A stretch of DNA of 64,000 nucleotides. Source: Chitinophaga caeni (GTDB lineage: Bacteria > Bacteroidota > Bacteroidia > Chitinophagales > Chitinophagaceae). How positions within the stretch are numbered: the stretch's first letter is position 1; each line of letters begins with the position of its first letter. The notes under the pieces were generated by a model. The model did no database searches and was not told the DNA's origin. It saw only the letters and a list, made by a program, of their open reading frames with translations. This document shows, one piece after another, positions 1 to 64,000 of this stretch. The DNA lies in NCBI RefSeq assembly GCF_002557795.1, contig NZ_CP023777.1, forward strand, positions 3,605,001 to 3,669,000, in the 5' to 3' direction. The position numbers were made by a program, and so were the translations under genes.

Positions 1-2
1 AT

Positions 3-236
3 GTTACTAGCTTTGAAAGTGTAAACTTGAAATGTGATCCCGGTGAAGCAATAGAATTAAGGGAACGCTACCCCGCTATCATCCCCGGTTACCATATGAA
101 TAAAAAACATTGGAACACTATTATCAACGATGGCAGTATTTCCAATTCTATGATGAAAAAACTTATACAAGATTCTTATGATCTTGTATTTGCGAAACTC
201 CCTAAGAAAACGAGGGAAAGTATTGGAGATAAATAA
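3..236 (+). CDS. MmcQ/YjbR family protein, C-terminal part (5' end outside window)
   Basis: The open frame runs in from the window edge and stops at 234-236, so only the last ~77 residues are visible. The segment with CDPGEAIELRERYPAIIPGY followed by MNKKHWNTI is typical of the MmcQ/YjbR family (CyaY-like fold, proposed DNA-binding). The nearest start-like codon, TTG at 27, lies inside the conserved domain and is not the true start. It ends directly against the converging LD-carboxypeptidase gene. No specific cellular role is established for the family. Confidence 0.75.
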   Translation, partial: VTSFESVNLKCDPGEAIELRERYPAIIPGYHMNKKHWNTIINDGSISNSMMKKLIQDSYDLVFAKLPKKTRESIGDK

Positions 237-1271
237 TTAACGGATTTCAACGAGGCTGCTGTCGCCGTTTTCCGCTACGTTGAGTTCATGTATGATACCG
301 CATTTCAAAGCATAATTATTCTTGATATGCCCAACGGGAAAATCAAAACACACGGGGAAATTTATCCCTGCAATTTTCTCCATTACAATTTCGTATATGC
401 TTTTTCCGAACTCTTCTCCCGGATCATCGGGTTTGATCTTTGTGAATCCACCAATTAGCAAACCTGCTAGTTGATCCAATTTACCAGAGCGTTGTAAATT
501 GCCCATCATACGATCCAGGCTATAAAGGTATTCGCCGGTATCTTCCAAAAAGAGGATTTTACCTTTCGTATGAATGTCAGAACGGGTGGCTGCTATGCTT
601 TGCAGCATCGACAAATTGCCACCGATTAACTTGCCCCTTCCTTTCCCGGGCCTGTTTTGTTCATTATATGCCGCATTGTAAACCATTCTTTGTCCTGTTA
701 GTGCTTCCTTGATCGACAAGATCGTTGCCTGCACTTCTTGGCTCGCACCGGTAAAATCTTCAGGGAAACTATTACACATCTTGGAATGCAAGGACGCTAC
801 CTGTAGGTTTCTATCCAGGTGGCAATGCAAAACCGTGATATCGCTAAAACCGATTAACCATTTAGGGCGTTTGCGAAACTTTGAAAAATCAATATCATCT
901 ATAATCCTGGCGATCCCGTATCCTCCCCTGGCACACATGATGGCTTTGACTTCCGGGTCATCTAGGAGTGTTTGAAAATCATCCAGCCGGTGCTCGTCCG
1001 TCCCGCCGAAAGTGTAATAGCGATCCCCTACAGTTTTGCCGATGCGGACTTCAAAGCCCCAATCTTTCATTATCCTGATGGCAGGTAATATATCATCGTA
1101 GGTAATGTAACCGGCAGGGCATGTTATACCGATTATATCTCCCCTTTTTAAATAGGGTGGAATTTTTAAAGGCAAACTTTCATCCGGAATATTACTTGCC
1201 TTGCTCGGCAATGGAATGGCGGCCCCTGCCCCGGCCGTACATACTAGCGATAAAAAATTTTTTCTATCCAT
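237..1271 (-). CDS. LD-carboxypeptidase (peptidase S66, LdcA/MccF-like)
   Basis: 344 residues, the usual size for S66 peptidases, which cut the L,D-bond of muramoyl tetrapeptides during murein recycling or hydrolyse related peptide conjugates such as microcin C. Visible motifs are RGGYG (115-119), the nucleophile elbow GFSDIT with Ser143, Glu243 in LFLEDTGE and His315 in PVGHIKNNYAL, giving the expected Ser-Glu-His triad. The N-terminus (MDRKNFLSLVCTAGAGAA) looks like an export signal with a short basic start, so a periplasmic site is likely. It lies 17 bp downstream of the sirtuin gene on the same strand and may be co-transcribed with it. Murein recycling versus a MccF-like detoxifying role cannot be separated here. 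Confidence 0.88.
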   Translation of the reverse strand: MDRKNFLSLVCTAGAGAAIPLPSKASNIPDESLPLKIPPYLKRGDIIGITCPAGYITYDDILPAIRIMKDWGFEVRIGKTVGDRYYTFGGTDEHRLDDFQTLLDDPEVKAIMCARGGYGIARIIDDIDFSKFRKRPKWLIGFSDITVLHCHLDRNLQVASLHSKMCNSFPEDFTGASQEVQATILSIKEALTGQRMVYNAAYNEQNRPGKGRGKLIGGNLSMLQSIAATRSDIHTKGKILFLEDTGEYLYSLDRMMGNLQRSGKLDQLAGLLIGGFTKIKPDDPGEEFGKSIYEIVMEKIAGINFPVCFDFPVGHIKNNYALKCGIIHELNVAENGDSSLVEIR

Positions 1272-1288
1272 CTATAAACCCCGCTATT

Positions 1289-1981
1289 TTATAACATCTT
1301 AATATAATCAAGAAAATCTTCGATACCTTCGGTTGCCGGCGCTTCAATGATCGTAAATCCAAGCTCATCCCCGATCTTGGGAACCTGTTTGTCTATAACA
1401 AATTTATGTGCGGTTTTGGGAATATAATGTATAAGCCCGGCAGCGGGGTAAACATTCAGCGATGTCCCTACCAGTAAAAAGATATCTGCCTCCTGCACTA
1501 CCTGCATAGAAGTTCCCATCATCGGAACGGCTTCACCGAACCAAACTACGTGTGGACGGAACTGTCCACCATCCGGCGCAAGATCCCCGATGCTGATTTT
1601 TTCACCGACATCATATAACCTATGTACATCCAAATCGCTTCTCATCTTGTTGATAAGTCCATGGAGGTGCAGCACCTGGGAAGAACCGGCCCTTTCGTGC
1701 AGGTCATCTATATTTTGCGTTATAATGGTAATATCGAATTCGTTTTCCAGGGAAGCCAGCGCGAGGTGTGCCCTGTTAGGTTGTGCTTTTCTCACTTCAT
1801 CGCGGCGTAAATTATAAAATTCTAATACCAGCTTGGGATTCCGTTCCCATGCTTCCGGGGTTGCCACTTCCTCGATATCATAACCTTCCCATAATCCACC
1901 GCTATCGCGGAATGTTTTTAAACCACTTTCAGCGCTAATGCCCGCCCCGGTTAATACCACCAATTTAGGTTTGCGATCCAT
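1289..1981 (-). CDS. cobB: NAD-dependent protein deacylase, Sir2 family (CobB-like, class III)
   Basis: 230 residues. NAD-binding motif GAGISAESGLKTFRD near residues 12-26, TQNIDDLHERAG (88-99), catalytic His107 in HLHG, then RPHVVWFGE and GTSLNVYPAAGL. A Tyr56-x-x-Arg59 pair in EFYNLRR matches the acyl-pocket signature of class III (desuccinylase/demalonylase) sirtuins such as E. coli CobB and SIRT5. The loop between residues 108 and 142 has none of the four zinc-binding cysteines usual in sirtuins, and the whole protein contains no cysteine. Likely role: NAD+-dependent removal of lysine acyl groups in the cytoplasm. An exact TAnnTTTG element lies just upstream. Confidence 0.93.
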   Translation of the reverse strand: MDRKPKLVVLTGAGISAESGLKTFRDSGGLWEGYDIEEVATPEAWERNPKLVLEFYNLRRDEVRKAQPNRAHLALASLENEFDITIITQNIDDLHERAGSSQVLHLHGLINKMRSDLDVHRLYDVGEKISIGDLAPDGGQFRPHVVWFGEAVPMMGTSMQVVQEADIFLLVGTSLNVYPAAGLIHYIPKTAHKFVIDKQVPKIGDELGFTIIEAPATEGIEDFLDYIKML

Positions 1982-1997
1982 TTCTTTTCATTTGAAA

Positions 1998-2005
1998 CAA
2001 ATATA
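1998..2005 (-). promoter_or_regulatory. Putative -7 element (TATATTTG) of the sirtuin gene
   Basis: On the minus strand the sequence TATATTTG fits the Bacteroidota -7 consensus TAnnTTTG, about 16 nt before the start codon and downstream of the strong terminator at 2034-2065. No clear TTTG -33 box is seen, and the surroundings are AT-rich, so chance occurrence is possible. Confidence 0.4.
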
Positions 2006-2033
2006 ATAGAAAATCATTCTAATGGATGATCAT

Positions 2034-2065
2034 AAAAAAAGGGGTCGGTAAAAATTACCGACCCC
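2034..2065 (-). terminator. Strong rho-independent terminator, minus strand
   Basis: A perfect 11-bp GC-rich stem (GGGGTCGGTAA / TTACCGACCCC, loop of 3) at 2041-2065 is followed on the minus strand by seven U. It ends transcripts arriving from higher coordinates, 320 nt past the stop of the glycosyltransferase gene, so it ends either a long 3' UTR or a separate small transcript. Confidence 0.9.
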
Positions 2066-2384
2066 GAAATTGTTAGACGCAGTGTGGTTGCGCCACCAGT
2101 TTTAATACTGGTTTACTCTATGTTTAGCTGGCAATAAACGAGTTTTGACTATCCATTTACAAATTCTGCACTATTATCTATCTACGTAAATAGAGCAACT
2201 AAAGTTTTGAATGAATTGAAAATTAATTGTTAACGAATCAGAGTTATTATTATATTAACTATTTATTAACAATCCTCTTTCTTTTTAGAGGAAATCTGGA
2301 TGAATACGCTATATTAAGGTGTTTTTTTATTATTTTTTTAATATTGACGTTGAATGGTATTCAAAACCAGTTGATTGCAGGTTG
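2066..2384 (-). other. Non-coding interval between GT2 stop and strong terminator; possible small RNA or long 3' UTR
   Basis: 319 bp with no credible gene. Read on the minus strand it holds a 10-codon ORF beginning MDSQNSFIAS, then a small hairpin ACCAGT-ATTAAA-ACTGGT, then the terminator at 2034-2065. Another weak hairpin (CCTCT/AGAGG) sits near 2276-2293. No RNA family was recognised. Confidence 0.3.
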
Positions 2385-3353
2385 TTAAGATTTGGCTTTA
2401 AACTTGGCCCCGGTTATAATAGCTTTTACAAACCCGTAACCGTAAGAACAGTGTTGTGTAAATGCTGCAACAACAGCCAATATTCCCACGGTAAGGGAAC
2501 GGTTACGCAAGGTAGCATCGAGAAATACCATGACGGCGTAACAGGCGAAAGGCGCCATCCACCAAATATTAATTGTTAGCAAGCTTAAGAATAAACAAGC
2601 CAATAAAGCAATAAAAAATACCGCCGGAGCCGCGTGCGGTAATTTCAAACTACCGGGATGTAGCTTGGAAATAATGATACGGGCATACCCCATCCGGTAT
2701 ACTTGCCTCGAAAAACTCCGGAAGCTGGTTCTCCGCTTGTGAAAAACATAGAGCGAGGGAATCAATACAGGTTGATAGCCATGATCGATCGCACGCATGC
2801 TGAAATCTAAATCTTCCCCGTAATACATATCGATGAATCCACCGATACGGTCATACATTTCTTTTACAAAGCCCATATTAAAGCTCCTGGGAAAATATTT
2901 AGCTACTTTCTTTTTGCCGCCCCTGATGCCGCCGGTAGTAATAAAAGCCGTCATCGTATAATTAACTGCTTTTTGCATCAGCGTGAAGGTAGGTAGCGTA
3001 TCGTCTGGCCCACCGTAAAAGCGGAGACCTTCTTTTAATTGATTTTTTAGCGTGGCTATATAATGCGCCGGTATAATGCAATCCGAGTCCAGGATAACGA
3101 AAAAATCTCCCTTTGCTTTTGCCATACCGTAGTTCCGCGCCTTGCCGGGACCACCGTTTTCTTTAAAATAATAAGATATGCGCAGTTGGTCGGCAAACCG
3201 GTCGCAAACGCTTTTACAGGGAATAGAAGAACCATCTTCCACCATCACCAATTCGAAATCGCGGTCAGTTTGTTTAGAAAGGCTTTCTAATAATTCTGCT
3301 GCTTCTCCCGGCCTATTGTAAATGGGTATGATGACGGATATATCCTGGTGCAT
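2385..3353 (-). CDS. Glycosyltransferase family 2 with C-terminal membrane helices
   Basis: 322 residues from the ATG at 3353 (MHQDISVIIPIYNR); a TTG four codons upstream is less likely. The N-terminal GT-A domain shows SVIIPIYNRPGEA, VEDGSS, ENGGPGKARNYG and the metal-binding DxD in FVILDSDC; later GGFIDMYYGEDLDFSMRA resembles the acceptor-side ED motif of GT2 enzymes. The last ~90 residues contain two or three hydrophobic segments, so the enzyme is probably anchored in the inner membrane facing the cytoplasm. It would transfer a sugar from a nucleotide donor to a surface polysaccharide or lipid precursor; the substrate is not evident. It stands alone, divergent from the amidotransferase gene at 3507. 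Confidence 0.9.
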   Translation of the reverse strand: MHQDISVIIPIYNRPGEAAELLESLSKQTDRDFELVMVEDGSSIPCKSVCDRFADQLRISYYFKENGGPGKARNYGMAKAKGDFFVILDSDCIIPAHYIATLKNQLKEGLRFYGGPDDTLPTFTLMQKAVNYTMTAFITTGGIRGGKKKVAKYFPRSFNMGFVKEMYDRIGGFIDMYYGEDLDFSMRAIDHGYQPVLIPSLYVFHKRRTSFRSFSRQVYRMGYARIIISKLHPGSLKLPHAAPAVFFIALLACLFLSLLTINIWWMAPFACYAVMVFLDATLRNRSLTVGILAVVAAFTQHCSYGYGFVKAIITGAKFKAKS

Positions 3354-3506
3354 ATTGAAAATCAATGTTCTTCTGGAGGGCGAAGATACCCAGGATATTT
3401 GAATTTTACCTAATCGGTCTAAGGATTTATCACCGGCTAACTTGTATGATTGGGTACAATTTCGTAATTTTTAATCGATCTCTATTTTCTCGCATAATAT
3501 TTATTT

Positions 3507-4172
3507 ATGAAAACCATTGGTATTGTTGGATACCGCCATGATGAGAGCCAGTTTTTTGGCGCCTCGGCTCCCTACCTTGAATTTATTACCCGCTTCGGGA
3601 AACCCAGGATCTTGATGCCACAGGATGATGTATTGAATGTAGACCTGTTACTCGTTCCCGGCGGACTGGATGTTGCCCCCCTGGCTTACGGGGCGGCTCC
3701 CGGTTATAGAACTACTAACCAGGATGTATTTAAACAATATTTTTACGATACCAAACTAGATGGATACATTGATGCGGAAATACCTATTTTCGGTATCTGT
3801 GGCGGTTTCCAGATGTTGTCGGCCAAGTTCGGTTCCAAGTTGGAGCAACACCTGCCTTATCATCCCAAAAGTGCAAAAAGAACAGAACCCGTGCACACCG
3901 TTTTGCCAACGGAACAGGCTTCAATGCTCGGACGGGAAGAGTTTGAGGTTAACTCATTACACCATCAAGGGTTATTATTAAGTCAAGTTGGCCCGGACTT
4001 AAAAGTGTTGGCTGTCGCTAATACGCTGGAGTATATAAATGATAGCATCGTTGAAGCTTTCGGACACCGGGATAAACTGATTGCCGCGGTGCAGTGGCAC
4101 CCCGAAGAATATCTCGATTTATTTAGTTGTACACTGATAGAGAGCTTGCTGAAGCTCCAAAAAATCTGGTAA
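3507..4172 (+). CDS. Class I glutamine amidotransferase-like protein (peptidase C26, PuuD-like)
   Basis: 221 residues. The class I GAT fold is indicated by PGGLD (51-55), the nucleophile elbow FGICGGFQ with Cys98, and QWHPEE with His198 and Glu200, completing a Cys-His-Glu triad. Family members hydrolyse gamma-glutamyl amides (for example gamma-glutamyl-GABA) or supply ammonia to a partner enzyme. No synthase or amidoligase partner is adjacent, so a free-standing hydrolase is the simpler reading. The ATG at 3507 directly precedes the conserved start KTIGIVGY. It converges on the Bax-inhibitor gene. Confidence 0.82.
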   Translation: MKTIGIVGYRHDESQFFGASAPYLEFITRFGKPRILMPQDDVLNVDLLLVPGGLDVAPLAYGAAPGYRTTNQDVFKQYFYDTKLDGYIDAEIPIFGICGGFQMLSAKFGSKLEQHLPYHPKSAKRTEPVHTVLPTEQASMLGREEFEVNSLHHQGLLLSQVGPDLKVLAVANTLEYINDSIVEAFGHRDKLIAAVQWHPEEYLDLFSCTLIESLLKLQKIW

Positions 4173-4173
4173 T

Positions 4174-4203
4174 AAAAAAAGCAGCCCCGTTGAAGAAGCT
4201 GCC
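4174..4203 (-). terminator. Rho-independent terminator of the Bax-inhibitor-like gene
   Basis: Minus-strand stem GGCAGC...GCTGC with a loop of about 12 nt, followed by seven U (the A-run 4174-4180 on the plus strand), 29 nt past the stop codon at 4232. Confidence 0.7.
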
Positions 4204-4231
4204 AATAAAAGCTAATTGTATTTTAATACGA

Positions 4232-4975
4232 TTAATTGCGGCTTTGCAATTTTGATAGTAATCTCAAAATTTCAAGGTACAACCAGATAATGGTAACCAG
4301 TAAGCCAAAGCCCGCATACCACTCGTAATACTTAGGCAATCCATAATTTGCCCCTTCCTCTATCCTATCGAAATCCAGGATTAGACTCAATGCCGCAATT
4401 CCCGCTACAACAACGGAAAAACCGATACCTAAAGGACTGCCTTCCGATAAGAAAGGAATATAAATACCGAAAAAACTCAATCCAAAAGCAACCAGGTAAA
4501 ATACGGCGATCCCTGAAATAGCAACGAACATGATGGATTTAAATCGCTCTGTTGCCCTGATGATCCTGGCCCTGTAAAGGAACAGCATGCAGAAGAATAC
4601 GCCGATCGTGATGCCTACTGCTTGCAATACGATCCCGTTGTATAAGGATTCAAATAGCATGGAAATTGCTCCTAAGAATAATCCCTCTGCTAACGCATAT
4701 ACCGGGGCTAATATGGGTGATAATGTTTTCTTGAAAGTCATTACGATCGCCAAGATCAATCCAACGATAGCGCCGCCGTATAACATGGCTGTTATGGCTA
4801 CACCCCTCGCTGCCATTGACCAAGAAAATGCGCCCGCGGCTACCAGCAGGAACAGTAAGAAACCTACTTTGCCAATCGTGCCGTTCACGGTCATTCTTTC
4901 CGTGTAATCTAACCTGGCTGCGTCTTTAATCGATTTTTCCGTAAGTACGGGATTGCTAGATTTAAATAAGTCCAT
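4232..4975 (-). CDS. Bax inhibitor-1/YccA family membrane protein
   Basis: 247 residues with about seven hydrophobic helices (starting near 37, 61, 85, 110, 148, 178 and 220), the layout of the UPF0005/YccA-BI-1 family. Characteristic stretches are LAEGLFLGAIS, the Asp-containing LILDFDRIEEG and YYEWYAGFGLLVTIIWLYLEILRLL near the C-terminus; the paired acidic residues of the last helices form the pH-sensing centre described for the bacterial BsYetJ calcium leak channel. Inner-membrane protein, physiological role not certain in bacteria. Single-gene unit with its own terminator. Confidence 0.9.
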   Translation of the reverse strand: MDLFKSSNPVLTEKSIKDAARLDYTERMTVNGTIGKVGFLLFLLVAAGAFSWSMAARGVAITAMLYGGAIVGLILAIVMTFKKTLSPILAPVYALAEGLFLGAISMLFESLYNGIVLQAVGITIGVFFCMLFLYRARIIRATERFKSIMFVAISGIAVFYLVAFGLSFFGIYIPFLSEGSPLGIGFSVVVAGIAALSLILDFDRIEEGANYGLPKYYEWYAGFGLLVTIIWLYLEILRLLSKLQSRN

Positions 4976-5059
4976 AGTTATCTAATAATATTTATCCAAG
5001 TTTAAAGATACCCTGTTTTCGGGGAAAATGAATCATTTATTGATGAATCTAATTGAATT

Positions 5060-5785
5060 TTAACAAATCTTGACCGATGGATCTTGAGGCCTGTTTTTTA
5101 CGCCGATTACTAACAACCAGGAGGTTGGGAGTAATTCGGCAATACTGGCAGGATACAAAATATAATCTGAGATAACAGCATTGCCATATACTTGGGATAA
5201 TAAAATATCAGCAAAGAAATCTACCAGGTAAACCAGGTTGCACAGCATTAATAACATACCTAATGTTTTTGGAACATTCCCGATTTATATACAATGTAAC
5301 CGAACGGGAACAACCATAAACCTCAAAAGAGATGGTTGAATTGTAGTCCTACTTGGTATAAGTTTAATTGGAATAATAATTCGCGTGGTTTTGCCATGAA
5401 CCGAATACCTCGATATATTTAGGGCTGGAAATAATGGTCAATACTGCTAAATAATGTTAAATGTTAAGCATCGAGATGCATACGCTCAGTAATACAAAAA
5501 CAAGCATCGCGATACCCATCTTTTTAGTGATACGTGATAGCAACTGGTTCAATATGAATGGCAAGGCTAAAAAAGGAGGTAACAAATTACGGTGCAAGCA
5601 ATGCCAAATCGGAATAGCAGTTCTGCTTCCTTAATATTTTGTGCCGTGACACCTGCATCTTTCCAGTTGATAAAACTGGTAGGGAGATAGCCGAGTGTAA
5701 AAAAGCCTGTAGGTACAACTACAAGGTAAATAAATCCAGTTAGCCGCGCTAATTTTTGCTGGGATGCCATGGGAGTTGAATTCAT
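5060..5785 (-). pseudogene. Decayed DUF4386 membrane protein gene
   Basis: The N-terminal part survives at 5567-5785 (start MNSTPMASQQKLARLTGFIY) and the C-terminal part at 5060-5257 (LVYLVDFFADILL ... ISDYILYPASIAELLPTSW), matching the two ends of a DUF4386 protein. Between them, shifting frames recover LALPFILNQLLSRITKKMG, ISSPKYIEVFGSWQNHA, NLYQVGLQFNHLF and LWLFPFGYIVYKSG in the right order, so the gene is collinear but broken by several frameshifts and at least one in-frame stop. The intact protein would be a small polytopic membrane protein of unknown function. No insertion is needed to explain the damage; it looks like gradual decay. Confidence 0.85.
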
Positions 5786-5830
5786 TGCATTATAAACTTG
5801 ATCTCTAATTTACGGAAGTTATCAAGGAAT

Positions 5831-5869
5831 AAAAAAGCGATGAATCTAAATAAGATCATCGCTTTTTTT
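5831..5869. terminator. Bidirectional terminator beside tRNA-Arg
   Basis: Stem GCGATGA (5837-5843) / TCATCGC (5856-5862) flanked by an A-run on the left and seven T on the right, so it can act in both directions. On the minus strand it terminates the tRNA transcript a few bases after its 3' end. Confidence 0.8.
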
Positions 5870-5871
5870 CG

Positions 5872-5945
5872 TGACTCCGTCAGGATTCAAACCTGAAACC
5901 TTCTGATCCGTAGTCAGATGCTCTATTCAGTTGAGCTACGGAGCC
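5872..5945 (-). tRNA. tRNA-Arg (anticodon ACG)
   Basis: Minus-strand cloverleaf of 74 nt without encoded CCA. Acceptor arms GGCTCCG and CGGAGTC pair (one G-U), D-arm contains TAGCTCAACTGAATAGAGCA, the anticodon arm TCTGA-CTACGGA-TCAGA places ACG at positions 34-36, and the T-arm has GGTTTGAATCC. ACG (read as ICG after deamination) decodes CGU/CGC/CGA. Confidence 0.96.
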
Positions 5946-6079
5946 ATTATTACTGCAATTTTGCTGATTGCGGGATGCAAATGTAGGATGTTTTCCTGAA
6001 ACCAACAAATCTATTTCCCTACCTTTTATAGATTTTTGTTTTCCTTATTTTTACAGCCAATTAAAAGTAAGGGAAAAGC

Positions 6080-6553
6080 GTGAAAATACAGTTATGGAGT
6101 ATTGGAAAAGAGCATGATAGCTATATCCAGGAAGGAATGGCGCTCTTTCAGAAAAGGTTGAAACATTATACTGATTTCGAGTTAAAATTGATACCACCGG
6201 TGAAACAGGCAGCCAGCTTGTCAACTGCCGAGTTAAAAAAACAAGAAGGTAAATTGATCTTGGATCTTTTGCAGCCCAATGATTTCTTGGTGGCTCTTGA
6301 CGAATATGGTAAATCATATACAACGGTTCAATTGGCTGATTTTTTACAGCAAAGGCTCAATAGCGGCACCCGCCAACTGGTACTGCTGATCGGCGGTGCA
6401 TTCGGAATAGACCAGGCCGTTTTACAAAGGGCGCATCTGAAACTTTCCCTCTCCGCCCTTACCTTCCCCCACCAATTGGTGCGTTTAATCATGCTGGAGC
6501 AACTTTACCGTGCTTTCACGGTAATTAACCACGAGAAGTATCACCACCAGTAA
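6080..6553 (+). CDS. rlmH: 23S rRNA pseudouridine(1915) N3-methyltransferase RlmH
   Basis: 157 residues, the standard size. SPOUT-class methyltransferase that uses SAM to methylate pseudouridine 1915 in helix 69 of 23S rRNA. Diagnostic segments are DEYGKSYTTVQLADFL, the SAM-knot LLIGGAFGIDQAV, LSLSALTFPHQLVRLIMLEQLYRA and the C-terminal NHEKYHH. The start codon is GTG at 6080, fixed by the conserved MKIQLWSIGK opening; no in-frame ATG lies nearby upstream. The rhomboid gene follows 34 bp later. Confidence 0.97.
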   Translation: MKIQLWSIGKEHDSYIQEGMALFQKRLKHYTDFELKLIPPVKQAASLSTAELKKQEGKLILDLLQPNDFLVALDEYGKSYTTVQLADFLQQRLNSGTRQLVLLIGGAFGIDQAVLQRAHLKLSLSALTFPHQLVRLIMLEQLYRAFTVINHEKYHHQ

Positions 6554-6587
6554 TTATTTTATTATTTTTGAATTTATAATTTACATT

Positions 6588-7181
6588 ATGTCTATTACTT
6601 ATATAATTATCATCGTAACGGTATTGATTTCTTTCACCAGCTTCAATCGCCCGGATCAATTTGACAAGCTCTGTTTTTGGCCATACGAGATCAGGGAAAA
6701 GAATCAATGGTACAGGTTTATTACGGTTGGTTTCGTGCATAGTGATTTTAATCACCTGCTGTTTAACATGTTGACCCTTTATTTTTTCAAGGATGTGGAG
6801 ACAATATTTGCCATGGTTTTCGGATCAAAACTATATTTTCCCTTGTTATACTTGACAGGTTTAATCATGCCGAATATCTCCGATTATTTTAAATACAAAA
6901 ATGTATTCGGTTACCGTGCTGTTGGTGCTAGTGGAGCAGTGACGGCAGTTGTATTTTCTGCTATCCTGTTTCAACCTTGGGCAATGATCTGGTTCGTGAT
7001 ACCTTTTATCGTGTACGGTATTTTATTCTTGGTTTATTCTGCATACATGTCAAGAAGGGAAAGCAATATTGGTCATAGTGCACACTTTTGGGGGGCCGTT
7101 TGGGGTTTGCTCTTTCCCTTGATGTTTAAGCCGGAGATATTTAATTACTTCATTCAGCAGCTATTGGCCAAGTTTAATTAA
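6588..7181 (+). CDS. Rhomboid family intramembrane serine protease
   Basis: 197 residues with about six hydrophobic segments. The catalytic serine is in GASGAV (Ser115) and the catalytic histidine in HSAHFWGAVWG (His166), the Ser-His dyad of rhomboids. HSDFNHLLFNMLTLYFF near residues 51-67 corresponds to the HxxxxHxxxN region of helix 2. The enzyme cleaves membrane-protein substrates inside or at the edge of the inner membrane; its substrate is unknown. It follows rlmH closely and may share its transcript. Confidence 0.92.
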   Translation: MSITYIIIIVTVLISFTSFNRPDQFDKLCFWPYEIREKNQWYRFITVGFVHSDFNHLLFNMLTLYFFKDVETIFAMVFGSKLYFPLLYLTGLIMPNISDYFKYKNVFGYRAVGASGAVTAVVFSAILFQPWAMIWFVIPFIVYGILFLVYSAYMSRRESNIGHSAHFWGAVWGLLFPLMFKPEIFNYFIQQLLAKFN

Positions 7182-7240
7182 GCTATTCTAAATTTATTTA
7201 TCTCCGCTGCTTCCTACTTGGAAGTCATAATTGTTCGAAA

Positions 7241-7288
7241 CCTGGTTATTCATGTTTAAGATATATAATTTTATCATGAATAACCAGG
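7241..7288. repeat. Inverted repeat at the left edge of the MITE array
   Basis: Perfect 14-bp arms CCTGGTTATTCATG (7241-7254) and CATGAATAACCAGG (7275-7288) around a 20-nt AT-rich loop. The right arm belongs to the spacer sequence of the adjoining tandem array; the left arm is an inverted fragment of the same spacer, extended outward by a shorter GTTCGA/TCGAAC pairing. It looks like a rearrangement scar rather than a terminator, as no T-run follows. Confidence 0.7.
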
Positions 7289-8595
7289 TAACCTTGCTGT
7301 CTCGAACACCCCCATTCAGTAGAAATAACTAAAAATAAACATTGTTTTCCGGCTGAAAATACTTTAAATGTACTTGAATTCCTTCCCTGGTCAAGGATAT
7401 AAGCGAAAGATGATACATTCACCCCCCCGCCAAGAGAACCCTGTAACTTCGCACCGTTGATAGCGAATGGTAGCTTGGCCATACAGTAGTAGAAAGGCCA
7501 GATCGAGCGATCAAATTGGTGGCCGTAATGGCCAATTTGTGCCCTTTTTTGGTACCTTTTTTGGGTAAACAAAAAAGTACAAGAAACGAGCAGATGGACA
7601 TTGAATCGAACTTTTGAGGCGACGATAATTTTTTCATTGAAAATTTAGTCGGACAATAATGTAATTTTATCATGAACAACCAGGTAACCTTGCTTTCTCG
7701 AACGCCCCATTCAGCAATGAAATAACTAAAAAATAAACATTGTTTTCCGACTAAAAATGCTATAAAGGTACTTGAATTCCTTACCTGGACAAGGATATTA
7801 AGCGAAGGATGATACATTCACCCCCCGCCAAGAGAACCGTGGAACTTCGCACTGTTGATAGCGAAGGGAAGCTTGGCCATACAGTAGTAGAAAGGCCGGA
7901 TCGAGCGATCAAATTGGCGGCCGTAATGGCCAATTTGTGCCCTTTTTTGGTACCTTTTTTGGGCAAGCAAAAAAGTACAAGAAACGAGCAGATGAACATT
8001 GGATCGAACTTTTGAGGCGACGATAATTTTTTCGTTGAAAATTTAGTCGGACAATAATGTAATTTTATCATGAATAACCGGGTAACCTTGCTGTCTCGAC
8101 CCCCCCCATTCAGTAATGAAATAACTAAAAATAAACATTGTTTTCCGGCTGAAAATACTTTAAATGTACTTGAATTCCTTCCCTGGTCATGGATATAAGC
8201 GAAGAATGATGCATTCACCCCCCGCCAAGAGAACCGTGGAACTTTGCACCGTTGATAACGAATAGTAGCTTGGCCATACAGTAGTAGAAAGGCCCGATCG
8301 AGCGATCAAATTGGTGGCCGTAATGGCCAATTTGTGCCCTTTTTTGGTACCTTTTTTGGGCAAGCAAAAAAGTACAAGAAACGAGCAGATGAACATTGGA
8401 TCGAACTTTTGAGGCGACGATAATTTTTTCATTGAAAATTTAGTCGGACAATAATGTAATTTTATCATGAATAACCAGGTAACCTTGCTGCCTCGAACGC
8501 CCCCATTCAGTAATGAAATAACTAAAAAATAAACATTGTTTTCCGGCTAGAAATGCTTTAAATGCACTTGAATCCCTTCCCTGGTCAAGGATATG
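7266..8595. repeat. Tandem array of MITE-like units, ~397-bp period, 3.3 copies
   Basis: The motif TAATTTTATCATGAA recurs at 7266, 7662, 8060 and 8457, giving periods of 396, 398 and 397 bp. Each period has a ~76-bp spacer followed by a ~321-bp MITE-like element: 7340-7661, 7738-8059, 8136-8456, and a truncated one at 8534 to about 8595. Elements begin CATTGTTTTCCG-type and end TTTAGTCGGACAATAATG, imperfect inverted ends. Inside are a GGCC hairpin (AAATTGG..GGCC/GGCCAATTT) and CTTTTTTG-GGCAAG-CAAAAAAG. Open frames of up to ~145 codons on the minus strand are repeated in every copy and look non-coding. No transposase gene is present. Confidence 0.9.
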
Positions 8596-8686
8596 TCAAG
8601 GCATTCATGCCTTACGAGTTTCAAACTCTATTGGCTTGAATGCCCGAATCGGCTATTGCCTTAATACATTGAAGTCCCATGGCTAT
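8596..8686. other. Short interval between repeat array and tilS stop
   Basis: After the truncated last repeat the sequence changes abruptly to unrelated DNA with a small palindrome, AAGGCAT-TC-ATGCCTT, near 8598-8613. No gene is seen. Confidence 0.4.
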
Positions 8687-10012
8687 TTATAAAGTATTAA
8701 AATGAACTTCCAAAATATCTTCCGTTTGATCTGTAATTCTGAAACGGTGATCGATCCTGTAACCCATTACCCAAACAATATGCGAACCGCTAACCAAAAC
8801 ATGCACCTGTTCTTTTTGTAACATCGATAGTTTTAGATCATGTAATAATTTGCTTACTTTTTTCTTCTTGTTCATCCCCAGGGGATAAAAATAATCGCCC
8901 TGCCGCCACCTGCGGATGACCAATGGGAATTTGATCTTGTCAATATCAAGCTGCGCCCGTTGGCTCTCCGTTGCAATATGTTCCGGCTTGGATTTCTGCT
9001 GCCATTGAATAGATGCAAAGTTGGTTTCGATACTCCCCTGCTTTTCATCGATTAGGTAATGGCTAATTGCCGGGTTAAGCCTCGGTGCAACGATCAACCA
9101 AGAACGATCGCGAATGATCCTGTAATCTTGAGTTTGCACGAATTTCCCTGTTTCCGATTCCAGTAAACCTAAGACCTGTGACAGTTGGTTGGAATTAATT
9201 TGGAATGGCTTGAAAAGTTCATAGGCAACGGTTTGCAAGGGTTCGGTCTTCTTCAATTTTAAGACCGGGATGAAATATTCCGTTCCCCTTTTTTCTATCA
9301 ATTTCGTGGTCAGTTGATTTACCGCTTCCCTGTATAACAATTCCGCTTCGCGGAACTTTTCAATGCTATTGCCGAAGTTTTGAACGGCGCCAGGGTGAAC
9401 CTCGTTTAGTAAGGGCAAGACCTGGTGACGGATAAAATTCCGTGTATACTTGTCCGTTAGATTGGAGCTGTCTTCTACAAATTCGATTTCATTTTTCGTA
9501 ACATACCCGAGTATTTGCTCGCGACTGGCAAATAATATCGGCCTAATAATATATCCTTGCTTTGGTAAGATGCCGTGCAGGCCAGCCATCCCGGTGCCTT
9601 TACATAGGTTTATGAGGACCGTTTCAACATTATCTTGCAAATGATGCGCCGTAGCGATCGCCTGGAAATCTCCCTGCCGCCTAATCTCTTCCAACCATTT
9701 ATAACGCAATTCACGCGCTGCAACTTGGATGGAAATTTTTCGTTCTTGAGAGTATGTTACCGTGTCAAATTTTGTTGTATAAATATTTATATTAAGCTTA
9801 GCTGCCAAAGATTGTACAAAGGCCTGGTCCCTTTCAGACTCCTCTTCCCTCAGTTGGAAATTACAGTGTGCCAGCTCGAACCGGATACCGGCTTGGTGAA
9901 ATAAATGTGCCATCACGCTAGAGTCGATTCCGCCGCTTACAGCGAGTAATACCGGCTTTGCACCCTGCAACAAATGCTCCTGCTTGATAAATGTTAAAAG
10001 TTCTTGTACCAA
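8687..10012 (-). CDS. tilS: tRNA(Ile)-lysidine synthetase TilS
   Basis: 441 residues. The N-type ATP-pyrophosphatase loop SGGIDSS lies at residues 26-32, followed by FELAHCNFQLREEESERDQAF, ATAHHLQDNVETVLINL and RPILFASREQI, all typical of TilS. A C-terminal substrate-recognition domain begins near residue 355 (FPLVIRRWRQGDYFYPLGM and KKKVSKLLHDLKL). The enzyme ligates lysine to C34 of the minor tRNA-Ile (CAU) so that it reads AUA. The start appears to be TTG at 10012 (MVQELLTFI); no in-frame ATG is found upstream. Confidence 0.96.
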   Translation of the reverse strand: MVQELLTFIKQEHLLQGAKPVLLAVSGGIDSSVMAHLFHQAGIRFELAHCNFQLREEESERDQAFVQSLAAKLNINIYTTKFDTVTYSQERKISIQVAARELRYKWLEEIRRQGDFQAIATAHHLQDNVETVLINLCKGTGMAGLHGILPKQGYIIRPILFASREQILGYVTKNEIEFVEDSSNLTDKYTRNFIRHQVLPLLNEVHPGAVQNFGNSIEKFREAELLYREAVNQLTTKLIEKRGTEYFIPVLKLKKTEPLQTVAYELFKPFQINSNQLSQVLGLLESETGKFVQTQDYRIIRDRSWLIVAPRLNPAISHYLIDEKQGSIETNFASIQWQQKSKPEHIATESQRAQLDIDKIKFPLVIRRWRQGDYFYPLGMNKKKKVSKLLHDLKLSMLQKEQVHVLVSGSHIVWVMGYRIDHRFRITDQTEDILEVHFNTL

Positions 10013-10076
10013 TCTTGAATAGTTTAATATTATTGTCCTGCTAGTTATAATGATATTTTGCTTGCTGCCGTCAATT

Positions 10077-10388
10077 TTAATAGGTCAGATCTTCGTAAGC
10101 TGCCAACAACTCATTATAGGTATGCATCTCCTTTTGTTCTTTTGCGATTTGCATTCCCTTTTCATAAATACTGATGGCATCTTCATTTTTCCCCTGCCTC
10201 TCAAGTAATTTCCCGAGGTGATAATAAGAACCCACATACGTTGGATCTTCCGCCAGTATCTCATCAAACAAAACATGGGCGGCGCCATCATCATCCAGTT
10301 TAATATATTCTAATGCCAATGCATGTTTGAGAAAACTGTCTTTCGGACTTTCCGCGAGGAACGCTTTTAATTTATCTATTCTTTCCAT
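10077..10388 (-). CDS. Small tetratricopeptide-repeat protein
   Basis: 103 residues from the ATG at 10388 (MERIDKLKAF); an in-frame start at 10418 would add ten residues but is less conserved-looking. The protein contains about two TPR units: residues ~20-50 (FLKHALALEYIKLDDDGAA) and ~55-90 (SYYHLGKLLERQGKNEDAIS followed by IYEKGMQIA), with the TPR signature residues Leu, Gly, Tyr and Ala in register. Probably a cytoplasmic protein-protein adaptor; no partner can be named. Divergent from etfB. Confidence 0.8.
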   Translation of the reverse strand: MERIDKLKAFLAESPKDSFLKHALALEYIKLDDDGAAHVLFDEILAEDPTYVGSYYHLGKLLERQGKNEDAISIYEKGMQIAKEQKEMHTYNELLAAYEDLTY

Positions 10389-10460
10389 ACAAATTTTATA
10401 TGCTTTCATGAAAACCAAGCAAGATGTTAAAAGTTATCACTTTCAATTCATTACCGATGG

Positions 10461-10487
10461 TTTGCGTACTTTATTTAAATATATTTG
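10461..10487 (+). promoter_or_regulatory. Putative etfBA promoter
   Basis: TTTG at 10461-10464 and TATATTTG at 10480-10487 match the Bacteroidota -33/-7 boxes, though the 15-nt spacing is somewhat short. The predicted transcript would begin near 10493, which supports the etfB start at 10525 and excludes the open-frame extension beginning at 10327. Confidence 0.5.
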
Positions 10488-10524
10488 CTTATACCGCTTT
10501 TTTCAAAATAAACCCGTTCAGGAT

Positions 10525-11265
10525 ATGAAGATTTTAGTTTGTATAAGTAAAACACCAGACACTACTGCAAAAATAGCTTTCACCGACAACAACACGAAAT
10601 TCAATGAGGCCGGTGTAACCTATATTATTAATCCTTATGATGAATGGTATGCTTTGGTGCGCGCGTTGGAATTAAAAGAAAAGCTGGGAGGTACTGTGCA
10701 CCTGGTTACCGTGGGAGGAGCTGATACAGAGCCCATTATTAGGAAGGCTTTGGCTCTTGGTGGCGATGAGGCTTTCCGTATTAACGGGGATAGCCAGGAT
10801 AGCTTTTATATCGCTTCCCAAATTGCTGAACATGCGAAAAATGAGCAATACGATATCATATTTACCGGTAAAGAAACGATTGACTATAACGGTTCCAGCA
10901 TCGGGGGCCTGGTGGCCGGCTTGCTGGATTTGCCATTCGTATCGATAGCGGCCAAGTTTGAATTGGATGGAAACCAAGCCACGGTAAACCGCGAAATTGA
11001 AGGCGGTGAAGAAATTTGCACGGTTCAATTGCCGGTGGTCGTGTCTTGCCAGAAAGGAATGGCAGAAGCAAGAATACCCAATATGAGGGGGATTATGGCC
11101 GCCAGGACAAAGCCTTTGAAAGTTGTAGAACCCGTTGCCGTAGAGAACCTAACCGAAGTCGTAAGTTTTGAATTACCGCCTGCTAAAGCCGGTGTGAAAA
11201 TGATCAATCCAGATAACGTGGAAGAACTTGTGAAGTTGTTACATGACGAAGCAAAGGTCATTTAA
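10525..11265 (+). CDS. etfB: Electron transfer flavoprotein, beta subunit
   Basis: 246 residues from the ATG at 10525. Opening MKILVCISKTPDTTAKIAF and ALELKEKLGGTVHLVTVG, GADTEPIIRKALALGGDEA, FTGKETIDYNGSSIGGLVAG and the AMP-site region PVVVSCQKGMAEARIPNMRG are hallmarks of EtfB. With EtfA it carries electrons from acyl-CoA and other dehydrogenases to ETF-quinone oxidoreductase or, in bifurcating systems, to other acceptors. The in-frame extension back to 10327 overlaps the promoter and the TPR gene and has no ETF similarity. It is followed 59 bp later by etfA. Confidence 0.97.
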   Translation: MKILVCISKTPDTTAKIAFTDNNTKFNEAGVTYIINPYDEWYALVRALELKEKLGGTVHLVTVGGADTEPIIRKALALGGDEAFRINGDSQDSFYIASQIAEHAKNEQYDIIFTGKETIDYNGSSIGGLVAGLLDLPFVSIAAKFELDGNQATVNREIEGGEEICTVQLPVVVSCQKGMAEARIPNMRGIMAARTKPLKVVEPVAVENLTEVVSFELPPAKAGVKMINPDNVEELVKLLHDEAKVI

Positions 11266-11324
11266 CCAGGCTGGTATCAAGGCAACAGGTAAACAAAATT
11301 CTAAACTTTTTCAAGATATTTAAT

Positions 11325-12299
11325 ATGTCCGTTATAGTATTTGCAGATCAACAACAAGGAAAGATAAAAAAGGCCGCGCAAGAGGCCGTGGAATATGCAG
11401 CGAAAGTAGCTGCGCAACTGGGCACAGATGTTTCCGCCGTAGTAGTTGGAGAAGTTGCTAACGAGGAGTTGACCGGCCTGGGTAAACATGGCGCCAAGAA
11501 AGTATTACATGTGGCAGACGCCCGCCTAAATGAAATAGAACCGGGTGTATGCGCTAAGATTTTAGCGGAAGCCGTTAACCAGGAAAGCGCAAGCGTTGTT
11601 ATTTTTACGCACAATTTCTCCGGGAAAGCCATCGCGCCGATCTTATCCGCCAAACTGAAAGCGGGTTTGGTTACCGGGGCCATTTCACTACCCGATACTG
11701 CTAGCGGTTTCGTAGTAAAGAAATCGGTATTTTCAGGTAAAGCTTTCGCGAATGTTAATATCAGCTCGGATAAGAAAATTGTGTCCGTAATGCCGAATAC
11801 CTTTAACCTGGAACCAGGTACCGCTACCGCGGATGTGGCTACTTTCAGCCCGTCTATCAGCGATGCCGACTTCAAGATAAAAATGGTAAAGGTAGAAACG
11901 GTAGAAGGCGAAATACCATTAACGGAAGCGGAGATCATCGTAAGCGGGGGAAGAGGCTTAAAAGGACCAGAAAACTGGGGTTTGGTGGAAGATTTGGCCC
12001 ATGTGTTGGGTGCTGCAACAGCTTGTTCCCGCCCGGTAGCAGATTCCGGCTGGAGGCCGCATCATGAGCACGTAGGGCAAACGGGCTTGACCGTAAGGCC
12101 TAACCTGTATATCGCGATCGGTATTTCAGGGGCGATCCAGCATTTGGCTGGCGTTAACGGTAGTAAAGTGATCGTTGTGATCAATAAAGACCCGGAAGCG
12201 CCGTTCTTCAAGGCGGCAGACTATGGTATCGTGGGCGACGCATTCGAAGTCGTTCCTAAGCTAACGGAAGCCTTGAAGGCATACAAAGCGAATCAATAG
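11325..12299 (+). CDS. etfA: Electron transfer flavoprotein, alpha subunit
   Basis: 324 residues. The N-terminal domain (1-190) has the ETF fold; the C-terminal FAD domain shows IIVSGGRGLKGPENWGLVED, ATACSRPVADSGWRPHHEHV, GQTGLTVRPNLYIAIGISGA and HLAGVNGSKVIVVINKDPEA with PFF, the classical FAD-binding signature. Forms the heterodimer with EtfB in the cytoplasm. Downstream, a hairpin at 12322-12366 probably ends the etfBA transcript. Confidence 0.97.
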   Translation: MSVIVFADQQQGKIKKAAQEAVEYAAKVAAQLGTDVSAVVVGEVANEELTGLGKHGAKKVLHVADARLNEIEPGVCAKILAEAVNQESASVVIFTHNFSGKAIAPILSAKLKAGLVTGAISLPDTASGFVVKKSVFSGKAFANVNISSDKKIVSVMPNTFNLEPGTATADVATFSPSISDADFKIKMVKVETVEGEIPLTEAEIIVSGGRGLKGPENWGLVEDLAHVLGAATACSRPVADSGWRPHHEHVGQTGLTVRPNLYIAIGISGAIQHLAGVNGSKVIVVINKDPEAPFFKAADYGIVGDAFEVVPKLTEALKAYKANQ

Positions 12300-12321
12300 A
12301 CTGATTTATCATAACTTTTCT

Positions 12322-12370
12322 GCCCTTGCCGGGTTGTATTCTAAAAGATGCAGGTTTGGCAAGGGCTTAT
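12322..12370 (+). terminator. Probable terminator of etfBA
   Basis: Inverted repeat GCCCTTGCC (12322-12330) / GGCAAGGGC (12358-12366) with a 27-nt loop, followed by TTATTCTTT. The long loop and imperfect T-tract make it weaker than the other terminators here. Confidence 0.5.
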
Positions 12371-12470
12371 TCTTTGTAATTAGATTGCATGACGTTTTTT
12401 AGAATACGATAAATTTTCTAACTTCACGTTTCTACACAGAATAAACCTTCAGCGCTAACGCATTGATAGT

Positions 12471-13079
12471 ATGAGAAAAATAGAATTGGAAATAGTTGCT
12501 TTGTCGCATAGCATTACACAGACGCATTCTTATGCAGTGGTGTTGGGAGAAGTTAACGGTTTAAGGCGTTTGCCAATCGTGATCGGTGGCTTCGAAGCAC
12601 AGGCAATTGCAGTTGCATTGGAAAAAATGCAGCCAAGCAGGCCGCTTACCCACGACCTTATGAAGAATTTCATGAATGCATTCAGCATAGAGTTGCACGA
12701 AGTCGTAATCAGTAACCTGCAAGAAGGTATCTTTTATGCCAAGTTAATCTGTTCCAATAACGACGATACTATCGAGATCGATTCCCGCACTTCCGATGCC
12801 TTGGCCTTAGCCGTTCGATTCGGTTGCCCGATTTATACTTATGAAAATATCCTGAATAGCGCCGGCATCCTGCTGGAAGATCCAACAGGTAAAAAAGTGG
12901 CTAAATCTGCTACCGGAACTGCTTCCATCTCCGAACATGACCGTTCCGGAACCGAGGATAACCTCAATGCTATGAGCCTGGAAGAATTAAATACCTTGTT
13001 ACAGGAAGTGTTGGAGCAGGAAGATTATATCAGGGCTATCGCGATCCGTGACGAAATCAACAGCCGGAAAAGCCAATAA
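12471..13079 (+). CDS. Bifunctional nuclease domain protein (DUF151) with C-terminal UVR motif
   Basis: 202 residues. Residues ~5-130 form the bifunctional nuclease (BFN/DUF151) domain: VVLGEVNGLRRLPIVIGGFE, AQAIAVALEKMQPSRPLTHD, and the region with SRTSDALALAVRFGCPIYTY. A low-complexity linker rich in Ser/Thr/Gly follows, then a UvrB/UvrC-type helical hairpin at ~167-200 (MSLEELNTLLQEVLEQEDYI, RAIAIRDEINSRK). This two-part layout is standard for Bacteroidota homologues. RNase/DNase activity is known for plant and Mycobacterium relatives; the bacterial role is unclear, perhaps DNA repair or RNA metabolism. Confidence 0.88.
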   Translation: MRKIELEIVALSHSITQTHSYAVVLGEVNGLRRLPIVIGGFEAQAIAVALEKMQPSRPLTHDLMKNFMNAFSIELHEVVISNLQEGIFYAKLICSNNDDTIEIDSRTSDALALAVRFGCPIYTYENILNSAGILLEDPTGKKVAKSATGTASISEHDRSGTEDNLNAMSLEELNTLLQEVLEQEDYIRAIAIRDEINSRKSQ

Positions 13080-13178
13080 CACGCGTTTCATTTACTTACT
13101 TTTATTTATTAATTGGATATACGCCCGGTTCGCTATAAGTAAACCGGATATGTTTTATATTGCCTTGAATTACGTATC

Positions 13179-13991
13179 ATGATAGCTTTCCCAAACTGTA
13201 AGATCAACCTGGGCCTGCACGTTTTAAATAAACGTGTTGATGGGTTTCACGATCTTGAAACGGTTTTTTTACCGCTAGCTTTGAAAGATGTTTTGGAAAT
13301 TATTACGGCCGATAAGCTAACTTTCACCATGACCGGGATTAACATCCCCGGCAGCGCCGATGATAATCTTTGCTTGTCAGCCTACCGCTTATTAAAACGG
13401 GACTTCCCCCTTTTACCGCCCGTTCATATCCATTTACATAAGGTGATTCCTACCGGGGCCGGTCTTGGAGGCGGCTCATCAGATGCAGCATTCACGTTGA
13501 AGTTATTGAACGAAAAGTACCACCTCGGCATACGGCAGGAAACTTTACTGCAATATGCCGCGCAACTAGGGAGCGATTGTGCTTTCTTTATTGAGAATAC
13601 ACCTTGTTATGCAACCGGTCGCGGCGAGATATTAGAACCATTAGCGGTTGATTTATCTGCATATCAATTTTTGTTGGTACATCCAGGGATACATGTAAAT
13701 ACAGGTTGGGCATTCGGTCAATTATCACCTGGTAAGCCGGGGCACTCTTTGAGGGAAGTAAATTTTAAGGATGTACAGGATTATAAGGGCAAAGTTTCCA
13801 ATGATTTCGAAGCCGCGGTATTCCAGGCGCACCCGGAGATAGCGGCTATTAAGGAACAGATGTATGCAACGGGAGCGTTATATGCAAGTATGAGTGGAAG
13901 TGGTTCAGCCGTGTACGGCATTTATGAGAAGGGCAAAAAAATAACCGGCCTCTTTTCGGAAACCGGTTACAGCGTATTTAGAATTAGTTAA
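13179..13991 (+). CDS. ispE: 4-(cytidine 5'-diphospho)-2-C-methyl-D-erythritol kinase IspE
   Basis: 270 residues, GHMP kinase family. Opening AFPNCKINLGLHVLNKRVDG with the catalytic Lys8, the ATP loop PTGAGLGGGSSDAAF (91-105), LGSDCAFFIENTPCYATGRG containing the catalytic Asp, and the C-terminal MSGSGSAVYGI. It phosphorylates CDP-methylerythritol in the MEP pathway, so this organism makes isoprenoids by the non-mevalonate route. Starts at the only sensible ATG; converges on rplT with an 11-bp gap. Confidence 0.97.
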   Translation: MIAFPNCKINLGLHVLNKRVDGFHDLETVFLPLALKDVLEIITADKLTFTMTGINIPGSADDNLCLSAYRLLKRDFPLLPPVHIHLHKVIPTGAGLGGGSSDAAFTLKLLNEKYHLGIRQETLLQYAAQLGSDCAFFIENTPCYATGRGEILEPLAVDLSAYQFLLVHPGIHVNTGWAFGQLSPGKPGHSLREVNFKDVQDYKGKVSNDFEAAVFQAHPEIAAIKEQMYATGALYASMSGSGSAVYGIYEKGKKITGLFSETGYSVFRIS

Positions 13992-14002
13992 ACGCTAAGG
14001 AC

Positions 14003-14347
14003 TTACTTTACAGAAGCAACGAGGCTTTTGAAAGTTTCTGGTTCATTCATAGCCAAGTCAGCTAATACTTTCCTGTTAAGATCAATATTCTTTTCAGAAA
14101 GTTTGTGAATGAACTCGGAGTATTTCATACCTTCCGCTCTAACTGCCGCGTTGATACGGGCGATCCAGAGCTGACGGTAATCTCTCTTCTTCAATTTACG
14201 ACCTACATAACTGTAAGTTAAACCTTTTTCAAGAACGTTCTTTGCTACGGTGTAAACATTCTTTCTTTTGCCATAGAAGCCTTTCGCTTGCTTCAAGATT
14301 TTCTTTCTTCTGGCCCTAGACGCAACTGCGTTTACGGAACGAGGCAT
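14003..14347 (-). CDS. rplT: 50S ribosomal protein L20
   Basis: 114 residues, full length. [60 protein letters not shown] and the rest match bL20 along its length. It binds 23S rRNA early in 50S assembly and, in enterobacteria, represses its own operon. It sits 32 bp behind rpmI as expected, but thrS-infC, which usually precede this pair, are about 27 kb away. Confidence 0.98.
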
Positions 14348-14379
14348 ATAATGCTGTTTTTAAATGTGTTAAAAATTAA

Positions 14380-14577
14380 TTAACGGAGGCGGAGCAACCT
14401 TTTAACCATGTTCAGGTTTGCATCACTTACCAAGCTGCTTCCTCTCAGGTGGCGCTTTCTTTTAGTGGCTTTTTTAGTCAACAAGTGACTTTTAAAAGCT
14501 TTCGGGCGCTTAATATTTCCGCTTCCGGTCACTTTAAACGTCTTTTTAGCACGGGAATGAGTCTTTACTTTGGGCAT
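14380..14577 (-). CDS. rpmI: 50S ribosomal protein L35
   Basis: 65 residues: [40 protein letters not shown] and a C-terminal MVKRLLRLR, the full bL35 sequence. First gene of an rpmI-rplT pair with its own putative promoter at 14598-14605. infC, the usual upstream neighbour, is not here. Confidence 0.97.
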
Positions 14578-14597
14578 CTTACATCAAATTTGGTCTG

Positions 14598-14605
14598 CAA
14601 AGGTA
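14598..14605 (-). promoter_or_regulatory. Putative -7 element (TACCTTTG) of rpmI-rplT
   Basis: On the minus strand TACCTTTG matches TAnnTTTG exactly, 20 nt before the rpmI ATG. A TTTG -33 box is not clear. It would let rpmI-rplT be expressed independently of infC. Confidence 0.5.
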
Positions 14606-15009
14606 GGGAATGTTTTTAATATAACCCACACTCTGCTTAAAATATTTCTTTATGCTCGCAAATTTCTATAAAAAAGTTTAAAATCACAATCAATAATTAA
14701 TATATTGATACTCAATTACCATATTCCTATATCCATATCATATTAATATTAGTTATAGTATTAGGTTAAAAACATATTTGTTTAATTGCCATATTATTAT
14801 TAATTTTAATTTTAGATTGTCGAAAAATTGAACCATATCGAGTAAACCAATTACCTATGAAGACTATTTACACCACTGAATGTCAGGGTTTTGTATGCCC
14901 TATCCTGTATTGTCGATCGCAAACCTTTTTCTCATGGGGGGATCCCTTTACCCATTAATCCCATCCCCTCTATTCCGCTCAGAATTTTTCTAAAGAAATT
15001 ATTGGCTAA
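14606..15009. other. AT-rich intergenic region upstream of the giant gene
   Basis: About 400 bp, very AT-rich from 14640 to 14830 with imperfect repeats of TAATATTAG/ATATTATTA type, then more mixed sequence before the ATG at 15010. No gene is seen. A one-mismatch -7 box (CATATTTG) occurs near 14774-14781, but no convincing promoter can be named. It must hold the control region of the 20.7-kb gene. Confidence 0.45.
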
Positions 15010-18000
15010 ATGAGAAAATTTTTACGATTCCTATCCCTGATCCTTGTGTCCTTCGCAATGAAAGGATACGCGCAAACTCCTAGTTTTTCCGCGCCTACGA
15101 CCATATGTAAGGATAGTTATGCATCTATGCACGGTTTCTTTACCGGGAACCAAAGCCCTTCCAGCTATAGATGGACGATCACTGCCCCATCGGGATCCAC
15201 TACGGTGAACTACAGGTACGGCGACCAGAATAGCGAATCCATAACGGTTGATCTGACAGAAGTCGGAACATATAAGGTTGAACTGAGATTGCGCTACAGT
15301 GGTAATAATTATTACAAGACGAAATACATAACCGTCGAAGATTGCACGATTGAATCCTGTCTGGGTAGCTTCGTGAGTGATAAAAACTTCAAGGAAACTT
15401 TTGGAACCTTCGCCAGTGGCGAAGGTCGTCGTTCTTTAGACCCTACCATAATTAGCTATAACTATAACCAGTATGGCGACCTGGCTGATAACGATTACTC
15501 CATTTATTATAATACTAGAACAGGTGGTCGCCCTGAATGGGTAAACTCTGGTGACCATACCGGTGACACCCGCGGTGGTATGTTGATTGCCAACTCAAGT
15601 TATGATCCGCGTATGTTTTACACCCGCCGCGTTGACGGACTTTGTCCTGGCGCGGTTTATAACTTTACTGCCTGGTTCATGAACTTGAACCCATTGGAAG
15701 TGTTTGAAGGAACTTGTGAAAAGGATTACAAATACGCCGGGGTAACTTTTATTATCCGCAACGCTGCCAACGGTGCAGAGATCAAACGGTTTAATACCTA
15801 TGATGTTTCGATGGATCTCAGTGGTCCCGACTGGCAACAGTACGGGGGGAGTATCCGGCTTCAGCCGGGACAAGAGAGCTTGATCCTCGAAGTGGTCAAT
15901 AATAATCCGGGTGGATGTGGTAACGATATCGCGATTGACGATATCGCTTTCGAGTATTGTGCCCCCAAGATTTATTCTTATATCGATGGCTTGAGCTACG
16001 ATAAAGATGCGATTTGCCAAGGCGCCCCGATTACCCTGACTTCTGAAATTGAACCGATCAACTATTTCTTAGACCCTGTATACTACTGGGAAACGTCTAC
16101 TAACGGTACCACTTGGACACCCGTTAGCGGCGCAGGCTATACAGGCACGAATACACCTACATTAGACATTTCGGCCGGGGTACTCAACAGCGTAGGCACT
16201 TACTATTTCCGCTTGATGGTAAATGAAGATGGTAATAGTAATGCCTGCTACACCCCGTCCAATATGGTGACGCTTACCATTTTAGCGAAACCGCAAATCA
16301 CGGTTACGGAGCCCGTCATTTGTGAAGGCAACTCGACGATTCTAACGGTGAACCCGACGAATTACGATAGTTATTCTTTCACGGGCCCCGACATAACCTA
16401 CATCCCCGGCGTAGATTACCAGGTAAGTGTCAAACCCCCGGTTTCTTCTTCGTACAGTGTGACTGCCGTTGCCAACTATGGTAATGGCAAAAGTTGTTCT
16501 GAGACGGTATCAGCAAATATCCAGGTGGATAAAAAGCCCGTGGTAGACCTAGGGCCAGATTTGGATGTCTGTTCCGGTACCCCGATTACCCTGGATGCGG
16601 GCGATCAGAGCGGTTATGGTATTAACTGGACCTGGAGCGGAACTAGCTCCGGATCTGTAAGCGGGGGAGAAACCTTTACCCGCACATTTGCCCCGGGTAG
16701 TTATAACGTGAATGTTTTGGTTACAAATGGAACTTGTTCTACTGCTGATCAAGTCGCGGTAAATGTAAGCCCCGCCCCTACTGCTAATGCATTGCCTACC
16801 GGGACCCTCTGCGTTAATTACGCTTTGTTAAGAGCGGTTGCCGTGGCGGCGCCGAATGTTGGAACTTGGTCAATCGTAGGTAATGATTACGGTGCCGTTT
16901 TATCTCCAGCATCATTGCCTAACCAACAAAACATAAGCAACTTACCCCCGGATCAACCGGTGGTAGTCCGTTGGTCGGTTACAAATCCAAATTACCCGGA
17001 TTGTTCTGCTTTTAAAGATATCACCGTACTGTATAATGCGCCTCCGGGCCCTGCTGAGGCGGGCACGGCGCAAATTCAGTGTGGCTCCCGAACCTTTACG
17101 ATGAATGCGGACCCGATAGATGTAAACGACATCGGTACATGGACAACGGGAACTTCTGGCGTTACCATCGCCAGTATTAATGATCCGAATACCACGGTTA
17201 CATTAGCACCCGGGGTAAATGCAGCCACGCTTACTTGGACGGTAAGAAATAATAATAACTCCTGCGGATCTGTTTCAGATAACGTATCTCTTAGCATTCA
17301 AACGGCTCCAACCCTAGTTGTAGGAAGTGTTAGCGCGGTATGTATCGGTTCTGGCGGTACTACGGCATTAATTCCTTTCGTTGCAACAGGTAGCCCAACA
17401 TTATATGATCTACAAGCTACGGGTGCTAACCCGATGCCTGGTTTCACCGACTTGGCAGATCAACCGATGGTTGCCAGCCCGCTTAGCATGGCTATACCGG
17501 CAGGTACCCCCGCGGGAACTTACACCTTTACTATGACCGTTAAAAATGCAAACCCGGGATGTTCCGGCTCAGCTAATTTCACGGTAACGGTATCGGAAAG
17601 ATCTTCAACACCGATCATTGCTGCTCCCCCTGCTTCTATTTGTGAAGGCAACTCCGTGACTTTAAATGTTAGCGGTACGCTGGGAACAAGCGCTCAATGG
17701 GTGTGGTATGAAGGTGGTTGCGGTGTAGGAACCGCTATCGGTTCCGGTAGTTCGATAACTGTTACACCATCTGCAACTACAACTTACTATGTACGTTCTG
17801 AGAGTACAGGCGCTTGTGCCAATGATATTTGTACCAGTGTAACGGTGAATGTGGATGAAATGCCGGCAACCGTTTCAGCAGGCGCTGATCAAGAAAATTG
17901 TGATGATGCAACATTCACGATGAACGCAACCCCGGCCAGCGCGGGTACAGGTACCTGGACAATCGTCTCCGGTACGGCGACTATTGCTGATATCAATGAT

Positions 18001-21000
18001 CCTGCAACCGAAGTGACAGTTGCAGCCGGTAATACGGTAGTTTTAAGTTGGCAGGTTACCAATGGTACTTGTGCTTCCAACATTAGTAATGTTACCTTGA
18101 TCAACCGGGAATCATTAACAGGTAATTCCATCGGTTCGAATCAAAATATTTGCGAAGGTGATGCTGTTGCCGAAATAACCGGCACCGTGCCTTCCGGTGG
18201 TGACGGTACATATACCTACACTTGGGAAATGAGTACCACGGGCGCTTCCGGGCCATTTACCCCGATCGCAAGTGCAAATGGTCAAAATTATGATCCGGGT
18301 ACGATCACCCAAAATACCTGGTTCCGCAGGACGGTTACTTCCGGGGAGTGTACCAGTACCAGCAACGTGGTTGCCATCACGATTTATACCGGCAGCCCTG
18401 AAACAGCCACTGTTCTGTGGCCGCAAGATGCAGAATGTGATCCGGGAACTGATTACACTACCCTCTTCGGAAACCCGGTATTTACCCATCCTGATGGTGT
18501 GCCGTTTACAGTTGACCACCAGGACGTAACGGTACCTTTCGGTTGTGGCATACAAATTACCCGCACCTGGACTGCTACGGATGATTGCGGTAAAACCGGA
18601 ACCATTTCCCAAACAATCACTGTTAGGGATACACGTAAACCTACATTTAGTAATGTTCCCGCAGATGTAACGATTTCTTGCGAGGAAACCATTCCAGCTA
18701 TAGAAACGCCTACGGTAACGGATGAATGTACTACTGGTATCATTCCTGTATTTACTTCTTATATAATTGATGGAACGGAAGGTTGTGCTAATGATTATAC
18801 TTTAGTTAGGGTATGGACTGCAACAGATGCATGTAATAATACGGATTCTGTTCGCCAGGTGATAACGATCACGGACAATAAGTTGCCCGTATTTGTAAAC
18901 CCTCCTGCCGCCTACATCGAGGTAGAGTGCGATGCCGTTCCGGCTGTTCCTACTTTAACAGCTACGGATAACTGTGGTACCCCCGATGTTCAATATATGG
19001 GACAATCTACCACGGGCGATGCATGCAATACAACTATTACCCGCACTTGGAAAGCAACAGATGCTTGCGGTAATGCCGAATTATTTGTTCAAACAATCGT
19101 GGTGAAGGATGAAACGGCGCCGGAATTTACATTCGTTCCTGCCGATGTCACCGTTCCTTGTGGCACGGTTGTGCCGGTTGGTAACCCCACGGCGGTGGAT
19201 GCCTGCGGAACGGCGCATATTTCATTTGACGGGGATACCCGCGTAGATGGGTCTTGCCCGAATTCATACGAGATACACCGTAAATGGATCGTGGTTGATG
19301 ATTGTAATAATGAAAGGGAAGCTATCCAGGTGATCACCTTTGTTGATGATGTGGCCCCGGTGTTTGATAACGCCCCTGCCGATGCAACTTATAATTGCGA
19401 TGATGTTATTCCAAATAATACCGTTACCGCATCTGATAACTGTGGAACGGCAGTTGTTTCCTTGATTTCAAACAATACGATTCCCGGTGCTTGCCCCGGT
19501 TCCTACCAAATAGTTCGAACATGGGAAGCTGAAGACCAATGCGGAAATACAGCGACACATACGCAAACGATAACGGTAGAAGACAATGTTGCTCCTGTGA
19601 TCCAGGCTAAACCTGCCGACATCACGGTGGAGTGTAGCGCAATCCCTGCTGTACCAACCTTGACTGCTACTGATAACTGTGATGCGGATGTGCCGGTACA
19701 ATTAGTAAGTGAAACCACATCCGGCAGCGGTTGTAGTTATACTATCACAAGGGTTTGGAGAGCTACTGATGATTGTGGCAATTTTGATGAACATACGCAA
19801 GTTATTACTGTTGAAGATCATACAGCCCCGGTATTTGTAACGACACCTACTGCGATGTTAACGGTGGAATGTGATAATATTCCTGCGAGAGTATTATTAG
19901 ATGCTACGGATAATTGTGATACAGATGTAGAGGTGACTTTAGCAGATGATCTGATTACACCGGGTTCTTGTCCCGGTAATTATAATATTACCCGCACTTG
20001 GACCGCTACTGATGATTGCGGTAACTCGATCACTTTCTCGCAAATTATTACCGTTAATGATAACACTCCCCCGGTATTCGTTACTGTGCCTGACGATGTA
20101 ACGGTAGAATGCGATGAAGTAGTTCCTGTAGAATTACCAACGGTTCAGGATGCTTGTACGGGCGCTACAGTTTCACATGTCGGTGATTTTGATGATCCTG
20201 CTAACCCTGCTACTTGCGTGGGTTCCAGGAATGTAATACGCAGATTCAGGGCTGTTGATGAATGCGGCAACGAAGCCATTTACGATCAAAAAATTACTAT
20301 TGAAGATCATACGGCGCCAACAATCCCGAATTTCCCTGCCGATATCACGGTAGAATGCGATAACATCCCCGCCGTACCGACCTTGACGGCTACGGATATT
20401 TGCGATCCCGCACCGACCATCTCGCCCGTAAACGAGGTGAGCGAACCGGTATCTTGCTCTTACAAGATCACGCGTACCTGGACGGTAACGGACGCCTGCG
20501 GCAATACGCAGGACTTTACGCAAACGATCACGGTGGAAGACCATACCGCGCCGGTAATCACCAACGTACCCGCCGGTGTAACGGTGAACTGCGACGAGAT
20601 CCCCGCGCGCGTGGATCCCTTATTCACGGATAATTGCGACGCGGCGCCGGTAATGGTGTACGATACGGCGATCACCGCGACCAACGACGGTTGCGCAAAC
20701 AGCTACACGATCACGCGTACCTGGACGGTAACGGATGCCTGCGGCAACTCCGGCAGCCGTAGCCAGGTAATTAACATAATAGATACGAAAGCGCCCGTGT
20801 TCACGGTCACCCCACCGGCCACCCTGGACGTGCAGTGCGATGCCGTTCCAAGTGCAAGCTCGGCGGTACTGGAGGCCACGGATAATTGCGGCACCGCGCC
20901 GGTAACGATCCGCTACGTTGGCGAGGTAATCAGCAACCAGGACCCTGCCTGCCCCGGCAAGTACACGATCACGCGTACCTGGGAAGCGGAAGACGAGTGC

Positions 21001-24000
21001 GGCAACGTGCAGCAGTTCGTGCAGGTGATCCATGTGAGCGATGATACTGCCCCGGCCTTCGATAATGCCCCAGCCGATATCACGGTGGATTGCGATAACA
21101 TCCCGGCCGCCCCCGTAGTAACGGCAACAGACAACTGCGGCGCTGCCACGGTAGCTCCTGTTGACGAGCAACGCGTAGACGGAAGCTGCGATTATACCTA
21201 CACGCTGGTACGTACCTGGACGGCGCGCGATGCCTGCGGTAACGAGGCCACGCACGTGCAGCGCATCGAGGTGCAGGATAACACGGCGCCCGTGTTCAGC
21301 AACGAACCTGCTAACGTGACGGTAGATTGCGATAACATCCCGGCGGTACCGGCGGTAACGATCACCGATAACTGCGACCCTGCCCCTGTGCTTGATTTTG
21401 ACGAGACCGAAACGGCGGGCACCTGCCCGGTGGTGAGAATCATCACGCGCACCTGGACGGCCACGGATGCTTGCGGTAATACGAATACGCATACGCAGGT
21501 AATCACGGTGGAAGACCACACGGCCCCAACAATCCCGAATTTCCCAGCCGATATCACGGTAGAATGCGATAACATCCCCGCCGTACCAACCTTGACGTCT
21601 ACGGATATTTGCGATCCCGCACCGACCATCTCGCCCGTAAACGAGGTGAGCGAACCGGTATCTTGCTCTTACAAGATCACGCGTACCTGGACGGTAACGG
21701 ACGCCTGCGGCAATACGCAGGACTTCACGCAAACGATCACGGTGGAAGACCATACCGCGCCGGTAATCACCAACGTACCCGCCGGTGTAACGGTGAACTG
21801 CGACGAGATCCCCGCGCGCGTGGATCCCTTATTCACGGATAATTGCGACGCGGCGCCCGTAATGGTGTACGATACGGCGATCACCGCGACCAACGACGGT
21901 TGCGCAAACAGCTACACGATCACGCGTACCTGGACGGTAACGGATGCCTGCGGCAACTCCGGCAGCCGTAGCCAGGTAATTAACATAATAGATACGAAAG
22001 CGCCCGTGTTCACGGTCACCCCACCGGCCACCCTGGACGTGCAGTGCGATGCCGTTCCAAGTGCAAGCTCGGCGGTACTGGAGGCCACGGATAATTGCGG
22101 CACCGCGCCGGTAACGATCCGCTACGTTGGCGAGGTGATCAGCAACCAGGACCCTACCTGCCCCGGCAAGTACACGATCACGCGTACCTGGGAAGCGGAA
22201 GACGAGTGCGGCAACGTGCAGCAGTTCGTGCAGGTGATCCATGTGAGCGATGATACTGCCCCGGCCTTCGATAATGCCCCAGCCGATATCACGGTGGATT
22301 GTGATAACATCCCGGTAGCTCCCGTAGTAACGGCAACGGACAACTGCGGCGCTGCCACGGTAGCTCCAGTTGACGAGCAACGCATTGACGGAAGCTGCGA
22401 TTATACCTACACGCTGGTACGTACCTGGACGGCGCGCGATGCCTGCGGTAACGAGGCCACGCACGTGCAGCGCATCGAGGTGCAGGATAACACGGCGCCC
22501 GTGTTCAGCAACGAACCTGCTAACGTGACGGTAGATTGCGATAACATCCCGGCGGTACCGGTGGTAATGATCACCGATAACTGCGACCCTGCCCCTGTGC
22601 TTGATTTTGACGAGACCGAAACGGCGGGCACCTGCCCGGTGGTGAGAATCATCACGCGCACCTGGACGGCCACGGATGCTTGCGGTAATACGAATACGCA
22701 TACGCAGGTAATCACGGTGGAAGACCACACGGCCCCAACAATCCCGAATTTCCCTGCCGATATCACGGTAGAATGCGATAACATCCCCGCCGTACCGACC
22801 TTGACGGCTACGGATATTTGCGATCCCGCACCGACCATCTCGCCCGTAAACGAGGTGAGCGAACCGGTATCTTGCTCTTACAAGATCACGCGTACCTGGA
22901 CGGTAACGGACGCCTGCGGTAACACGCAGGACTTCACGCAAACGATCACGGTGGAAGACCATACCGCGCCGGTAATCACCAACGTACCCGCCGGTGTAAC
23001 GGTGAACTGCGACGAGATCCCCGCGCGCGTGGATCCCTTATTCACGGATAATTGCGACGCGGCGCCCGTAATGGTGTACGATACGGCGATCACCGCGACC
23101 AACGACGGTTGCGCAAACAGCTACACGATCACGCGTACCTGGACGGTAACGGATGCCTGCGGCAACTCCGGCAGCCGTAGCCAGGTAATTAACATAATAG
23201 ATACGAAAGCGCCCGTGTTCACGGTCACCCCACCGGCCACCCTGGACGTGCAGTGCGATGCCGTTCCAAGTGCAAGCTCGGTGGTACTGGAGGCCACGGA
23301 TAATTGCGGCACCGCGCCGGTAACGATCCGCTACGTTGGCGAGGTAATCAGCAACCAGGACCCTACCTGCCCCGGCAAGTACACGATCACCCGTACCTGG
23401 GAAGCGGAAGACGAGTGCGGCAACGTGCAGCAGTTCGTGCAGGTGATCCATGTGAGCGATGATACTGCCCCGGCCTTCGATAATGCCCCAGCCGATATCA
23501 CGGTGGATTGTGATAACATCCCGGTAGCCCCCGTAGTAACGGCAACAGACAACTGCGGCGCTGCCACGGTAGCCCCAGTTGACGAGCAACGCATTGACGG
23601 AAGCTGCGATTATACCTACACGCTGGTACGTACCTGGACGGCGCGCGATGCCTGCGGTAACGAGGCCACGCACGTGCAGCGCATCGAGGTGCAGGATAAC
23701 ACGGCGCCCGAGTTCAGCAACGAACCTGCTAACGTGACGGTAGATTGCGATAACATCCCGGCGGTACCGGCGGTAACGATCACCGATAACTGCGACCCTG
23801 CCCCTGTGCTTGATTTTGACGAGACCGAAACGGCGGGCACCTGCCCGGTGGTGAGAATCATCACGCGCACCTGGACGGCCACGGATGCTTGCGGTAATAC
23901 GAATACGCATACCCAGGTAATCACGGTGGAAGACCACACGGCCCCGACAATCCCGAATTTTCCAGCCGATATCACGGTAGAATGCGATAATATCCCCGCC

Positions 24001-27000
24001 GTACCGACCTTGACGGCTACGGATATTTGCGATCCCGCACCGACCATCTCGCCCGTAAATGAAGTACGCGAAACAGAATCTTGTGCTTACAGGATCTTCC
24101 GTACCTGGACGGTAACGGACGCCTGCGGTAATACGCAAGACTTCACGCAAACGATCACGGTGAGAGATCAAACCGCACCGGTATTTACAAATGTTCCGGC
24201 GGATGTAACAGTAGAATGCGATCAAATTCCTGCTAGGATTGACCCGGTAATCACCGATAATTGTGATGCCAACCCTGTTGTAACTTATGATACTTCGTTT
24301 GTTACAAGTGGTTGCCAAATAATCATTACCCGCAGGTGGCAAGCCACGGACAAATGCGGTAACAACGATGCCGTTGAGCAAGTAATTACTGTTGTTGATA
24401 ATACCGCTCCTAGCTTCCCTACTCCATTCCCAGAATTAACGGTTGAATGCGACGAAATTCCTGCTAGGGTTAACCCGGTTGCAACAGATAATTGCGGTGC
24501 TATTCCAAGTGTAAACTTCCTCGGTGAGGAAATCACCAATAAAACTTGTGAGCATAATTACACGATTACCCGTCGTTGGGAAGCAGTTGATGAATGTGAT
24601 AATGGGGCAACGATTGAGCAGGTAATTCACGTGGTAGATAATTCTATCCCGACATTTGATAATGCTCCTGCTGATATTACGATCGAGTGCGGCCCGTTAC
24701 CAGCGGTACCTGTTGTTACAGCTAGTGACCGTTGTGACCCACCAACTGTAACTTATCTCGGTGAAACTGAAATTTCCAGGACTTGTGATTATAACTATGT
24801 TGTAGAACGCAAATGGAGCGCTGTCGATGATTGTGGCAACGAGATTATCCATACACAAAGAATCACCGTGGAAGATCATACGGCCCCGGTATTGTCCGGC
24901 TTGCCTATAGATCAAACGGTATCTTGTGACAATATCCCTGCTGTGCCTGTTGTTACAGCGAATGATGCCTGTGCCGGGGTACTGGATGTTGATTTCTCTG
25001 AACATAGGGAGAACCAAACATGTGCCAATGGCTACACGCTTGTTAGAACCTGGAGAGCGGAAGACCCATGTGGTAACGTGGTAGAAGAAACCCGCCGCAT
25101 AACCGTGGTAGACAATATTGCCCCGGTATTCTCAAACGTTCCGGCAAACGTCACTGTATCTTGCGATAATATCCCTGCTGTACAAACTCCAACAGTGACG
25201 GATAATTGCTCGGTTAATATCGTTCCGGTGTTCAATGAAAATAGAATCGACGGAAGCTGCCCGAACACGTATACGATCGTTCGTACTTGGACTGCTACGG
25301 ATGAATGCGGTAATTCTGCTACTGCAACACAAACCATCGAAGTAGAAGACACCGAAGCTCCTGTATTTGATCCTGCCACGCCGGTTGATTTATATGGAAC
25401 TTGCGATAACATCCCTGCTCCTGTAACACCGGTAGCGACAGATAATTGTTCTGCCGCGGTGAGCATAGATTTATTTGAATACATTCAGAATCCTAGAACC
25501 TGTCCTGGTACTTACGTTATCGTGAGGGAGTGGACGGCCACGGATGAATGTAACCTTCAAACTGTATTCACGCAATACGTACATATCTCCGATACCGAGG
25601 CTCCCGAATTTATTTTCGTGCCAACTAATATTACATTGAATTGTGGTGATGCCATGCCGCCATTCGTAGATGCGGTGGCTACTGATAAATGCTCTATCGT
25701 AAGCTTATCTTACGAAGATCAAAGAGTTGATAGTTGCGGTGGTTCATATAAAATCATTCGTACTTGGACTGCCAAGGATGCTTGTGATAATGAATCTACC
25801 GCTACGCAAACGATCCGTTTCATCGATAATAAACCGCCGGTAATCACAGGAGTACCTGCGGATGCCATCGTGAATTGCGATGCTATCCCGGCTAAACCAA
25901 CCGTTTATATCGTGGATGAATGTAGCGGTTATACTGACAGTTATGATGAACGTCGAGAAGGTGATGACTGCGGTTATAAACTGATCCGTACTTGGACTGC
26001 TACCGATGATTGCGGTAACGTGGCAACTAAATCTTACACCTTGTTCGTGCAGGATACTTCCCGCCCGGTAATCGTTGGTGTAACTGCCGATGTGAACACT
26101 TCTTGTGATAACATCCCGGTACCGCCAACGCCTACGGTTACAGATAATTGTGATACGGATGTGGAAATTCAATTCACGCAAGTTAGGGTGAACGGAAGCT
26201 GTAGCGGAACATATGATTTGATCCGCACCTGGATTGCTACCGATGATTGTAACAATAAGGATACGGCTATTCAAAGGGTACATGTTACCGATGTGGTAGC
26301 GCCGGTATTCGATAATGCGCCGGCTGATGTAAATGTTACCTGCGAAAGTATCCCGGATGGTTCCGGCGTTACGGCAACAGATAATTGCAGCCTTGCCACT
26401 ACGGTGACATTCACGGATGTGAAGAAAGATGAATTGTGCTTAGGCACTTACACGATAGAAAGAACGTACCAAGCTGTAGATTCTTGCGGAAATGTAGCTA
26501 CACATGTCCAGGAGATATTTGTTAGGGACGATGTTGCTCCTCAATTTGTAAACTTCCCTGCGGATGTAGAAGTGAGTTGTGATGCCATCCCGGTTGCCCC
26601 GGTATTAACTGCCGTGGATAATTGCGGAACCGCCTCCGCTCCTACTATGACCGAACGTACCGAGAATCAAACTTGCACGGGTTCTTATGACCTGATCCGT
26701 ACTTGGACAACACAAGATGATTGTGGAAATTCAACCAGCAGAAGTCAAACAATTAGGGTACGTGATACAAAAGCGCCGGTAATTTCAGGTCTAGCTGTCA
26801 ATAAAACAGTAAACTGCGACCAGATTCCAGCGGTACCTGTCCTAGTTGCAACCGATAATTGCTCCCCATATACGCTAACTTATGATTCAACGATCGTTGG
26901 TTCTTCATGTAGTTATGAAATCAGGCGTGTATGGACAGCTACTGACGAGTGTGGTAATACGAGCACTAGAACGCAGATCATCAAGGTAAGAGATGTTGTG

Positions 27001-30000
27001 GCCCCGGTATTTACCAGTGCTCCGGCTAACAAAACAATTGCTTGTACGGATCCGGTTGTTCCGGATGTGCCAACCGCGGTGGATAATTGTAGTGATGTGC
27101 GTATCCAGGAAACGAGGGTCGAAGTAAAAGGTAACTGTCCTGGTAATTACAGGGTCGTTTACACCTGGGTGGCCGTGGATGAATGTGGTAACGAGTCCGA
27201 TCCTATTCAACAAACGATCACCATCCGCGATACGGAAGCCCCGATCTTTACTTCCACTCCTGTAAATGAAAAAACGGTAGACTGTGATGCAGCGAATACG
27301 ATCGATCTTCCGGTTGCAACGGATAATTGCTCCGAAGTAAAATTAGAACGTAAAACCACTAAGAGCGATGATGAAGCTTGTAACGGTCATTATACGTTAA
27401 CACACGAATGGACCGCTACGGATTCATGTGGTAATAAATCATACTTTACCCAAATCGTTCACGTAGTAGATAATACAGCACCGGTAATCTCGGGTGTTCC
27501 TGCTGATACCAGGGTAAGGTGTAACGAAATACCAAGTTTTGCAACGGTGGTTATTTCTGATAATTGTGGAACGGCTACACTGAAAGATCATAGGGAGGAT
27601 AAAATTGCCGGTAGCTGCCCGAATGAGTATGTTTTGATCCGCACTTGGATCGCTGAAGATGAATGTGGTAACATCGACAGTGCGAAACAAAGAATCGAAG
27701 TATACGATGATCTACCACCGGTATTTAGCGGTGTGCCTGCCGATATGGATTTGAGTTGCGGTGCAATAGCTCCGTTGATCAACCCGACTGCTGCCGATCA
27801 ATGTGGTACTGTTGCTATCAGCTTTAAACAAGACACCTTGAAAGGCGCTTGCCCTGGCAACTACCAAGTGATTCGCACTTGGACTGCCACGGATGCCTGT
27901 GATAATGTAGATTCAGTGAAACAGGTATTAACATATACTGACACAGAAGGCCCTGCATTCTATAACGCCCCTGCCGATAGTACCATCAGTTGCGATAGAT
28001 TAGGCGATCCCGCACAACCTACCATCATCGATGCTTGTAGCGGAGTGATGGGTATCGTATTCGATACAAGGATTGAAAATGGATCTTGTGCAAACAATTA
28101 CACGGTAGTTCGTACTTGGACTGCAACCGATAGTTGTGGTAATGTATCTCAACACGTACAAAGGTTAACAGTCGCAGACGTAACACCGCCATTATTCAGC
28201 AATGTTCCTGTTGACAGGGATGCTAGCTGTGATAATATTCCTGCGCCTACAGATCCAACCGTGGCTGATAACTGTAGCCCGCTCGCCGGAATAGAACTTT
28301 CCATGCGCGTGGATACAATTAAAGGAAGTTGCGCAAACAATTATACATTGGTTCGTACCTGGATTGCTGAAGATGAATGTGGTAATATTGATTCTGTGAA
28401 ACAAAGAATCAGGGTTACCGATCTTACCAACCCTGTTTTACACGATGTTCCTGCTGATATTACATTGAATTGCGGTGATGTTATCCCGGTTGCCAATGTT
28501 ACCGCTACGGACAATTGTGGTACAGCCGAAGTTTCCATGACAGAAGCAAGAACCCCGGGCGCTTGCGCTGGTCAATACACGGTAACCCGTACCTGGACAG
28601 CTACGGATGCCTGCGGTAATACTTCTAAAGATGACCAGGTTATAACATTCGTAGATAATGTTGCACCGGTATTCGATCAAGTACTTTCCAACAAAACGAT
28701 CGATTGTTCTGAAACACCGGCGCCTGAGCATGTAACTGCCACGGATAATTGCGGAACAGTAACGATCACGATCGATTCTACTTATAGGGCGGGTACTTGC
28801 CCAACTAATTACACGAGGGTGTACATCTATACTGCAACAGATGATTGCGGAAACGATGTTACCATGGTTCAGGAAGTAAACGTGGTAGATACACAAGCGC
28901 CGCAATTTACAGTGGTGCCAGCCAGGGTTGCAATTAGTTGCGAGGAATGGCCGTACAGCAGTACAGCAGAAGCGGTTGATAATTGCGGCAACGTCACTAT
29001 GACAAGTAAGGATACTATCATTTCACGCACTTGTACAAACAGTTTCGTGGTAAGACGTACATGGACAGCCATAGATGAATGCGGAAATACCAGCACAGCG
29101 ACACAAGAAATTGAAGTAACCGATAACACGGCTCCTGTTTTACAGGGTGTGCCGGCCGATATAGATGTGAATTGTGACCAAGTTCCGGTTCCGGCCAGCG
29201 TTACTGCAACCGATGCTTGTGGAACCGCTACCGTTACTTACAACGAGGTGGTGTCTTACGAGTCATGCCCTGTATTGAGGGTATATACAAGGACTTGGAC
29301 AGCCACCGACGAATGTGGTAATTCAACTACTGCTAGCCAAATTATCAGGGTAATCGACAATCAAGCCCCTACTTTCAGCAATATTCCTGCTGATCAGACG
29401 GTAAGTTGCGATAACATTCCACCGATGGTGGCGCCAATAGCAGTAGATCTTTGTACCAATGTTACGATGACAAGCCGCGTAGATACTACCAGCAAATCTT
29501 GTAAACATACTTATGAATTGACACGCACTTGGATTGCCACAGATTCTTGCGGTAATATGGATTCCGTGAAACAAGTGATCCGTGTTCAGGATACGGAAGC
29601 GCCTAGGTTCTTATCCGCGACACCTGCTAATATCACGGTAGATTGCGAAAATATCCCGGCGCCGGCTAATATGGTGGCTATCGATAATTGCTCCGCAACA
29701 CCGGATATTATTGTTGAAGTGAAAGATGTTATTGAAACGATCCCGGGTGCTTGCGCCGGTAATTATGTCATCAAGCGCACTTGGACAGCAACGGATGAAT
29801 GTGGTAACGCGTTCAGTGTAACCCAGGAAATTACCGTACAGGATAATTCCGCCCCGACATTTACACTCGGCGCACCGGCAAACATTACCGTTGAATGTGA
29901 TGCAGTGCCTGCTATGCCTACTACCCTGCCCGTTAGCGATAACTGTAATCCTACAGGTCTAAACATCAAGGTAGAAGCTAAGGAAGAACGTGTTGACATC

Positions 30001-33000
30001 CCCGGTGCATGTAATAATACTTACCAGTTAATCCGTACCTGGATCGCATCCGATTCTTGTGGTAATGTTGATTCCGTGAAACAAATCATTACCGTAGAAG
30101 ATAGAACAGCGCCTGCTTTCGTAATCAATGTTCCGGCGAATATCACCTTGAGTTGTGATACGATCCTGGATCAACCGGATTATGAAGTAGTTGATAATTG
30201 TAGTCCTTTGACAGATATCACTGTTACCAAATCTCAAACTAGGGTTGATATCCCCGGTGCTTGTGCAAGCAATTATGAATTGCACCGCACTTGGACATTG
30301 ACAGATGCTTGTGGTAACAGCGCGGTAATCAACCAAGTGGTGACCGTTGTAGACACAACGAGACCCGTGTTCGATATCCCTGTTCCTGCCGATGTTACCG
30401 TTCAATGCGATAATATCCCTGCACAGGTGGATATCACGGCAACAGATAATTGCTCGCCGGCAACTGCAATTAATATTCAGAAAGATCAAAGACGTGAAGA
30501 TATTCCGGGCGCTTGTTCCGGCAACTACCGCCTGGTGTATACTTGGACTGCTACAGATGCTTGTGGTAACGACACCACCATTACGCAGGTAGTGACTGTC
30601 CAGGACACGACTAAACCGGTGTTCACGATGCCTTTACCGAAAGATACCACGGTAGATTGCCACGCGATCATTCCACAGGTTAATGTTTCGGTAACTGATA
30701 ATTGTACACCATCCGACAGCATAACGATCACTAAAAAAGCAAGGCAAGAAAAAGATCCGGGCGCTTGCGGACAGAACTACCGCATAATTTATACTTGGAT
30801 CGCCGCTGACCTCTGTGGTAATATTGATTCTGTTCAACAAGTTGTGACAGTCGTAGACACGACAGGCCCTGTATTTACAATCGATATCCCGAGCGATACA
30901 ACCGTTGATTGTGATAAAGTGCCGCCGATGGAAGCCTTGAACGTGATCGATAACTGTTCTCAACCGAACAAGATCCATGTAGACAGGCATGAAGAAAGGG
31001 TTGAAATCCCGGGTGCTTGTAAAAACAACTATAAATTAATCCGTACCTGGATTGCAACGGACGAGTGTGGTATGACTAGTGTAAAAGTTCAAACAATCAC
31101 AGTTCAGGATACAACAAGGCCGCAGTTTATAGGTACGCTTCCGGTTGATATGACTATCAACTGTGATGAAACATTACCGCCGCAGGAAGATCTTACCGCC
31201 GCTGACAATTGCTCTTTGGCTGCTTGGGTTGAAAAATCCGAATCCCGCCAGGACGGTAGCTGCCCGCAAAGTTCGATCATCACCCGTAGGTGGATCGCTT
31301 ACGATAGCTGCGGTAATTCAAGGGAATATGTACAGGTTATCACCATACAGGATACAACAAGGCCTGTATTACAAACTCCGCCTGCCGATATTACCGTTTC
31401 ATGCGATGCGATCCCTGCACAAGTAGATCTAACAGCTACAGATAACTGTACGCCAACAGCAGGTATCATCATTGATAAACATGTACGTGAAATACCGAAT
31501 ACTACCGGAAATTGTGCTGATGGTTACCAATTGGTATATACTTGGGTGGCTACGGATCAATGTAATAACATTGATAGTGTATCGCAGGTGATCACGGTTA
31601 TTGATGATGTTAAACCGAGGTTCACGATGGAAATTCCGGCTGATACTACAGTATCTTGCGATGCGATTCCTACGGCTCCTACCCTTACAGCTGTTGATGA
31701 TTGTGGCAGCATTAGCGATGTGCCTGTTATTTCAAGGGATTCTGTTGTACAAACTCCGAACGCTTGCCCGACCAAGTACATCATCTTCCGTAAATTCATC
31801 GCAACCGATGCTTGCGGTAATGAAGCCGTAGCAATTCAACAGATCATGGTTCAGGATACAACCAGCCCTGTGTTCAACCTTCCTTTACCAAGTGATACGA
31901 CCGTTGATTGCCATAGCATACCTCCGGTTGCAGCAGTATCGGTTACAGATAACTGTACACCTACAGCTGAAATAAGGTGGGAAATGAAAGATAGCACTTA
32001 CAAAGCGCCGGATGCTTGCGGTGAAAACTACACCATATACCGCATCTGGAGAGCTTACGATGCTTGCGACAGGATGGCTGAGCATATCCAGGTTATCACC
32101 GTGAAAGACACGACAGGTCCGGAATTTATCGATCCTGTACCGGCAGATACCTTGATTCAATGCGGTGATTTACCGCCATTTGCTGAATTACACGCGATTG
32201 ATAATTGTTCCCAACCGAACAAGATCTACGTTACACGTAGTCAAACCAAGGAGCCATTAGCTGATGGTTGCGGATTTAAATATACCCGTACTTGGATCGC
32301 GATAGATGCTTGCCAGAATAAAACGGAAAGGAAACAGGTCATTATCGTTTCAGATACTACCCGCCCTGTAATCTTAACCGCCATCAATGATATCACTGTC
32401 GAATGCTCACAAGTGCCTGATACCTTGGCGATCCAAGCGACCGATAACTGTACACCTACTGACAGTATCTCGGTAGAAGTGATAGACAACTTCGCTTCTG
32501 ACGGAACTTGCGGCAACATGACGATTACCAGGTGGTATATAGCGACAGATAAATGCGGTAATAGCGATACCGCTATCCAGGTGATTCACTTGGTAGATAA
32601 CACGATGCCGGTGTTTGATCAACCTGCACCTACAGACATACAAGTGAACTGTAACGAAGTGCCTGCTGCGCAAACATTCACAGCAACGGATGCATGTAGC
32701 GGACAAAGCGTTCCCGTAACTATGAATGAGACCAGGGTTGACTTGCCGGGCGCTTGTCCGAGCCTGTACCAGGTTATCAGGACATGGACCGCATCAGATA
32801 TCTGTAACAATGTTGCGACTGTAAGACAAATCATCACCGTTATCGATACAACCGGGCCGGTATTCATCAACCGTCCACAGGAAGAAATACACGCTTCATG
32901 CGATAATATTCCTGCACCTGTAAACTTAACGGCAACTGATGCTTGCAGCGGTAACTCTTACGATGTTACGCCATCAGATAATATCGTACCGGGTAATTGT

Positions 33001-35673
33001 AAAAATAGTTACACGATCCTACGTACTTGGGTTGCAACCGATGATTGCGGAAACAGGACAGAAATTGTTCAAAGCATTATCGTTGAAGATACCGAAGCGC
33101 CTGTATTAGATGTAAGCAATATTGCCGCTATCATCAATACAGATTGTAACAACATCCCTGCACCGGATACGATCCCGGCAACGGATAATTGCGCGGCCGC
33201 CCAGGATATTCAAGTTGAAATAACAATTGAAAACAAGCAGAACGGCGCCAACTGTGCCAACGGTATGCAGATCATCAGGACTTATACCGCGGTAGATGAA
33301 TGCGGCAACAGGTCCGTGCCATTCGTTCAAACAATCAATGTAGTTGATAACACCGCCCCTGTTTGGGTTATAGCACCGCCTGCTTCGGATACCACTGTTA
33401 ACTGTAGCGATACATTAGTAGTACCGGTTGTTACAGCGACGGATGCATGTTCAGGTGATATCGATGTGGTGTATACTACTAACAAAGTAAGTACGGCCTG
33501 CGGCTTTATTATCACCCGCAGGTGGGTTGCCGCTGATGCTTGCGGAAATATGATTACCGCAACACAAACAGTTACGGTAACCGATCTTGCGGCGCCGGTA
33601 TTCAATACTAATTTACAGGATACCTTGTATGCCGATTGCACGATCCCTGCTGTTGCAGCAGTAACAGCGACGGATAATTGCAGCCCGGCTGACTCGATCC
33701 AGTACGGATATAGCGAACAAGTAGACTCTATCAACGGCGCTTGTCATTATCAAATAAAACGCACTTGGACGGCCACCGATCCTTGCGGTAACGTTGCAAC
33801 AATGGAGCAACTAGTGATTATCCAGGATACTACGGCGCCTGTAATTGCAGCTGCACCTGCTGATATCACGATTGGTTGTGGTGATGCGATCCCTGCTGCC
33901 GCCCAATTGGTAGCTACGGATAATTGCTCAAATAACTTCCCGAGAATGGCAGCAATGACCGAAGATCCGTACACGGTTGATAATTGCAATGGTTATACAA
34001 TCGTCAGGAGATGGAATGCAGTAGATAAATGTGGTAATGTTGCGGTTGAGCAGGTACAAAGAATCGTGGTTCAAGGTTGTGGTCAACCGGAACTCGATAC
34101 TACTATGCCAGCTGCTTGTGCAAGCAACCCTGTATTCACGGTTACGGCCAAAGGAAATCTACAGAACCCGATATATACGTTGGTATCTGTAACACCTGCC
34201 GGAGCAGTTACTACGCCGGTATCACAAACGGACAACGTATTTAACTTACCGGGTGTAACAACGGCTACCTTTACCGTGAAAGATGGCCAAGACGGATGTG
34301 AAAGCGCCCCTGTAACTTATACTTTACAGTTCAAACAAGCGCCATCTGTTTACTTGGGTAATGATATCACGATCTGTAGCGCTGAAACGGTAACACTTGA
34401 TGCCGGAAATCAAAACAGTACATACCAAATTAAGTGGTCAACTGGCGAAACCAGCCAGAAGATCCAGGTAACGACTGCCGGTAAATATTGGGTTGAAGTA
34501 AGCAACGGTGATTGCGTAGCCAGCGATACGATCCAAATCGATCTTGGTAATCTGCAACATGAAGACATTCCAGATGCAGTCATTTGTACCGGTTATACTA
34601 AGAACTTGGATGCCTTTACCGAAAATGCAAGCTATGTTTGGAGTACAGGTTCTACCGCTTCTAACATTAATGTAAATACAGCCGGCAAGTACTGGGTACG
34701 TATCATGAAAGGAAGCTGTATCGTGGTTGATACCATCAACGTAACCGTTGTGCCGCCACCGAGCTTAGTATTGCCTCCTGATACTACTATTTGCCCGAAT
34801 TCTTCGATCGTGATTACAGCCATCACAAATGCAAATACTATACAGTGGTCAAGCGGGGAAAGTACTCCATCGATCGTTGTCAACAAACCAGGTTCTTACA
34901 CGGTATACGTTAGTAACGGTGCTTGCGTAGTATCTTCCACGATCTATGTACAGCAAAGACCAACGGTTACCTTGAACCTCGGTCCTGACAGGTACCTCTG
35001 TCCTGGCGGCAGGATCAACGTGGATGCCCGCACAGATGATGCCAGCTCTTACTTGTGGAATGACGGTAATACCAACCCGATCAAAGTGTTCACGCAACCG
35101 GGTACCTATATCCTTACGATCCTGGATAAATACTGCGACCGGGTAATTGCTGACACCTTGAATGTCTTCGAAGGCGCTACGCCGAATGTGAGCTTAGGCA
35201 ATGATACCGTGATTTGTGCAGGAACAAGTATCGTTCTGAAACCAAAAACGGCATTCGTGAGCAATTACCTTTGGAGTGATGGTTCTACCGGGAGCACCTT
35301 GACCGTTACGCAACCGGGTACTTATACTGTACAGGTGAGCAATGACTGCGGTTTCTCCCAGGATCAGATCACGATCACGGGCGTAGTTTGCGAATCTGCC
35401 CCGGAAATACCGAACGTATTCTCACCGAACGGAGATGGTAAGAATGATATATTCAAACCGGGAACCGGGGAAACGATGTACAACTATGAATTAAGAATCT
35501 ATAACCGCTGGGGTCAAATGATCTTCATCTCGCATGACCAGGAACAAGGTTGGGATGGAACATATAATGGTCAACCGGTTGAAATAGGTACTTATGTTTG
35601 GTGGTTGAGTTACAGTAAGACTTCCGGCGGACAGATTTACGTTATCAAGGGAGATGTAACCGTAATAAGATAG
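15010..35673 (+). CDS. Giant secreted HYR-repeat protein with T9SS type B (gliding-motility) C-terminal domain
   Basis: One uninterrupted frame of 6887 codons. Residues 1-22 are a signal peptide ending in KGYA. Then come a PKD/Ig-like domain (~25-110), a lectin- or CBM-like region (~116-320, with AIDDIAFEYC typical of jelly-roll ends), several Ig/PKD-like domains to ~1180, and about 65 HYR-like modules of ~80 residues between ~1190 and ~6357. The module consensus is AP.F...PAD.TV.CD.IP....TATDNC......SC...Y.I.RTWTATD.CGN...Q.I.V.D, normally with four cysteines. Next are about five 75-85-residue PKD-like repeats (WSTG.T, G.Y.V.VS.G.C) and a gliding-motility C-terminal domain: IPNVFSPNGDGKNDIF, LRIYNRWGQMIF, GTYVWWL. 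Secretion by the type IX system and attachment at the cell surface are inferred. Likely an adhesin or surface filament; ligand unknown. Confidence 0.93.
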   Translation: MRKFLRFLSLILVSFAMKGYAQTPSFSAPTTICKDSYASMHGFFTGNQSPSSYRWTITAPSGSTTVNYRYGDQNSESITVDLTEVGTYKVELRLRYSGNNYYKTKYITVEDCTIESCLGSFVSDKNFKETFGTFASGEGRRSLDPTIISYNYNQYGDLADNDYSIYYNTRTGGRPEWVNSGDHTGDTRGGMLIANSSYDPRMFYTRRVDGLCPGAVYNFTAWFMNLNPLEVFEGTCEKDYKYAGVTFIIRNAANGAEIKRFNTYDVSMDLSGPDWQQYGGSIRLQPGQESLILEVVNNNPGGCGNDIAIDDIAFEYCAPKIYSYIDGLSYDKDAICQGAPITLTSEIEPINYFLDPVYYWETSTNGTTWTPVSGAGYTGTNTPTLDISAGVLNSVGTYYFRLMVNEDGNSNACYTPSNMVTLTILAKPQITVTEPVICEGNSTILTVNPTNYDSYSFTGPDITYIPGVDYQVSVKPPVSSSYSVTAVANYGNGKSCSETVSANIQVDKKPVVDLGPDLDVCSGTPITLDAGDQSGYGINWTWSGTSSGSVSGGETFTRTFAPGSYNVNVLVTNGTCSTADQVAVNVSPAPTANALPTGTLCVNYALLRAVAVAAPNVGTWSIVGNDYGAVLSPASLPNQQNISNLPPDQPVVVRWSVTNPNYPDCSAFKDITVLYNAPPGPAEAGTAQIQCGSRTFTMNADPIDVNDIGTWTTGTSGVTIASINDPNTTVTLAPGVNAATLTWTVRNNNNSCGSVSDNVSLSIQTAPTLVVGSVSAVCIGSGGTTALIPFVATGSPTLYDLQATGANPMPGFTDLADQPMVASPLSMAIPAGTPAGTYTFTMTVKNANPGCSGSANFTVTVSERSSTPIIAAPPASICEGNSVTLNVSGTLGTSAQWVWYEGGCGVGTAIGSGSSITVTPSATTTYYVRSESTGACANDICTSVTVNVDEMPATVSAGADQENCDDATFTMNATPASAGTGTWTIVSGTATIADINDPATEVTVAAGNTVVLSWQVTNGTCASNISNVTLINRESLTGNSIGSNQNICEGDAVAEITGTVPSGGDGTYTYTWEMSTTGASGPFTPIASANGQNYDPGTITQNTWFRRTVTSGECTSTSNVVAITIYTGSPETATVLWPQDAECDPGTDYTTLFGNPVFTHPDGVPFTVDHQDVTVPFGCGIQITRTWTATDDCGKTGTISQTITVRDTRKPTFSNVPADVTISCEETIPAIETPTVTDECTTGIIPVFTSYIIDGTEGCANDYTLVRVWTATDACNNTDSVRQVITITDNKLPVFVNPPAAYIEVECDAVPAVPTLTATDNCGTPDVQYMGQSTTGDACNTTITRTWKATDACGNAELFVQTIVVKDETAPEFTFVPADVTVPCGTVVPVGNPTAVDACGTAHISFDGDTRVDGSCPNSYEIHRKWIVVDDCNNEREAIQVITFVDDVAPVFDNAPADATYNCDDVIPNNTVTASDNCGTAVVSLISNNTIPGACPGSYQIVRTWEAEDQCGNTATHTQTITVEDNVAPVIQAKPADITVECSAIPAVPTLTATDNCDADVPVQLVSETTSGSGCSYTITRVWRATDDCGNFDEHTQVITVEDHTAPVFVTTPTAMLTVECDNIPARVLLDATDNCDTDVEVTLADDLITPGSCPGNYNITRTWTATDDCGNSITFSQIITVNDNTPPVFVTVPDDVTVECDEVVPVELPTVQDACTGATVSHVGDFDDPANPATCVGSRNVIRRFRAVDECGNEAIYDQKITIEDHTAPTIPNFPADITVECDNIPAVPTLTATDICDPAPTISPVNEVSEPVSCSYKITRTWTVTDACGNTQDFTQTITVEDHTAPVITNVPAGVTVNCDEIPARVDPLFTDNCDAAPVMVYDTAITATNDGCANSYTITRTWTVTDACGNSGSRSQVINIIDTKAPVFTVTPPATLDVQCDAVPSASSAVLEATDNCGTAPVTIRYVGEVISNQDPACPGKYTITRTWEAEDECGNVQQFVQVIHVSDDTAPAFDNAPADITVDCDNIPAAPVVTATDNCGAATVAPVDEQRVDGSCDYTYTLVRTWTARDACGNEATHVQRIEVQDNTAPVFSNEPANVTVDCDNIPAVPAVTITDNCDPAPVLDFDETETAGTCPVVRIITRTWTATDACGNTNTHTQVITVEDHTAPTIPNFPADITVECDNIPAVPTLTSTDICDPAPTISPVNEVSEPVSCSYKITRTWTVTDACGNTQDFTQTITVEDHTAPVITNVPAGVTVNCDEIPARVDPLFTDNCDAAPVMVYDTAITATNDGCANSYTITRTWTVTDACGNSGSRSQVINIIDTKAPVFTVTPPATLDVQCDAVPSASSAVLEATDNCGTAPVTIRYVGEVISNQDPTCPGKYTITRTWEAEDECGNVQQFVQVIHVSDDTAPAFDNAPADITVDCDNIPVAPVVTATDNCGAATVAPVDEQRIDGSCDYTYTLVRTWTARDACGNEATHVQRIEVQDNTAPVFSNEPANVTVDCDNIPAVPVVMITDNCDPAPVLDFDETETAGTCPVVRIITRTWTATDACGNTNTHTQVITVEDHTAPTIPNFPADITVECDNIPAVPTLTATDICDPAPTISPVNEVSEPVSCSYKITRTWTVTDACGNTQDFTQTITVEDHTAPVITNVPAGVTVNCDEIPARVDPLFTDNCDAAPVMVYDTAITATNDGCANSYTITRTWTVTDACGNSGSRSQVINIIDTKAPVFTVTPPATLDVQCDAVPSASSVVLEATDNCGTAPVTIRYVGEVISNQDPTCPGKYTITRTWEAEDECGNVQQFVQVIHVSDDTAPAFDNAPADITVDCDNIPVAPVVTATDNCGAATVAPVDEQRIDGSCDYTYTLVRTWTARDACGNEATHVQRIEVQDNTAPEFSNEPANVTVDCDNIPAVPAVTITDNCDPAPVLDFDETETAGTCPVVRIITRTWTATDACGNTNTHTQVITVEDHTAPTIPNFPADITVECDNIPAVPTLTATDICDPAPTISPVNEVRETESCAYRIFRTWTVTDACGNTQDFTQTITVRDQTAPVFTNVPADVTVECDQIPARIDPVITDNCDANPVVTYDTSFVTSGCQIIITRRWQATDKCGNNDAVEQVITVVDNTAPSFPTPFPELTVECDEIPARVNPVATDNCGAIPSVNFLGEEITNKTCEHNYTITRRWEAVDECDNGATIEQVIHVVDNSIPTFDNAPADITIECGPLPAVPVVTASDRCDPPTVTYLGETEISRTCDYNYVVERKWSAVDDCGNEIIHTQRITVEDHTAPVLSGLPIDQTVSCDNIPAVPVVTANDACAGVLDVDFSEHRENQTCANGYTLVRTWRAEDPCGNVVEETRRITVVDNIAPVFSNVPANVTVSCDNIPAVQTPTVTDNCSVNIVPVFNENRIDGSCPNTYTIVRTWTATDECGNSATATQTIEVEDTEAPVFDPATPVDLYGTCDNIPAPVTPVATDNCSAAVSIDLFEYIQNPRTCPGTYVIVREWTATDECNLQTVFTQYVHISDTEAPEFIFVPTNITLNCGDAMPPFVDAVATDKCSIVSLSYEDQRVDSCGGSYKIIRTWTAKDACDNESTATQTIRFIDNKPPVITGVPADAIVNCDAIPAKPTVYIVDECSGYTDSYDERREGDDCGYKLIRTWTATDDCGNVATKSYTLFVQDTSRPVIVGVTADVNTSCDNIPVPPTPTVTDNCDTDVEIQFTQVRVNGSCSGTYDLIRTWIATDDCNNKDTAIQRVHVTDVVAPVFDNAPADVNVTCESIPDGSGVTATDNCSLATTVTFTDVKKDELCLGTYTIERTYQAVDSCGNVATHVQEIFVRDDVAPQFVNFPADVEVSCDAIPVAPVLTAVDNCGTASAPTMTERTENQTCTGSYDLIRTWTTQDDCGNSTSRSQTIRVRDTKAPVISGLAVNKTVNCDQIPAVPVLVATDNCSPYTLTYDSTIVGSSCSYEIRRVWTATDECGNTSTRTQIIKVRDVVAPVFTSAPANKTIACTDPVVPDVPTAVDNCSDVRIQETRVEVKGNCPGNYRVVYTWVAVDECGNESDPIQQTITIRDTEAPIFTSTPVNEKTVDCDAANTIDLPVATDNCSEVKLERKTTKSDDEACNGHYTLTHEWTATDSCGNKSYFTQIVHVVDNTAPVISGVPADTRVRCNEIPSFATVVISDNCGTATLKDHREDKIAGSCPNEYVLIRTWIAEDECGNIDSAKQRIEVYDDLPPVFSGVPADMDLSCGAIAPLINPTAADQCGTVAISFKQDTLKGACPGNYQVIRTWTATDACDNVDSVKQVLTYTDTEGPAFYNAPADSTISCDRLGDPAQPTIIDACSGVMGIVFDTRIENGSCANNYTVVRTWTATDSCGNVSQHVQRLTVADVTPPLFSNVPVDRDASCDNIPAPTDPTVADNCSPLAGIELSMRVDTIKGSCANNYTLVRTWIAEDECGNIDSVKQRIRVTDLTNPVLHDVPADITLNCGDVIPVANVTATDNCGTAEVSMTEARTPGACAGQYTVTRTWTATDACGNTSKDDQVITFVDNVAPVFDQVLSNKTIDCSETPAPEHVTATDNCGTVTITIDSTYRAGTCPTNYTRVYIYTATDDCGNDVTMVQEVNVVDTQAPQFTVVPARVAISCEEWPYSSTAEAVDNCGNVTMTSKDTIISRTCTNSFVVRRTWTAIDECGNTSTATQEIEVTDNTAPVLQGVPADIDVNCDQVPVPASVTATDACGTATVTYNEVVSYESCPVLRVYTRTWTATDECGNSTTASQIIRVIDNQAPTFSNIPADQTVSCDNIPPMVAPIAVDLCTNVTMTSRVDTTSKSCKHTYELTRTWIATDSCGNMDSVKQVIRVQDTEAPRFLSATPANITVDCENIPAPANMVAIDNCSATPDIIVEVKDVIETIPGACAGNYVIKRTWTATDECGNAFSVTQEITVQDNSAPTFTLGAPANITVECDAVPAMPTTLPVSDNCNPTGLNIKVEAKEERVDIPGACNNTYQLIRTWIASDSCGNVDSVKQIITVEDRTAPAFVINVPANITLSCDTILDQPDYEVVDNCSPLTDITVTKSQTRVDIPGACASNYELHRTWTLTDACGNSAVINQVVTVVDTTRPVFDIPVPADVTVQCDNIPAQVDITATDNCSPATAINIQKDQRREDIPGACSGNYRLVYTWTATDACGNDTTITQVVTVQDTTKPVFTMPLPKDTTVDCHAIIPQVNVSVTDNCTPSDSITITKKARQEKDPGACGQNYRIIYTWIAADLCGNIDSVQQVVTVVDTTGPVFTIDIPSDTTVDCDKVPPMEALNVIDNCSQPNKIHVDRHEERVEIPGACKNNYKLIRTWIATDECGMTSVKVQTITVQDTTRPQFIGTLPVDMTINCDETLPPQEDLTAADNCSLAAWVEKSESRQDGSCPQSSIITRRWIAYDSCGNSREYVQVITIQDTTRPVLQTPPADITVSCDAIPAQVDLTATDNCTPTAGIIIDKHVREIPNTTGNCADGYQLVYTWVATDQCNNIDSVSQVITVIDDVKPRFTMEIPADTTVSCDAIPTAPTLTAVDDCGSISDVPVISRDSVVQTPNACPTKYIIFRKFIATDACGNEAVAIQQIMVQDTTSPVFNLPLPSDTTVDCHSIPPVAAVSVTDNCTPTAEIRWEMKDSTYKAPDACGENYTIYRIWRAYDACDRMAEHIQVITVKDTTGPEFIDPVPADTLIQCGDLPPFAELHAIDNCSQPNKIYVTRSQTKEPLADGCGFKYTRTWIAIDACQNKTERKQVIIVSDTTRPVILTAINDITVECSQVPDTLAIQATDNCTPTDSISVEVIDNFASDGTCGNMTITRWYIATDKCGNSDTAIQVIHLVDNTMPVFDQPAPTDIQVNCNEVPAAQTFTATDACSGQSVPVTMNETRVDLPGACPSLYQVIRTWTASDICNNVATVRQIITVIDTTGPVFINRPQEEIHASCDNIPAPVNLTATDACSGNSYDVTPSDNIVPGNCKNSYTILRTWVATDDCGNRTEIVQSIIVEDTEAPVLDVSNIAAIINTDCNNIPAPDTIPATDNCAAAQDIQVEITIENKQNGANCANGMQIIRTYTAVDECGNRSVPFVQTINVVDNTAPVWVIAPPASDTTVNCSDTLVVPVVTATDACSGDIDVVYTTNKVSTACGFIITRRWVAADACGNMITATQTVTVTDLAAPVFNTNLQDTLYADCTIPAVAAVTATDNCSPADSIQYGYSEQVDSINGACHYQIKRTWTATDPCGNVATMEQLVIIQDTTAPVIAAAPADITIGCGDAIPAAAQLVATDNCSNNFPRMAAMTEDPYTVDNCNGYTIVRRWNAVDKCGNVAVEQVQRIVVQGCGQPELDTTMPAACASNPVFTVTAKGNLQNPIYTLVSVTPAGAVTTPVSQTDNVFNLPGVTTATFTVKDGQDGCESAPVTYTLQFKQAPSVYLGNDITICSAETVTLDAGNQNSTYQIKWSTGETSQKIQVTTAGKYWVEVSNGDCVASDTIQIDLGNLQHEDIPDAVICTGYTKNLDAFTENASYVWSTGSTASNINVNTAGKYWVRIMKGSCIVVDTINVTVVPPPSLVLPPDTTICPNSSIVITAITNANTIQWSSGESTPSIVVNKPGSYTVYVSNGACVVSSTIYVQQRPTVTLNLGPDRYLCPGGRINVDARTDDASSYLWNDGNTNPIKVFTQPGTYILTILDKYCDRVIADTLNVFEGATPNVSLGNDTVICAGTSIVLKPKTAFVSNYLWSDGSTGSTLTVTQPGTYTVQVSNDCGFSQDQITITGVVCESAPEIPNVFSPNGDGKNDIFKPGTGETMYNYELRIYNRWGQMIFISHDQEQGWDGTYNGQPVEIGTYVWWLSYSKTSGGQIYVIKGDVTVIR
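18637..34080 (+). repeat. HYR-like module array inside the giant gene (about 65 modules)
   Basis: Counting the linkers that end each module (V.D.TAP, V.DTTRP and similar) gives roughly 65 modules of 75-85 codons. Modules outside the 20.3-24.2 kb block differ clearly from one another at both DNA and protein level, so most of the array is old. Towards the 3' end (after ~29.6 kb) modules share an insertion with IPGAC or LPGAC and a P.DTTVDC start, pointing to a separate subfamily. Four cysteines recur per module: V.C, DNC, .SC/.AC and D.CGN. Confidence 0.85.
20321..24165 (+). repeat. Higher-order 1209-bp repeat (five HYR modules), three copies plus a partial fourth
   Basis: The landmark CAATCCCGAA recurs at 20321, 21530, 22739 and 23948, exactly 1209 bp (403 codons) apart. 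Each unit holds five HYR modules starting TIPNF, VITNV, VFTVT, AFDNA and VFSNE (or EFSNE). Copies 1 and 2 differ at about six residues of 403 and copies 2 and 3 at about five, by eye. The fourth copy keeps only the first module and drifts after ~24058. The block prefers ACG, GCG and CGC codons, unlike the ACT/ACA-rich modules around it. Confidence 0.95.
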
Positions 35674-35699
35674 GCTTCTATCTTTCACTTAAAATAAAA

Positions 35700-35725
35700 G
35701 GGCCGCCCAAGCAATTGGGCGACCC
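35700..35725 (+). terminator. Hairpin just after the giant gene
   Basis: Stem GGGCCGCCCA / TGGGCGACCC with one mismatch and a 6-nt loop, 27 nt past the stop codon. No T-run follows, so it may be a 3'-end stabilising hairpin working with the terminator at 35855. Confidence 0.5.
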
Positions 35726-36011
35726 TACATTGAAAAAGAGTAATGAAAATAATTTAGTTAAACATTTGAAAAACAGTAATTTTTATTAGGCATTCAGCAT
35801 AAAAATGTATACATTCATACCGTAAATAAAAAATCAATAGGTATTCGACAATCAAAAAATAGCCGCGGATTCGCGGCTATTTTTATTTACAGTAGTTAAG
35901 CAATCGTATCGATAAATATTAATTTTAAATTTTTATTTGTTTTGTCAATTAATGATTTAAATTAATAAAAACAATACACGTTTGAACTTGTTAGCTGCCC
36001 GATATCAATTA
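35726..36011. other. Intergenic region between giant gene and serA
   Basis: AT-rich, no gene seen. It contains the bidirectional terminator at 35855-35884; the remainder is the 3' flank of serA. Confidence 0.5.
35855..35884. terminator. Bidirectional terminator between the giant gene and serA
   Basis: Stem AGCCGCG (35861-35867) / CGCGGCT (35872-35878), loop GATT, extended by A-run and T-run on the two sides, so it can end transcripts from both converging genes. Confidence 0.85.
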
Positions 36012-37250
36012 TCAATACAACAACCTTGTCTTAATGGTATGTGGTACTTCTTTCAGCAGGGCTAAAGCTTCATGCGATAATTGGGAATCCACATCCAGCA
36101 CAACATAACCAATCTTTTCGTTGGTCTTCAAATATTGACCTAATATGTTTATTTTATTATCAGACAATGCCGTGTTGATAGCGGAAAGCACACCCGGAAC
36201 GTTTTTATGAATATGTAATATTCTATGCGTGTTTTCAACCTCGGGAACACTAATTGAAGGAATAGTATGCGATCCGAAGCTCGCCCCTTTTTCCAGGTAG
36301 CTCAATAATTTGCTGCTCACGTCAAAACCAATATTCAACTGGGCTTCTTCCGTACTTCCCCCGATATGAGGGGTCAAGATAACATTAGGTAGTTTCTGTA
36401 ACGGTGAGCTGAAGGCTTCTCCATTTTTTTCCGGCTCAACCGGGAATACGTCGATTGCCGCGCCGGAGATTTGACCACTAACCAAGCATTCTTTCAAGGC
36501 TTCGAGATCAACTACTTCCCCGCGGGCATAGTTGATAAAGATGGCGCCGGGCTTCACATGTTTCAATATATCGGCAGTAATCATATTTTTCGTAGTCTTC
36601 GTAGAAGGTACATGTAAAGATATAATATCTGCTTGCCCGAATAATTCCTCTAGGGAACGTTGCGCTACCGCGTTACCCAGCGGCAATTTGATCTCGGTAT
36701 CATAATACATCACGTTCATGCCCATCGCTTCGGCAAGCACGCTCACCTGGCTCCCGATATTACCATACCCAACGATACCGAGCGTCTTACCTCTCAATTC
36801 ATAACTCCCTTTGGCTTCTTTCATCCAAACCCCGTTATGGGCAGCGTTATTTTTATCCGGGATCCTACGGATTAACATGATTGACAATCCTATGACTAAT
36901 TCGGCAACCGAACGGGTGTTGGAATAAGGCGCATTAAATACGGCAACCCCCATTTCCGTAGCGCTAGCTAAGTCAACTTGGTTGGTACCGATACAAAAAC
37001 AGCCGATGGCCTGTAATTTTTTGGCCGCTTCCAAAACGGGACGTGTAACATGGGTTTTAGAACGGATTCCCAATAAGTGAACATCCTTTACTGCCTCTAT
37101 TAAATCCGCTTCACTTAGTGCCCCATTCAATTTACGAACGTTGGTATACCCCGCCGATGTAAATTCTGAAACTGCTACGTCGCTAATATTTTCCAACAGT
37201 AAAATGTTGATCTTCTCTTTCGGGTAACTGGTTAATTTACGCTCGCTCAT
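36012..37250 (-). CDS. serA: D-3-phosphoglycerate dehydrogenase SerA
   Basis: 412 residues, matching the E. coli-type enzyme with a single C-terminal ACT domain. The Rossmann motif GYGNIGSQ is at ~161-168, INYARGEVVDLEAL carries the substrate-binding Arg, and TPHIGGSTEEAQ holds the catalytic His. The ACT domain (~335-412) begins HRILHIHKNVPGVLSAINTA and probably binds serine for feedback inhibition. It oxidises 3-phosphoglycerate to 3-phosphohydroxypyruvate, the first step of serine synthesis. No serB or serC is adjacent. Confidence 0.95.
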   Translation of the reverse strand: MSERKLTSYPKEKINILLLENISDVAVSEFTSAGYTNVRKLNGALSEADLIEAVKDVHLLGIRSKTHVTRPVLEAAKKLQAIGCFCIGTNQVDLASATEMGVAVFNAPYSNTRSVAELVIGLSIMLIRRIPDKNNAAHNGVWMKEAKGSYELRGKTLGIVGYGNIGSQVSVLAEAMGMNVMYYDTEIKLPLGNAVAQRSLEELFGQADIISLHVPSTKTTKNMITADILKHVKPGAIFINYARGEVVDLEALKECLVSGQISGAAIDVFPVEPEKNGEAFSSPLQKLPNVILTPHIGGSTEEAQLNIGFDVSSKLLSYLEKGASFGSHTIPSISVPEVENTHRILHIHKNVPGVLSAINTALSDNKINILGQYLKTNEKIGYVVLDVDSQLSHEALALLKEVPHTIKTRLLY

Positions 37251-37488
37251 ATTATTAAGGTAAGTTTGATTCCGCTATGCCATAAAATCTTCCTATGATA
37301 ATTCCCTGGCAAATGGTTGTTAATTTGAAGGCACGAAATTAGTTCGATTTTTAGAGTATTCAAATAACCCGCCCATGAAATTCGATATTGTCAAATAATT
37401 CGTTCTTTCATTGCGACTTGTTTAATCAAAATGCAGGGAAAGCTCTTAAATTTTTCTTAAAATTAACATTGTGGCATGATTTTTACGC
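37251..37488. other. Divergent promoter region of serA and the serine-hydrolase lipoprotein
   Basis: About 240 bp upstream of both genes. No gene or strong hairpin seen; the only recognisable element is the promoter at 37489-37515. Confidence 0.4.
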
Positions 37489-37515
37489 TTGATTTACAAT
37501 TGCTTCCTACCTTTG
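37489..37515 (+). promoter_or_regulatory. Promoter of the beta-lactamase-fold lipoprotein
   Basis: TTG at 37489-37491 and TACCTTTG at 37508-37515 match the Bacteroidota -33/-7 boxes with a 16-nt spacing. Transcription would begin about 37522, which makes the ATG at 37558 the true start and rules out the longer frame opening at 37489. Confidence 0.55.
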
Positions 37516-37557
37516 AAGCATGATAATTATTGGGGATATCTTACTATTATTTACGTG

Positions 37558-38766
37558 ATGAATCGTTTGCATGCAGCAATACTAATGGCCATTTCCATAT
37601 CTGTGGCCGGTTTACAAGCTTGCGGACCATCTAATGCTAAGCAGAAAACCGCATTGATGGCCCGTGTTGAAGTGGATACTACTTATACTATTAATCTTTC
37701 GGAAAGTGATGTCAAGTCTTTATTGGCTAGTTCCGAAACGAAGCGTATCCAATCAGAATTGAAGGATTTTTTCAACCATAAACTCGTTCGTAGCGGTTTT
37801 AGCGGTACAATGCTGGTTGCCAGGAAAGGTGTCGTGCTTTTCCAAGGGCATCACGGTTATGAAGATTATCCTAACAGGATTCCGATGGAAGATTCTTCCT
37901 CTTTTCAATTGGCTTCTATTTCAAAAACATTTACCGGGATGGGTGTTTTACAGCTTGTAGAGCAACAGAAAATTTCACTGGAAGATTCGATCCAACGATT
38001 TTTCCCAACCTTCCCGTATAAAGGCGTTACCGTGCGAACCTTGTTGAACCACCGCAGCGGATTACCCAATTACCTTTATTTCAGCGACTCGCTTTGGAAG
38101 GACAAACAAAAGTTGATGACCAACCTGGATGTGATCAACGTGATGACTTTGCATAAGCCACGTATTGAACACTTGCCTGATACGCATTTCCAATACTGCA
38201 ATACCAATTACGTATTATTGGCTGCTATCATTGAAAAGGTTAGCCAACAACCTTTTGCCGATTATATGGCTTCTCATATTTTTAAGCCCCTCGGTTTAAA
38301 ACATACTTACGTGTACACGCCGGATCAAGCCGCCCGCCCGCATCAAACGAAGAGCCATTATTATAACGGCAAATTAGTGGCCGATGATTGTTTTGACGGC
38401 GTGATGGGTGACAAAGGCATTTACAGTACTGCCAACGATATGTTGAAATGGGATCAAGCGCTTTATAGTGGCAGGTTTTTACAAGAAGAAACACTTAAGG
38501 AAGCTTTTACCCCTTATAGCCATGAAAAGCCGGGCGTAAAAAATTATGGCCTGGGTTTCAGGATGCTCGTTTATCCCGACCAAGCAAAAATCATTTACCA
38601 TAATGGCTGGTGGCATGGAAATAACACGGTTTTTTACCGCTTTATCAAGGATTCAACTACCTTGGTGATCCTGGGAAATAAACAAAATAAAAATATTTAT
38701 TTCGCGGTGAAACCTGTTCGGGAAATTCTCGGGGAAGGGATCGATGATGAAGCTGGTGAGGACTAA
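37558..38766 (+). CDS. Beta-lactamase-fold serine hydrolase lipoprotein (class C/PBP4*-like)
   Basis: 402 residues from the ATG at 37558. The N-terminus is a lipoprotein signal: MNRLHAAILMAISISVAG then LQAC with the lipidated Cys22. The catalytic SxxK motif is SISK (Ser120, Lys123); the YxN position is within FQYCNTNYVLL and the third motif within YHNGWWHG. This is the beta-lactamase/transpeptidase-like family, which includes D-aminopeptidases, esterases and PBP4*-like proteins; true beta-lactamase activity is not implied. Expected at the periplasmic face of a membrane. Followed by a strong terminator, so monocistronic. Confidence 0.88.
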   Translation: MNRLHAAILMAISISVAGLQACGPSNAKQKTALMARVEVDTTYTINLSESDVKSLLASSETKRIQSELKDFFNHKLVRSGFSGTMLVARKGVVLFQGHHGYEDYPNRIPMEDSSSFQLASISKTFTGMGVLQLVEQQKISLEDSIQRFFPTFPYKGVTVRTLLNHRSGLPNYLYFSDSLWKDKQKLMTNLDVINVMTLHKPRIEHLPDTHFQYCNTNYVLLAAIIEKVSQQPFADYMASHIFKPLGLKHTYVYTPDQAARPHQTKSHYYNGKLVADDCFDGVMGDKGIYSTANDMLKWDQALYSGRFLQEETLKEAFTPYSHEKPGVKNYGLGFRMLVYPDQAKIIYHNGWWHGNNTVFYRFIKDSTTLVILGNKQNKNIYFAVKPVREILGEGIDDEAGED

Positions 38767-38790
38767 GCAGCCAGCATAAAATATTTTAGA

Positions 38791-38826
38791 AACCCTCGCC
38801 GGGTCTTATACGGCGAGGGTTTCTTT
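38791..38826 (+). terminator. Terminator of the serine-hydrolase lipoprotein gene
   Basis: Perfect 11-bp stem AACCCTCGCCG (38791-38801) / CGGCGAGGGTT (38811-38821), followed by TCTTTAT. Strong; partly bidirectional because of the A before the stem. Confidence 0.88.
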
Positions 38827-38873
38827 ATGCATCAAACGCATTCACATCAATGTATACCCGGGTTTACCGGTGA

Positions 38874-39419
38874 TTATTCTTCCGAAGCTTCAGCGTTAAT
38901 GTCTTTTTCAGCGATTTTAGTAAGTGCTACATCGGTTGCTTTTTCATTATCGAGCGTTTTCTGAAGTAGCTTAACCACTTCTGTATGTCCCATATTTTGA
39001 GCAAAAGTTCTTAATGTTCCGTAGGTCCCGATTTCATAATGCTCCACTTTTTGGGCGGCTAAAATCAATGCGGCATCCCTTACCATGCTGCCTTTGTCGG
39101 TATCGTCAATAATGGTGTTAGCCTCATCTAATAAGCCTTCCATGGCCTCGCATTTTTTTGCAGTGGCTTTTTCTCCCAATAAATCGAACACTTTTTCAAG
39201 CGTTTGAACGTGGGTATCTGTTTCTGCTGTATGCTTTTCAAATGCAGCTATTAGTTGTTTGCTGGTAGCAGCCTTTTGCATCTTGGGCAATGCTTTCACC
39301 AAGTGTTTTTCAGCCCAATAAATATCTTTCAGTTCATCGATGAAAAACTTGTGAAAATCCGAATTTTTCATTTGTTTTTCCCTTGCCATCGGCTGGGGAT
39401 TCGTGTGAGTGGTATTCAT
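38874..39419 (-). CDS. DUF892 ferritin-like protein (YciE/YciF family)
   Basis: 181 residues. After a polar ~18-residue N-terminus, residues ~19-175 form a four-helix bundle with the DUF892 pattern: FFIDELKDIYWAEKHLVKAL, AFEKHTAETDTHVQTLEKVF, MVRDAALILAAQKVEHYEIG and LLQKTLDNEKATD. Conserved Glu and His residues (EL.DIY.AE, ..H..ET..H, KVEHYEI, NE) suit a di-metal site. In enterobacteria yciF is stress-induced and RpoS-dependent; its reaction is unknown. The start could also be the internal MKNSDFHKF at residue 17. Upstream lies 216 bp without a gene, then a MITE. Confidence 0.92.
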   Translation of the reverse strand: MNTTHTNPQPMAREKQMKNSDFHKFFIDELKDIYWAEKHLVKALPKMQKAATSKQLIAAFEKHTAETDTHVQTLEKVFDLLGEKATAKKCEAMEGLLDEANTIIDDTDKGSMVRDAALILAAQKVEHYEIGTYGTLRTFAQNMGHTEVVKLLQKTLDNEKATDVALTKIAEKDINAEASEE

Positions 39420-39635
39420 GGTTTCAATTTTTTGGTTTACTTATACCATCCAATGATTCAAACACGATGCCTTGAATTGTTCGTTTTTAAGTTATTGATA
39501 ACCAATTATTTATTTTGGTTCGGGGATTTTATCCCGTGGGGAGATTTCTACAATCACTGGAAATATTGCACCGGTTCGTGGGAGTTTAGCAGGGAACAAT
39601 TGCCTGCGGTACTCGGGATTTTACATCATTTTTAT

Positions 39636-39952
39636 TCATTGTTGTCGGACTAAAAATGCTTTAAAGGTACTTGAATTCCTTACCTGTTCAAGGATATAAG
39701 CGAAGGGTGATACATTCAAAATCCGGGGTACTCCCAAGAGAACCGTGGAACTTCGCACCGTTGATAGCGAAGGGTAGCTTGGCTATAGTAATAGAAAGGC
39801 CAGATCGAGCGATCAAATTGGTGGCTGTAATGGCCAATTTGTGCCCTTTTTTGGGCAAGCAAAAAAGTACAAGAAAGGAGTAGATGAACATTGAATCGAA
39901 CTATTGAGGGATCAAAAGTACTCCCCGGTTAAAATTTAGTCGGACAACAATG
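39636..39952. mobile_element. Intact solo MITE-like element with TIRs and an 8-bp direct flank repeat
   Basis: The left end TCATTGTTGTCGGACTAAA and the inverted right end TTTAGTCGGACAACAATG(A) form near-perfect terminal inverted repeats. Just outside, ATTTTTAT occurs at 39628-39635 and 39953-39960, a candidate 8-bp target-site duplication (AT-rich, so some chance). The ~317-bp interior is homologous to the units of the array at 7.3-8.6 kb, including the GGCC hairpin and CTTTTTTG..CAAAAAAG. It contains no transposase and short frames only, so it would need a transposase in trans. The right flank repeat covers the stop codon of the cation transporter gene. Confidence 0.8.
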
Positions 39953-39956
39953 ATTT

Positions 39957-40952
39957 TTATTTATCAATAGCTTCTATATCATGTTTCCTGTTGGGAAGTA
40001 CGTTATCCCTACTCCATTCTACCTTGCCTTCAAACCGGTGTTTTCTAGCGGGGCAGTTTTCCACCAGGCATAACGGGCAACTTTGACTGGTACATGGATC
40101 CATGTGGATGAAAAACTCGGCATCGCCTGAAAAAATCTGTTTGTTTACCTGGTTTTCCAACCGGTCGATCTCGTCATGTACGGCTTTTAATGAATAATAA
40201 TACGGCATCGTGATATGGCAATCGATATGGTAATTACTACCGTATTGCTGTACCCGCATGTTATGCACGTCGATCATGGCCGGGGTCCTGTTCTTGGTAA
40301 ACAACTGCACGATTTGGTCTATCACCTGTTTATCCGTTTCATCCATCAACCCGGAAATTGATTGACGCATCAGGCGGTAACCTTGGTATAATATGATCCC
40401 GCCGAAAATTAACGAGGCGATGGGATCGATATAAGTCCACCCGGTAAGCTTTATCAAGCCTAGGGCGGCGATCAGTCCAATGGAACTATAAGCATCAGAC
40501 AGGATATGTTTTCCGTTTCCCTGTAACGTAATGGAGGGGGCTTTTTTGCCTTGGCTAACCAAGAACTTACCCAGGACAAAATTGGCTACAGACGTTCCCA
40601 TGATGACGTACAAGCCGCTGTCGACCTTGTGCAGCTCATGGGGGGAAAAGAAGAAAGTAATTGCTTTGACCCAGATCAAGCAACCGGCAATGAAAATCAT
40701 GGCTCCCTCGAAGCCAATTGAGAAAAATTCAACCTTCCCGTGCCCATATGGATGGTCTTCATCCTTGGGCTTGCCCGAGAGATAAATACTATAGCATGCA
40801 AAAGCGCCGGCTACAACGTTAATGATGGATTCTAATGCGTCCGAAAGGATGGCCACGGAATGGGTAACGAAGTAAGCTCCAAATTTGGCGAAAGTTAATA
40901 AACAACTCACAACCAAGGAGATGATGATGATTTTTAGCTCTTTTTTGATCAA
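39957..40952 (-). CDS. Cation diffusion facilitator transporter with cysteine-rich tail
   Basis: 331 residues. Six hydrophobic segments (~10-200) and the two metal-site motifs SDALESIINVVA (helix 2, after the HS pair) and ILSDAYSSIGLIAALG (helix 5) are characteristic of CDF exporters of Zn, Co, Fe or Mn. The cytoplasmic C-terminal domain (~205-290) includes VHNMRVQQYGSNYHIDCHI. Beyond it is an extra tail with C-x4-C-x2-C-x4-C (DPCTSQSCPLCLVENCPARK), a possible metal-binding extension. The start appears to be TTG at 40952 because no in-frame ATG precedes the conserved LIKKELKII. The stop codon lies inside the direct repeat flanking the MITE. Confidence 0.9.
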   Translation of the reverse strand: MIKKELKIIIISLVVSCLLTFAKFGAYFVTHSVAILSDALESIINVVAGAFACYSIYLSGKPKDEDHPYGHGKVEFFSIGFEGAMIFIAGCLIWVKAITFFFSPHELHKVDSGLYVIMGTSVANFVLGKFLVSQGKKAPSITLQGNGKHILSDAYSSIGLIAALGLIKLTGWTYIDPIASLIFGGIILYQGYRLMRQSISGLMDETDKQVIDQIVQLFTKNRTPAMIDVHNMRVQQYGSNYHIDCHITMPYYYSLKAVHDEIDRLENQVNKQIFSGDAEFFIHMDPCTSQSCPLCLVENCPARKHRFEGKVEWSRDNVLPNRKHDIEAIDK

Positions 40953-41107
40953 TAGGATATACTTTTTTGCGAAAATATACCGTTTAGACCAATCTAAAAA
41001 ATTAAGGAATTGTTATTTTCTGGATAATCTATAATTAATTGAAAATCAATAAATTTATTTTTATCAGGATTTCTATTTTTTAGGCTGGACTAAATTTTGT
41101 TTCAAGG

Positions 41108-41332
41108 CTACTTCAAAAATTTCCCGATAAGGTAAAGGAGGCCGCTGAGGACGATACTGATGATTACCATGGTGGTGATGGGTGCATAGAAGCTAAAGTT
41201 GTCTCTTTCAATACGGATATCCCCCGGAAGTTTTCCAAGCCATTTGAACTTATCTCCCCAAAGCCAGGTGATGATTCCTATGAAGACGATGATGATACCA
41301 ACGAGGACGATTATTTTTCCGGTTTCTTTCAT
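41108..41332 (-). CDS. DUF2905 small membrane protein
   Basis: 74 residues from the ATG at 41332 (MKETGKIIVLVGIIIVFIG); the longer frame to 41392 overlaps the infC terminator. Two hydrophobic helices (~7-27 and ~50-70) flank the conserved loop WLGKLPGDIRIERDNFSFYA, the DUF2905 signature. Inner-membrane protein of unknown function. It lies downstream of infC but after its terminator. Confidence 0.85.
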   Translation of the reverse strand: MKETGKIIVLVGIIIVFIGIITWLWGDKFKWLGKLPGDIRIERDNFSFYAPITTMVIISIVLSGLLYLIGKFLK

Positions 41333-41350
41333 CTGGATATTCCTTTGTGT

Positions 41351-41383
41351 TAAAAAGAAAAGCCCGGGTCCATCTTCCCGGGC
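41351..41383 (-). terminator. Terminator of thrS-infC
   Basis: Stem GCCCGGG (41362-41368) / CCCGGGC (41377-41383), loop 8 nt, followed on the minus strand by TTTTCTTTTTA. Located 39 nt past the infC stop, so the transcript ends here and does not reach ribosomal protein genes. Confidence 0.85.
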
Positions 41384-41421
41384 ATTTTCCAAAAACTATT
41401 TCATTAACACTTAAGCCTAAT

Positions 41422-42078
41422 TTATTTGCTTTCGCTGGTAGGTTTAGGTTCGCGGGGCGCTTTGGGCTCCTTGTTTTCTTTACCTTCCTTGCCTTCGCCG
41501 GTTTTCTTTTTGGCGGCTTTGGGGGCAAAGATGGCAATCATCCTCTTACCTTCCATCGTAGGCATGCCTTCAAGTGCGCCTACTTCAGCTAAGCGTTCTG
41601 CAAATTTAAGCAAAATAAGTTCACCGCGCTCTTTAAACATGATGGCGCGACCTTTAAACTGAACATATGTTTTTACCTTGTTACCATCTTTCAAAAACTT
41701 CTCGGCGTGTTTCGCTTTAAAATCGAAGTCATGATCGTCGGTATTCGGGGTAAAACGAATTTCCTTCACTTCACTCTTGTGGGCTTTAGCCTTCATTTCC
41801 TTTTCCTTCTTCTTCTTTTCGTAAAGGAACTTGTTATAGTCAATGATACGGCAAACCGGTGGAGCTGCATTTGGGGAAATTTCAACAAGGTCTAAACCTT
41901 GTTCTTCAGCCATGCGCAACGCATCTTCTGTTTTATATACACCAACCTCGACATTTTCACCAACCAGCCTTACTTCCGGCACACGGATCATCCTGTTGGT
42001 ACGGTGTTCTTGTTGTTGTTCTCTTCTGAAATTGGGATTTCTACCCCGGTTAAAATTTGGTCTTGGTCCTTTTTGCAT
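41422..42078 (-). CDS. infC: Translation initiation factor IF-3
   Basis: 218 residues, longer than the ~180 of E. coli. Residues ~28-100 are the N-terminal domain (RMIRVPEVRLVGENVEVGVY, GLDLVEISPNAAPPVCRIID, YNKFLYEKKKKEKE) and ~105-190 the C-terminal domain (EVKEIRFTPNTDDHDFDFKA, VKTYVQFKGRAIMFKERGEL). An Arg/Asn/Gln-rich N-terminal extension and a Lys/Glu/Pro-rich tail of ~30 residues flank the core, as in other Bacteroidota. It prevents premature 50S joining and checks the start codon. The start is a plain ATG rather than the AUU used for autoregulation in E. coli. It follows thrS by 102 bp. Confidence 0.96.
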   Translation of the reverse strand: MQKGPRPNFNRGRNPNFRREQQQEHRTNRMIRVPEVRLVGENVEVGVYKTEDALRMAEEQGLDLVEISPNAAPPVCRIIDYNKFLYEKKKKEKEMKAKAHKSEVKEIRFTPNTDDHDFDFKAKHAEKFLKDGNKVKTYVQFKGRAIMFKERGELILLKFAERLAEVGALEGMPTMEGKRMIAIFAPKAAKKKTGEGKEGKENKEPKAPREPKPTSESK

Positions 42079-42180
42079 TTAAAAAAATGAGAATTACTAA
42101 TTACAAATGTTGCGTCTTTTGTAGGATACCTATCAAAAAATGTAAAATACTACAAAAGAACGGAAATATATACAATCGAA

Positions 42181-44121
42181 TTATTCAAATGGTTTACGTT
42201 GGTCTACTTCTTCTTGGATCATTTCAATAAAAGAAGGAATATCCATGGTTCCCAAATCGCCTTTGGCTTGCCTGCGAACTGCTACCTTTTCATCGGCGGC
42301 TTCTTTTTCACCGATTACTAACATATACGGAATTTTCGCTAACTCTGCCTCGCGGATCTTCTTGCCTATTTTTTCTCCTCGCTCGTCTATTTCTGCGCGA
42401 ATTTCGGCTTTTTTAAGCAATTCACCTACTTTTCTAGCATAATCTAAACTTTTATCACTAATTGGCAAAATTTTTACCTGGGTCGGCGTCAACCATAATG
42501 GGAATTTTCCGGCGCAGTGCTCGATTAACACGGCTATAAACCGCTCTAGCGAACCGAACGGCGCCCTATGGATCATCACCGGGCGATGTTTCTGGTTATC
42601 GGCTCCAATATATTCCAACTCGAACCTTTCCGGTAAATTATAATCCACCTGGATCGTTCCTAGCTGCCATTTCCTGCCCAATGCATCTTTTACCATGAAG
42701 TCCAGCTTCGGACCGTAAAAGGCCGCTTCGCCGTATTCGATCACGGTGTTCAAACCTTTCTCTGCTGCGGATTCGATAATCGCTTGCTCCGCCAGGTTCC
42801 AGTTTTCTTCCGAACCGATATACTTGGAACGATCTTCTTGATCTCTCAGCGAAATCTGTGCCACGTATTCGGTGAAGCTCAGGCTTTTGAAAACATGCAG
42901 TACCAAGTCTATTACCTTGATGAACTCTTCTTTTACCTGGTCCGGACGGCAGAATAAATGGGCATCATCTTGAGTAAAGCCACGTACCCTGGTCAAACCA
43001 TGTAACTCACCATGCTGCTCGTAGCGGTACACGGTGCCAAACTCTGCGAAACGTACGGGTAAATCTTTGTACGATTTAGGAGAAGCCTTGTAAATTTCAC
43101 AGTGATGCGGGCAGTTCATCGGTTTTAACATGAACTCCTCGCCTTCTTCCGGTGTTTCGATCGGTTGGAAACTATCCTTTCCATATTTTTCGTAGTGACC
43201 GGAAGTCACATATAATTTTTTATTACCGATATGCGGCGTCACCACGGGCAAATACCCGCTGTCGATTTGTGCTTTTTGCAAAAACTGTACCAGGCGGTCG
43301 CGCAGCATGGCGCCTTTAGGCAACCATAAAGGCAAGCCCAGCCCTACATTTTCAGAGAAAGTGAAAAGTTCCAACTCCTTACCGAGTTTCCGGTGATCCC
43401 TTTTCTTGGCTTCCTCGATCAGCGCTAAATATTCATCCAGCTCTTTTTGATTCGGGAAAGTGATACCGTAAATGCGGGTCAGCATCTTGTTCTTTTCATT
43501 CCCGCGCCAATATGCCCCGGCAATACTGGTTAATTTAATGGCCTTGATAAACCCGGTGGAGGGAATGTGCGGGCCGCGGCAAAGATCCGTGAAGTTACCT
43601 TGGGAGTAAAACGTAATTTTACCGTCTTCCAAGTCGCGGATCAATTCCAGCTTGTATTGATCTTCTTTATCATTAAAGTATTGCAAAGCATCTGCTTTAG
43701 ATACTTCTTTCCTATCGTAACTGTTGTTCTGCTTGGCAAGCTCCTTCATCTTATTCTCGATTTTCTCCAGGTCTTCATCGCTAATAGCCCTGTCGCCAAG
43801 ATCGATGTCATAATAGAACCCGTTCTCGATGGCCGGCCCGATACCGAACTTCACCCCCGGGTATAATGCTTCCAGCGCTTCGGCCATCAAGTGCGCAGAA
43901 GAGTGCCACATGGTGGCTTTCCCATCCGTATCCACCCACGTCAGTAATTGCAGGGTAGCGTCTTTCGTGATGGGGCGCGTCGCGTCCATCACCTGGTCGT
44001 TTACCTTTGCTGCCAATACTTTTCTTGCCAATCCTTCACTAATGGATTTGGCAATGTCCAACGCAGTAACGCCATCTTCGTACTGTCTTACGTTGCCATC
44101 CGGGAATGTAATGTTGATCAT
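42181..44121 (-). CDS. thrS: Threonyl-tRNA synthetase
   Basis: 646 residues, full length. N-terminal TGS domain (1-60, [20 protein letters not shown]), editing domain with [17 protein letters not shown] (~73-90) and its later Cys/His residues, class II core with [31 protein letters not shown] (motif 2) and [20 protein letters not shown] (motif 3), then the anticodon-binding domain ([20 protein letters not shown]). Charges tRNA-Thr in the cytoplasm. First gene of the thrS-infC unit. Confidence 0.98.
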
Positions 44122-44336
44122 AAATTTTTCTACGCTTATGTGCGATTCAAATACTATTTTAAAATGCTTGCGAAGTTAAGAAATTGAGTGGAGATTTATT
44201 TGCAGTGAGTTGATTTATATCTCCTAAATTTTTCTAATTCATAAAAATTAACATGGGTTCATGTTTAACTACCGCTACTATTATGCCAAACTTTTTGATT
44301 TTGAAGGATTTAAATGAATCCTGTCAAAAATTCACA

Positions 44337-44921
44337 TTAATACTTCAACGTGTCGGTTGTTGAGCCGCAATCCGGCATGGCATCACCGAAATAGGGGTTA
44401 TGAATGCCGGGAGTTTTACTTAACCAATAAGCGCCGCGATCATCGAATGCCATCGGGCAATATTGGCGGTAAACTGTTTGGCCTTTAATACCGGTTGCGC
44501 GGATAAATTCATACAGCATATCCGAAACAACTTGATAGTCTGCCCTGCGCGCTTCGATCCCCGTGTTTTCTAAGCTCAAGCCAAGCAACTCTGCACTGAT
44601 ATCCCCGCTGGCCGCTTTTAATTGTTCCACGCGTATGCTGTCGTTGGCTATTACATGGAACGGTAAGCTGTCCATGTGTTGCTTCATCTGCTTGGCATGG
44701 CCATCGGCTAAACCCGTGTCGGCCTTTACCAGCGCTTCGCTCAAGTCATAATAAGCTTCGAGGGCTGCGCTCAAACTGTCGTAAAATTCTTGCGGGTAAG
44801 ATGCCTTCAATACCGCTGTTGTATCGCGTTCGGTTTCTTTCGCCAGGGCATGTTTGTCCGGGTTATTGCAAGCAGCAAAAGCGAGGCAACAAAAAAGTAT
44901 CCCTATGCTAGTTATTTTCAT
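44337..44921 (-). CDS. DUF3347 lipoprotein
   Basis: 194 residues. The N-terminus MKITSIGILFCCLAFAAC is a lipoprotein signal with the lipidated cysteine at 18. A helical DUF3347 domain occupies ~45-155 (LSAALEAYYDLSEALVKADT, LGLSLENTGIEARRADYQVV), and the end has the family pattern QYCPMAFDDRGAYWLS then NPYFGDAMPDCG. DUF3347 is often linked to CusB-type copper efflux adaptors, and the Cys/Met/Asp-rich end suggests metal binding, which is inference. Monocistronic. Confidence 0.82.
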   Translation of the reverse strand: MKITSIGILFCCLAFAACNNPDKHALAKETERDTTAVLKASYPQEFYDSLSAALEAYYDLSEALVKADTGLADGHAKQMKQHMDSLPFHVIANDSIRVEQLKAASGDISAELLGLSLENTGIEARRADYQVVSDMLYEFIRATGIKGQTVYRQYCPMAFDDRGAYWLSKTPGIHNPYFGDAMPDCGSTTDTLKY

Positions 44922-45019
44922 GCTATTCGTACGATGTTCAACGTAAAGATAGTGCTAATTTCTTGTTAGATGACTAGGGGTAACTCCTTGTTTTAACAGA
45001 ATTTACACGTAAAAAATAC

Positions 45020-45027
45020 TAACTTTG
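45020..45027 (+). promoter_or_regulatory. Putative -7 element (TAACTTTG) of the ABC-F gene
   Basis: Exact match to TAnnTTTG, 51 nt before the ATG at 45079. No TTTG -33 box at the usual distance. Confidence 0.4.
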
Positions 45028-45078
45028 TATGTTTTGAACTTTATCATAAGATTTTAAGACGGTTTAATAGGAATTTTT

Positions 45079-47070
45079 ATGCTTTTAGCGTTGCAGGACG
45101 TCACGTTCGAATTTGGTGCAAGGACTATTGTTAAAAATGCTTCCTGGCATATCGTGCCGGGTGATCGCGTTGGTTTGATCGGCTTGAACGGTACGGGTAA
45201 GTCTACCCTGCTTCGGATCATTAACGGTGAATATTCGATTGCTTCGGGGAGCGTGAACAAGGTGAAAAATTTAAGCCTTGGTTTCTTTAACCAGGACTTG
45301 TTAAGTTTTGAATCTGACGAGTCAATCCTGAGCGTTGGAATGATGGCATTCCAAAAAGCATTGGAAGTGGAGAAAGAGATTGATAGGCTTACCAAGGAAC
45401 TGGAAACAAACCAGTCCGATGCCCTTTTAAACGAGTTTGCCGATCGCTTGCATGAGTTTGAAACACTCGACGGTTATAATATGCGCCATAAAACGGCACA
45501 GGTACTCGAAGGGTTAGGCTTCAGCACGGCTGACTTGGAACGCCCCTACAGCGAATTTTCAGGTGGTTGGAGAATGCGTGTGCTGCTGGCCCGCTTAATC
45601 TTGCAACACCCGGATGTGCTGATGCTCGATGAGCCGACGAACCACTTGGATCTGCCTTCTATTGAATGGTTAGAGCGTTATCTTTCCAGCTATGACGGGG
45701 CGGTGATCATCGTGTCGCATGATCGCTATTTCTTAGACCGCATGGTCAATAAGGTGGTAGAATTATACCAGCAGGAGCTCCATCATTATGCCGGTAATTA
45801 TTCCGATTACGAAGTTGAAAAGGAACTTCGCCGGGATATGCAACAGCGCGCTTACGAAAATCAACAGGAATATATCCGCCAGCAAGAGCGCTTCATCGAA
45901 CGATTTAAAGCCAAAGCCAGTAAAGCGGCCCAAGCTCAAAGTATCATGAAACGTCTCGATAAACTGGATTTAGTTGAACAGGTTGATAGCGGACCTTCCA
46001 AGATCCGGATCAATTTCAGCGTAGACAAAGTCCCGGGCAAGATATTAAGCACCTTGAGGGATGTATCGAAAAGTTTCGGTGATATCCAGATATTGAAAAA
46101 AGCCAGCGCCGAAATTAACCGGGGCGACAAAATCGGCCTGATCGGTGCCAACGGTAAAGGGAAATCTACATTATTGCGCATTATCGCGGGCACGGAGCCT
46201 GTCGACGGGGAACGCACTCCCGGGCATAACGTGGTGCAGAGTTTTTATGCGCAACACCAACTCGAAAGTTTACATCTCGATAACGAAATCCTGGAAGAAC
46301 TGAAAACTGCCGGTAGTGGAAAAACCGAGCAAGAACTGAGATCTCTTTTAGGTTGTTTCTTATTTCAAGGTGACGATGTATATAAAAAAATCAGGATTCT
46401 TTCCGGTGGGGAGAAAGCCCGCGTAGCTTTGGCTAAAACAATTATCGGCCAAGCTAATTTTTTACTGCTCGATGAGCCGACCAACCACCTGGACATAAAC
46501 TCCGTAGATATGTTGATCGATGCCTTGAATAAATACCAAGGTAGCCTGGTGCTTGTATCTCACGACCGTTATTTCGTTAGCCAAACCGCTAACAAGATAT
46601 GGGAAATCGTAGATGGTGAGATCAAGGAATTTAAAGGTACTTACGCTGAATGGGAAGAGTTTAAAAAACGGATGGCCGCACAGGAAGCTGCCAATAATAA
46701 GGTAAAGCAGGAAAAACAAAGGGAGAAAGAGCGCGGGAAGGAAAAACCTGTAGAAGTTAAAGTGGCTAGTGCGCCGCCACCCCCGCCACCAGCAAAACCT
46801 AACGGCGCCATCGATAAGGACGCCAAGCGGGAATTGCAGAAACAGCAGCGTCTTTTCCAACAAATAGAACAGGACCTGGCAAAGAAAAATGAACTGAAAG
46901 TGAAGATTGAAGCCGATCTCGCCTCGCCTGATATTTATAGCGATGGTAAGAAGTTTACGGAATGTGAAAAACAATATAAACAACTGCTCTCCGAAATTGA
47001 TCAACTGAATAACGCTTACGAAGAGGTGTTTGAAAAGATTGTAAGTTTGGAAAGCAGCCTTGTAAATTAA
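45079..47070 (+). CDS. ABC-F family ATPase (Uup/EttA-like)
   Basis: 663 residues with two ABC domains and no membrane segment. Domain 1: Walker A GLNGTGKSTLL (~36-46), signature FSGGWRMR, Walker B DVLMLDEPTNHLD. Domain 2: Walker A GANGKGKSTLL, signature LSGGEKARVA, Walker B FLLLDEPTNHLD. The ABC-F linker with many Arg/Gln/Glu lies between (~250-310). After ~540 there is a charged linker containing six consecutive prolines, then a C-terminal coiled coil (~575-663) like the Uup tail. ABC-F proteins act on ribosomes to relieve stalls or, in some members, confer antibiotic resistance; context gives no hint of resistance. Confidence 0.94.
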   Translation: MLLALQDVTFEFGARTIVKNASWHIVPGDRVGLIGLNGTGKSTLLRIINGEYSIASGSVNKVKNLSLGFFNQDLLSFESDESILSVGMMAFQKALEVEKEIDRLTKELETNQSDALLNEFADRLHEFETLDGYNMRHKTAQVLEGLGFSTADLERPYSEFSGGWRMRVLLARLILQHPDVLMLDEPTNHLDLPSIEWLERYLSSYDGAVIIVSHDRYFLDRMVNKVVELYQQELHHYAGNYSDYEVEKELRRDMQQRAYENQQEYIRQQERFIERFKAKASKAAQAQSIMKRLDKLDLVEQVDSGPSKIRINFSVDKVPGKILSTLRDVSKSFGDIQILKKASAEINRGDKIGLIGANGKGKSTLLRIIAGTEPVDGERTPGHNVVQSFYAQHQLESLHLDNEILEELKTAGSGKTEQELRSLLGCFLFQGDDVYKKIRILSGGEKARVALAKTIIGQANFLLLDEPTNHLDINSVDMLIDALNKYQGSLVLVSHDRYFVSQTANKIWEIVDGEIKEFKGTYAEWEEFKKRMAAQEAANNKVKQEKQREKERGKEKPVEVKVASAPPPPPPAKPNGAIDKDAKRELQKQQRLFQQIEQDLAKKNELKVKIEADLASPDIYSDGKKFTECEKQYKQLLSEIDQLNNAYEEVFEKIVSLESSLVN

Positions 47071-47079
47071 ACGATAATG

Positions 47080-47110
47080 CCCGGTACTTTGTGCCGGGTT
47101 TCTTATTTTT
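47080..47110 (+). terminator. Terminator of the ABC-F gene
   Basis: Stem CCCGGTAC / GTGCCGGG (one G-U pair) with a 3-nt loop at 47080-47098, followed by TTTCTTATTTTT. Confidence 0.85.
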
Positions 47111-47136
47111 AGGAATCGCTTTTTTCGATACTTTTA

Positions 47137-47250
47137 TATTTTAGTCCGACTAAAAATGCTTTAAAGGTAAGAAACGAGCAGGTGGACATTGAATCGAACT
47201 ATTGAGGGATCAAATTGCTCCCCGGTTAATATTTAGTTGGACAATAGTGA
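47137..47250. mobile_element. Internally deleted MITE derivative, 114 bp, flanked by 8-10-bp direct repeats
   Basis: The left part (GTCCGACTAAAAATGCTTTA) and right part (GAACTATTGAGGGATCAAA ... TTAGTTGGACAATAGTGA) match the two ends of the MITE at 39.6 kb, with about 205 bp between an AAAGGTA and an AAAAGTA missing. TACTTTTA occurs just outside at 47129-47136 and 47251-47258 (10 bp, GATACTTTTA, if two more bases are counted), a convincing target-site duplication. It sits between the ABC-F terminator and the response-regulator start, only 24 bp from the latter. Confidence 0.8.
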
Positions 47251-47273
47251 TACTTTTAAATAAAAATTAGCCC

Positions 47274-47963
47274 GTGCAAAAAATTCTGGTAGTAGAAGAT
47301 GAAGTGAAAGTGGCCAATGCCGTTAAGAAAGGCTTGGAAGAAAATGGTTTCGAAGTAGACCTGGCCTTCGATGGAAAAATAGGCCGGAGTATGGCCACCA
47401 ATAATGTTTACGACCTGGTCATCCTCGATTTAAATCTCCCACATTATAACGGCTACGATATTTGCCGCGTGATAAGGGAAAAAAGTAATGCCGTCCCGGT
47501 GATTATGCTGACCGCCCTCGGTGATATGGAAGATAAAATGCAAGCCTTCGATCTCGGGGCCGATGATTACCTCGTGAAACCGTTCGACTTCAGGGAACTA
47601 CTCGCCAGGATCAGGGTGTTCCTCAAAAGGGTCGGTACGGATATTTCTAATTATCAACATAAAATTGCTATCGGTGATCTGGAAATTGATCGTGAAAAGA
47701 AAGAAGTTATACGCGCAGGCAAAAAAATAAACCTTACCGCGAAAGAATACCAACTGCTCGAATTCCTCGCGCTAAACAACGGGAAAGTAATTTCCAAACT
47801 GAGCATCGCTGAAAAAGTTTGGGATATCGATTTCGATACCGGCACGAACGTGATCGAAGTATATGTTAACTTTCTCCGTAAGAAAATTGATAAGGATTTT
47901 GATAAGAAATTACTTCACACCAAAACGGGGATGGGATATTACCTCTCTGCCGATGAAGATTAA
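47274..47963 (+). CDS. OmpR/PhoB-family response regulator
   Basis: 229 residues starting at GTG 47274. Receiver domain ~1-120 with the acidic pair in VVEDEVK, phosphoacceptor Asp52 in VILDLNLP, Thr80 and Lys102 in DYLVKPF. Winged-helix DNA-binding domain ~130-225 (INLTAKEYQLLEFLALNNGK, VIEVYVNFLRKKIDKDF, LLHTKTGMGYYL). Closest in style to RprY/CusR-like regulators. It is 8 bp from the histidine kinase gene, forming one operon. The only upstream sequence before the ABC-F terminator is the MITE remnant, so its promoter must lie in or next to that element. Confidence 0.94.
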   Translation: MQKILVVEDEVKVANAVKKGLEENGFEVDLAFDGKIGRSMATNNVYDLVILDLNLPHYNGYDICRVIREKSNAVPVIMLTALGDMEDKMQAFDLGADDYLVKPFDFRELLARIRVFLKRVGTDISNYQHKIAIGDLEIDREKKEVIRAGKKINLTAKEYQLLEFLALNNGKVISKLSIAEKVWDIDFDTGTNVIEVYVNFLRKKIDKDFDKKLLHTKTGMGYYLSADED

Positions 47964-47971
47964 AACTCCAC

Positions 47972-49381
47972 TTGAGTATTAAGTATAAAATAGCACTTTA
48001 CTATTCATTGTCAGCAGTACTTTTACTGGTGACCTTTGCCAGTTTCTCCTATTACTTCTCTGCCAAGATGAGGACACAGGAATATACGGGGCGACTCACA
48101 TACCGGGCCGAATCTATTGCCAAGGTATTAGGCGATGGAGCCCAGATCAAATCGGATGTTTTATTGCTCGATAAACTTGATCAAACGGCTTTCCAGGATT
48201 TGTTCTTGGAAGAAATTATGGTGTATGACCCGGTTGATTTTGACCTGGTATATACCAATATCCAAGATAAGGTGGTGCAGGTCGACATACGCCAATTAGA
48301 GCTGTTGAAACGGGAAAAATATATGCATAAGCAGGTGCTTGTAACGGAAGAAAATGCAGAGCAAGCCCATGAGTTTGAGCTGGTTGGCATTTATGATACG
48401 TCAAATAAAATACCGTTGCTGGTGCTCGTTTCGGCTTATGATAAATTTGGCCATCAAAACCTGACCAACCTCAAGCGGATTCTATTAATAGAATTAGCTG
48501 TCTGCGTAGCTTTGCTGGTAGCAATCGGCTTTTTCTTCGCCAAGCAAATGGTACAACCTATTATCCGCTTGGTGCGGCAAGTGGATAAAATCAATGTCAA
48601 CAACTTGCAAAATGCCAAGGTAAATATCAGGGGGAAGAACGAAATTGCGCAACTCGCCGTTAATTTCAATACGATGTTGCACCGCTTGGGAGAGTCCTTT
48701 AATTTGCAGAAAAGTTTCGTGAGCAATGCTTCGCACGAGTTGAGAACCCCGTTGGCTGCTATTATAAGCCAATTGCAAGTGGCTATCGGGAAGGATCGTA
48801 CTGCCGAAGATTATAAACAAATATTGCAATCGGTTTTGGAGGATGCGGAGAACCTGTCCGAGCTTACGAACGGATTATTACAATTAGCACAATCCGAACT
48901 CGGTGAGCAGCATTTTAAGTTCCAAGCTGTCAGGATTGATGAATTGTTATTGGATGTTCCCAACCTGGTGAATGTCCAGGATCATAAAAAACGTAAGATC
49001 GAAATCAGTTTCGAAAGGATGCCCGAACAGGATGATGAAATAACCTGCCCAGGCAATGAAAGCCTGCTGAAAATCCTATTCCTGAACCTGGTCGACAACG
49101 CTTGTAAATTCAGTCCCCAACACAAGGCATTGGTAAGTATAGACTTCGATGATTCCTATATCACCGTGAAGGTGCAGGATGATGGTATCGGCATTCCCCC
49201 GGCGGATTTGCAAAACATTTTTGAACCGTTTTACCGCGGTGAAAACACGGTCAATGTACGTGGGCATGGATTAGGTCTATCTATATGCAAGAAAATTGTA
49301 CAACTCCACCGTGGACAAATTACGGTTGAGTCTAAAGTTGGCCATGGAACAACATTTCATGTCAAGTTACGGAAATCGTGA
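47972..49381 (+). CDS. HAMP-domain sensor histidine kinase
   Basis: 469 residues starting at TTG 47972. TM1 at ~7-30, an extracytoplasmic sensor domain to ~168, TM2 at ~170-190, HAMP ~190-245, dimerisation/phosphoacceptor domain with His255 in SNASHELRTP, and ATPase domain with NLVDNACKF (N box), VQDDGIGIPPADLQNIFEPF (G1/F) and GHGLGLSICKKIV (G2). It senses an unknown periplasmic or envelope signal and phosphorylates the preceding regulator. The architecture is that of CusS-like kinases. Both genes of the pair use non-ATG starts. Confidence 0.94.
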   Translation: MSIKYKIALYYSLSAVLLLVTFASFSYYFSAKMRTQEYTGRLTYRAESIAKVLGDGAQIKSDVLLLDKLDQTAFQDLFLEEIMVYDPVDFDLVYTNIQDKVVQVDIRQLELLKREKYMHKQVLVTEENAEQAHEFELVGIYDTSNKIPLLVLVSAYDKFGHQNLTNLKRILLIELAVCVALLVAIGFFFAKQMVQPIIRLVRQVDKINVNNLQNAKVNIRGKNEIAQLAVNFNTMLHRLGESFNLQKSFVSNASHELRTPLAAIISQLQVAIGKDRTAEDYKQILQSVLEDAENLSELTNGLLQLAQSELGEQHFKFQAVRIDELLLDVPNLVNVQDHKKRKIEISFERMPEQDDEITCPGNESLLKILFLNLVDNACKFSPQHKALVSIDFDDSYITVKVQDDGIGIPPADLQNIFEPFYRGENTVNVRGHGLGLSICKKIVQLHRGQITVESKVGHGTTFHVKLRKS

Positions 49382-49461
49382 TGTACGCTACTCCCCTTTT
49401 TTTAGCTAAAGTCTTATTTGGACAATAACCCGGCCTACTTTTTTAATATCATTTTAAGTTA

Positions 49462-49483
49462 GGTTAAAGCTCGCTTTAATACC
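49462..49483 (+). promoter_or_regulatory. Operator-like inverted repeat upstream of the adaptor-like gene
   Basis: TTAAAGC-TC-GCTTTAA (49464-49479) is a perfect 7-bp inverted repeat with a 2-bp centre, extended by GG and CC at the edges. It lies ~15 bp upstream of a near-consensus -7 box (GACCTTTG, 49491-49498). Such placement suits a regulator-binding site, possibly for the adjacent response regulator. Confidence 0.45.
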
Positions 49484-49561
49484 TATTCTTGACCTTTGTA
49501 ATATCAAAAACAATTCACGATACGGAGTGGTGAGGAGTTGATAGGCAAAGCTGATAGATAC

Positions 49562-50026
49562 ATGAAAATATGCATTACATTGATAGCCATTGTTTCGCTG
49601 TTATCATTTACAGCCTGCCATCGTCACGATATGCAAACCCCCATCAAGCGGACCTTTGTATTGAGTGATGTAATGTTGGATGCTTTGACTTTTGATACGG
49701 TTAAGCAAAACAACGTGGTACTTCCTTCGCAAAGTGATGTTTTACAACAGGCGGGCGCCCTTGATACAAATTATATTGCAAGTATTCTCGATAGGGCGAT
49801 GCAGCGGATGGAAGTGATCATCCCGAGAAACGTGGTAGTAGAAAACGAGCATCATTATTATGTGCTGGTTTTTAAAGATCGATATAATATTTCCAGCAGG
49901 GAAATTCATATCGACCAGGCGCCGGGGAAGGATTTATACCTAGTAGGTGGCTTAAAACCTGGGGAGTTACTGGTTTCATCCCATCAACAATTGATATTCC
50001 AAGCTTTGAACGAATCCAGTGATTAA
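49562..50026 (+). CDS. Miniature RND efflux-adaptor-like lipoprotein
   Basis: 154 residues from the ATG at 49562; a start at 49538 would add eight polar residues before the signal. MKICITLIAIVSLLSFTAC is a lipoprotein signal with the lipidated cysteine at 19. FVLSDVMLDALTFDTVKQNN resembles the mature N-terminus of Bacteroidota CusB/HlyD-type adaptors, and the end (IPRNVVVENEHHYYVLVFKD, GLKPGELLVSSHQQLIFQAL) resembles their C-terminal membrane-proximal domain. The ~250-residue barrel-sandwich and hairpin region between is absent, with no frameshift visible. Either an internally deleted adaptor or a small stand-alone periplasmic protein. No RND pump gene is nearby. Confidence 0.6.
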   Translation: MKICITLIAIVSLLSFTACHRHDMQTPIKRTFVLSDVMLDALTFDTVKQNNVVLPSQSDVLQQAGALDTNYIASILDRAMQRMEVIIPRNVVVENEHHYYVLVFKDRYNISSREIHIDQAPGKDLYLVGGLKPGELLVSSHQQLIFQALNESSD

Positions 50027-50176
50027 TTAAACATGGTAAAATCGTTAGCTCGGTAGCATAAAATCATCGTATATAATTGTTGATATTCCAGTACAAAAAT
50101 TAGGCATTGGTTTTAGTTCGCATATAGATAGATAGTAAACAACAGTCCTGAATTAAACTGTTCATGCACAATCTTT

Positions 50177-50216
50177 CCGCCTTGCCTTAGAGGATACAAC
50201 GCAGGGCGGATTTTCT
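50177..50216 (+). terminator. Hairpin downstream of the adaptor-like gene
   Basis: Stem CCGCCTTGC / GCAGGGCGG (one G-U pair), loop ~15 nt, followed by ATTTTCT. About 150 nt past the stop codon. Confidence 0.5.
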
Positions 50217-50245
50217 CTAGAAAAATCATACAGGGTAGATAGAAC

Positions 50246-50285
50246 AAACCGATCCATTGCCATGGCAAATATGGATCGGTTTTAA
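50246..50285 (+). terminator. Terminator before trhO 3' end
   Basis: Perfect 12-bp stem AAACCGATCCAT / ATGGATCGGTTT with a 13-nt loop (50246-50282), then TAATTAT. Placed between the convergent adaptor-like and trhO genes. Confidence 0.65.
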
Positions 50286-50310
50286 TTATGTATAACCCGG
50301 TTAAATTTAT

Positions 50311-51360
50311 TTACGTGCGGGGATTATTTCCTTCTTGCAACCTGGGCCGCAACCTTTGTTTCGATTTGTTGAAGATCATCTGGCCTTTATCGATTCCTTT
50401 CCTGAGTTTAGCCTGCTCTTCTTCAGGTAATAGAACCACTTCATGGCAAGCTTCGCTACAACAGCCCCTGTATTTTTCGGCGCAGGCCTCACATTGAATA
50501 AACAATAGATGGCAGCCTTCGTTTTTACAGTTAGTATGTGTATCGCAGGGGGCGCCACATTGATGACATTGCGAAATTATTTCATCCCCGATACGCTCTC
50601 CCAGGCGGTCATCGAACACGAAATTTTTACCGCGGAACTTATTTTGTAAGTTCCATTCCTTCGCCTTATTGCTGTATTCAATAATGCCACCTTCGAGGTG
50701 GAACACGTTATCGAATCCATTATGCAGCATATAAGCAGAGGCTTTCTCGCAGCGGATGCCGCCGGTGCAATACATGATGATATTCTTATCCTTATGTTCT
50801 TTCATCATCTCAACAGCCATCGGCAGTTGTTCTCTGAAAGTATCAGAAGGTATTTCTATGGCATTTTCAAAATGGCCTACTTCGTACTCGTAATGGTTCC
50901 TCATATCGATGATCACGGTATCCGGATCTTCTGCCAGGGCATTGAAGGCTTTGGCATTTAAGTACTTACCACGTTTCAGAATATTGAAATTAGGATCGTT
51001 TATGCCGTCGGCTACTATTTTTTCCCTGGTTTTAACCTTTAGCACCCAAAAGGATTTACCATTATCATCTACCGCCACATTCAACCTGATGCCATTCATG
51101 AAGTCATAACCGTAAATCACCGCTACGAAAGCATCGTAGTTGTGTTCCGGGATGCTGATTTGAGCATTGATGCCTTCGCGGGCCACGTAAATTCTACCGA
51201 AAACCTTTAAGTCGTACAGCTGGAGATATAATTGATCGCGGAATGCTTGTGGATCTTTAATGTCGGCGTATTGATAAAACGATACGGTTTTCCGCTTGAA
51301 TGTTTCTGCCGCTAATTGCTTTTTGAGTTCCTCGGCAGAAACCCTGTTGTGTAATACCAT
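50311..51360 (-). CDS. trhO: tRNA uridine(34) hydroxylase TrhO (rhodanese-related, YceA)
   Basis: 349 residues. N-terminal acylphosphatase-like UPF0176 domain (~25-115, [20 protein letters not shown]), central rhodanese domain (~130-230) with [20 protein letters not shown] and the active-site Cys198 in [13 protein letters not shown], and a C-terminal cysteine-rich part ([14 protein letters not shown], then C-x2-C-like pairs) expected to bind zinc. TrhO makes 5-hydroxyuridine at position 34 of several tRNAs in an O2-dependent manner. It has its own -7 element upstream. Confidence 0.93.
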
Positions 51361-51433
51361 TTTTTAGAAATTTTAAGGACAAACGTCGGTTGAACAAAAT
51401 TTCAAACACTATTGTTATTGTAAATTAAGTACG

Positions 51434-51441
51434 CAAAGGTA
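51434..51441 (-). promoter_or_regulatory. Putative -7 element (TACCTTTG) of trhO
   Basis: Exact match to TAnnTTTG on the minus strand, 74 nt before the trhO ATG. No -33 box recognised. Confidence 0.4.
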
Positions 51442-51624
51442 TAAAAGAAATTACTTATTCAGCGTTACCCTAAAGTATATTATAACCAAGATCTAGTATA
51501 AAGTAAAGTATTGCTAAAAGTATTTATTTATTAATTATTGAAAGACATTGCTATGTAGGCGTGGCATCATTTTTGAATTTTAGCTATCAACCAAAATATT
51601 TCTTAACCCTAAAAATGATTGTTT

Positions 51625-51747
51625 ATGCATCCTTACGTATTATACTTTTTTTTAACAATCCTCGCATTATGGGTTTACAGGCTATTGGTTTATTTCTACG
51701 GTAAAGATCCCAAGGATTCCAAGGCCACGATGCGAAGGGAAAGGTGA
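51625..51747 (+). CDS. Candidate 40-residue membrane microprotein
   Basis: ATG at 51625 to TGA at 51747, reading MHPYVLYFFLTILALWVYRL then LVYFYGKDPKDSKATMRRER. One hydrophobic helix (~4-24) followed by a strongly charged tail is what small single-pass membrane proteins look like. A rho-independent terminator follows at 51804-51833 with its T-run on this strand, which supports a plus-strand transcript. No homologue is recognised and the ORF is short enough to be chance. Confidence 0.4.
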   Translation: MHPYVLYFFLTILALWVYRLLVYFYGKDPKDSKATMRRER

Positions 51748-51800
51748 TATCCTTTTTAATCCCTAAAACTGAAAAAATATTTAAAGATGGCAAGCAAAAA

Positions 51801-51840
51801 CAAAGCCCGGGGAACCATAGATTCTTCCGGGCTATTTTTA
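51801..51840. terminator. Bidirectional terminator between the microprotein ORF and the DUF5686 gene
   Basis: Stem AGCCCGG (51804-51810) / CCGGGCT (51827-51833), T-run ATTTTTA on the right and A-run AAAAAC on the left. Confidence 0.8.
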
Positions 51841-51867
51841 TTTTTCCAAGGAAATGCCTGCTAACAA

Positions 51868-54387
51868 TTAACGCACCTGGATGTTCCCGCCAAGTAAGCC
51901 GCCTAGCCCTACGCGCACGCCTACCCTCGTTGGTGAGTCACTCTGGTATCCTGCCACCACGTCTACCCTGAATATTTTCAATATATTTTCCAAGCCGGCA
52001 AAGACCTCGTAATACTGGTTGTCCTTATTAACATAGAAAATGTTTGAGCCTGCTACCAGGTTCCATTTCAAACGGTTGAATAACGGTATCTTATTGGTCA
52101 GTAAACCATTGAAATGATGTTCAACGTTCAACATCCCGTATAGGGATGCTGTATTACTATATTTATAATAAGGAGCTAGCTGGAAGCTGTTTAAATAATT
52201 GATGTTATAAAAAGTTTGGTTGCCGTTAAAATGCTGCATGTCGGGTATGGTATAAGCATTGTCATTGAAGAACCCGCCGGTAGTAACACGGTATTTGAAC
52301 ATGCCGAACAGTTTAAAATTCAAGTTATCCGTAACGGAAAAGTTCCATTTGTCATAATCCACATCGCTGCCTAATACATCTTTGATGCCCTTGCTGTAGG
52401 AAACACTAAATGTGGGGTATTTCGATCCTAAAGGTACCTTCCCCGTCGGAAATTCAATAAACCGTTGACCGGGCTGATAACTCGCATTTACGTTGAAAAT
52501 GACAGCTTGCGAACGTTCGAATGGTATATCTGCTAAATCCTCGGGATGGTTCGGTGTAAAGGACTTCTTATCGTTTTTGAAGATTACAAAATCAGTCGTG
52601 TTCTGCAATGGTAAACGATCTTCATATAACAAGGTGCTGCTTAACCTCAATGAACTGGTCCATGCTCTTTGGAAACCCAAAAAGCCAAACCAGTTTTCAT
52701 ATAGTTTCATGTAGTTGTCTTTGAATAGCAACGTATAAAACTCGTTGGTTAAAGGATCGATCGGGTTCGCTTTATTAAATTGGCTGACCCTTTTACCGCC
52801 GCCGAATGACCATGTATTGCGTGCATTCGTATTGCGGCCGGGCTTTAAACCGGAATATGCGAAATAGGCATTACCATTAAAATGTTGGTTACTGATGCCG
52901 TACCTTAACTCTGTCTGCGATACAAGGGATCTTCCTTTCCCCAAGTTAAACGACATATTGCTAACTATCCTAGGCACTATACCTTCGACTGTATTGTATT
53001 GTAATGATTTTGCCAGCCCCTTTATATTAAAAGTATGCTGTGCGACCACGGTATCATCCATGAAATAATGCCTGCGGGTTACCCCGCCCCAAATAATATC
53101 TGTAAACTTAACGTGTCCTTGCTTTGCTTTTAAACTATCAATATTTTTCCTGAGGTTGGCGCTGTCCTTCATCGCCCTTGAAATACTATCTTTTTTCCTG
53201 AAATCTTCTACTTCTTCTTTTTCCAAAGGTACAGGCCTGATGGTGTCCCAATATGCCATGCTCCGTTTTTGAGAGGCACTGTCATATTTCATCAATGTTT
53301 GATTAAAATAACCTTTCTTGAATGTAGGGTGCAGGTTGTATTTGGAATATACATTCACGAAGGTGCCGCCCAGGTTAAACCCGAATTGGTGCAAAGTAAA
53401 TGTTAGTACCTGGTCTTTAATACGCCAGGTGCCGGCTTCTACCGGAATATGCGTTTGCTTGATTTCCAAGCTATCGATTAACTCCAACTGGTAATCCTTG
53501 GTCAACATCAAGTCGGTACTATGTATCCTCCAGTCATCATCCGTAATAAAAATATAGCCTGAAAACAAGGGCTCGAACTTTCGCCTCGGGATCACTAATA
53601 TCTTGTTGACCGTTTTGCCATCTTCGATAAAGGTTCCTTCGAGGCGGTATTTATAATAGAATAAAGCGTTATTGGCTATCGGTGAAATGAATCCCCGCGG
53701 ATTCAATTGTGAAGATAATGGTTGTACATTCGCTTCGTAAAAATTGATAAACATTGGGAAGCTAATGCCGTAGCCATCGCCGCCACTCACCCGATCTGAA
53801 ATCACTTCCAATTTGAGCTTGTTAGGTTCCTGGTAGGCAACCTGCGTTACGGACTCCGACAGGAAAACGATGCCTTTGCCGGAAGAATCTACCCCCAGGT
53901 CACCCTTGTCTATTTTTTGCCCGAAAACTTTCCTTGGAACGCCTTTCAGCTTCAGTTGATTTTTTATATAAGATTCACAGGTATAAGCATTCACCTGGTT
54001 CAAATAGAACTCCCTTTTCTTAATGGCTTGCCGGATGATTTCATAAGCCGGGTCCTCCCCGCCTGATTTGATCACCACCTCCTTGATCTGCATACTGAGC
54101 GGTTTCAATACAATGTTCAGTTCAAGGTCGTTATTGACAACCGTTATGGCTTTCTCTTGCTTTTGGTAGCCCATATATTGACAAACAATCGTATAACTTC
54201 CCGGGGATACATCGAGAACGTATTCCCCGCTCATATTAGTCGTCGTCCCGTTCGTAGTACCCTTGAGGTAAACGGTTGCAAAAGCAAGGGGATTGTTTTG
54301 CTCATCGGTAATTTTACCATGGATAGTACTAGCTTGGGAAACGTTTCCAATTAGCAGGAATAGGGTAATAACGGATATAATTCGCAT
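51868..54387 (-). CDS. DUF5686 outer-membrane protein with carboxypeptidase-regulatory domain
   Basis: 839 residues. Signal peptide ~1-19 (MRIISVITLFLLIGNVSQA), then a carboxypeptidase-regulatory-like beta-sandwich (~22-105: ITDEQNNPLAFATVYLKGTT, YTIVCQYMGYQKQEKAI). The remaining ~730 residues are DUF5686, with YEIIRQAIKKREFYLNQVNA, YTCESYIKNQLKLKGVPRKV and many alternating hydrophobic strands near the C-terminus typical of a beta-barrel (last strand ...VGVRVGLGGLLGGNIQVR). Expected in the outer membrane; function unknown, though the architecture resembles TonB receptors without a plug. A -7-like box (TATTTTTG, 54392-54399) is only 5 nt from the start, so a leaderless transcript is possible. 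Confidence 0.9.
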   Translation of the reverse strand: MRIISVITLFLLIGNVSQASTIHGKITDEQNNPLAFATVYLKGTTNGTTTNMSGEYVLDVSPGSYTIVCQYMGYQKQEKAITVVNNDLELNIVLKPLSMQIKEVVIKSGGEDPAYEIIRQAIKKREFYLNQVNAYTCESYIKNQLKLKGVPRKVFGQKIDKGDLGVDSSGKGIVFLSESVTQVAYQEPNKLKLEVISDRVSGGDGYGISFPMFINFYEANVQPLSSQLNPRGFISPIANNALFYYKYRLEGTFIEDGKTVNKILVIPRRKFEPLFSGYIFITDDDWRIHSTDLMLTKDYQLELIDSLEIKQTHIPVEAGTWRIKDQVLTFTLHQFGFNLGGTFVNVYSKYNLHPTFKKGYFNQTLMKYDSASQKRSMAYWDTIRPVPLEKEEVEDFRKKDSISRAMKDSANLRKNIDSLKAKQGHVKFTDIIWGGVTRRHYFMDDTVVAQHTFNIKGLAKSLQYNTVEGIVPRIVSNMSFNLGKGRSLVSQTELRYGISNQHFNGNAYFAYSGLKPGRNTNARNTWSFGGGKRVSQFNKANPIDPLTNEFYTLLFKDNYMKLYENWFGFLGFQRAWTSSLRLSSTLLYEDRLPLQNTTDFVIFKNDKKSFTPNHPEDLADIPFERSQAVIFNVNASYQPGQRFIEFPTGKVPLGSKYPTFSVSYSKGIKDVLGSDVDYDKWNFSVTDNLNFKLFGMFKYRVTTGGFFNDNAYTIPDMQHFNGNQTFYNINYLNSFQLAPYYKYSNTASLYGMLNVEHHFNGLLTNKIPLFNRLKWNLVAGSNIFYVNKDNQYYEVFAGLENILKIFRVDVVAGYQSDSPTRVGVRVGLGGLLGGNIQVR

Positions 54388-54521
54388 GGGTCAAAAATAA
54401 TCGCATAGATCATTTATCGTGAGCCTCCCGCTCTATTTTAGAGAATTTTTAACCGGGTATTGGCTTTCTCTTAACAGTTCTAGGTTGCCATCAAGATAAG
54501 ATTATGATTGCTAAATCGGGT

Positions 54522-54896
54522 TCAACTATAAACGGAACGTACTTTTTTCGGAAATCGCTTATTCCGCACGAAAGCAGCGGTCATCATAGAGAAGCCGCCT
54601 ACAATCCCACCTAGTAAAGCAGTAATTACAACGATCGTTTTCGGCGCATAACGTTGCAATAATAGTTGACTGATTCGATTAGCCATAATATGATCGTTAT
54701 AAAGATCAATAATAAAGGCCAGGCTAAACCAAAGCAATGCGATGGATAAAAATCCACAAATAAACGCCGTACCGGCCTTCTGAGGAATAAGTAACCCGAT
54801 CAAGAATGCAGCAATAGCAATCGCCCACCAATCCAAAAACAATCCCAATCCATAGGCTGCCGCCGCCGTTAAAATTAGAGCAACAATAAAACGCAT
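54522..54896 (-). CDS. Small membrane protein of unknown function
   Basis: 124 residues with four probable hydrophobic helices (~3-20, ~25-45, ~48-66, ~88-110) and a basic C-terminal tail (RNKRFPKKVRSVYS), which places the tail in the cytoplasm. No family was recognised. Codon use looks normal for the neighbourhood, and the frame is intact. Located between the DUF5686 and metZ genes on the same strand but with gaps of over 130 bp on both sides. Confidence 0.7.
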   Translation of the reverse strand: MRFIVALILTAAAAYGLGLFLDWWAIAIAAFLIGLLIPQKAGTAFICGFLSIALLWFSLAFIIDLYNDHIMANRISQLLLQRYAPKTIVVITALLGGIVGGFSMMTAAFVRNKRFPKKVRSVYS

Positions 54897-55116
54897 ATAT
54901 GCAGGTTATAAATTTTGAAAGGCATTTTCAAAGGAACTTCTATTTAATCGTAACCGGTTCACTCAAATACCACATTTACTCATACCAACTCAATAGAAAC
55001 CAAACACCATCACACAACACTGAATTTAATACATTTTTACAAATTCTCCTTAGAAGAAAAATATCAAAACCATCAAGCCCCTCAAAAAAATCCCTGAAAG
55101 CGCTCAATGAAGTTAT

Positions 55117-56298
55117 CTAAGCCATGCTTTTCTCCAATGCCTGCTCGATATCATTCATGATATCGTCCACGTGTTCCAAACCGATAGATACCCTGATCAA
55201 GCCCGGGGTGATACCTACTTGCAAACGTTCCGTTTCCGACAGTTTCGCATGCGTAGTGGAAGAAGGATGCGAAGCAATGCTTCTGCTATCACCTAGATTA
55301 GCTGTCAGCGACAATAACTTGAGGTTATTTAAGAACCGCCTGCCCTTATCTAAGCCGCCCTTAATCTCGAAGCAAACTACGCCGCCACCTTTACTCATTT
55401 GTTTCTTCGCGATTTCGTATTGTGGGTGGCTGGGTAAGAAAGGATATTTTACCCATTCCAGGTGCGGGTTGCGCTCCAAGCGTTGCGCTATCTCCAGGGC
55501 GCTGGCGCTGTGCTTATCCATCCTCACATGTAAAGTTTCCAAGCTTTTGCTCAACACCCATGCATTGAATGGCGACATCGACGGCCCGGTACTCCTGCAA
55601 AAAGTGTAAACATCTTTCACTAAATCTTTCCGGCCCACAACCACACCGCCCAATACGCGACCTTGTCCATCGATCCATTTCGTGGCGGAATGCACCACGA
55701 GATCAGCCCCAAATTCAACCGGGCGTTGAATCACGGGTGTAGCAAAACAATTATCCACGCAGAGTAAAATGTTATGCTTCTTCGCAATCGCGGAGAGTAT
55801 AGACATATCAACGATTTCCAAACCGGGGTTCGATGGCGTTTCCACGTAGATCATCCGTGTCGTTGGTTTTACCAGGGCTTCCACCGAAGCGGGATCGTTG
55901 ATATCGAAATAATCATGAGAAAATCCCCATTTCGGGAAAAACTTCGTAATGATCGTATGGGTAGACCCGAAGATGGATCTTGAAGAAATCAAGTGGTCGC
56001 CTGTTTGCATGAAAGCCATGAAACAAGCAAATATGGCGCTCATACCCGAAGCAGTTGAAAAACCGCTTTCCGCACCTTCCAATGCAATCATTTTACGGGT
56101 AAACTCGTCTACGCTAGGATTGCTGAAACGACTGTAAATATTATCGTCGGTTTCATCGGCAAAAGCCGCCCTCATCTCTTCGGCATTATCGAAGCAGAAG
56201 CTGGAAGTGAGGAACATTGGCGTCGAATGTTCCATTTGTTCGGTACGGTGCGTTTGTAAACGTACCGCGTCTGTTTCCGGATGGTAGGATGATTTCAT
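55117..56298 (-). CDS. metZ: O-succinyl/O-acetylhomoserine sulfhydrylase (trans-sulfuration PLP enzyme)
   Basis: 393 residues of the Cys/Met-metabolism PLP family. NIYSRFSNPSVDEFTRKMIA, the SGMSAI substrate loop (~84-89), YVETPSNPGLEIVDMSILSA, VDNCFATPVIQRPVEFGADL and the PLP lysine Lys207 in HSATKWIDGQG are visible; the end has SIGLEHVDDIMNDI. It adds sulfide to an activated homoserine to give homocysteine for methionine synthesis, with metX just upstream supplying the acylated substrate. Cystathionine gamma-synthase or gamma-lyase are alternatives, but the metX neighbour and sequence style favour a sulfhydrylase. 16 bp behind osmC, so an osmC-metZ operon. Confidence 0.85.
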   Translation of the reverse strand: MKSSYHPETDAVRLQTHRTEQMEHSTPMFLTSSFCFDNAEEMRAAFADETDDNIYSRFSNPSVDEFTRKMIALEGAESGFSTASGMSAIFACFMAFMQTGDHLISSRSIFGSTHTIITKFFPKWGFSHDYFDINDPASVEALVKPTTRMIYVETPSNPGLEIVDMSILSAIAKKHNILLCVDNCFATPVIQRPVEFGADLVVHSATKWIDGQGRVLGGVVVGRKDLVKDVYTFCRSTGPSMSPFNAWVLSKSLETLHVRMDKHSASALEIAQRLERNPHLEWVKYPFLPSHPQYEIAKKQMSKGGGVVCFEIKGGLDKGRRFLNNLKLLSLTANLGDSRSIASHPSSTTHAKLSETERLQVGITPGLIRVSIGLEHVDDIMNDIEQALEKSMA

Positions 56299-56314
56299 GC
56301 TAAAATTCTTTGTA

Positions 56315-56743
56315 CTAATTGGCAGATTCGTTTACTTTCACTTCCCAGGTCAGGTTCGTATTACCCTGGCGCAGTGTTTCGGCTACGGAACAATATTTAT
56401 CCATCGATAATTCTACGGCCCTACGCGCTTTGTCCGGGTCCACATCGCCATCAATACGGAATACCAGGTGTGCCGATTCCCAAAGCGATGGTTCCTTACC
56501 CTTCTCCCGTTCTGCATCGATCGAAATTTCAAAACCTGTAATATGCTGACGTTGCTTCTTCAGGATCATCACTACATCTATCGCGGAACAGCCTCCCAAA
56601 CCCATGATCAACATTTGCATGGGACGGATACCGTTGTTCTTACCCCCGTTTTCGACGGATGAATCCATCAAAACAGAATGACCCAATTCATCTACAGCTT
56701 CCATATTGAAGCTGTCATCGATTCTTTTCAAAGCTATTTTCAT
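56315..56743 (-). CDS. OsmC family peroxiredoxin-like protein
   Basis: 142 residues. The OsmC/Ohr fold carries two redox cysteines: Cys52 in LGGCSAIDVVMILKKQ and Cys118 in MDKYCSVAETLRQG. MQMLIMGLGGCS and FEISIDAEREKGKEPSLWES are typical of the YhfA-like subgroup. Members reduce organic hydroperoxides or act in sulfur-related redox chemistry; placement in one operon with metZ fits a link to sulfur metabolism. An exact TAnnTTTG box lies 24 nt before the ATG. Confidence 0.88.
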   Translation of the reverse strand: MKIALKRIDDSFNMEAVDELGHSVLMDSSVENGGKNNGIRPMQMLIMGLGGCSAIDVVMILKKQRQHITGFEISIDAEREKGKEPSLWESAHLVFRIDGDVDPDKARRAVELSMDKYCSVAETLRQGNTNLTWEVKVNESAN

Positions 56744-57070
56744 CGTATTACATGCTTATTTGGCTTCAAAGATAATCAATATCAACCAGCATAGCTACCC
56801 CCTTGCTGCCGATCCTGGCAGTTTGTTGATAATACCCTTCCCCGGGATGCGGCCGGTAAGTTGCAAGTTAGATTTGTTAGTCAGCACCAGTTCTCTACCC
56901 GGCGCCGGTTGTGTCACTCACTGCATCCGTATGAATCCTGCCAAGCTTTTTTCCCTGTAGTATCCGGCGCTCCCGGGATGTCAATGCCCGTAACATGATG
57001 CTGCTAAGTAAAGCCCCGGGGCGTATAAATTCGGTTAATTCCTTGTTACAATGCCGCTGTTCGATTAATT
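56744..57070. other. GC-rich, palindrome-rich region between osmC and metX
   Basis: 327 bp, unusually G+C-rich for an intergenic region here. It contains CTGCC-GATCCT-GGCAG, CCGGCGCCGG (56899-56908) with a distant partner CCGGCGC (56964-56970), TCCCGGGA (56971-56978) and CCCCGGGG (57014-57021). It could be a structured leader RNA for metX or osmC-metZ, or decayed coding sequence. No SAM-I, SAM-II or cobalamin riboswitch core was recognised. Confidence 0.45.
56767..56774 (-). promoter_or_regulatory. Putative -7 element (TATCTTTG) of osmC-metZ
   Basis: Exact TAnnTTTG on the minus strand, 24 nt before the osmC ATG; no clear -33 box. Confidence 0.4.
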
Positions 57071-58117
57071 TTGCGCAAAATTGAATCATTGGCACAGGCA
57101 ATTTATCATATCGATCAAACATTTGAATTGGAATCCGGCGAAGCGCTTCCTGCTTTGGATATCGCGTACAGCACCTACGGTACACTCAATGCCGGCGGCG
57201 ATAACGTGATCTGGATTTGTCACGCCCTGACGGCTAACTCGCAGGTGGCCGATTGGTGGTCGGGACTGGTAGGTGATGGTAAGCCGATTGATACGTCGAA
57301 GTATTTTGTTATCTGTGCCAACATCCTGGGTTCTTGCTACGGCACCACCGGGCCGCATAGCATAAACCCGGCTACGGGAGAGCCTTATTTCGCATCTTTC
57401 CCACAAATCACGATCCGCGATATCGTGAAGGCACACCAGTTGTTGAGAAAACACTTGGACATCCGCAAAATTCATCTTCTCGTTGGCGGTTCAATGGGCG
57501 GTTACCAAGTATTAGAATGGTCGATTTTAGAACCCGCTGTCATCGACCGGTTGTTCATCTTGTGTACAGGCGCTGCGGAAAGTGCCTGGGGAATTGCCGT
57601 TCACACCTCGCAACGCCTGGCTATCGAAGCGGATCCTACATGGAATTTGCCTCAGCCGGATGCAGGTAGAAATGGTTTAAAAGCTGCCCGTGGCATCGGT
57701 ATGATCTCGTACCGGAACTATCAAACTTTTGTACGCACACAATCTGATCCCGATAAAGAAAAAGTAGATCATTTCAGGGCATCTTCATATATCAATTATC
57801 AAGGCGACAAGTTGGTTAAGCGCTTCAATGCCCAAAGTTATTGGATCTTGACCAAGGCAATGGATAGCCATAACATTGCACGCGGCAGAGATGGCGATAC
57901 GGATGACATGCTGAAAAAAATTCTTCAACCAACCTTACTCATCGGCATTACCAGCGATATATTATGTCCTCCGGAAGAACAGCGTTTAATCGCGGAAAAT
58001 ATGCCGCACACGATTTACCATGAAATCGATTCCCCGTATGGTCATGATGGTTTCCTGATTGAATTTGAAACGATCGGCGCAATATTATTGGACTTCTTGG
58101 ATAAAAAAGAGATTTAG
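57071..58117 (+). CDS. metX: Homoserine O-acetyltransferase MetX
   Basis: 348 residues, alpha/beta-hydrolase fold. Diagnostic segments: LDIAYSTYGTLNAGGDNVIW, CHALTANSQVADWWSGLVG, ANILGSCYGTTGPHSINP, nucleophile elbow VGGSMGGYQ, DILCPPEEQ with the catalytic Asp and YGHDGFLIE with the catalytic His. It acylates homoserine for methionine synthesis (acetyl donor presumed; succinyl use cannot be excluded). The start is uncertain: no in-frame ATG precedes the conserved region, so TTG at 57071 is proposed; TTG at 57089 is an alternative. Divergent from osmC-metZ, with which it forms a methionine cluster. Confidence 0.92.
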   Translation: MRKIESLAQAIYHIDQTFELESGEALPALDIAYSTYGTLNAGGDNVIWICHALTANSQVADWWSGLVGDGKPIDTSKYFVICANILGSCYGTTGPHSINPATGEPYFASFPQITIRDIVKAHQLLRKHLDIRKIHLLVGGSMGGYQVLEWSILEPAVIDRLFILCTGAAESAWGIAVHTSQRLAIEADPTWNLPQPDAGRNGLKAARGIGMISYRNYQTFVRTQSDPDKEKVDHFRASSYINYQGDKLVKRFNAQSYWILTKAMDSHNIARGRDGDTDDMLKKILQPTLLIGITSDILCPPEEQRLIAENMPHTIYHEIDSPYGHDGFLIEFETIGAILLDFLDKKEI

Positions 58118-58147
58118 TAGCGTTTCAAACGTTCGGAAAGCCTTGCT

Positions 58148-58327
58148 GGTTCGAGCTTCCAAGCTCGGACCGACGAACAATTTGGAACATTGACAATTTT
58201 ATCGGAAACGAAAAAGCGCGCCCTCCCCGCACATAAACATTCAATTTAGAATTCCTAAAACAGGTGCACGATATCCTATCAGTAGAACATTATACCACGC
58301 GGAAGTCTGAGCTTGGAAGCTCGAACC
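58148..58327. repeat. 180-bp intergenic inverted-repeat element (type GAGCTTCCAAGCTC)
   Basis: 22-bp arms at 58148-58169 (GGTTCGAGCTTCCAAGCTCGGA) and 58306-58327 are inverted copies with one mismatch. Each arm is itself nearly palindromic (GAGCTT-CC-AAGCTC). The ~136-bp centre contains no gene. A related element lies at 63043-63201. Looks like a non-autonomous, transposon-like or REP-type sequence. Confidence 0.75.
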
Positions 58328-58712
58328 TGCAAAGAATTTTGAGTATTTAATTATTTGCCGAAAGCATTCTGAAAAAAGCAATGCAAAATTTAGCATTCGG
58401 CCAGTGATTTTGTATTCCTAAATTTCTTATATTTAGATTAATTAAACATATTTCTTAGTAACCTTAGTAACTGACCGTGCTTTAATCCAGGTAGGAAAAG
58501 CTGTTGTTGAAATGTAGTGCCTGTAGATTTATTAACCTTTAACCAAAAATTCCAGGGTCGCAACAATGATTCCCTAGCTAGGCTGATTCAATCCAATTGA
58601 AAAGCATATGCTGATAAAAGATGATACTTTTTTAATCCACAGCTCCTTTCGGAGACTTATAGAACAATAATTATAGAGTAATATTTCAGAGACACCCTAA
58701 ATTCCATCATTT
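58328..58712. other. Upstream region of the TonB receptor gene
   Basis: About 385 bp without a gene. AT-rich stretches and a weak CTCCTTTCGGAG hairpin (58646-58657) are present. No promoter matching the consensus exactly was found. Confidence 0.4.
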
Positions 58713-61574
58713 ATGAAGAGCAGTTTACACAAATTCTGCCTGCTACTAACAATGCTGTGTACCACGGTAATGCTTCAGTATGCCTCGGCGCAACAAAATT
58801 CAACCCTGCAAGGAACGGTTACCAACAAAACTACAGGTGAAAAACTGGTAGGTGTTTCTGTTGCCGTGAAAGGAACTAATACGGGAACAGTTACAGATGG
58901 TGAAGGACAATTTAAATTAACGGTAAGCCAACCTTTCCCTATCACATTAACCTTTAGTTATGTAGGCTTTAAAACGCAGGACCTGGTCGTTACCAATGCG
59001 GGGCAAACAATAGAAGTGGCGCTTGTTTCCACGCAAATACTCGGGCAGGAAGTCGTGGTTTCGGCTAGCCGCGTTTCCCAAAGCATCATGGAATCGCCTG
59101 TATCCATAGAGAAAATCAATACGCAAGCGATCCGTGAAACCCCCGCGATGAGCTTTTATAACTCTTTACAAAATATTAAAGGCGTGGAGTTTAGTACACA
59201 GAGTTTAACGTTTAACTCGGTAACTACCCGCGGTTTTAATTCAAATGGTAATACCCGTTTCAACCAGTTTGTTGATGGAATGGATAACCAGGCGCCCGGC
59301 CTGAACTTCTCCGTGGGTAATATCCTGGGCATGAGCGACCTGGATGTTGAAAGCGTTGAATTGTTACCCGGCGCCTCTTCCGCTTTATATGGCGCAGGTG
59401 GTACAAATGGTACCTTGATTATGACGAGTAAAAATCCTTACGATTACCAGGGATTAAGCCTTCAATTAAAAGGCGGGATCAACCATGTCGGTAAGAAACA
59501 AGGGGTCGGCACCAGTTTCATTCCCGATCTGAGCGCCCGGTATGCCAAGGCATTCGGGAAATTCGCGTTCAAAGTAGGCGTTTCTTATATGCAAGCCAAT
59601 GATTGGAGGGCTCAAGATTCTTCTAATATCAACCGCTTATTCCTGAAAAATATTCCCGGCTATTCCCATAAAGACGATCCTAATTATGACGGTATCAACG
59701 TGTATGGCGATGAGATCAATGCGAATTTGCAAGATGCCGCTAACGGGATCTTGAACGCCATGCGTCAGCAGATTATAGCTCAATACCAACAAGCCAACGG
59801 CGGCGCTAATCCCCCACCGGGATATGTAGATGCCGCTTTACAAACATTACCGCAGGCGCAACCTTTTTTACTGGGTTTGCAAAATGGGCTGATTCCTGAT
59901 ACCGTTGTATCCCGTACCGGTTACAATGAATCTGATGTGGTAGATTATGATACCCGGATTTTAAGAGCTAACCTTGCTTTGCATTACAGGTTTACGAATA
60001 CTTTGGAATTAATTCTACAAGGAAACTGGGGGCGCGGTACCAGTGTTTACACAGGCGCCGATCGTTATTCTCTCAGTGATTTCAATATGGGTCAATATAA
60101 AGTCGAACTGCGCGGTAAAAACTTCTATGTTCGCGGTTACACGACGCAGGAACGTTCCGGCGATTCTTATAATGCTACTGCCCTCTCCAGCTTGATGAAC
60201 GAAACTTGGTCGCCCAGCGCTTCTGAATGGTACCCCACATTTATCGGTAACCTGGTGGGTGCAAGGGCGCAAGGTCAAGATTTAAGCACGGCATTATTAT
60301 ACGCTAGGAGCCAAGCGGATGCAAACCGCTATTTACCGGGAACTCCTGAATTTGAAGCGGCGAAGAAAGACCTAACGAATCGCTATATCGGTGTTGGTGC
60401 TGGCCGTGGAGGGGCAAAATTCAACGATAAAACAAATATGTACCATTATGAGGGGATGTATAATTTCAGCGATGCTATCAAGATATTCGATTTACAAGTA
60501 GGCGCTTCTTACAGGAGGTACGATTTAAATTCCGATGGTACGATCTTCGATGATGCCAACCAGGATATTAAAATTGATGAATACGGCGGGTTCTTGCAAG
60601 TACATAAGAAATTGGCACAAGATAAGATCAGTTTAACCGGCTCTGTTCGCTATGATAAAAATGAAAATTTTACAGGGCGTTTTACCCCGCGTTTAGCAGC
60701 AGTATTTACGGTAGCGCCTGAAAATAATATCCGCTTATCTTATCAAACAGGTTTCCGCAATCCAACCACGCAAAATCAATATATCGATTTACTCGTTCGG
60801 GCCAATACCCGTTTAATCGGCGGTTTACAAAGTATGTTGGAGAAATATGACCTTTATAATAACAAGGGCTATACACAAGCAAGTGTTCAACAGTTCCAAC
60901 TTACAGGGGATCCTAGCGTGCTGAAGCAACATACCTTTGCCAAGTTCAAGCCCGAAAGTGTTAGCGCTTACGAGATCGGTTACCGCGGCTTGATTAACAA
61001 GAGACTTTTAATCGATGCTTATTACTATTATAACAGGTACAAAAATTTTGTTTCTACACTAAACATCATTCAATCTCCCGATGGAACCCCGATGGGCTTA
61101 GCGAGTTCCGATGCCAAGATCTTCTCAACCGTAGTTAATAGCACGAACGAAGTGAAAACACATGGTGGCGCTATCGGTTTGGATTATGTTGTCAATACCT
61201 GGACTTTCTCTACCAATACCTCCTTTAATACGATCGTAGATAAATCCACGGAGTTGTATAACGATTTCAACACCCCCAAATGGCGTTTTAATCTCGGCGT
61301 AGGTAACCGGAACGTTTATAAAAACATCGGCTTCAACATTAATTTCCGTTGGCAGGACACTTACCGCTGGACTTCCACTTTCGCTGTTGGAGATGTGCCG
61401 GCATTCAGTACATTGGATGCACAGGTCAACTACAAAATTCCATCCGCGAAAGCGATGGTTAAGATCGGCGGATCGAATGTGTTGAATCACCAGTATATTA
61501 CTTCATTCGGTAATCCTTCTATTGGTGCGGTTTACTATGCATCGATTACGTTTGAAGGCTTGTTGGCAAAATAA
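58713..61574 (+). CDS. TonB-dependent outer-membrane receptor with carboxypeptidase-regulatory domain
   Basis: 953 residues. Signal peptide ending near residue 26 (QYASA), a carboxypeptidase-regulatory-like domain at ~30-110 (GTVTNKTTGEKLVGVSVAVK), plug domain ~125-245 with SFYNSLQNIKGVEF, TTRGFNSNGNTRF and VELLPGASSALYGAGGTNGT, then a large beta-barrel to the end, whose last strands include IGGSNVLNHQYITSFGNP and VYYASITFEGLLAK. It imports an unidentified ligand using the proton-motive force through TonB. No SusD partner follows, so it is not a standard Sus pair; the GxNGTL-type plug suggests a siderophore- or vitamin-like or other small ligand, but this is inference. Confidence 0.93.
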   Translation: MKSSLHKFCLLLTMLCTTVMLQYASAQQNSTLQGTVTNKTTGEKLVGVSVAVKGTNTGTVTDGEGQFKLTVSQPFPITLTFSYVGFKTQDLVVTNAGQTIEVALVSTQILGQEVVVSASRVSQSIMESPVSIEKINTQAIRETPAMSFYNSLQNIKGVEFSTQSLTFNSVTTRGFNSNGNTRFNQFVDGMDNQAPGLNFSVGNILGMSDLDVESVELLPGASSALYGAGGTNGTLIMTSKNPYDYQGLSLQLKGGINHVGKKQGVGTSFIPDLSARYAKAFGKFAFKVGVSYMQANDWRAQDSSNINRLFLKNIPGYSHKDDPNYDGINVYGDEINANLQDAANGILNAMRQQIIAQYQQANGGANPPPGYVDAALQTLPQAQPFLLGLQNGLIPDTVVSRTGYNESDVVDYDTRILRANLALHYRFTNTLELILQGNWGRGTSVYTGADRYSLSDFNMGQYKVELRGKNFYVRGYTTQERSGDSYNATALSSLMNETWSPSASEWYPTFIGNLVGARAQGQDLSTALLYARSQADANRYLPGTPEFEAAKKDLTNRYIGVGAGRGGAKFNDKTNMYHYEGMYNFSDAIKIFDLQVGASYRRYDLNSDGTIFDDANQDIKIDEYGGFLQVHKKLAQDKISLTGSVRYDKNENFTGRFTPRLAAVFTVAPENNIRLSYQTGFRNPTTQNQYIDLLVRANTRLIGGLQSMLEKYDLYNNKGYTQASVQQFQLTGDPSVLKQHTFAKFKPESVSAYEIGYRGLINKRLLIDAYYYYNRYKNFVSTLNIIQSPDGTPMGLASSDAKIFSTVVNSTNEVKTHGGAIGLDYVVNTWTFSTNTSFNTIVDKSTELYNDFNTPKWRFNLGVGNRNVYKNIGFNINFRWQDTYRWTSTFAVGDVPAFSTLDAQVNYKIPSAKAMVKIGGSNVLNHQYITSFGNPSIGAVYYASITFEGLLAK

Positions 61575-61608
61575 TAATCATCCAAAACAGATCTTGCCAT
61601 ATATAGTG

Positions 61609-61640
61609 AAGGCCCGGCTTTACACCCGGGCCTTCGATTT
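61609..61640. terminator. Terminator between the TonB receptor and ychF
   Basis: Perfect 10-bp stem GAAGGCCCGG / CCGGGCCTTC (61609-61618, 61627-61636) with an 8-nt loop, then GATTTGTTG. Shared by the two convergent genes; T-tract weak. Confidence 0.75.
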
Positions 61641-61685
61641 GTTGTAACCTTCAACTAGTGAAGTATCTTTTATCTAAATGATAGA

Positions 61686-62789
61686 TTATACGTTGAAACG
61701 GAAGTGCATCACGTCGCCATCGCTCACCACGTATTCCTTTCCTTCTATCCTGAAGCGACCGTTTTCGCGGGCGGCGGTTTCAGAACCGAATTTCACGTAA
61801 TCATCGTAAGAAATTACTTCGGCCTTAATGAATCCTTTTTCAAAGTCGGTATGAATCACACTGGCAGCTTGCGGCGCTTTCCATCCGTTTTGGATCGTCC
61901 AAGCCCGAACTTCCTGTACGCCAGCGGTGAAGTAAGTGATGAGTTGTAACAATTTGTAAGTAGAGCGGATCAACCTGTTCAAACCCGGTTCAGTCAAACT
62001 GTATTCAGAAAGGAACAGCTCCTTATCATCGGGATCTTCCATTTCTGAGATCTGCGCTTCGATGGAATTGTTCATTACAATTACTTCTGCGCCTTCGGAT
62101 TGAACGGCAGCCTTTAGTATTTCAGAGTATTTGTTGCCAGTTAAGATTGAAGCCTCATCAACATTGGCTACATACAAAACAGGCTTCTCGGTAAGCAGGA
62201 ATAAATCGGCTATCGCGCCACGATCTTCCTTGGCAATATCGAGTGCACGGATATTCAAACCCTTTTCGAGGTGATCTTTACATTCTAATAAAACTTCCAG
62301 CTCCCTTTTAGCTTTAGGATCGCCACCGGTGCGCGCCATCTTCTCAATACGGGCTAATTTCTTTTCCACGCTTTCCAAATCCTTCAACTGCAATTCAGTA
62401 TCGATAATTTCTTTATCTCCAACGGGATTAATCTCCCCTTCTTCACGGAGGATATTTTCATCTTCGAAGCAACGGATTACATGCACGATGGCATCTACTT
62501 CGCGGATATTAGCCAAAAACTTATTACCGAGGCCTTCTCCCTTGCTTGCACCCTTTACTAAGCCTGCTATATCCACAAACTCTATGGTAGTCGGTACTAC
62601 CCTATTAGGTTGCACCAATTCGGCCAATTTATCTAATCGTTCATCGGGAACGTCTACTAATCCTACATTTGGTTCTATCGTACAGAAGCGGTAGTTGCTT
62701 GCTTGCGCTTTCGCACTATTACTTACTGCATTGAATAAAGTTGATTTACCTACATTCGGCAAACCAACGATACCTGCTTGTAACGCCAT
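61686..62789 (-). CDS. ychF: Redox-regulated ATPase YchF (Obg family)
   Basis: 367 residues. G1 loop GLPNVGKSTLFNAVSNSAKA (from ~8), switch region TIEPNVGLVDVPDERLDKLA, G3 VDIAGLVKGASKGEGLGNKF, the Obg-like coiled-coil insertion (~130-200) and a C-terminal TGS domain (YFTAGVQEVRAWTIQNGWKA, EKGFIKAEVISYDDYVKFGS). YchF/OLA1 proteins prefer ATP over GTP because of a changed G4 motif and associate with ribosomes and the proteasome or catalase in stress response. Monocistronic with a -7 element at 62807. Confidence 0.97.
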   Translation of the reverse strand: MALQAGIVGLPNVGKSTLFNAVSNSAKAQASNYRFCTIEPNVGLVDVPDERLDKLAELVQPNRVVPTTIEFVDIAGLVKGASKGEGLGNKFLANIREVDAIVHVIRCFEDENILREEGEINPVGDKEIIDTELQLKDLESVEKKLARIEKMARTGGDPKAKRELEVLLECKDHLEKGLNIRALDIAKEDRGAIADLFLLTEKPVLYVANVDEASILTGNKYSEILKAAVQSEGAEVIVMNNSIEAQISEMEDPDDKELFLSEYSLTEPGLNRLIRSTYKLLQLITYFTAGVQEVRAWTIQNGWKAPQAASVIHTDFEKGFIKAEVISYDDYVKFGSETAARENGRFRIEGKEYVVSDGDVMHFRFNV

Positions 62790-62806
62790 GTTTTCAAAAA
62801 TTTGCG

Positions 62807-62814
62807 CAAAGATA
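62807..62814 (-). promoter_or_regulatory. Putative -7 element (TATCTTTG) of ychF
   Basis: Exact TAnnTTTG on the minus strand, 18 nt before the ychF ATG. Confidence 0.45.
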
Positions 62815-63383
62815 GCCTTTTAATCCAAAATGACCAGTTTATCTTGTTAAATTCAAATGTTATATATAAGCTATTTTAATTGAACAAGTGTTTCAACCAA
62901 GAATAGAAACTGTTTTCTGAACATTCAGAATCCCCACTTCCGCGCATTTGGTAAACTTACAATTACGGGTTATTATATTATTAAATTATATGTTTTATAA
63001 TACTTGCATGCAATAACCTTAGAGCATTCGTCTTAACCTCCGCTGGCGTGAGCTTCCATGTTCGTATCAACAATGAACTTGCGATTTGTTGGTAAACGAA
63101 GGTTCAAAGGGCAGGTATTCGGCTTGGGTATTCTCCAATTCCCGTTTGATTCCCATGCAGTAGAACGGTGCGAAAGGCACGGGCTAGGAAGCTCGCGCCA
63201 GCCCAAGGTATTCCCGGAAAATGAAGGTTCAAAGACATGCATCCGCACCAGGAGTTTTTTATTGCGCCGTAATTCTTTTATCCATTCATATTTCCATTTA
63301 GATCAATTCTTTACATCATACTGGATATTTTCTTATTTTGTCGGCCAAGCAAACCTTAACACTTATTAGAACAATCAACTTGT
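62815..63383. other. Intergenic region with an inverted-repeat element
   Basis: About 570 bp without a gene. The left half is AT-rich; the middle holds the inverted-repeat element at 63043-63201; the right part is the leader of the SpmA/SpmB-like gene. Short open frames here are not credible. Confidence 0.5.
63043..63201. repeat. 159-bp inverted-repeat element related to the one at 58.1 kb
   Basis: 15-bp arms CTGGCGTGAGCTTCC (63043-63057) and GGAAGCTCGCGCCAG (63187-63201) are inverted with one mismatch. The arm core GAGCTTCCA(A/T)G(C/T)TCG is shared with the element at 58148-58327. No coding sequence inside. Confidence 0.65.
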
Positions 63384-64000
63384 ATGGCATTAAATATTGT
63401 TTGGCTAGCGTTTTTCGTCATTGCTTTTATAGTTGGACTATATAAACTGATCTTCTTAAATGACTTGGAAGTATTTAGCCAGGTTACCAACGGGATGTTT
63501 GAAAGTGCGAAGGCCGGGGCGGAGATATCCATCGGTTTAGTTGGCATCATGACTTTTTGGTTGGGTATTATGAAGGTGGGTGAAAAGGCCGGTGCGATTT
63601 CCTTATTTTCGAGGTTAGTCAACCCGTTTTTCTCAAAATTATTTCCCGGTGTTCCTAAAAATCACCCGGCGCTAGGTTCCGTTTTTATGAACTTTAGTGC
63701 TAATGCCTTGGGTTTGGATAATGCCGCGACTCCCTTGGGCTTAAAGGCTATGAAAGAATTGCAAGATCTCAATCCATCGAGCGATACGGCATCCAATGCA
63801 CAGATCATGTTCTTGGTGTTGAATACCGCGGGTTTGTCTATTATACCTACTTCTGTTATCGCGTTACGTTTGGCAAGCGGTTCGAGCCAACCGGCGGAAA
63901 TATTCGTACCTACCCTTTTGGGTACCTTTATCTCTTTCGTTTCCGGGATGATTGCTGTTGCCATGTATCAAAAAATTAACCTTTTCAAACCTGCAATCCT
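63384..64000 (+). CDS. Nucleoside-recognition / spore maturation (SpmA-SpmB-like) membrane protein, 3' end outside window
   Basis: The frame opens at ATG 63384 (MALNIVWLAFFVIAFIVG) and runs off the window after ~205 codons. Several hydrophobic helices and the Gate-domain sequences FESAKAGAEISIGLVGIMTF, FMNFSANALGLDNAATPLGL, KAMKELQDLN and VLNTAGLSIIPTSVIALRL identify the SpmA half of the family. In Bacteroidota, SpmA and SpmB halves are usually fused in a ~400-residue protein, so about half is probably missing here. The name comes from Bacillus sporulation; in non-sporulating bacteria the transported substrate is unknown. Confidence 0.88.
   Translation, partial: MALNIVWLAFFVIAFIVGLYKLIFLNDLEVFSQVTNGMFESAKAGAEISIGLVGIMTFWLGIMKVGEKAGAISLFSRLVNPFFSKLFPGVPKNHPALGSVFMNFSANALGLDNAATPLGLKAMKELQDLNPSSDTASNAQIMFLVLNTAGLSIIPTSVIALRLASGSSQPAEIFVPTLLGTFISFVSGMIAVAMYQKINLFKPAI

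Follow-up and report, generated by a model that had tools for sequence, protein, structure and literature searches.

A giant type IX secretion system type B protein with a putative sugar-binding tip at a conserved locus of Chitinophaga

Our study describes a gene of the soil bacterium Chitinophaga caeni that encodes a giant surface protein of 6887 aa, occupying 15010..35673 on the forward strand of the window (the whole 64-kb stretch of DNA analysed), and which we consider probably to be a long, surface-tethered, carbohydrate-binding adhesin exported by the type IX secretion system (T9SS). The protein is ordinary in kind, being a giant type B adhesin assembled from known domains; it is unusual in its orphan status, its exchangeable stalk and the conserved short open reading frame (ORF) in its leader. 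By sequence comparison the gene belongs to a genus-wide locus at which the stalk module has been exchanged between species, and is not a one-off. A broader proposal, that the sugar-binding tip and the T9SS anchor persist at this locus while the stalk is swapped between two module types and the protein stays giant, with translation of the leader ORF gating expression, is put forward tentatively and taken as a whole we rate it below even.

A first-pass annotation made from the letters of the window had described one uninterrupted frame of 6887 residues, and this is borne out, as no stop falls within the 6887 codons. The translation computes to 736.5 kDa with a pI of 4.1 and 300 cysteines, and the source genome is a single contig of 5,279,921 bases, 99.98% complete. 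Three tandem near-copies of a 1209-bp block, each encoding five modules (403 aa), lie at 20311..23937 on the forward strand; their presence, together with the broken orthologous frames of two relatives (G024 and G032), raises the question of whether part of the frame is an assembly artefact produced by repeat expansion. This is very improbable: the near-copies differ pairwise by 15, 17 and 18 bases (98.5-98.8% identity), the remaining modules are old, with a median pairwise identity of 39% that becomes 38% once recent copies are removed, and the same architecture is seen again in other species. Judged by these identities most of the modules are old and the 1209-bp block is recent, so that the array would be long-standing yet still growing by recombination. 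The interruptions in G024 (L086/L087) and G032 (L091) both affect the N-terminal part of the frame and may reflect either sequencing error or decay; phase variation at a common site was rejected, as the breaks fall at different places.

All features of the protein lie on the forward strand. The putative signal peptide (residues 1-21, 15010..15072) was read from the sequence, with a helix at residues 2-16 in the model, and is followed by an N-terminal beta domain at residues 23-110 (15076..15339), scarcely covered by the fold search, whose putative Ig/PKD-like label is a reading of the strands in the AlphaFold2 model. Beyond the head domain (residues 119-320, 15364..15969) lies an Ig_7/PKD-like region defined by Pfam and a module profile (residues 321-1158, 15970..18483), in which five matches to the module amplified in other species stand ahead of the main array. 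The earlier count of about 65 HYR-like modules agrees well with the 65 stretches matched by an own-module profile, which resolve into 64 complete modules that follow one another in register without a gap (residues 1203-6356, 18616..34077) and one half module (residues 1159-1208, 18484..18633). Every one of the 64 full modules has exactly four cysteines; the pitch averages 80.4 residues (range 76-86), with a C1-C2 spacing of 15 in 55 modules and a C3-C4 spacing of 16 in 50. Two central pieces match Pfam HYR_4C (PF23237, 'HYR-like domain with 4 cysteines') above its cut-off, with E-values of 1.8e-205 and 2.4e-121, and all 56 single HYR_4C matches in the source genome at E <= 1e-3 fall inside the giant frame. 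The classical HYR model PF02494 gave no match in the source genome, with a control that likewise matched nowhere. Structure prediction for modules 27-29 gave an Ig-like fold, and the top solved structure match of the modules is SraP, a staphylococcal serine-rich adhesin (4m00, 4m03). At about 4 nm per Ig-like module the rod would measure some 200-300 nm, consistent with the reach of well over 100 nm first proposed.

The C-terminal part comprises putative PKD-like domains (34333..35412) and the T9SS sorting domain, of type B (TIGR04131/CHU_C, 35404..35664). The 'PKD-like stalk repeats' initially read here find weak support: the C-terminal piece as a whole scores 29.5 against a cut-off of 27 with PKD_4, no single stretch lies above the cut-off, and a related module profile gives three weak matches. 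We take some Pfam and NCBIfam matches in the repeat pieces to be compositional, such as TT1_Tal, which reaches 48.6 bits against 27 with no single stretch above the cut-off. The domain searches that the annotation had called for thus returned both HYR_4C and the T9SS C-terminal domain, and the Pfam and NCBIfam scans turned up no convincing enzyme domain, in keeping with its view that the repeats give no hint of an enzymatic role.

The region at about residues 116-320 had been singled out as lectin-like and the best candidate for ligand binding, and structure prediction favors this reading. Residues 119-320 are modelled by AlphaFold2 as a jelly roll (pLDDT 91) which the fold search places with CBM4/16/22-type modules, and because of this fold a putative sugar-binding tip is the best reading of the head. 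Among family profiles, CBM_4_9 matches 9 of 30 head rows at E <= 0.1, and the head of the window itself has no match at that threshold. W177, on a loop that is a candidate binding site, is one of the head's invariant residues. A sequence search of the PDB with the head gave one non-significant match (E 0.23), and a search with the head profile gave none. The head is present in all 35 other genomes of the genus examined and in 39 of 59 genomes overall, source genome included. A second giant type B gene of the source genome (L185, G000:C1:4063064-4073905; 3659 aa from its ATG) shares this jelly-roll domain at 34% identity, whereas its stalk consists of 20 DUF11 stretches; it has counterparts in five relatives as frames of 3648-3667 aa and in a sixth as one of 4188 aa.

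Conservation of the locus was examined in 14 relatives, most of them chosen because their frames and contigs were long, and in nine added later, of which five gave closed frames, two (G034, G015) were open at the contig end and two (G012, G023) were left out because a different gene with the head had been picked there. The gene rpmI adjoins the giant gene in each of the 19 relatives examined whose frame is closed: rplT and rpmI lie immediately upstream in each of the first 14, and the five later frames all stand beside rpmI. Pfam confirms the L20 and L35 ribosomal protein genes of the window. Downstream, serA (a name based on its domains, 2-hydroxyacid dehydrogenase and ACT) follows in nine of the first 14 and four of the later five; in G006 it lies on the opposite side, in a block inverted relative to its neighbours, and none was seen in the stretches covered for G018, G017, G004 and G029. 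Among the best 80 of 100 confirmed loci, from which the gene's own record is perhaps absent, the nearest named Chitinophaga match is C. skermanii (67% identity); 53 of these 80 are rpmI-adjacent, the other 27 being paralogues, contig edges or loci of other genera. Around the gene, rpmI-rplT (14003-14580) and infC-thrS (41422-44121), which are usually neighbours, stand 27 kb apart in the window, with the giant, serA-like, beta-lactamase-fold and cation efflux genes between them, an order that is identical in G014. Elsewhere in the window (7266-8594), a 398-bp unit is repeated in tandem about 3.3 times (92% match) in the stretch between a rhomboid gene and tilS; the left end of this array carries a small inverted repeat (7240-7289), and two ORFs within the array have no Pfam match.

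The 20 closed frames at this locus (own, 14 and 5) range from 3181 to 6887 residues, with 6-65 HYR matches and 6-47 matches of another Ig/PKD-like module. Eight have an HYR stalk with 34-65 HYR matches (own, G020, G014, G024, G035, G032, G004, G007). Eleven have a stalk of the other module in 15-47 copies, with 6-7 HYR matches (G006, G018, G017, G033, G029, G001, G008, G030, G013, G009, G019); in the six of these for which positions are given, the HYR matches lie towards the C-terminus. One frame, G031, holds 16 HYR and 19 other-module matches in a larger repeated cassette. The other module has no convincing Pfam name in the two proteins scanned, in which we take some matches, for example CofC, to be compositional. 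By eye the same type B domain forms the tail in all 19 relatives, and CHU_C scored in the two that were scanned. A tree built from three flanking genes of 15 genomes requires two changes of stalk label, and the switch of stalk type may have had a single origin. The near-identical sisters G017 and G018 have 29 versus 46 copies and differ in length by 1501 residues. The coefficient of variation of length was 0.16 among the first 15 frames (own plus 14 selected for length, with the larger piece of the broken frame counted for G024 and G032); we rejected a rule of constant length, the later closed frames measuring 3181, 3450, 3446, 3443 and 4749 aa. Our reading of these comparisons is that tip, anchor and large size are kept and the stalk material is not. 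Length and module exchange, together with the many further Ig-like domains, would also suit a scaffold, an S-layer-like coat or a spacer that repels phages or predators, with the head docked to the cell's own glycans; the conserved head and the anchor lie at opposite ends of the protein, which argues against this reading, and we regard it as improbable; the probable adhesin remains our preferred interpretation.

Assignment to the T9SS, already suggested by the first-pass annotation, is supported by the type B domain and by the presence of SprA in the genome. The C-terminus of the giant scores 60.5 bits with TIGR04131 against a cut-off of 35 (66.2 bits in a second search) and also matches CHU_C; the genome has one SprA (2792.8 bits) and eight PorP/SprF matches, seven of them above the cut-off. 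Of the 14 matches to the type B domain in the genome, 13 are above the cut-off, and none of the other frames is as long as the giant; its C-terminal domain was compared with those of nine other type B genes, and two more of the 14 were scanned apart. A PorP/SprF gene stands immediately behind five of the 14, an arrangement that is common but not obligatory for type B substrates, and the giant is not among these five. TIGR03519 has no match in the 64-kb window, its nearest match lying about 62 kb away. The giant is an orphan type B substrate with no neighbouring shuttle gene found. Two shuttles in the genome are orphans in turn, at C1:617700-618662 and C1:3426004. One other large type B protein, of 4224 aa (L190:954-13628), has a PorP/SprF gene directly after it; LapA and Calx-beta exceed their whole-protein cut-offs in this protein with no single stretch passing.

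Which barrel holds the giant bears on whether the protein moves, and here gliding and static use lie close to even. The giant could be a mobile gliding adhesin with the role of SprB, coupled to the moving track by an orphan shuttle. Its size resembles that of SprB of Flavobacterium johnsoniae, which has 6497 aa (PMC9870892) and a length of about 200 nm (PMC12635249), and F. johnsoniae also provides a precedent for orphans, as three orphan substrates there use a single orphan shuttle and, with the C-terminal domain of the orphan Fjoh_1123, a subpopulation of foci moved along helical paths (PMC12618676). The Gld proteins point both ways, GldK being above its cut-off and the GldJ-like protein failing its own. 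In F. johnsoniae a C-x-C tail couples SprF to GldK and the moving track (PMC12635249), and against gliding this tail is absent from all seven shuttles of the genome; in favour of it, four of the seven (L184, L187, L189, L193) end in CPRF, CPSF or CPRL, with a single cysteine four residues from the end that may play a similar part, and the orphan shuttle C1:617700-618662 itself ends in CPRF. Against gliding stands also a BLAST search of the seven shuttles, which do find one another, that gave no shuttle-like match in the stretches from the 14 and nine relatives (the downstream flank covered being <0.5 kb in G018 and 1 kb in G004). The SprB repeat PF13573 had no match either, with a control that likewise matched nowhere. 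On balance a gliding role is somewhat doubtful.

Chitinophaga is a genus of polysaccharide degraders, and this setting, together with the predicted CBM-type head, would fit a static adhesin that serves in contact between cells, biofilm formation or attachment to chitin or other polysaccharide, held by a PorP-type barrel away from the track. Static anchorage has been reported for the type B domain of Fjoh_3952 (PMC12618676). The static reading, for which no PorP-type anchor gene was found beside the giant, is a tenable one that we would still place short of even. Of the 'adhesin, predation or biofilm filament' suggested at first, an adhesin is the best explanation of the data, and nothing points to predation.

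Our structural predictions, coupled with the comparison of loci, suggest a model for this probable adhesin. The signal peptide would direct Sec export of the giant, and the type B C-terminal domain its passage through the SprA translocon, after which a PorP/SprF-type barrel encoded elsewhere would collect the protein and hold its C-terminus. The 64 Ig-like modules, probably stapled by disulfides, would form the rod and place the CBM-like jelly roll at its tip, where it could bind polysaccharide of a surface, a neighbouring cell or a substrate. Selection would retain the tip, the anchor and the large size, and recombination would turn over the type and number of the stalk modules.

Ahead of the giant gene lies a short ORF of 33 codons (MKTIYT..., 14857..14958, forward strand) with the start motif CCTATGAA..C..TTTAC.C, found by comparison of loci, and the leader's 5' end holds an AT-rich block (..ATATTAT..TTAATTTTAATTT.., 14785..14815, forward strand) that is conserved in alignments of 15 and 30 leaders. 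An ORF of 30-36 codons precedes the giant gene in all 53 rpmI-adjacent named loci, 52 of which matched the start pattern and one of which (L136, 33 codons) was read directly; in a second, overlapping set it is present in all 28 rpmI-adjacent rows, window included, at 29-35 codons. Among the other 27 named loci, five have a version of the ORF; four lie at contig edges. Allowing at most one mismatch, the 21-base start motif has 23 occurrences, spread over 20 of the 36 genomes searched (19 of the 23 Chitinophaga genomes, counting the source genome, and one of the 13 from elsewhere); 20 of these occurrences lie ahead of a gene with the giant's head type. The reversed pattern, used as a control, occurs 11 times in these genomes. 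The motif is thus enriched and well positioned, although its sequence by itself does not make it unique. Under a crude null, a stop at 30-36 codons arises in 8.6% of shuffled tails, and the agreement in length would arise by chance with a probability of about 2e-12 when sequences are clustered at 70% identity (11 clusters) and about 5e-6 at 65% (5 clusters); at 60% all ORFs join one cluster and the length test is uninformative, and relatedness also makes the two other frames read from the ORF start gather around particular lengths. The ratio pN/pS was 0.61 in frame versus 0.84 and 0.93 in the shifted frames over 51 overlapping pairs, but selection on the peptide was not upheld by 17 disjoint pairs, in which the differences by codon position were 58, 52 and 63 (p 0.59). 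Across these alignments it is the start and the length of the ORF that stand out, not the peptide. RNAalifold predicted no pairs on 30 leader sequences and the leader has no match in Rfam, so we offer no riboswitch-like reading. The Bacteroidota -7 box (TANNTTTG) was not found in the 258 bases preceding the ORF. We read the ORF as a putative translated leader or coupled short ORF, a function that we infer from these features.

Our search of mostly open literature (HYR with T9SS or Chitinophaga, giant genes, leader ORFs) found no account of the giant gene and no earlier case in which a translated leader controls a T9SS adhesin of giant size, as the leader ORF would do if our reading is true; the available part of a 2026 paper on C. 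pinensis morphology contains no HYR term (PMC13070061). Giant adhesins of type B have been described before, largely in a single model organism. Conserved ends and an exchangeable stalk at one orthologous locus make the question of whether reach is selected testable, and which barrel carries the giant, and whether it does so on the gliding track, can be tested directly in Chitinophaga. The upstream ORF offers a way into the question of how a cell commits itself to making a 736-kDa protein.

Comparison with known systems places the giant among several families. It is most likely SprB-like in design, without being established as a member of the SprB family: both are huge, repetitive surface adhesins by design with a type B T9SS domain, whereas the giant differs in its stalk of HYR_4C modules, in its position beside rpmI, in the undetected PF13573 repeat (for which the control was uninformative), and in having neither an adjoining sprF-like gene nor a shuttle with a C-x-C tail. 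The orphan substrates of F. johnsoniae likewise combine a type B domain with the lack of a PorP/SprF gene alongside; three of them share one orphan shuttle (PMC12618676), whereas the genome of the giant has two. The head was compared for fold with CBM4-2 of the Rhodothermus marinus xylanase and the related CBM16/22/61 modules; it is 14% identical, and differs from CBM4-2 in its extra loops and in having no enzyme attached. SraP, like the giant, presents a stalk of beta domains as part of an adhesin. The giant shares the PF23237 module with other HYR_4C proteins, carrying 64 of them, and differs from these proteins in its length and in the apparent swap with another module type at one locus.
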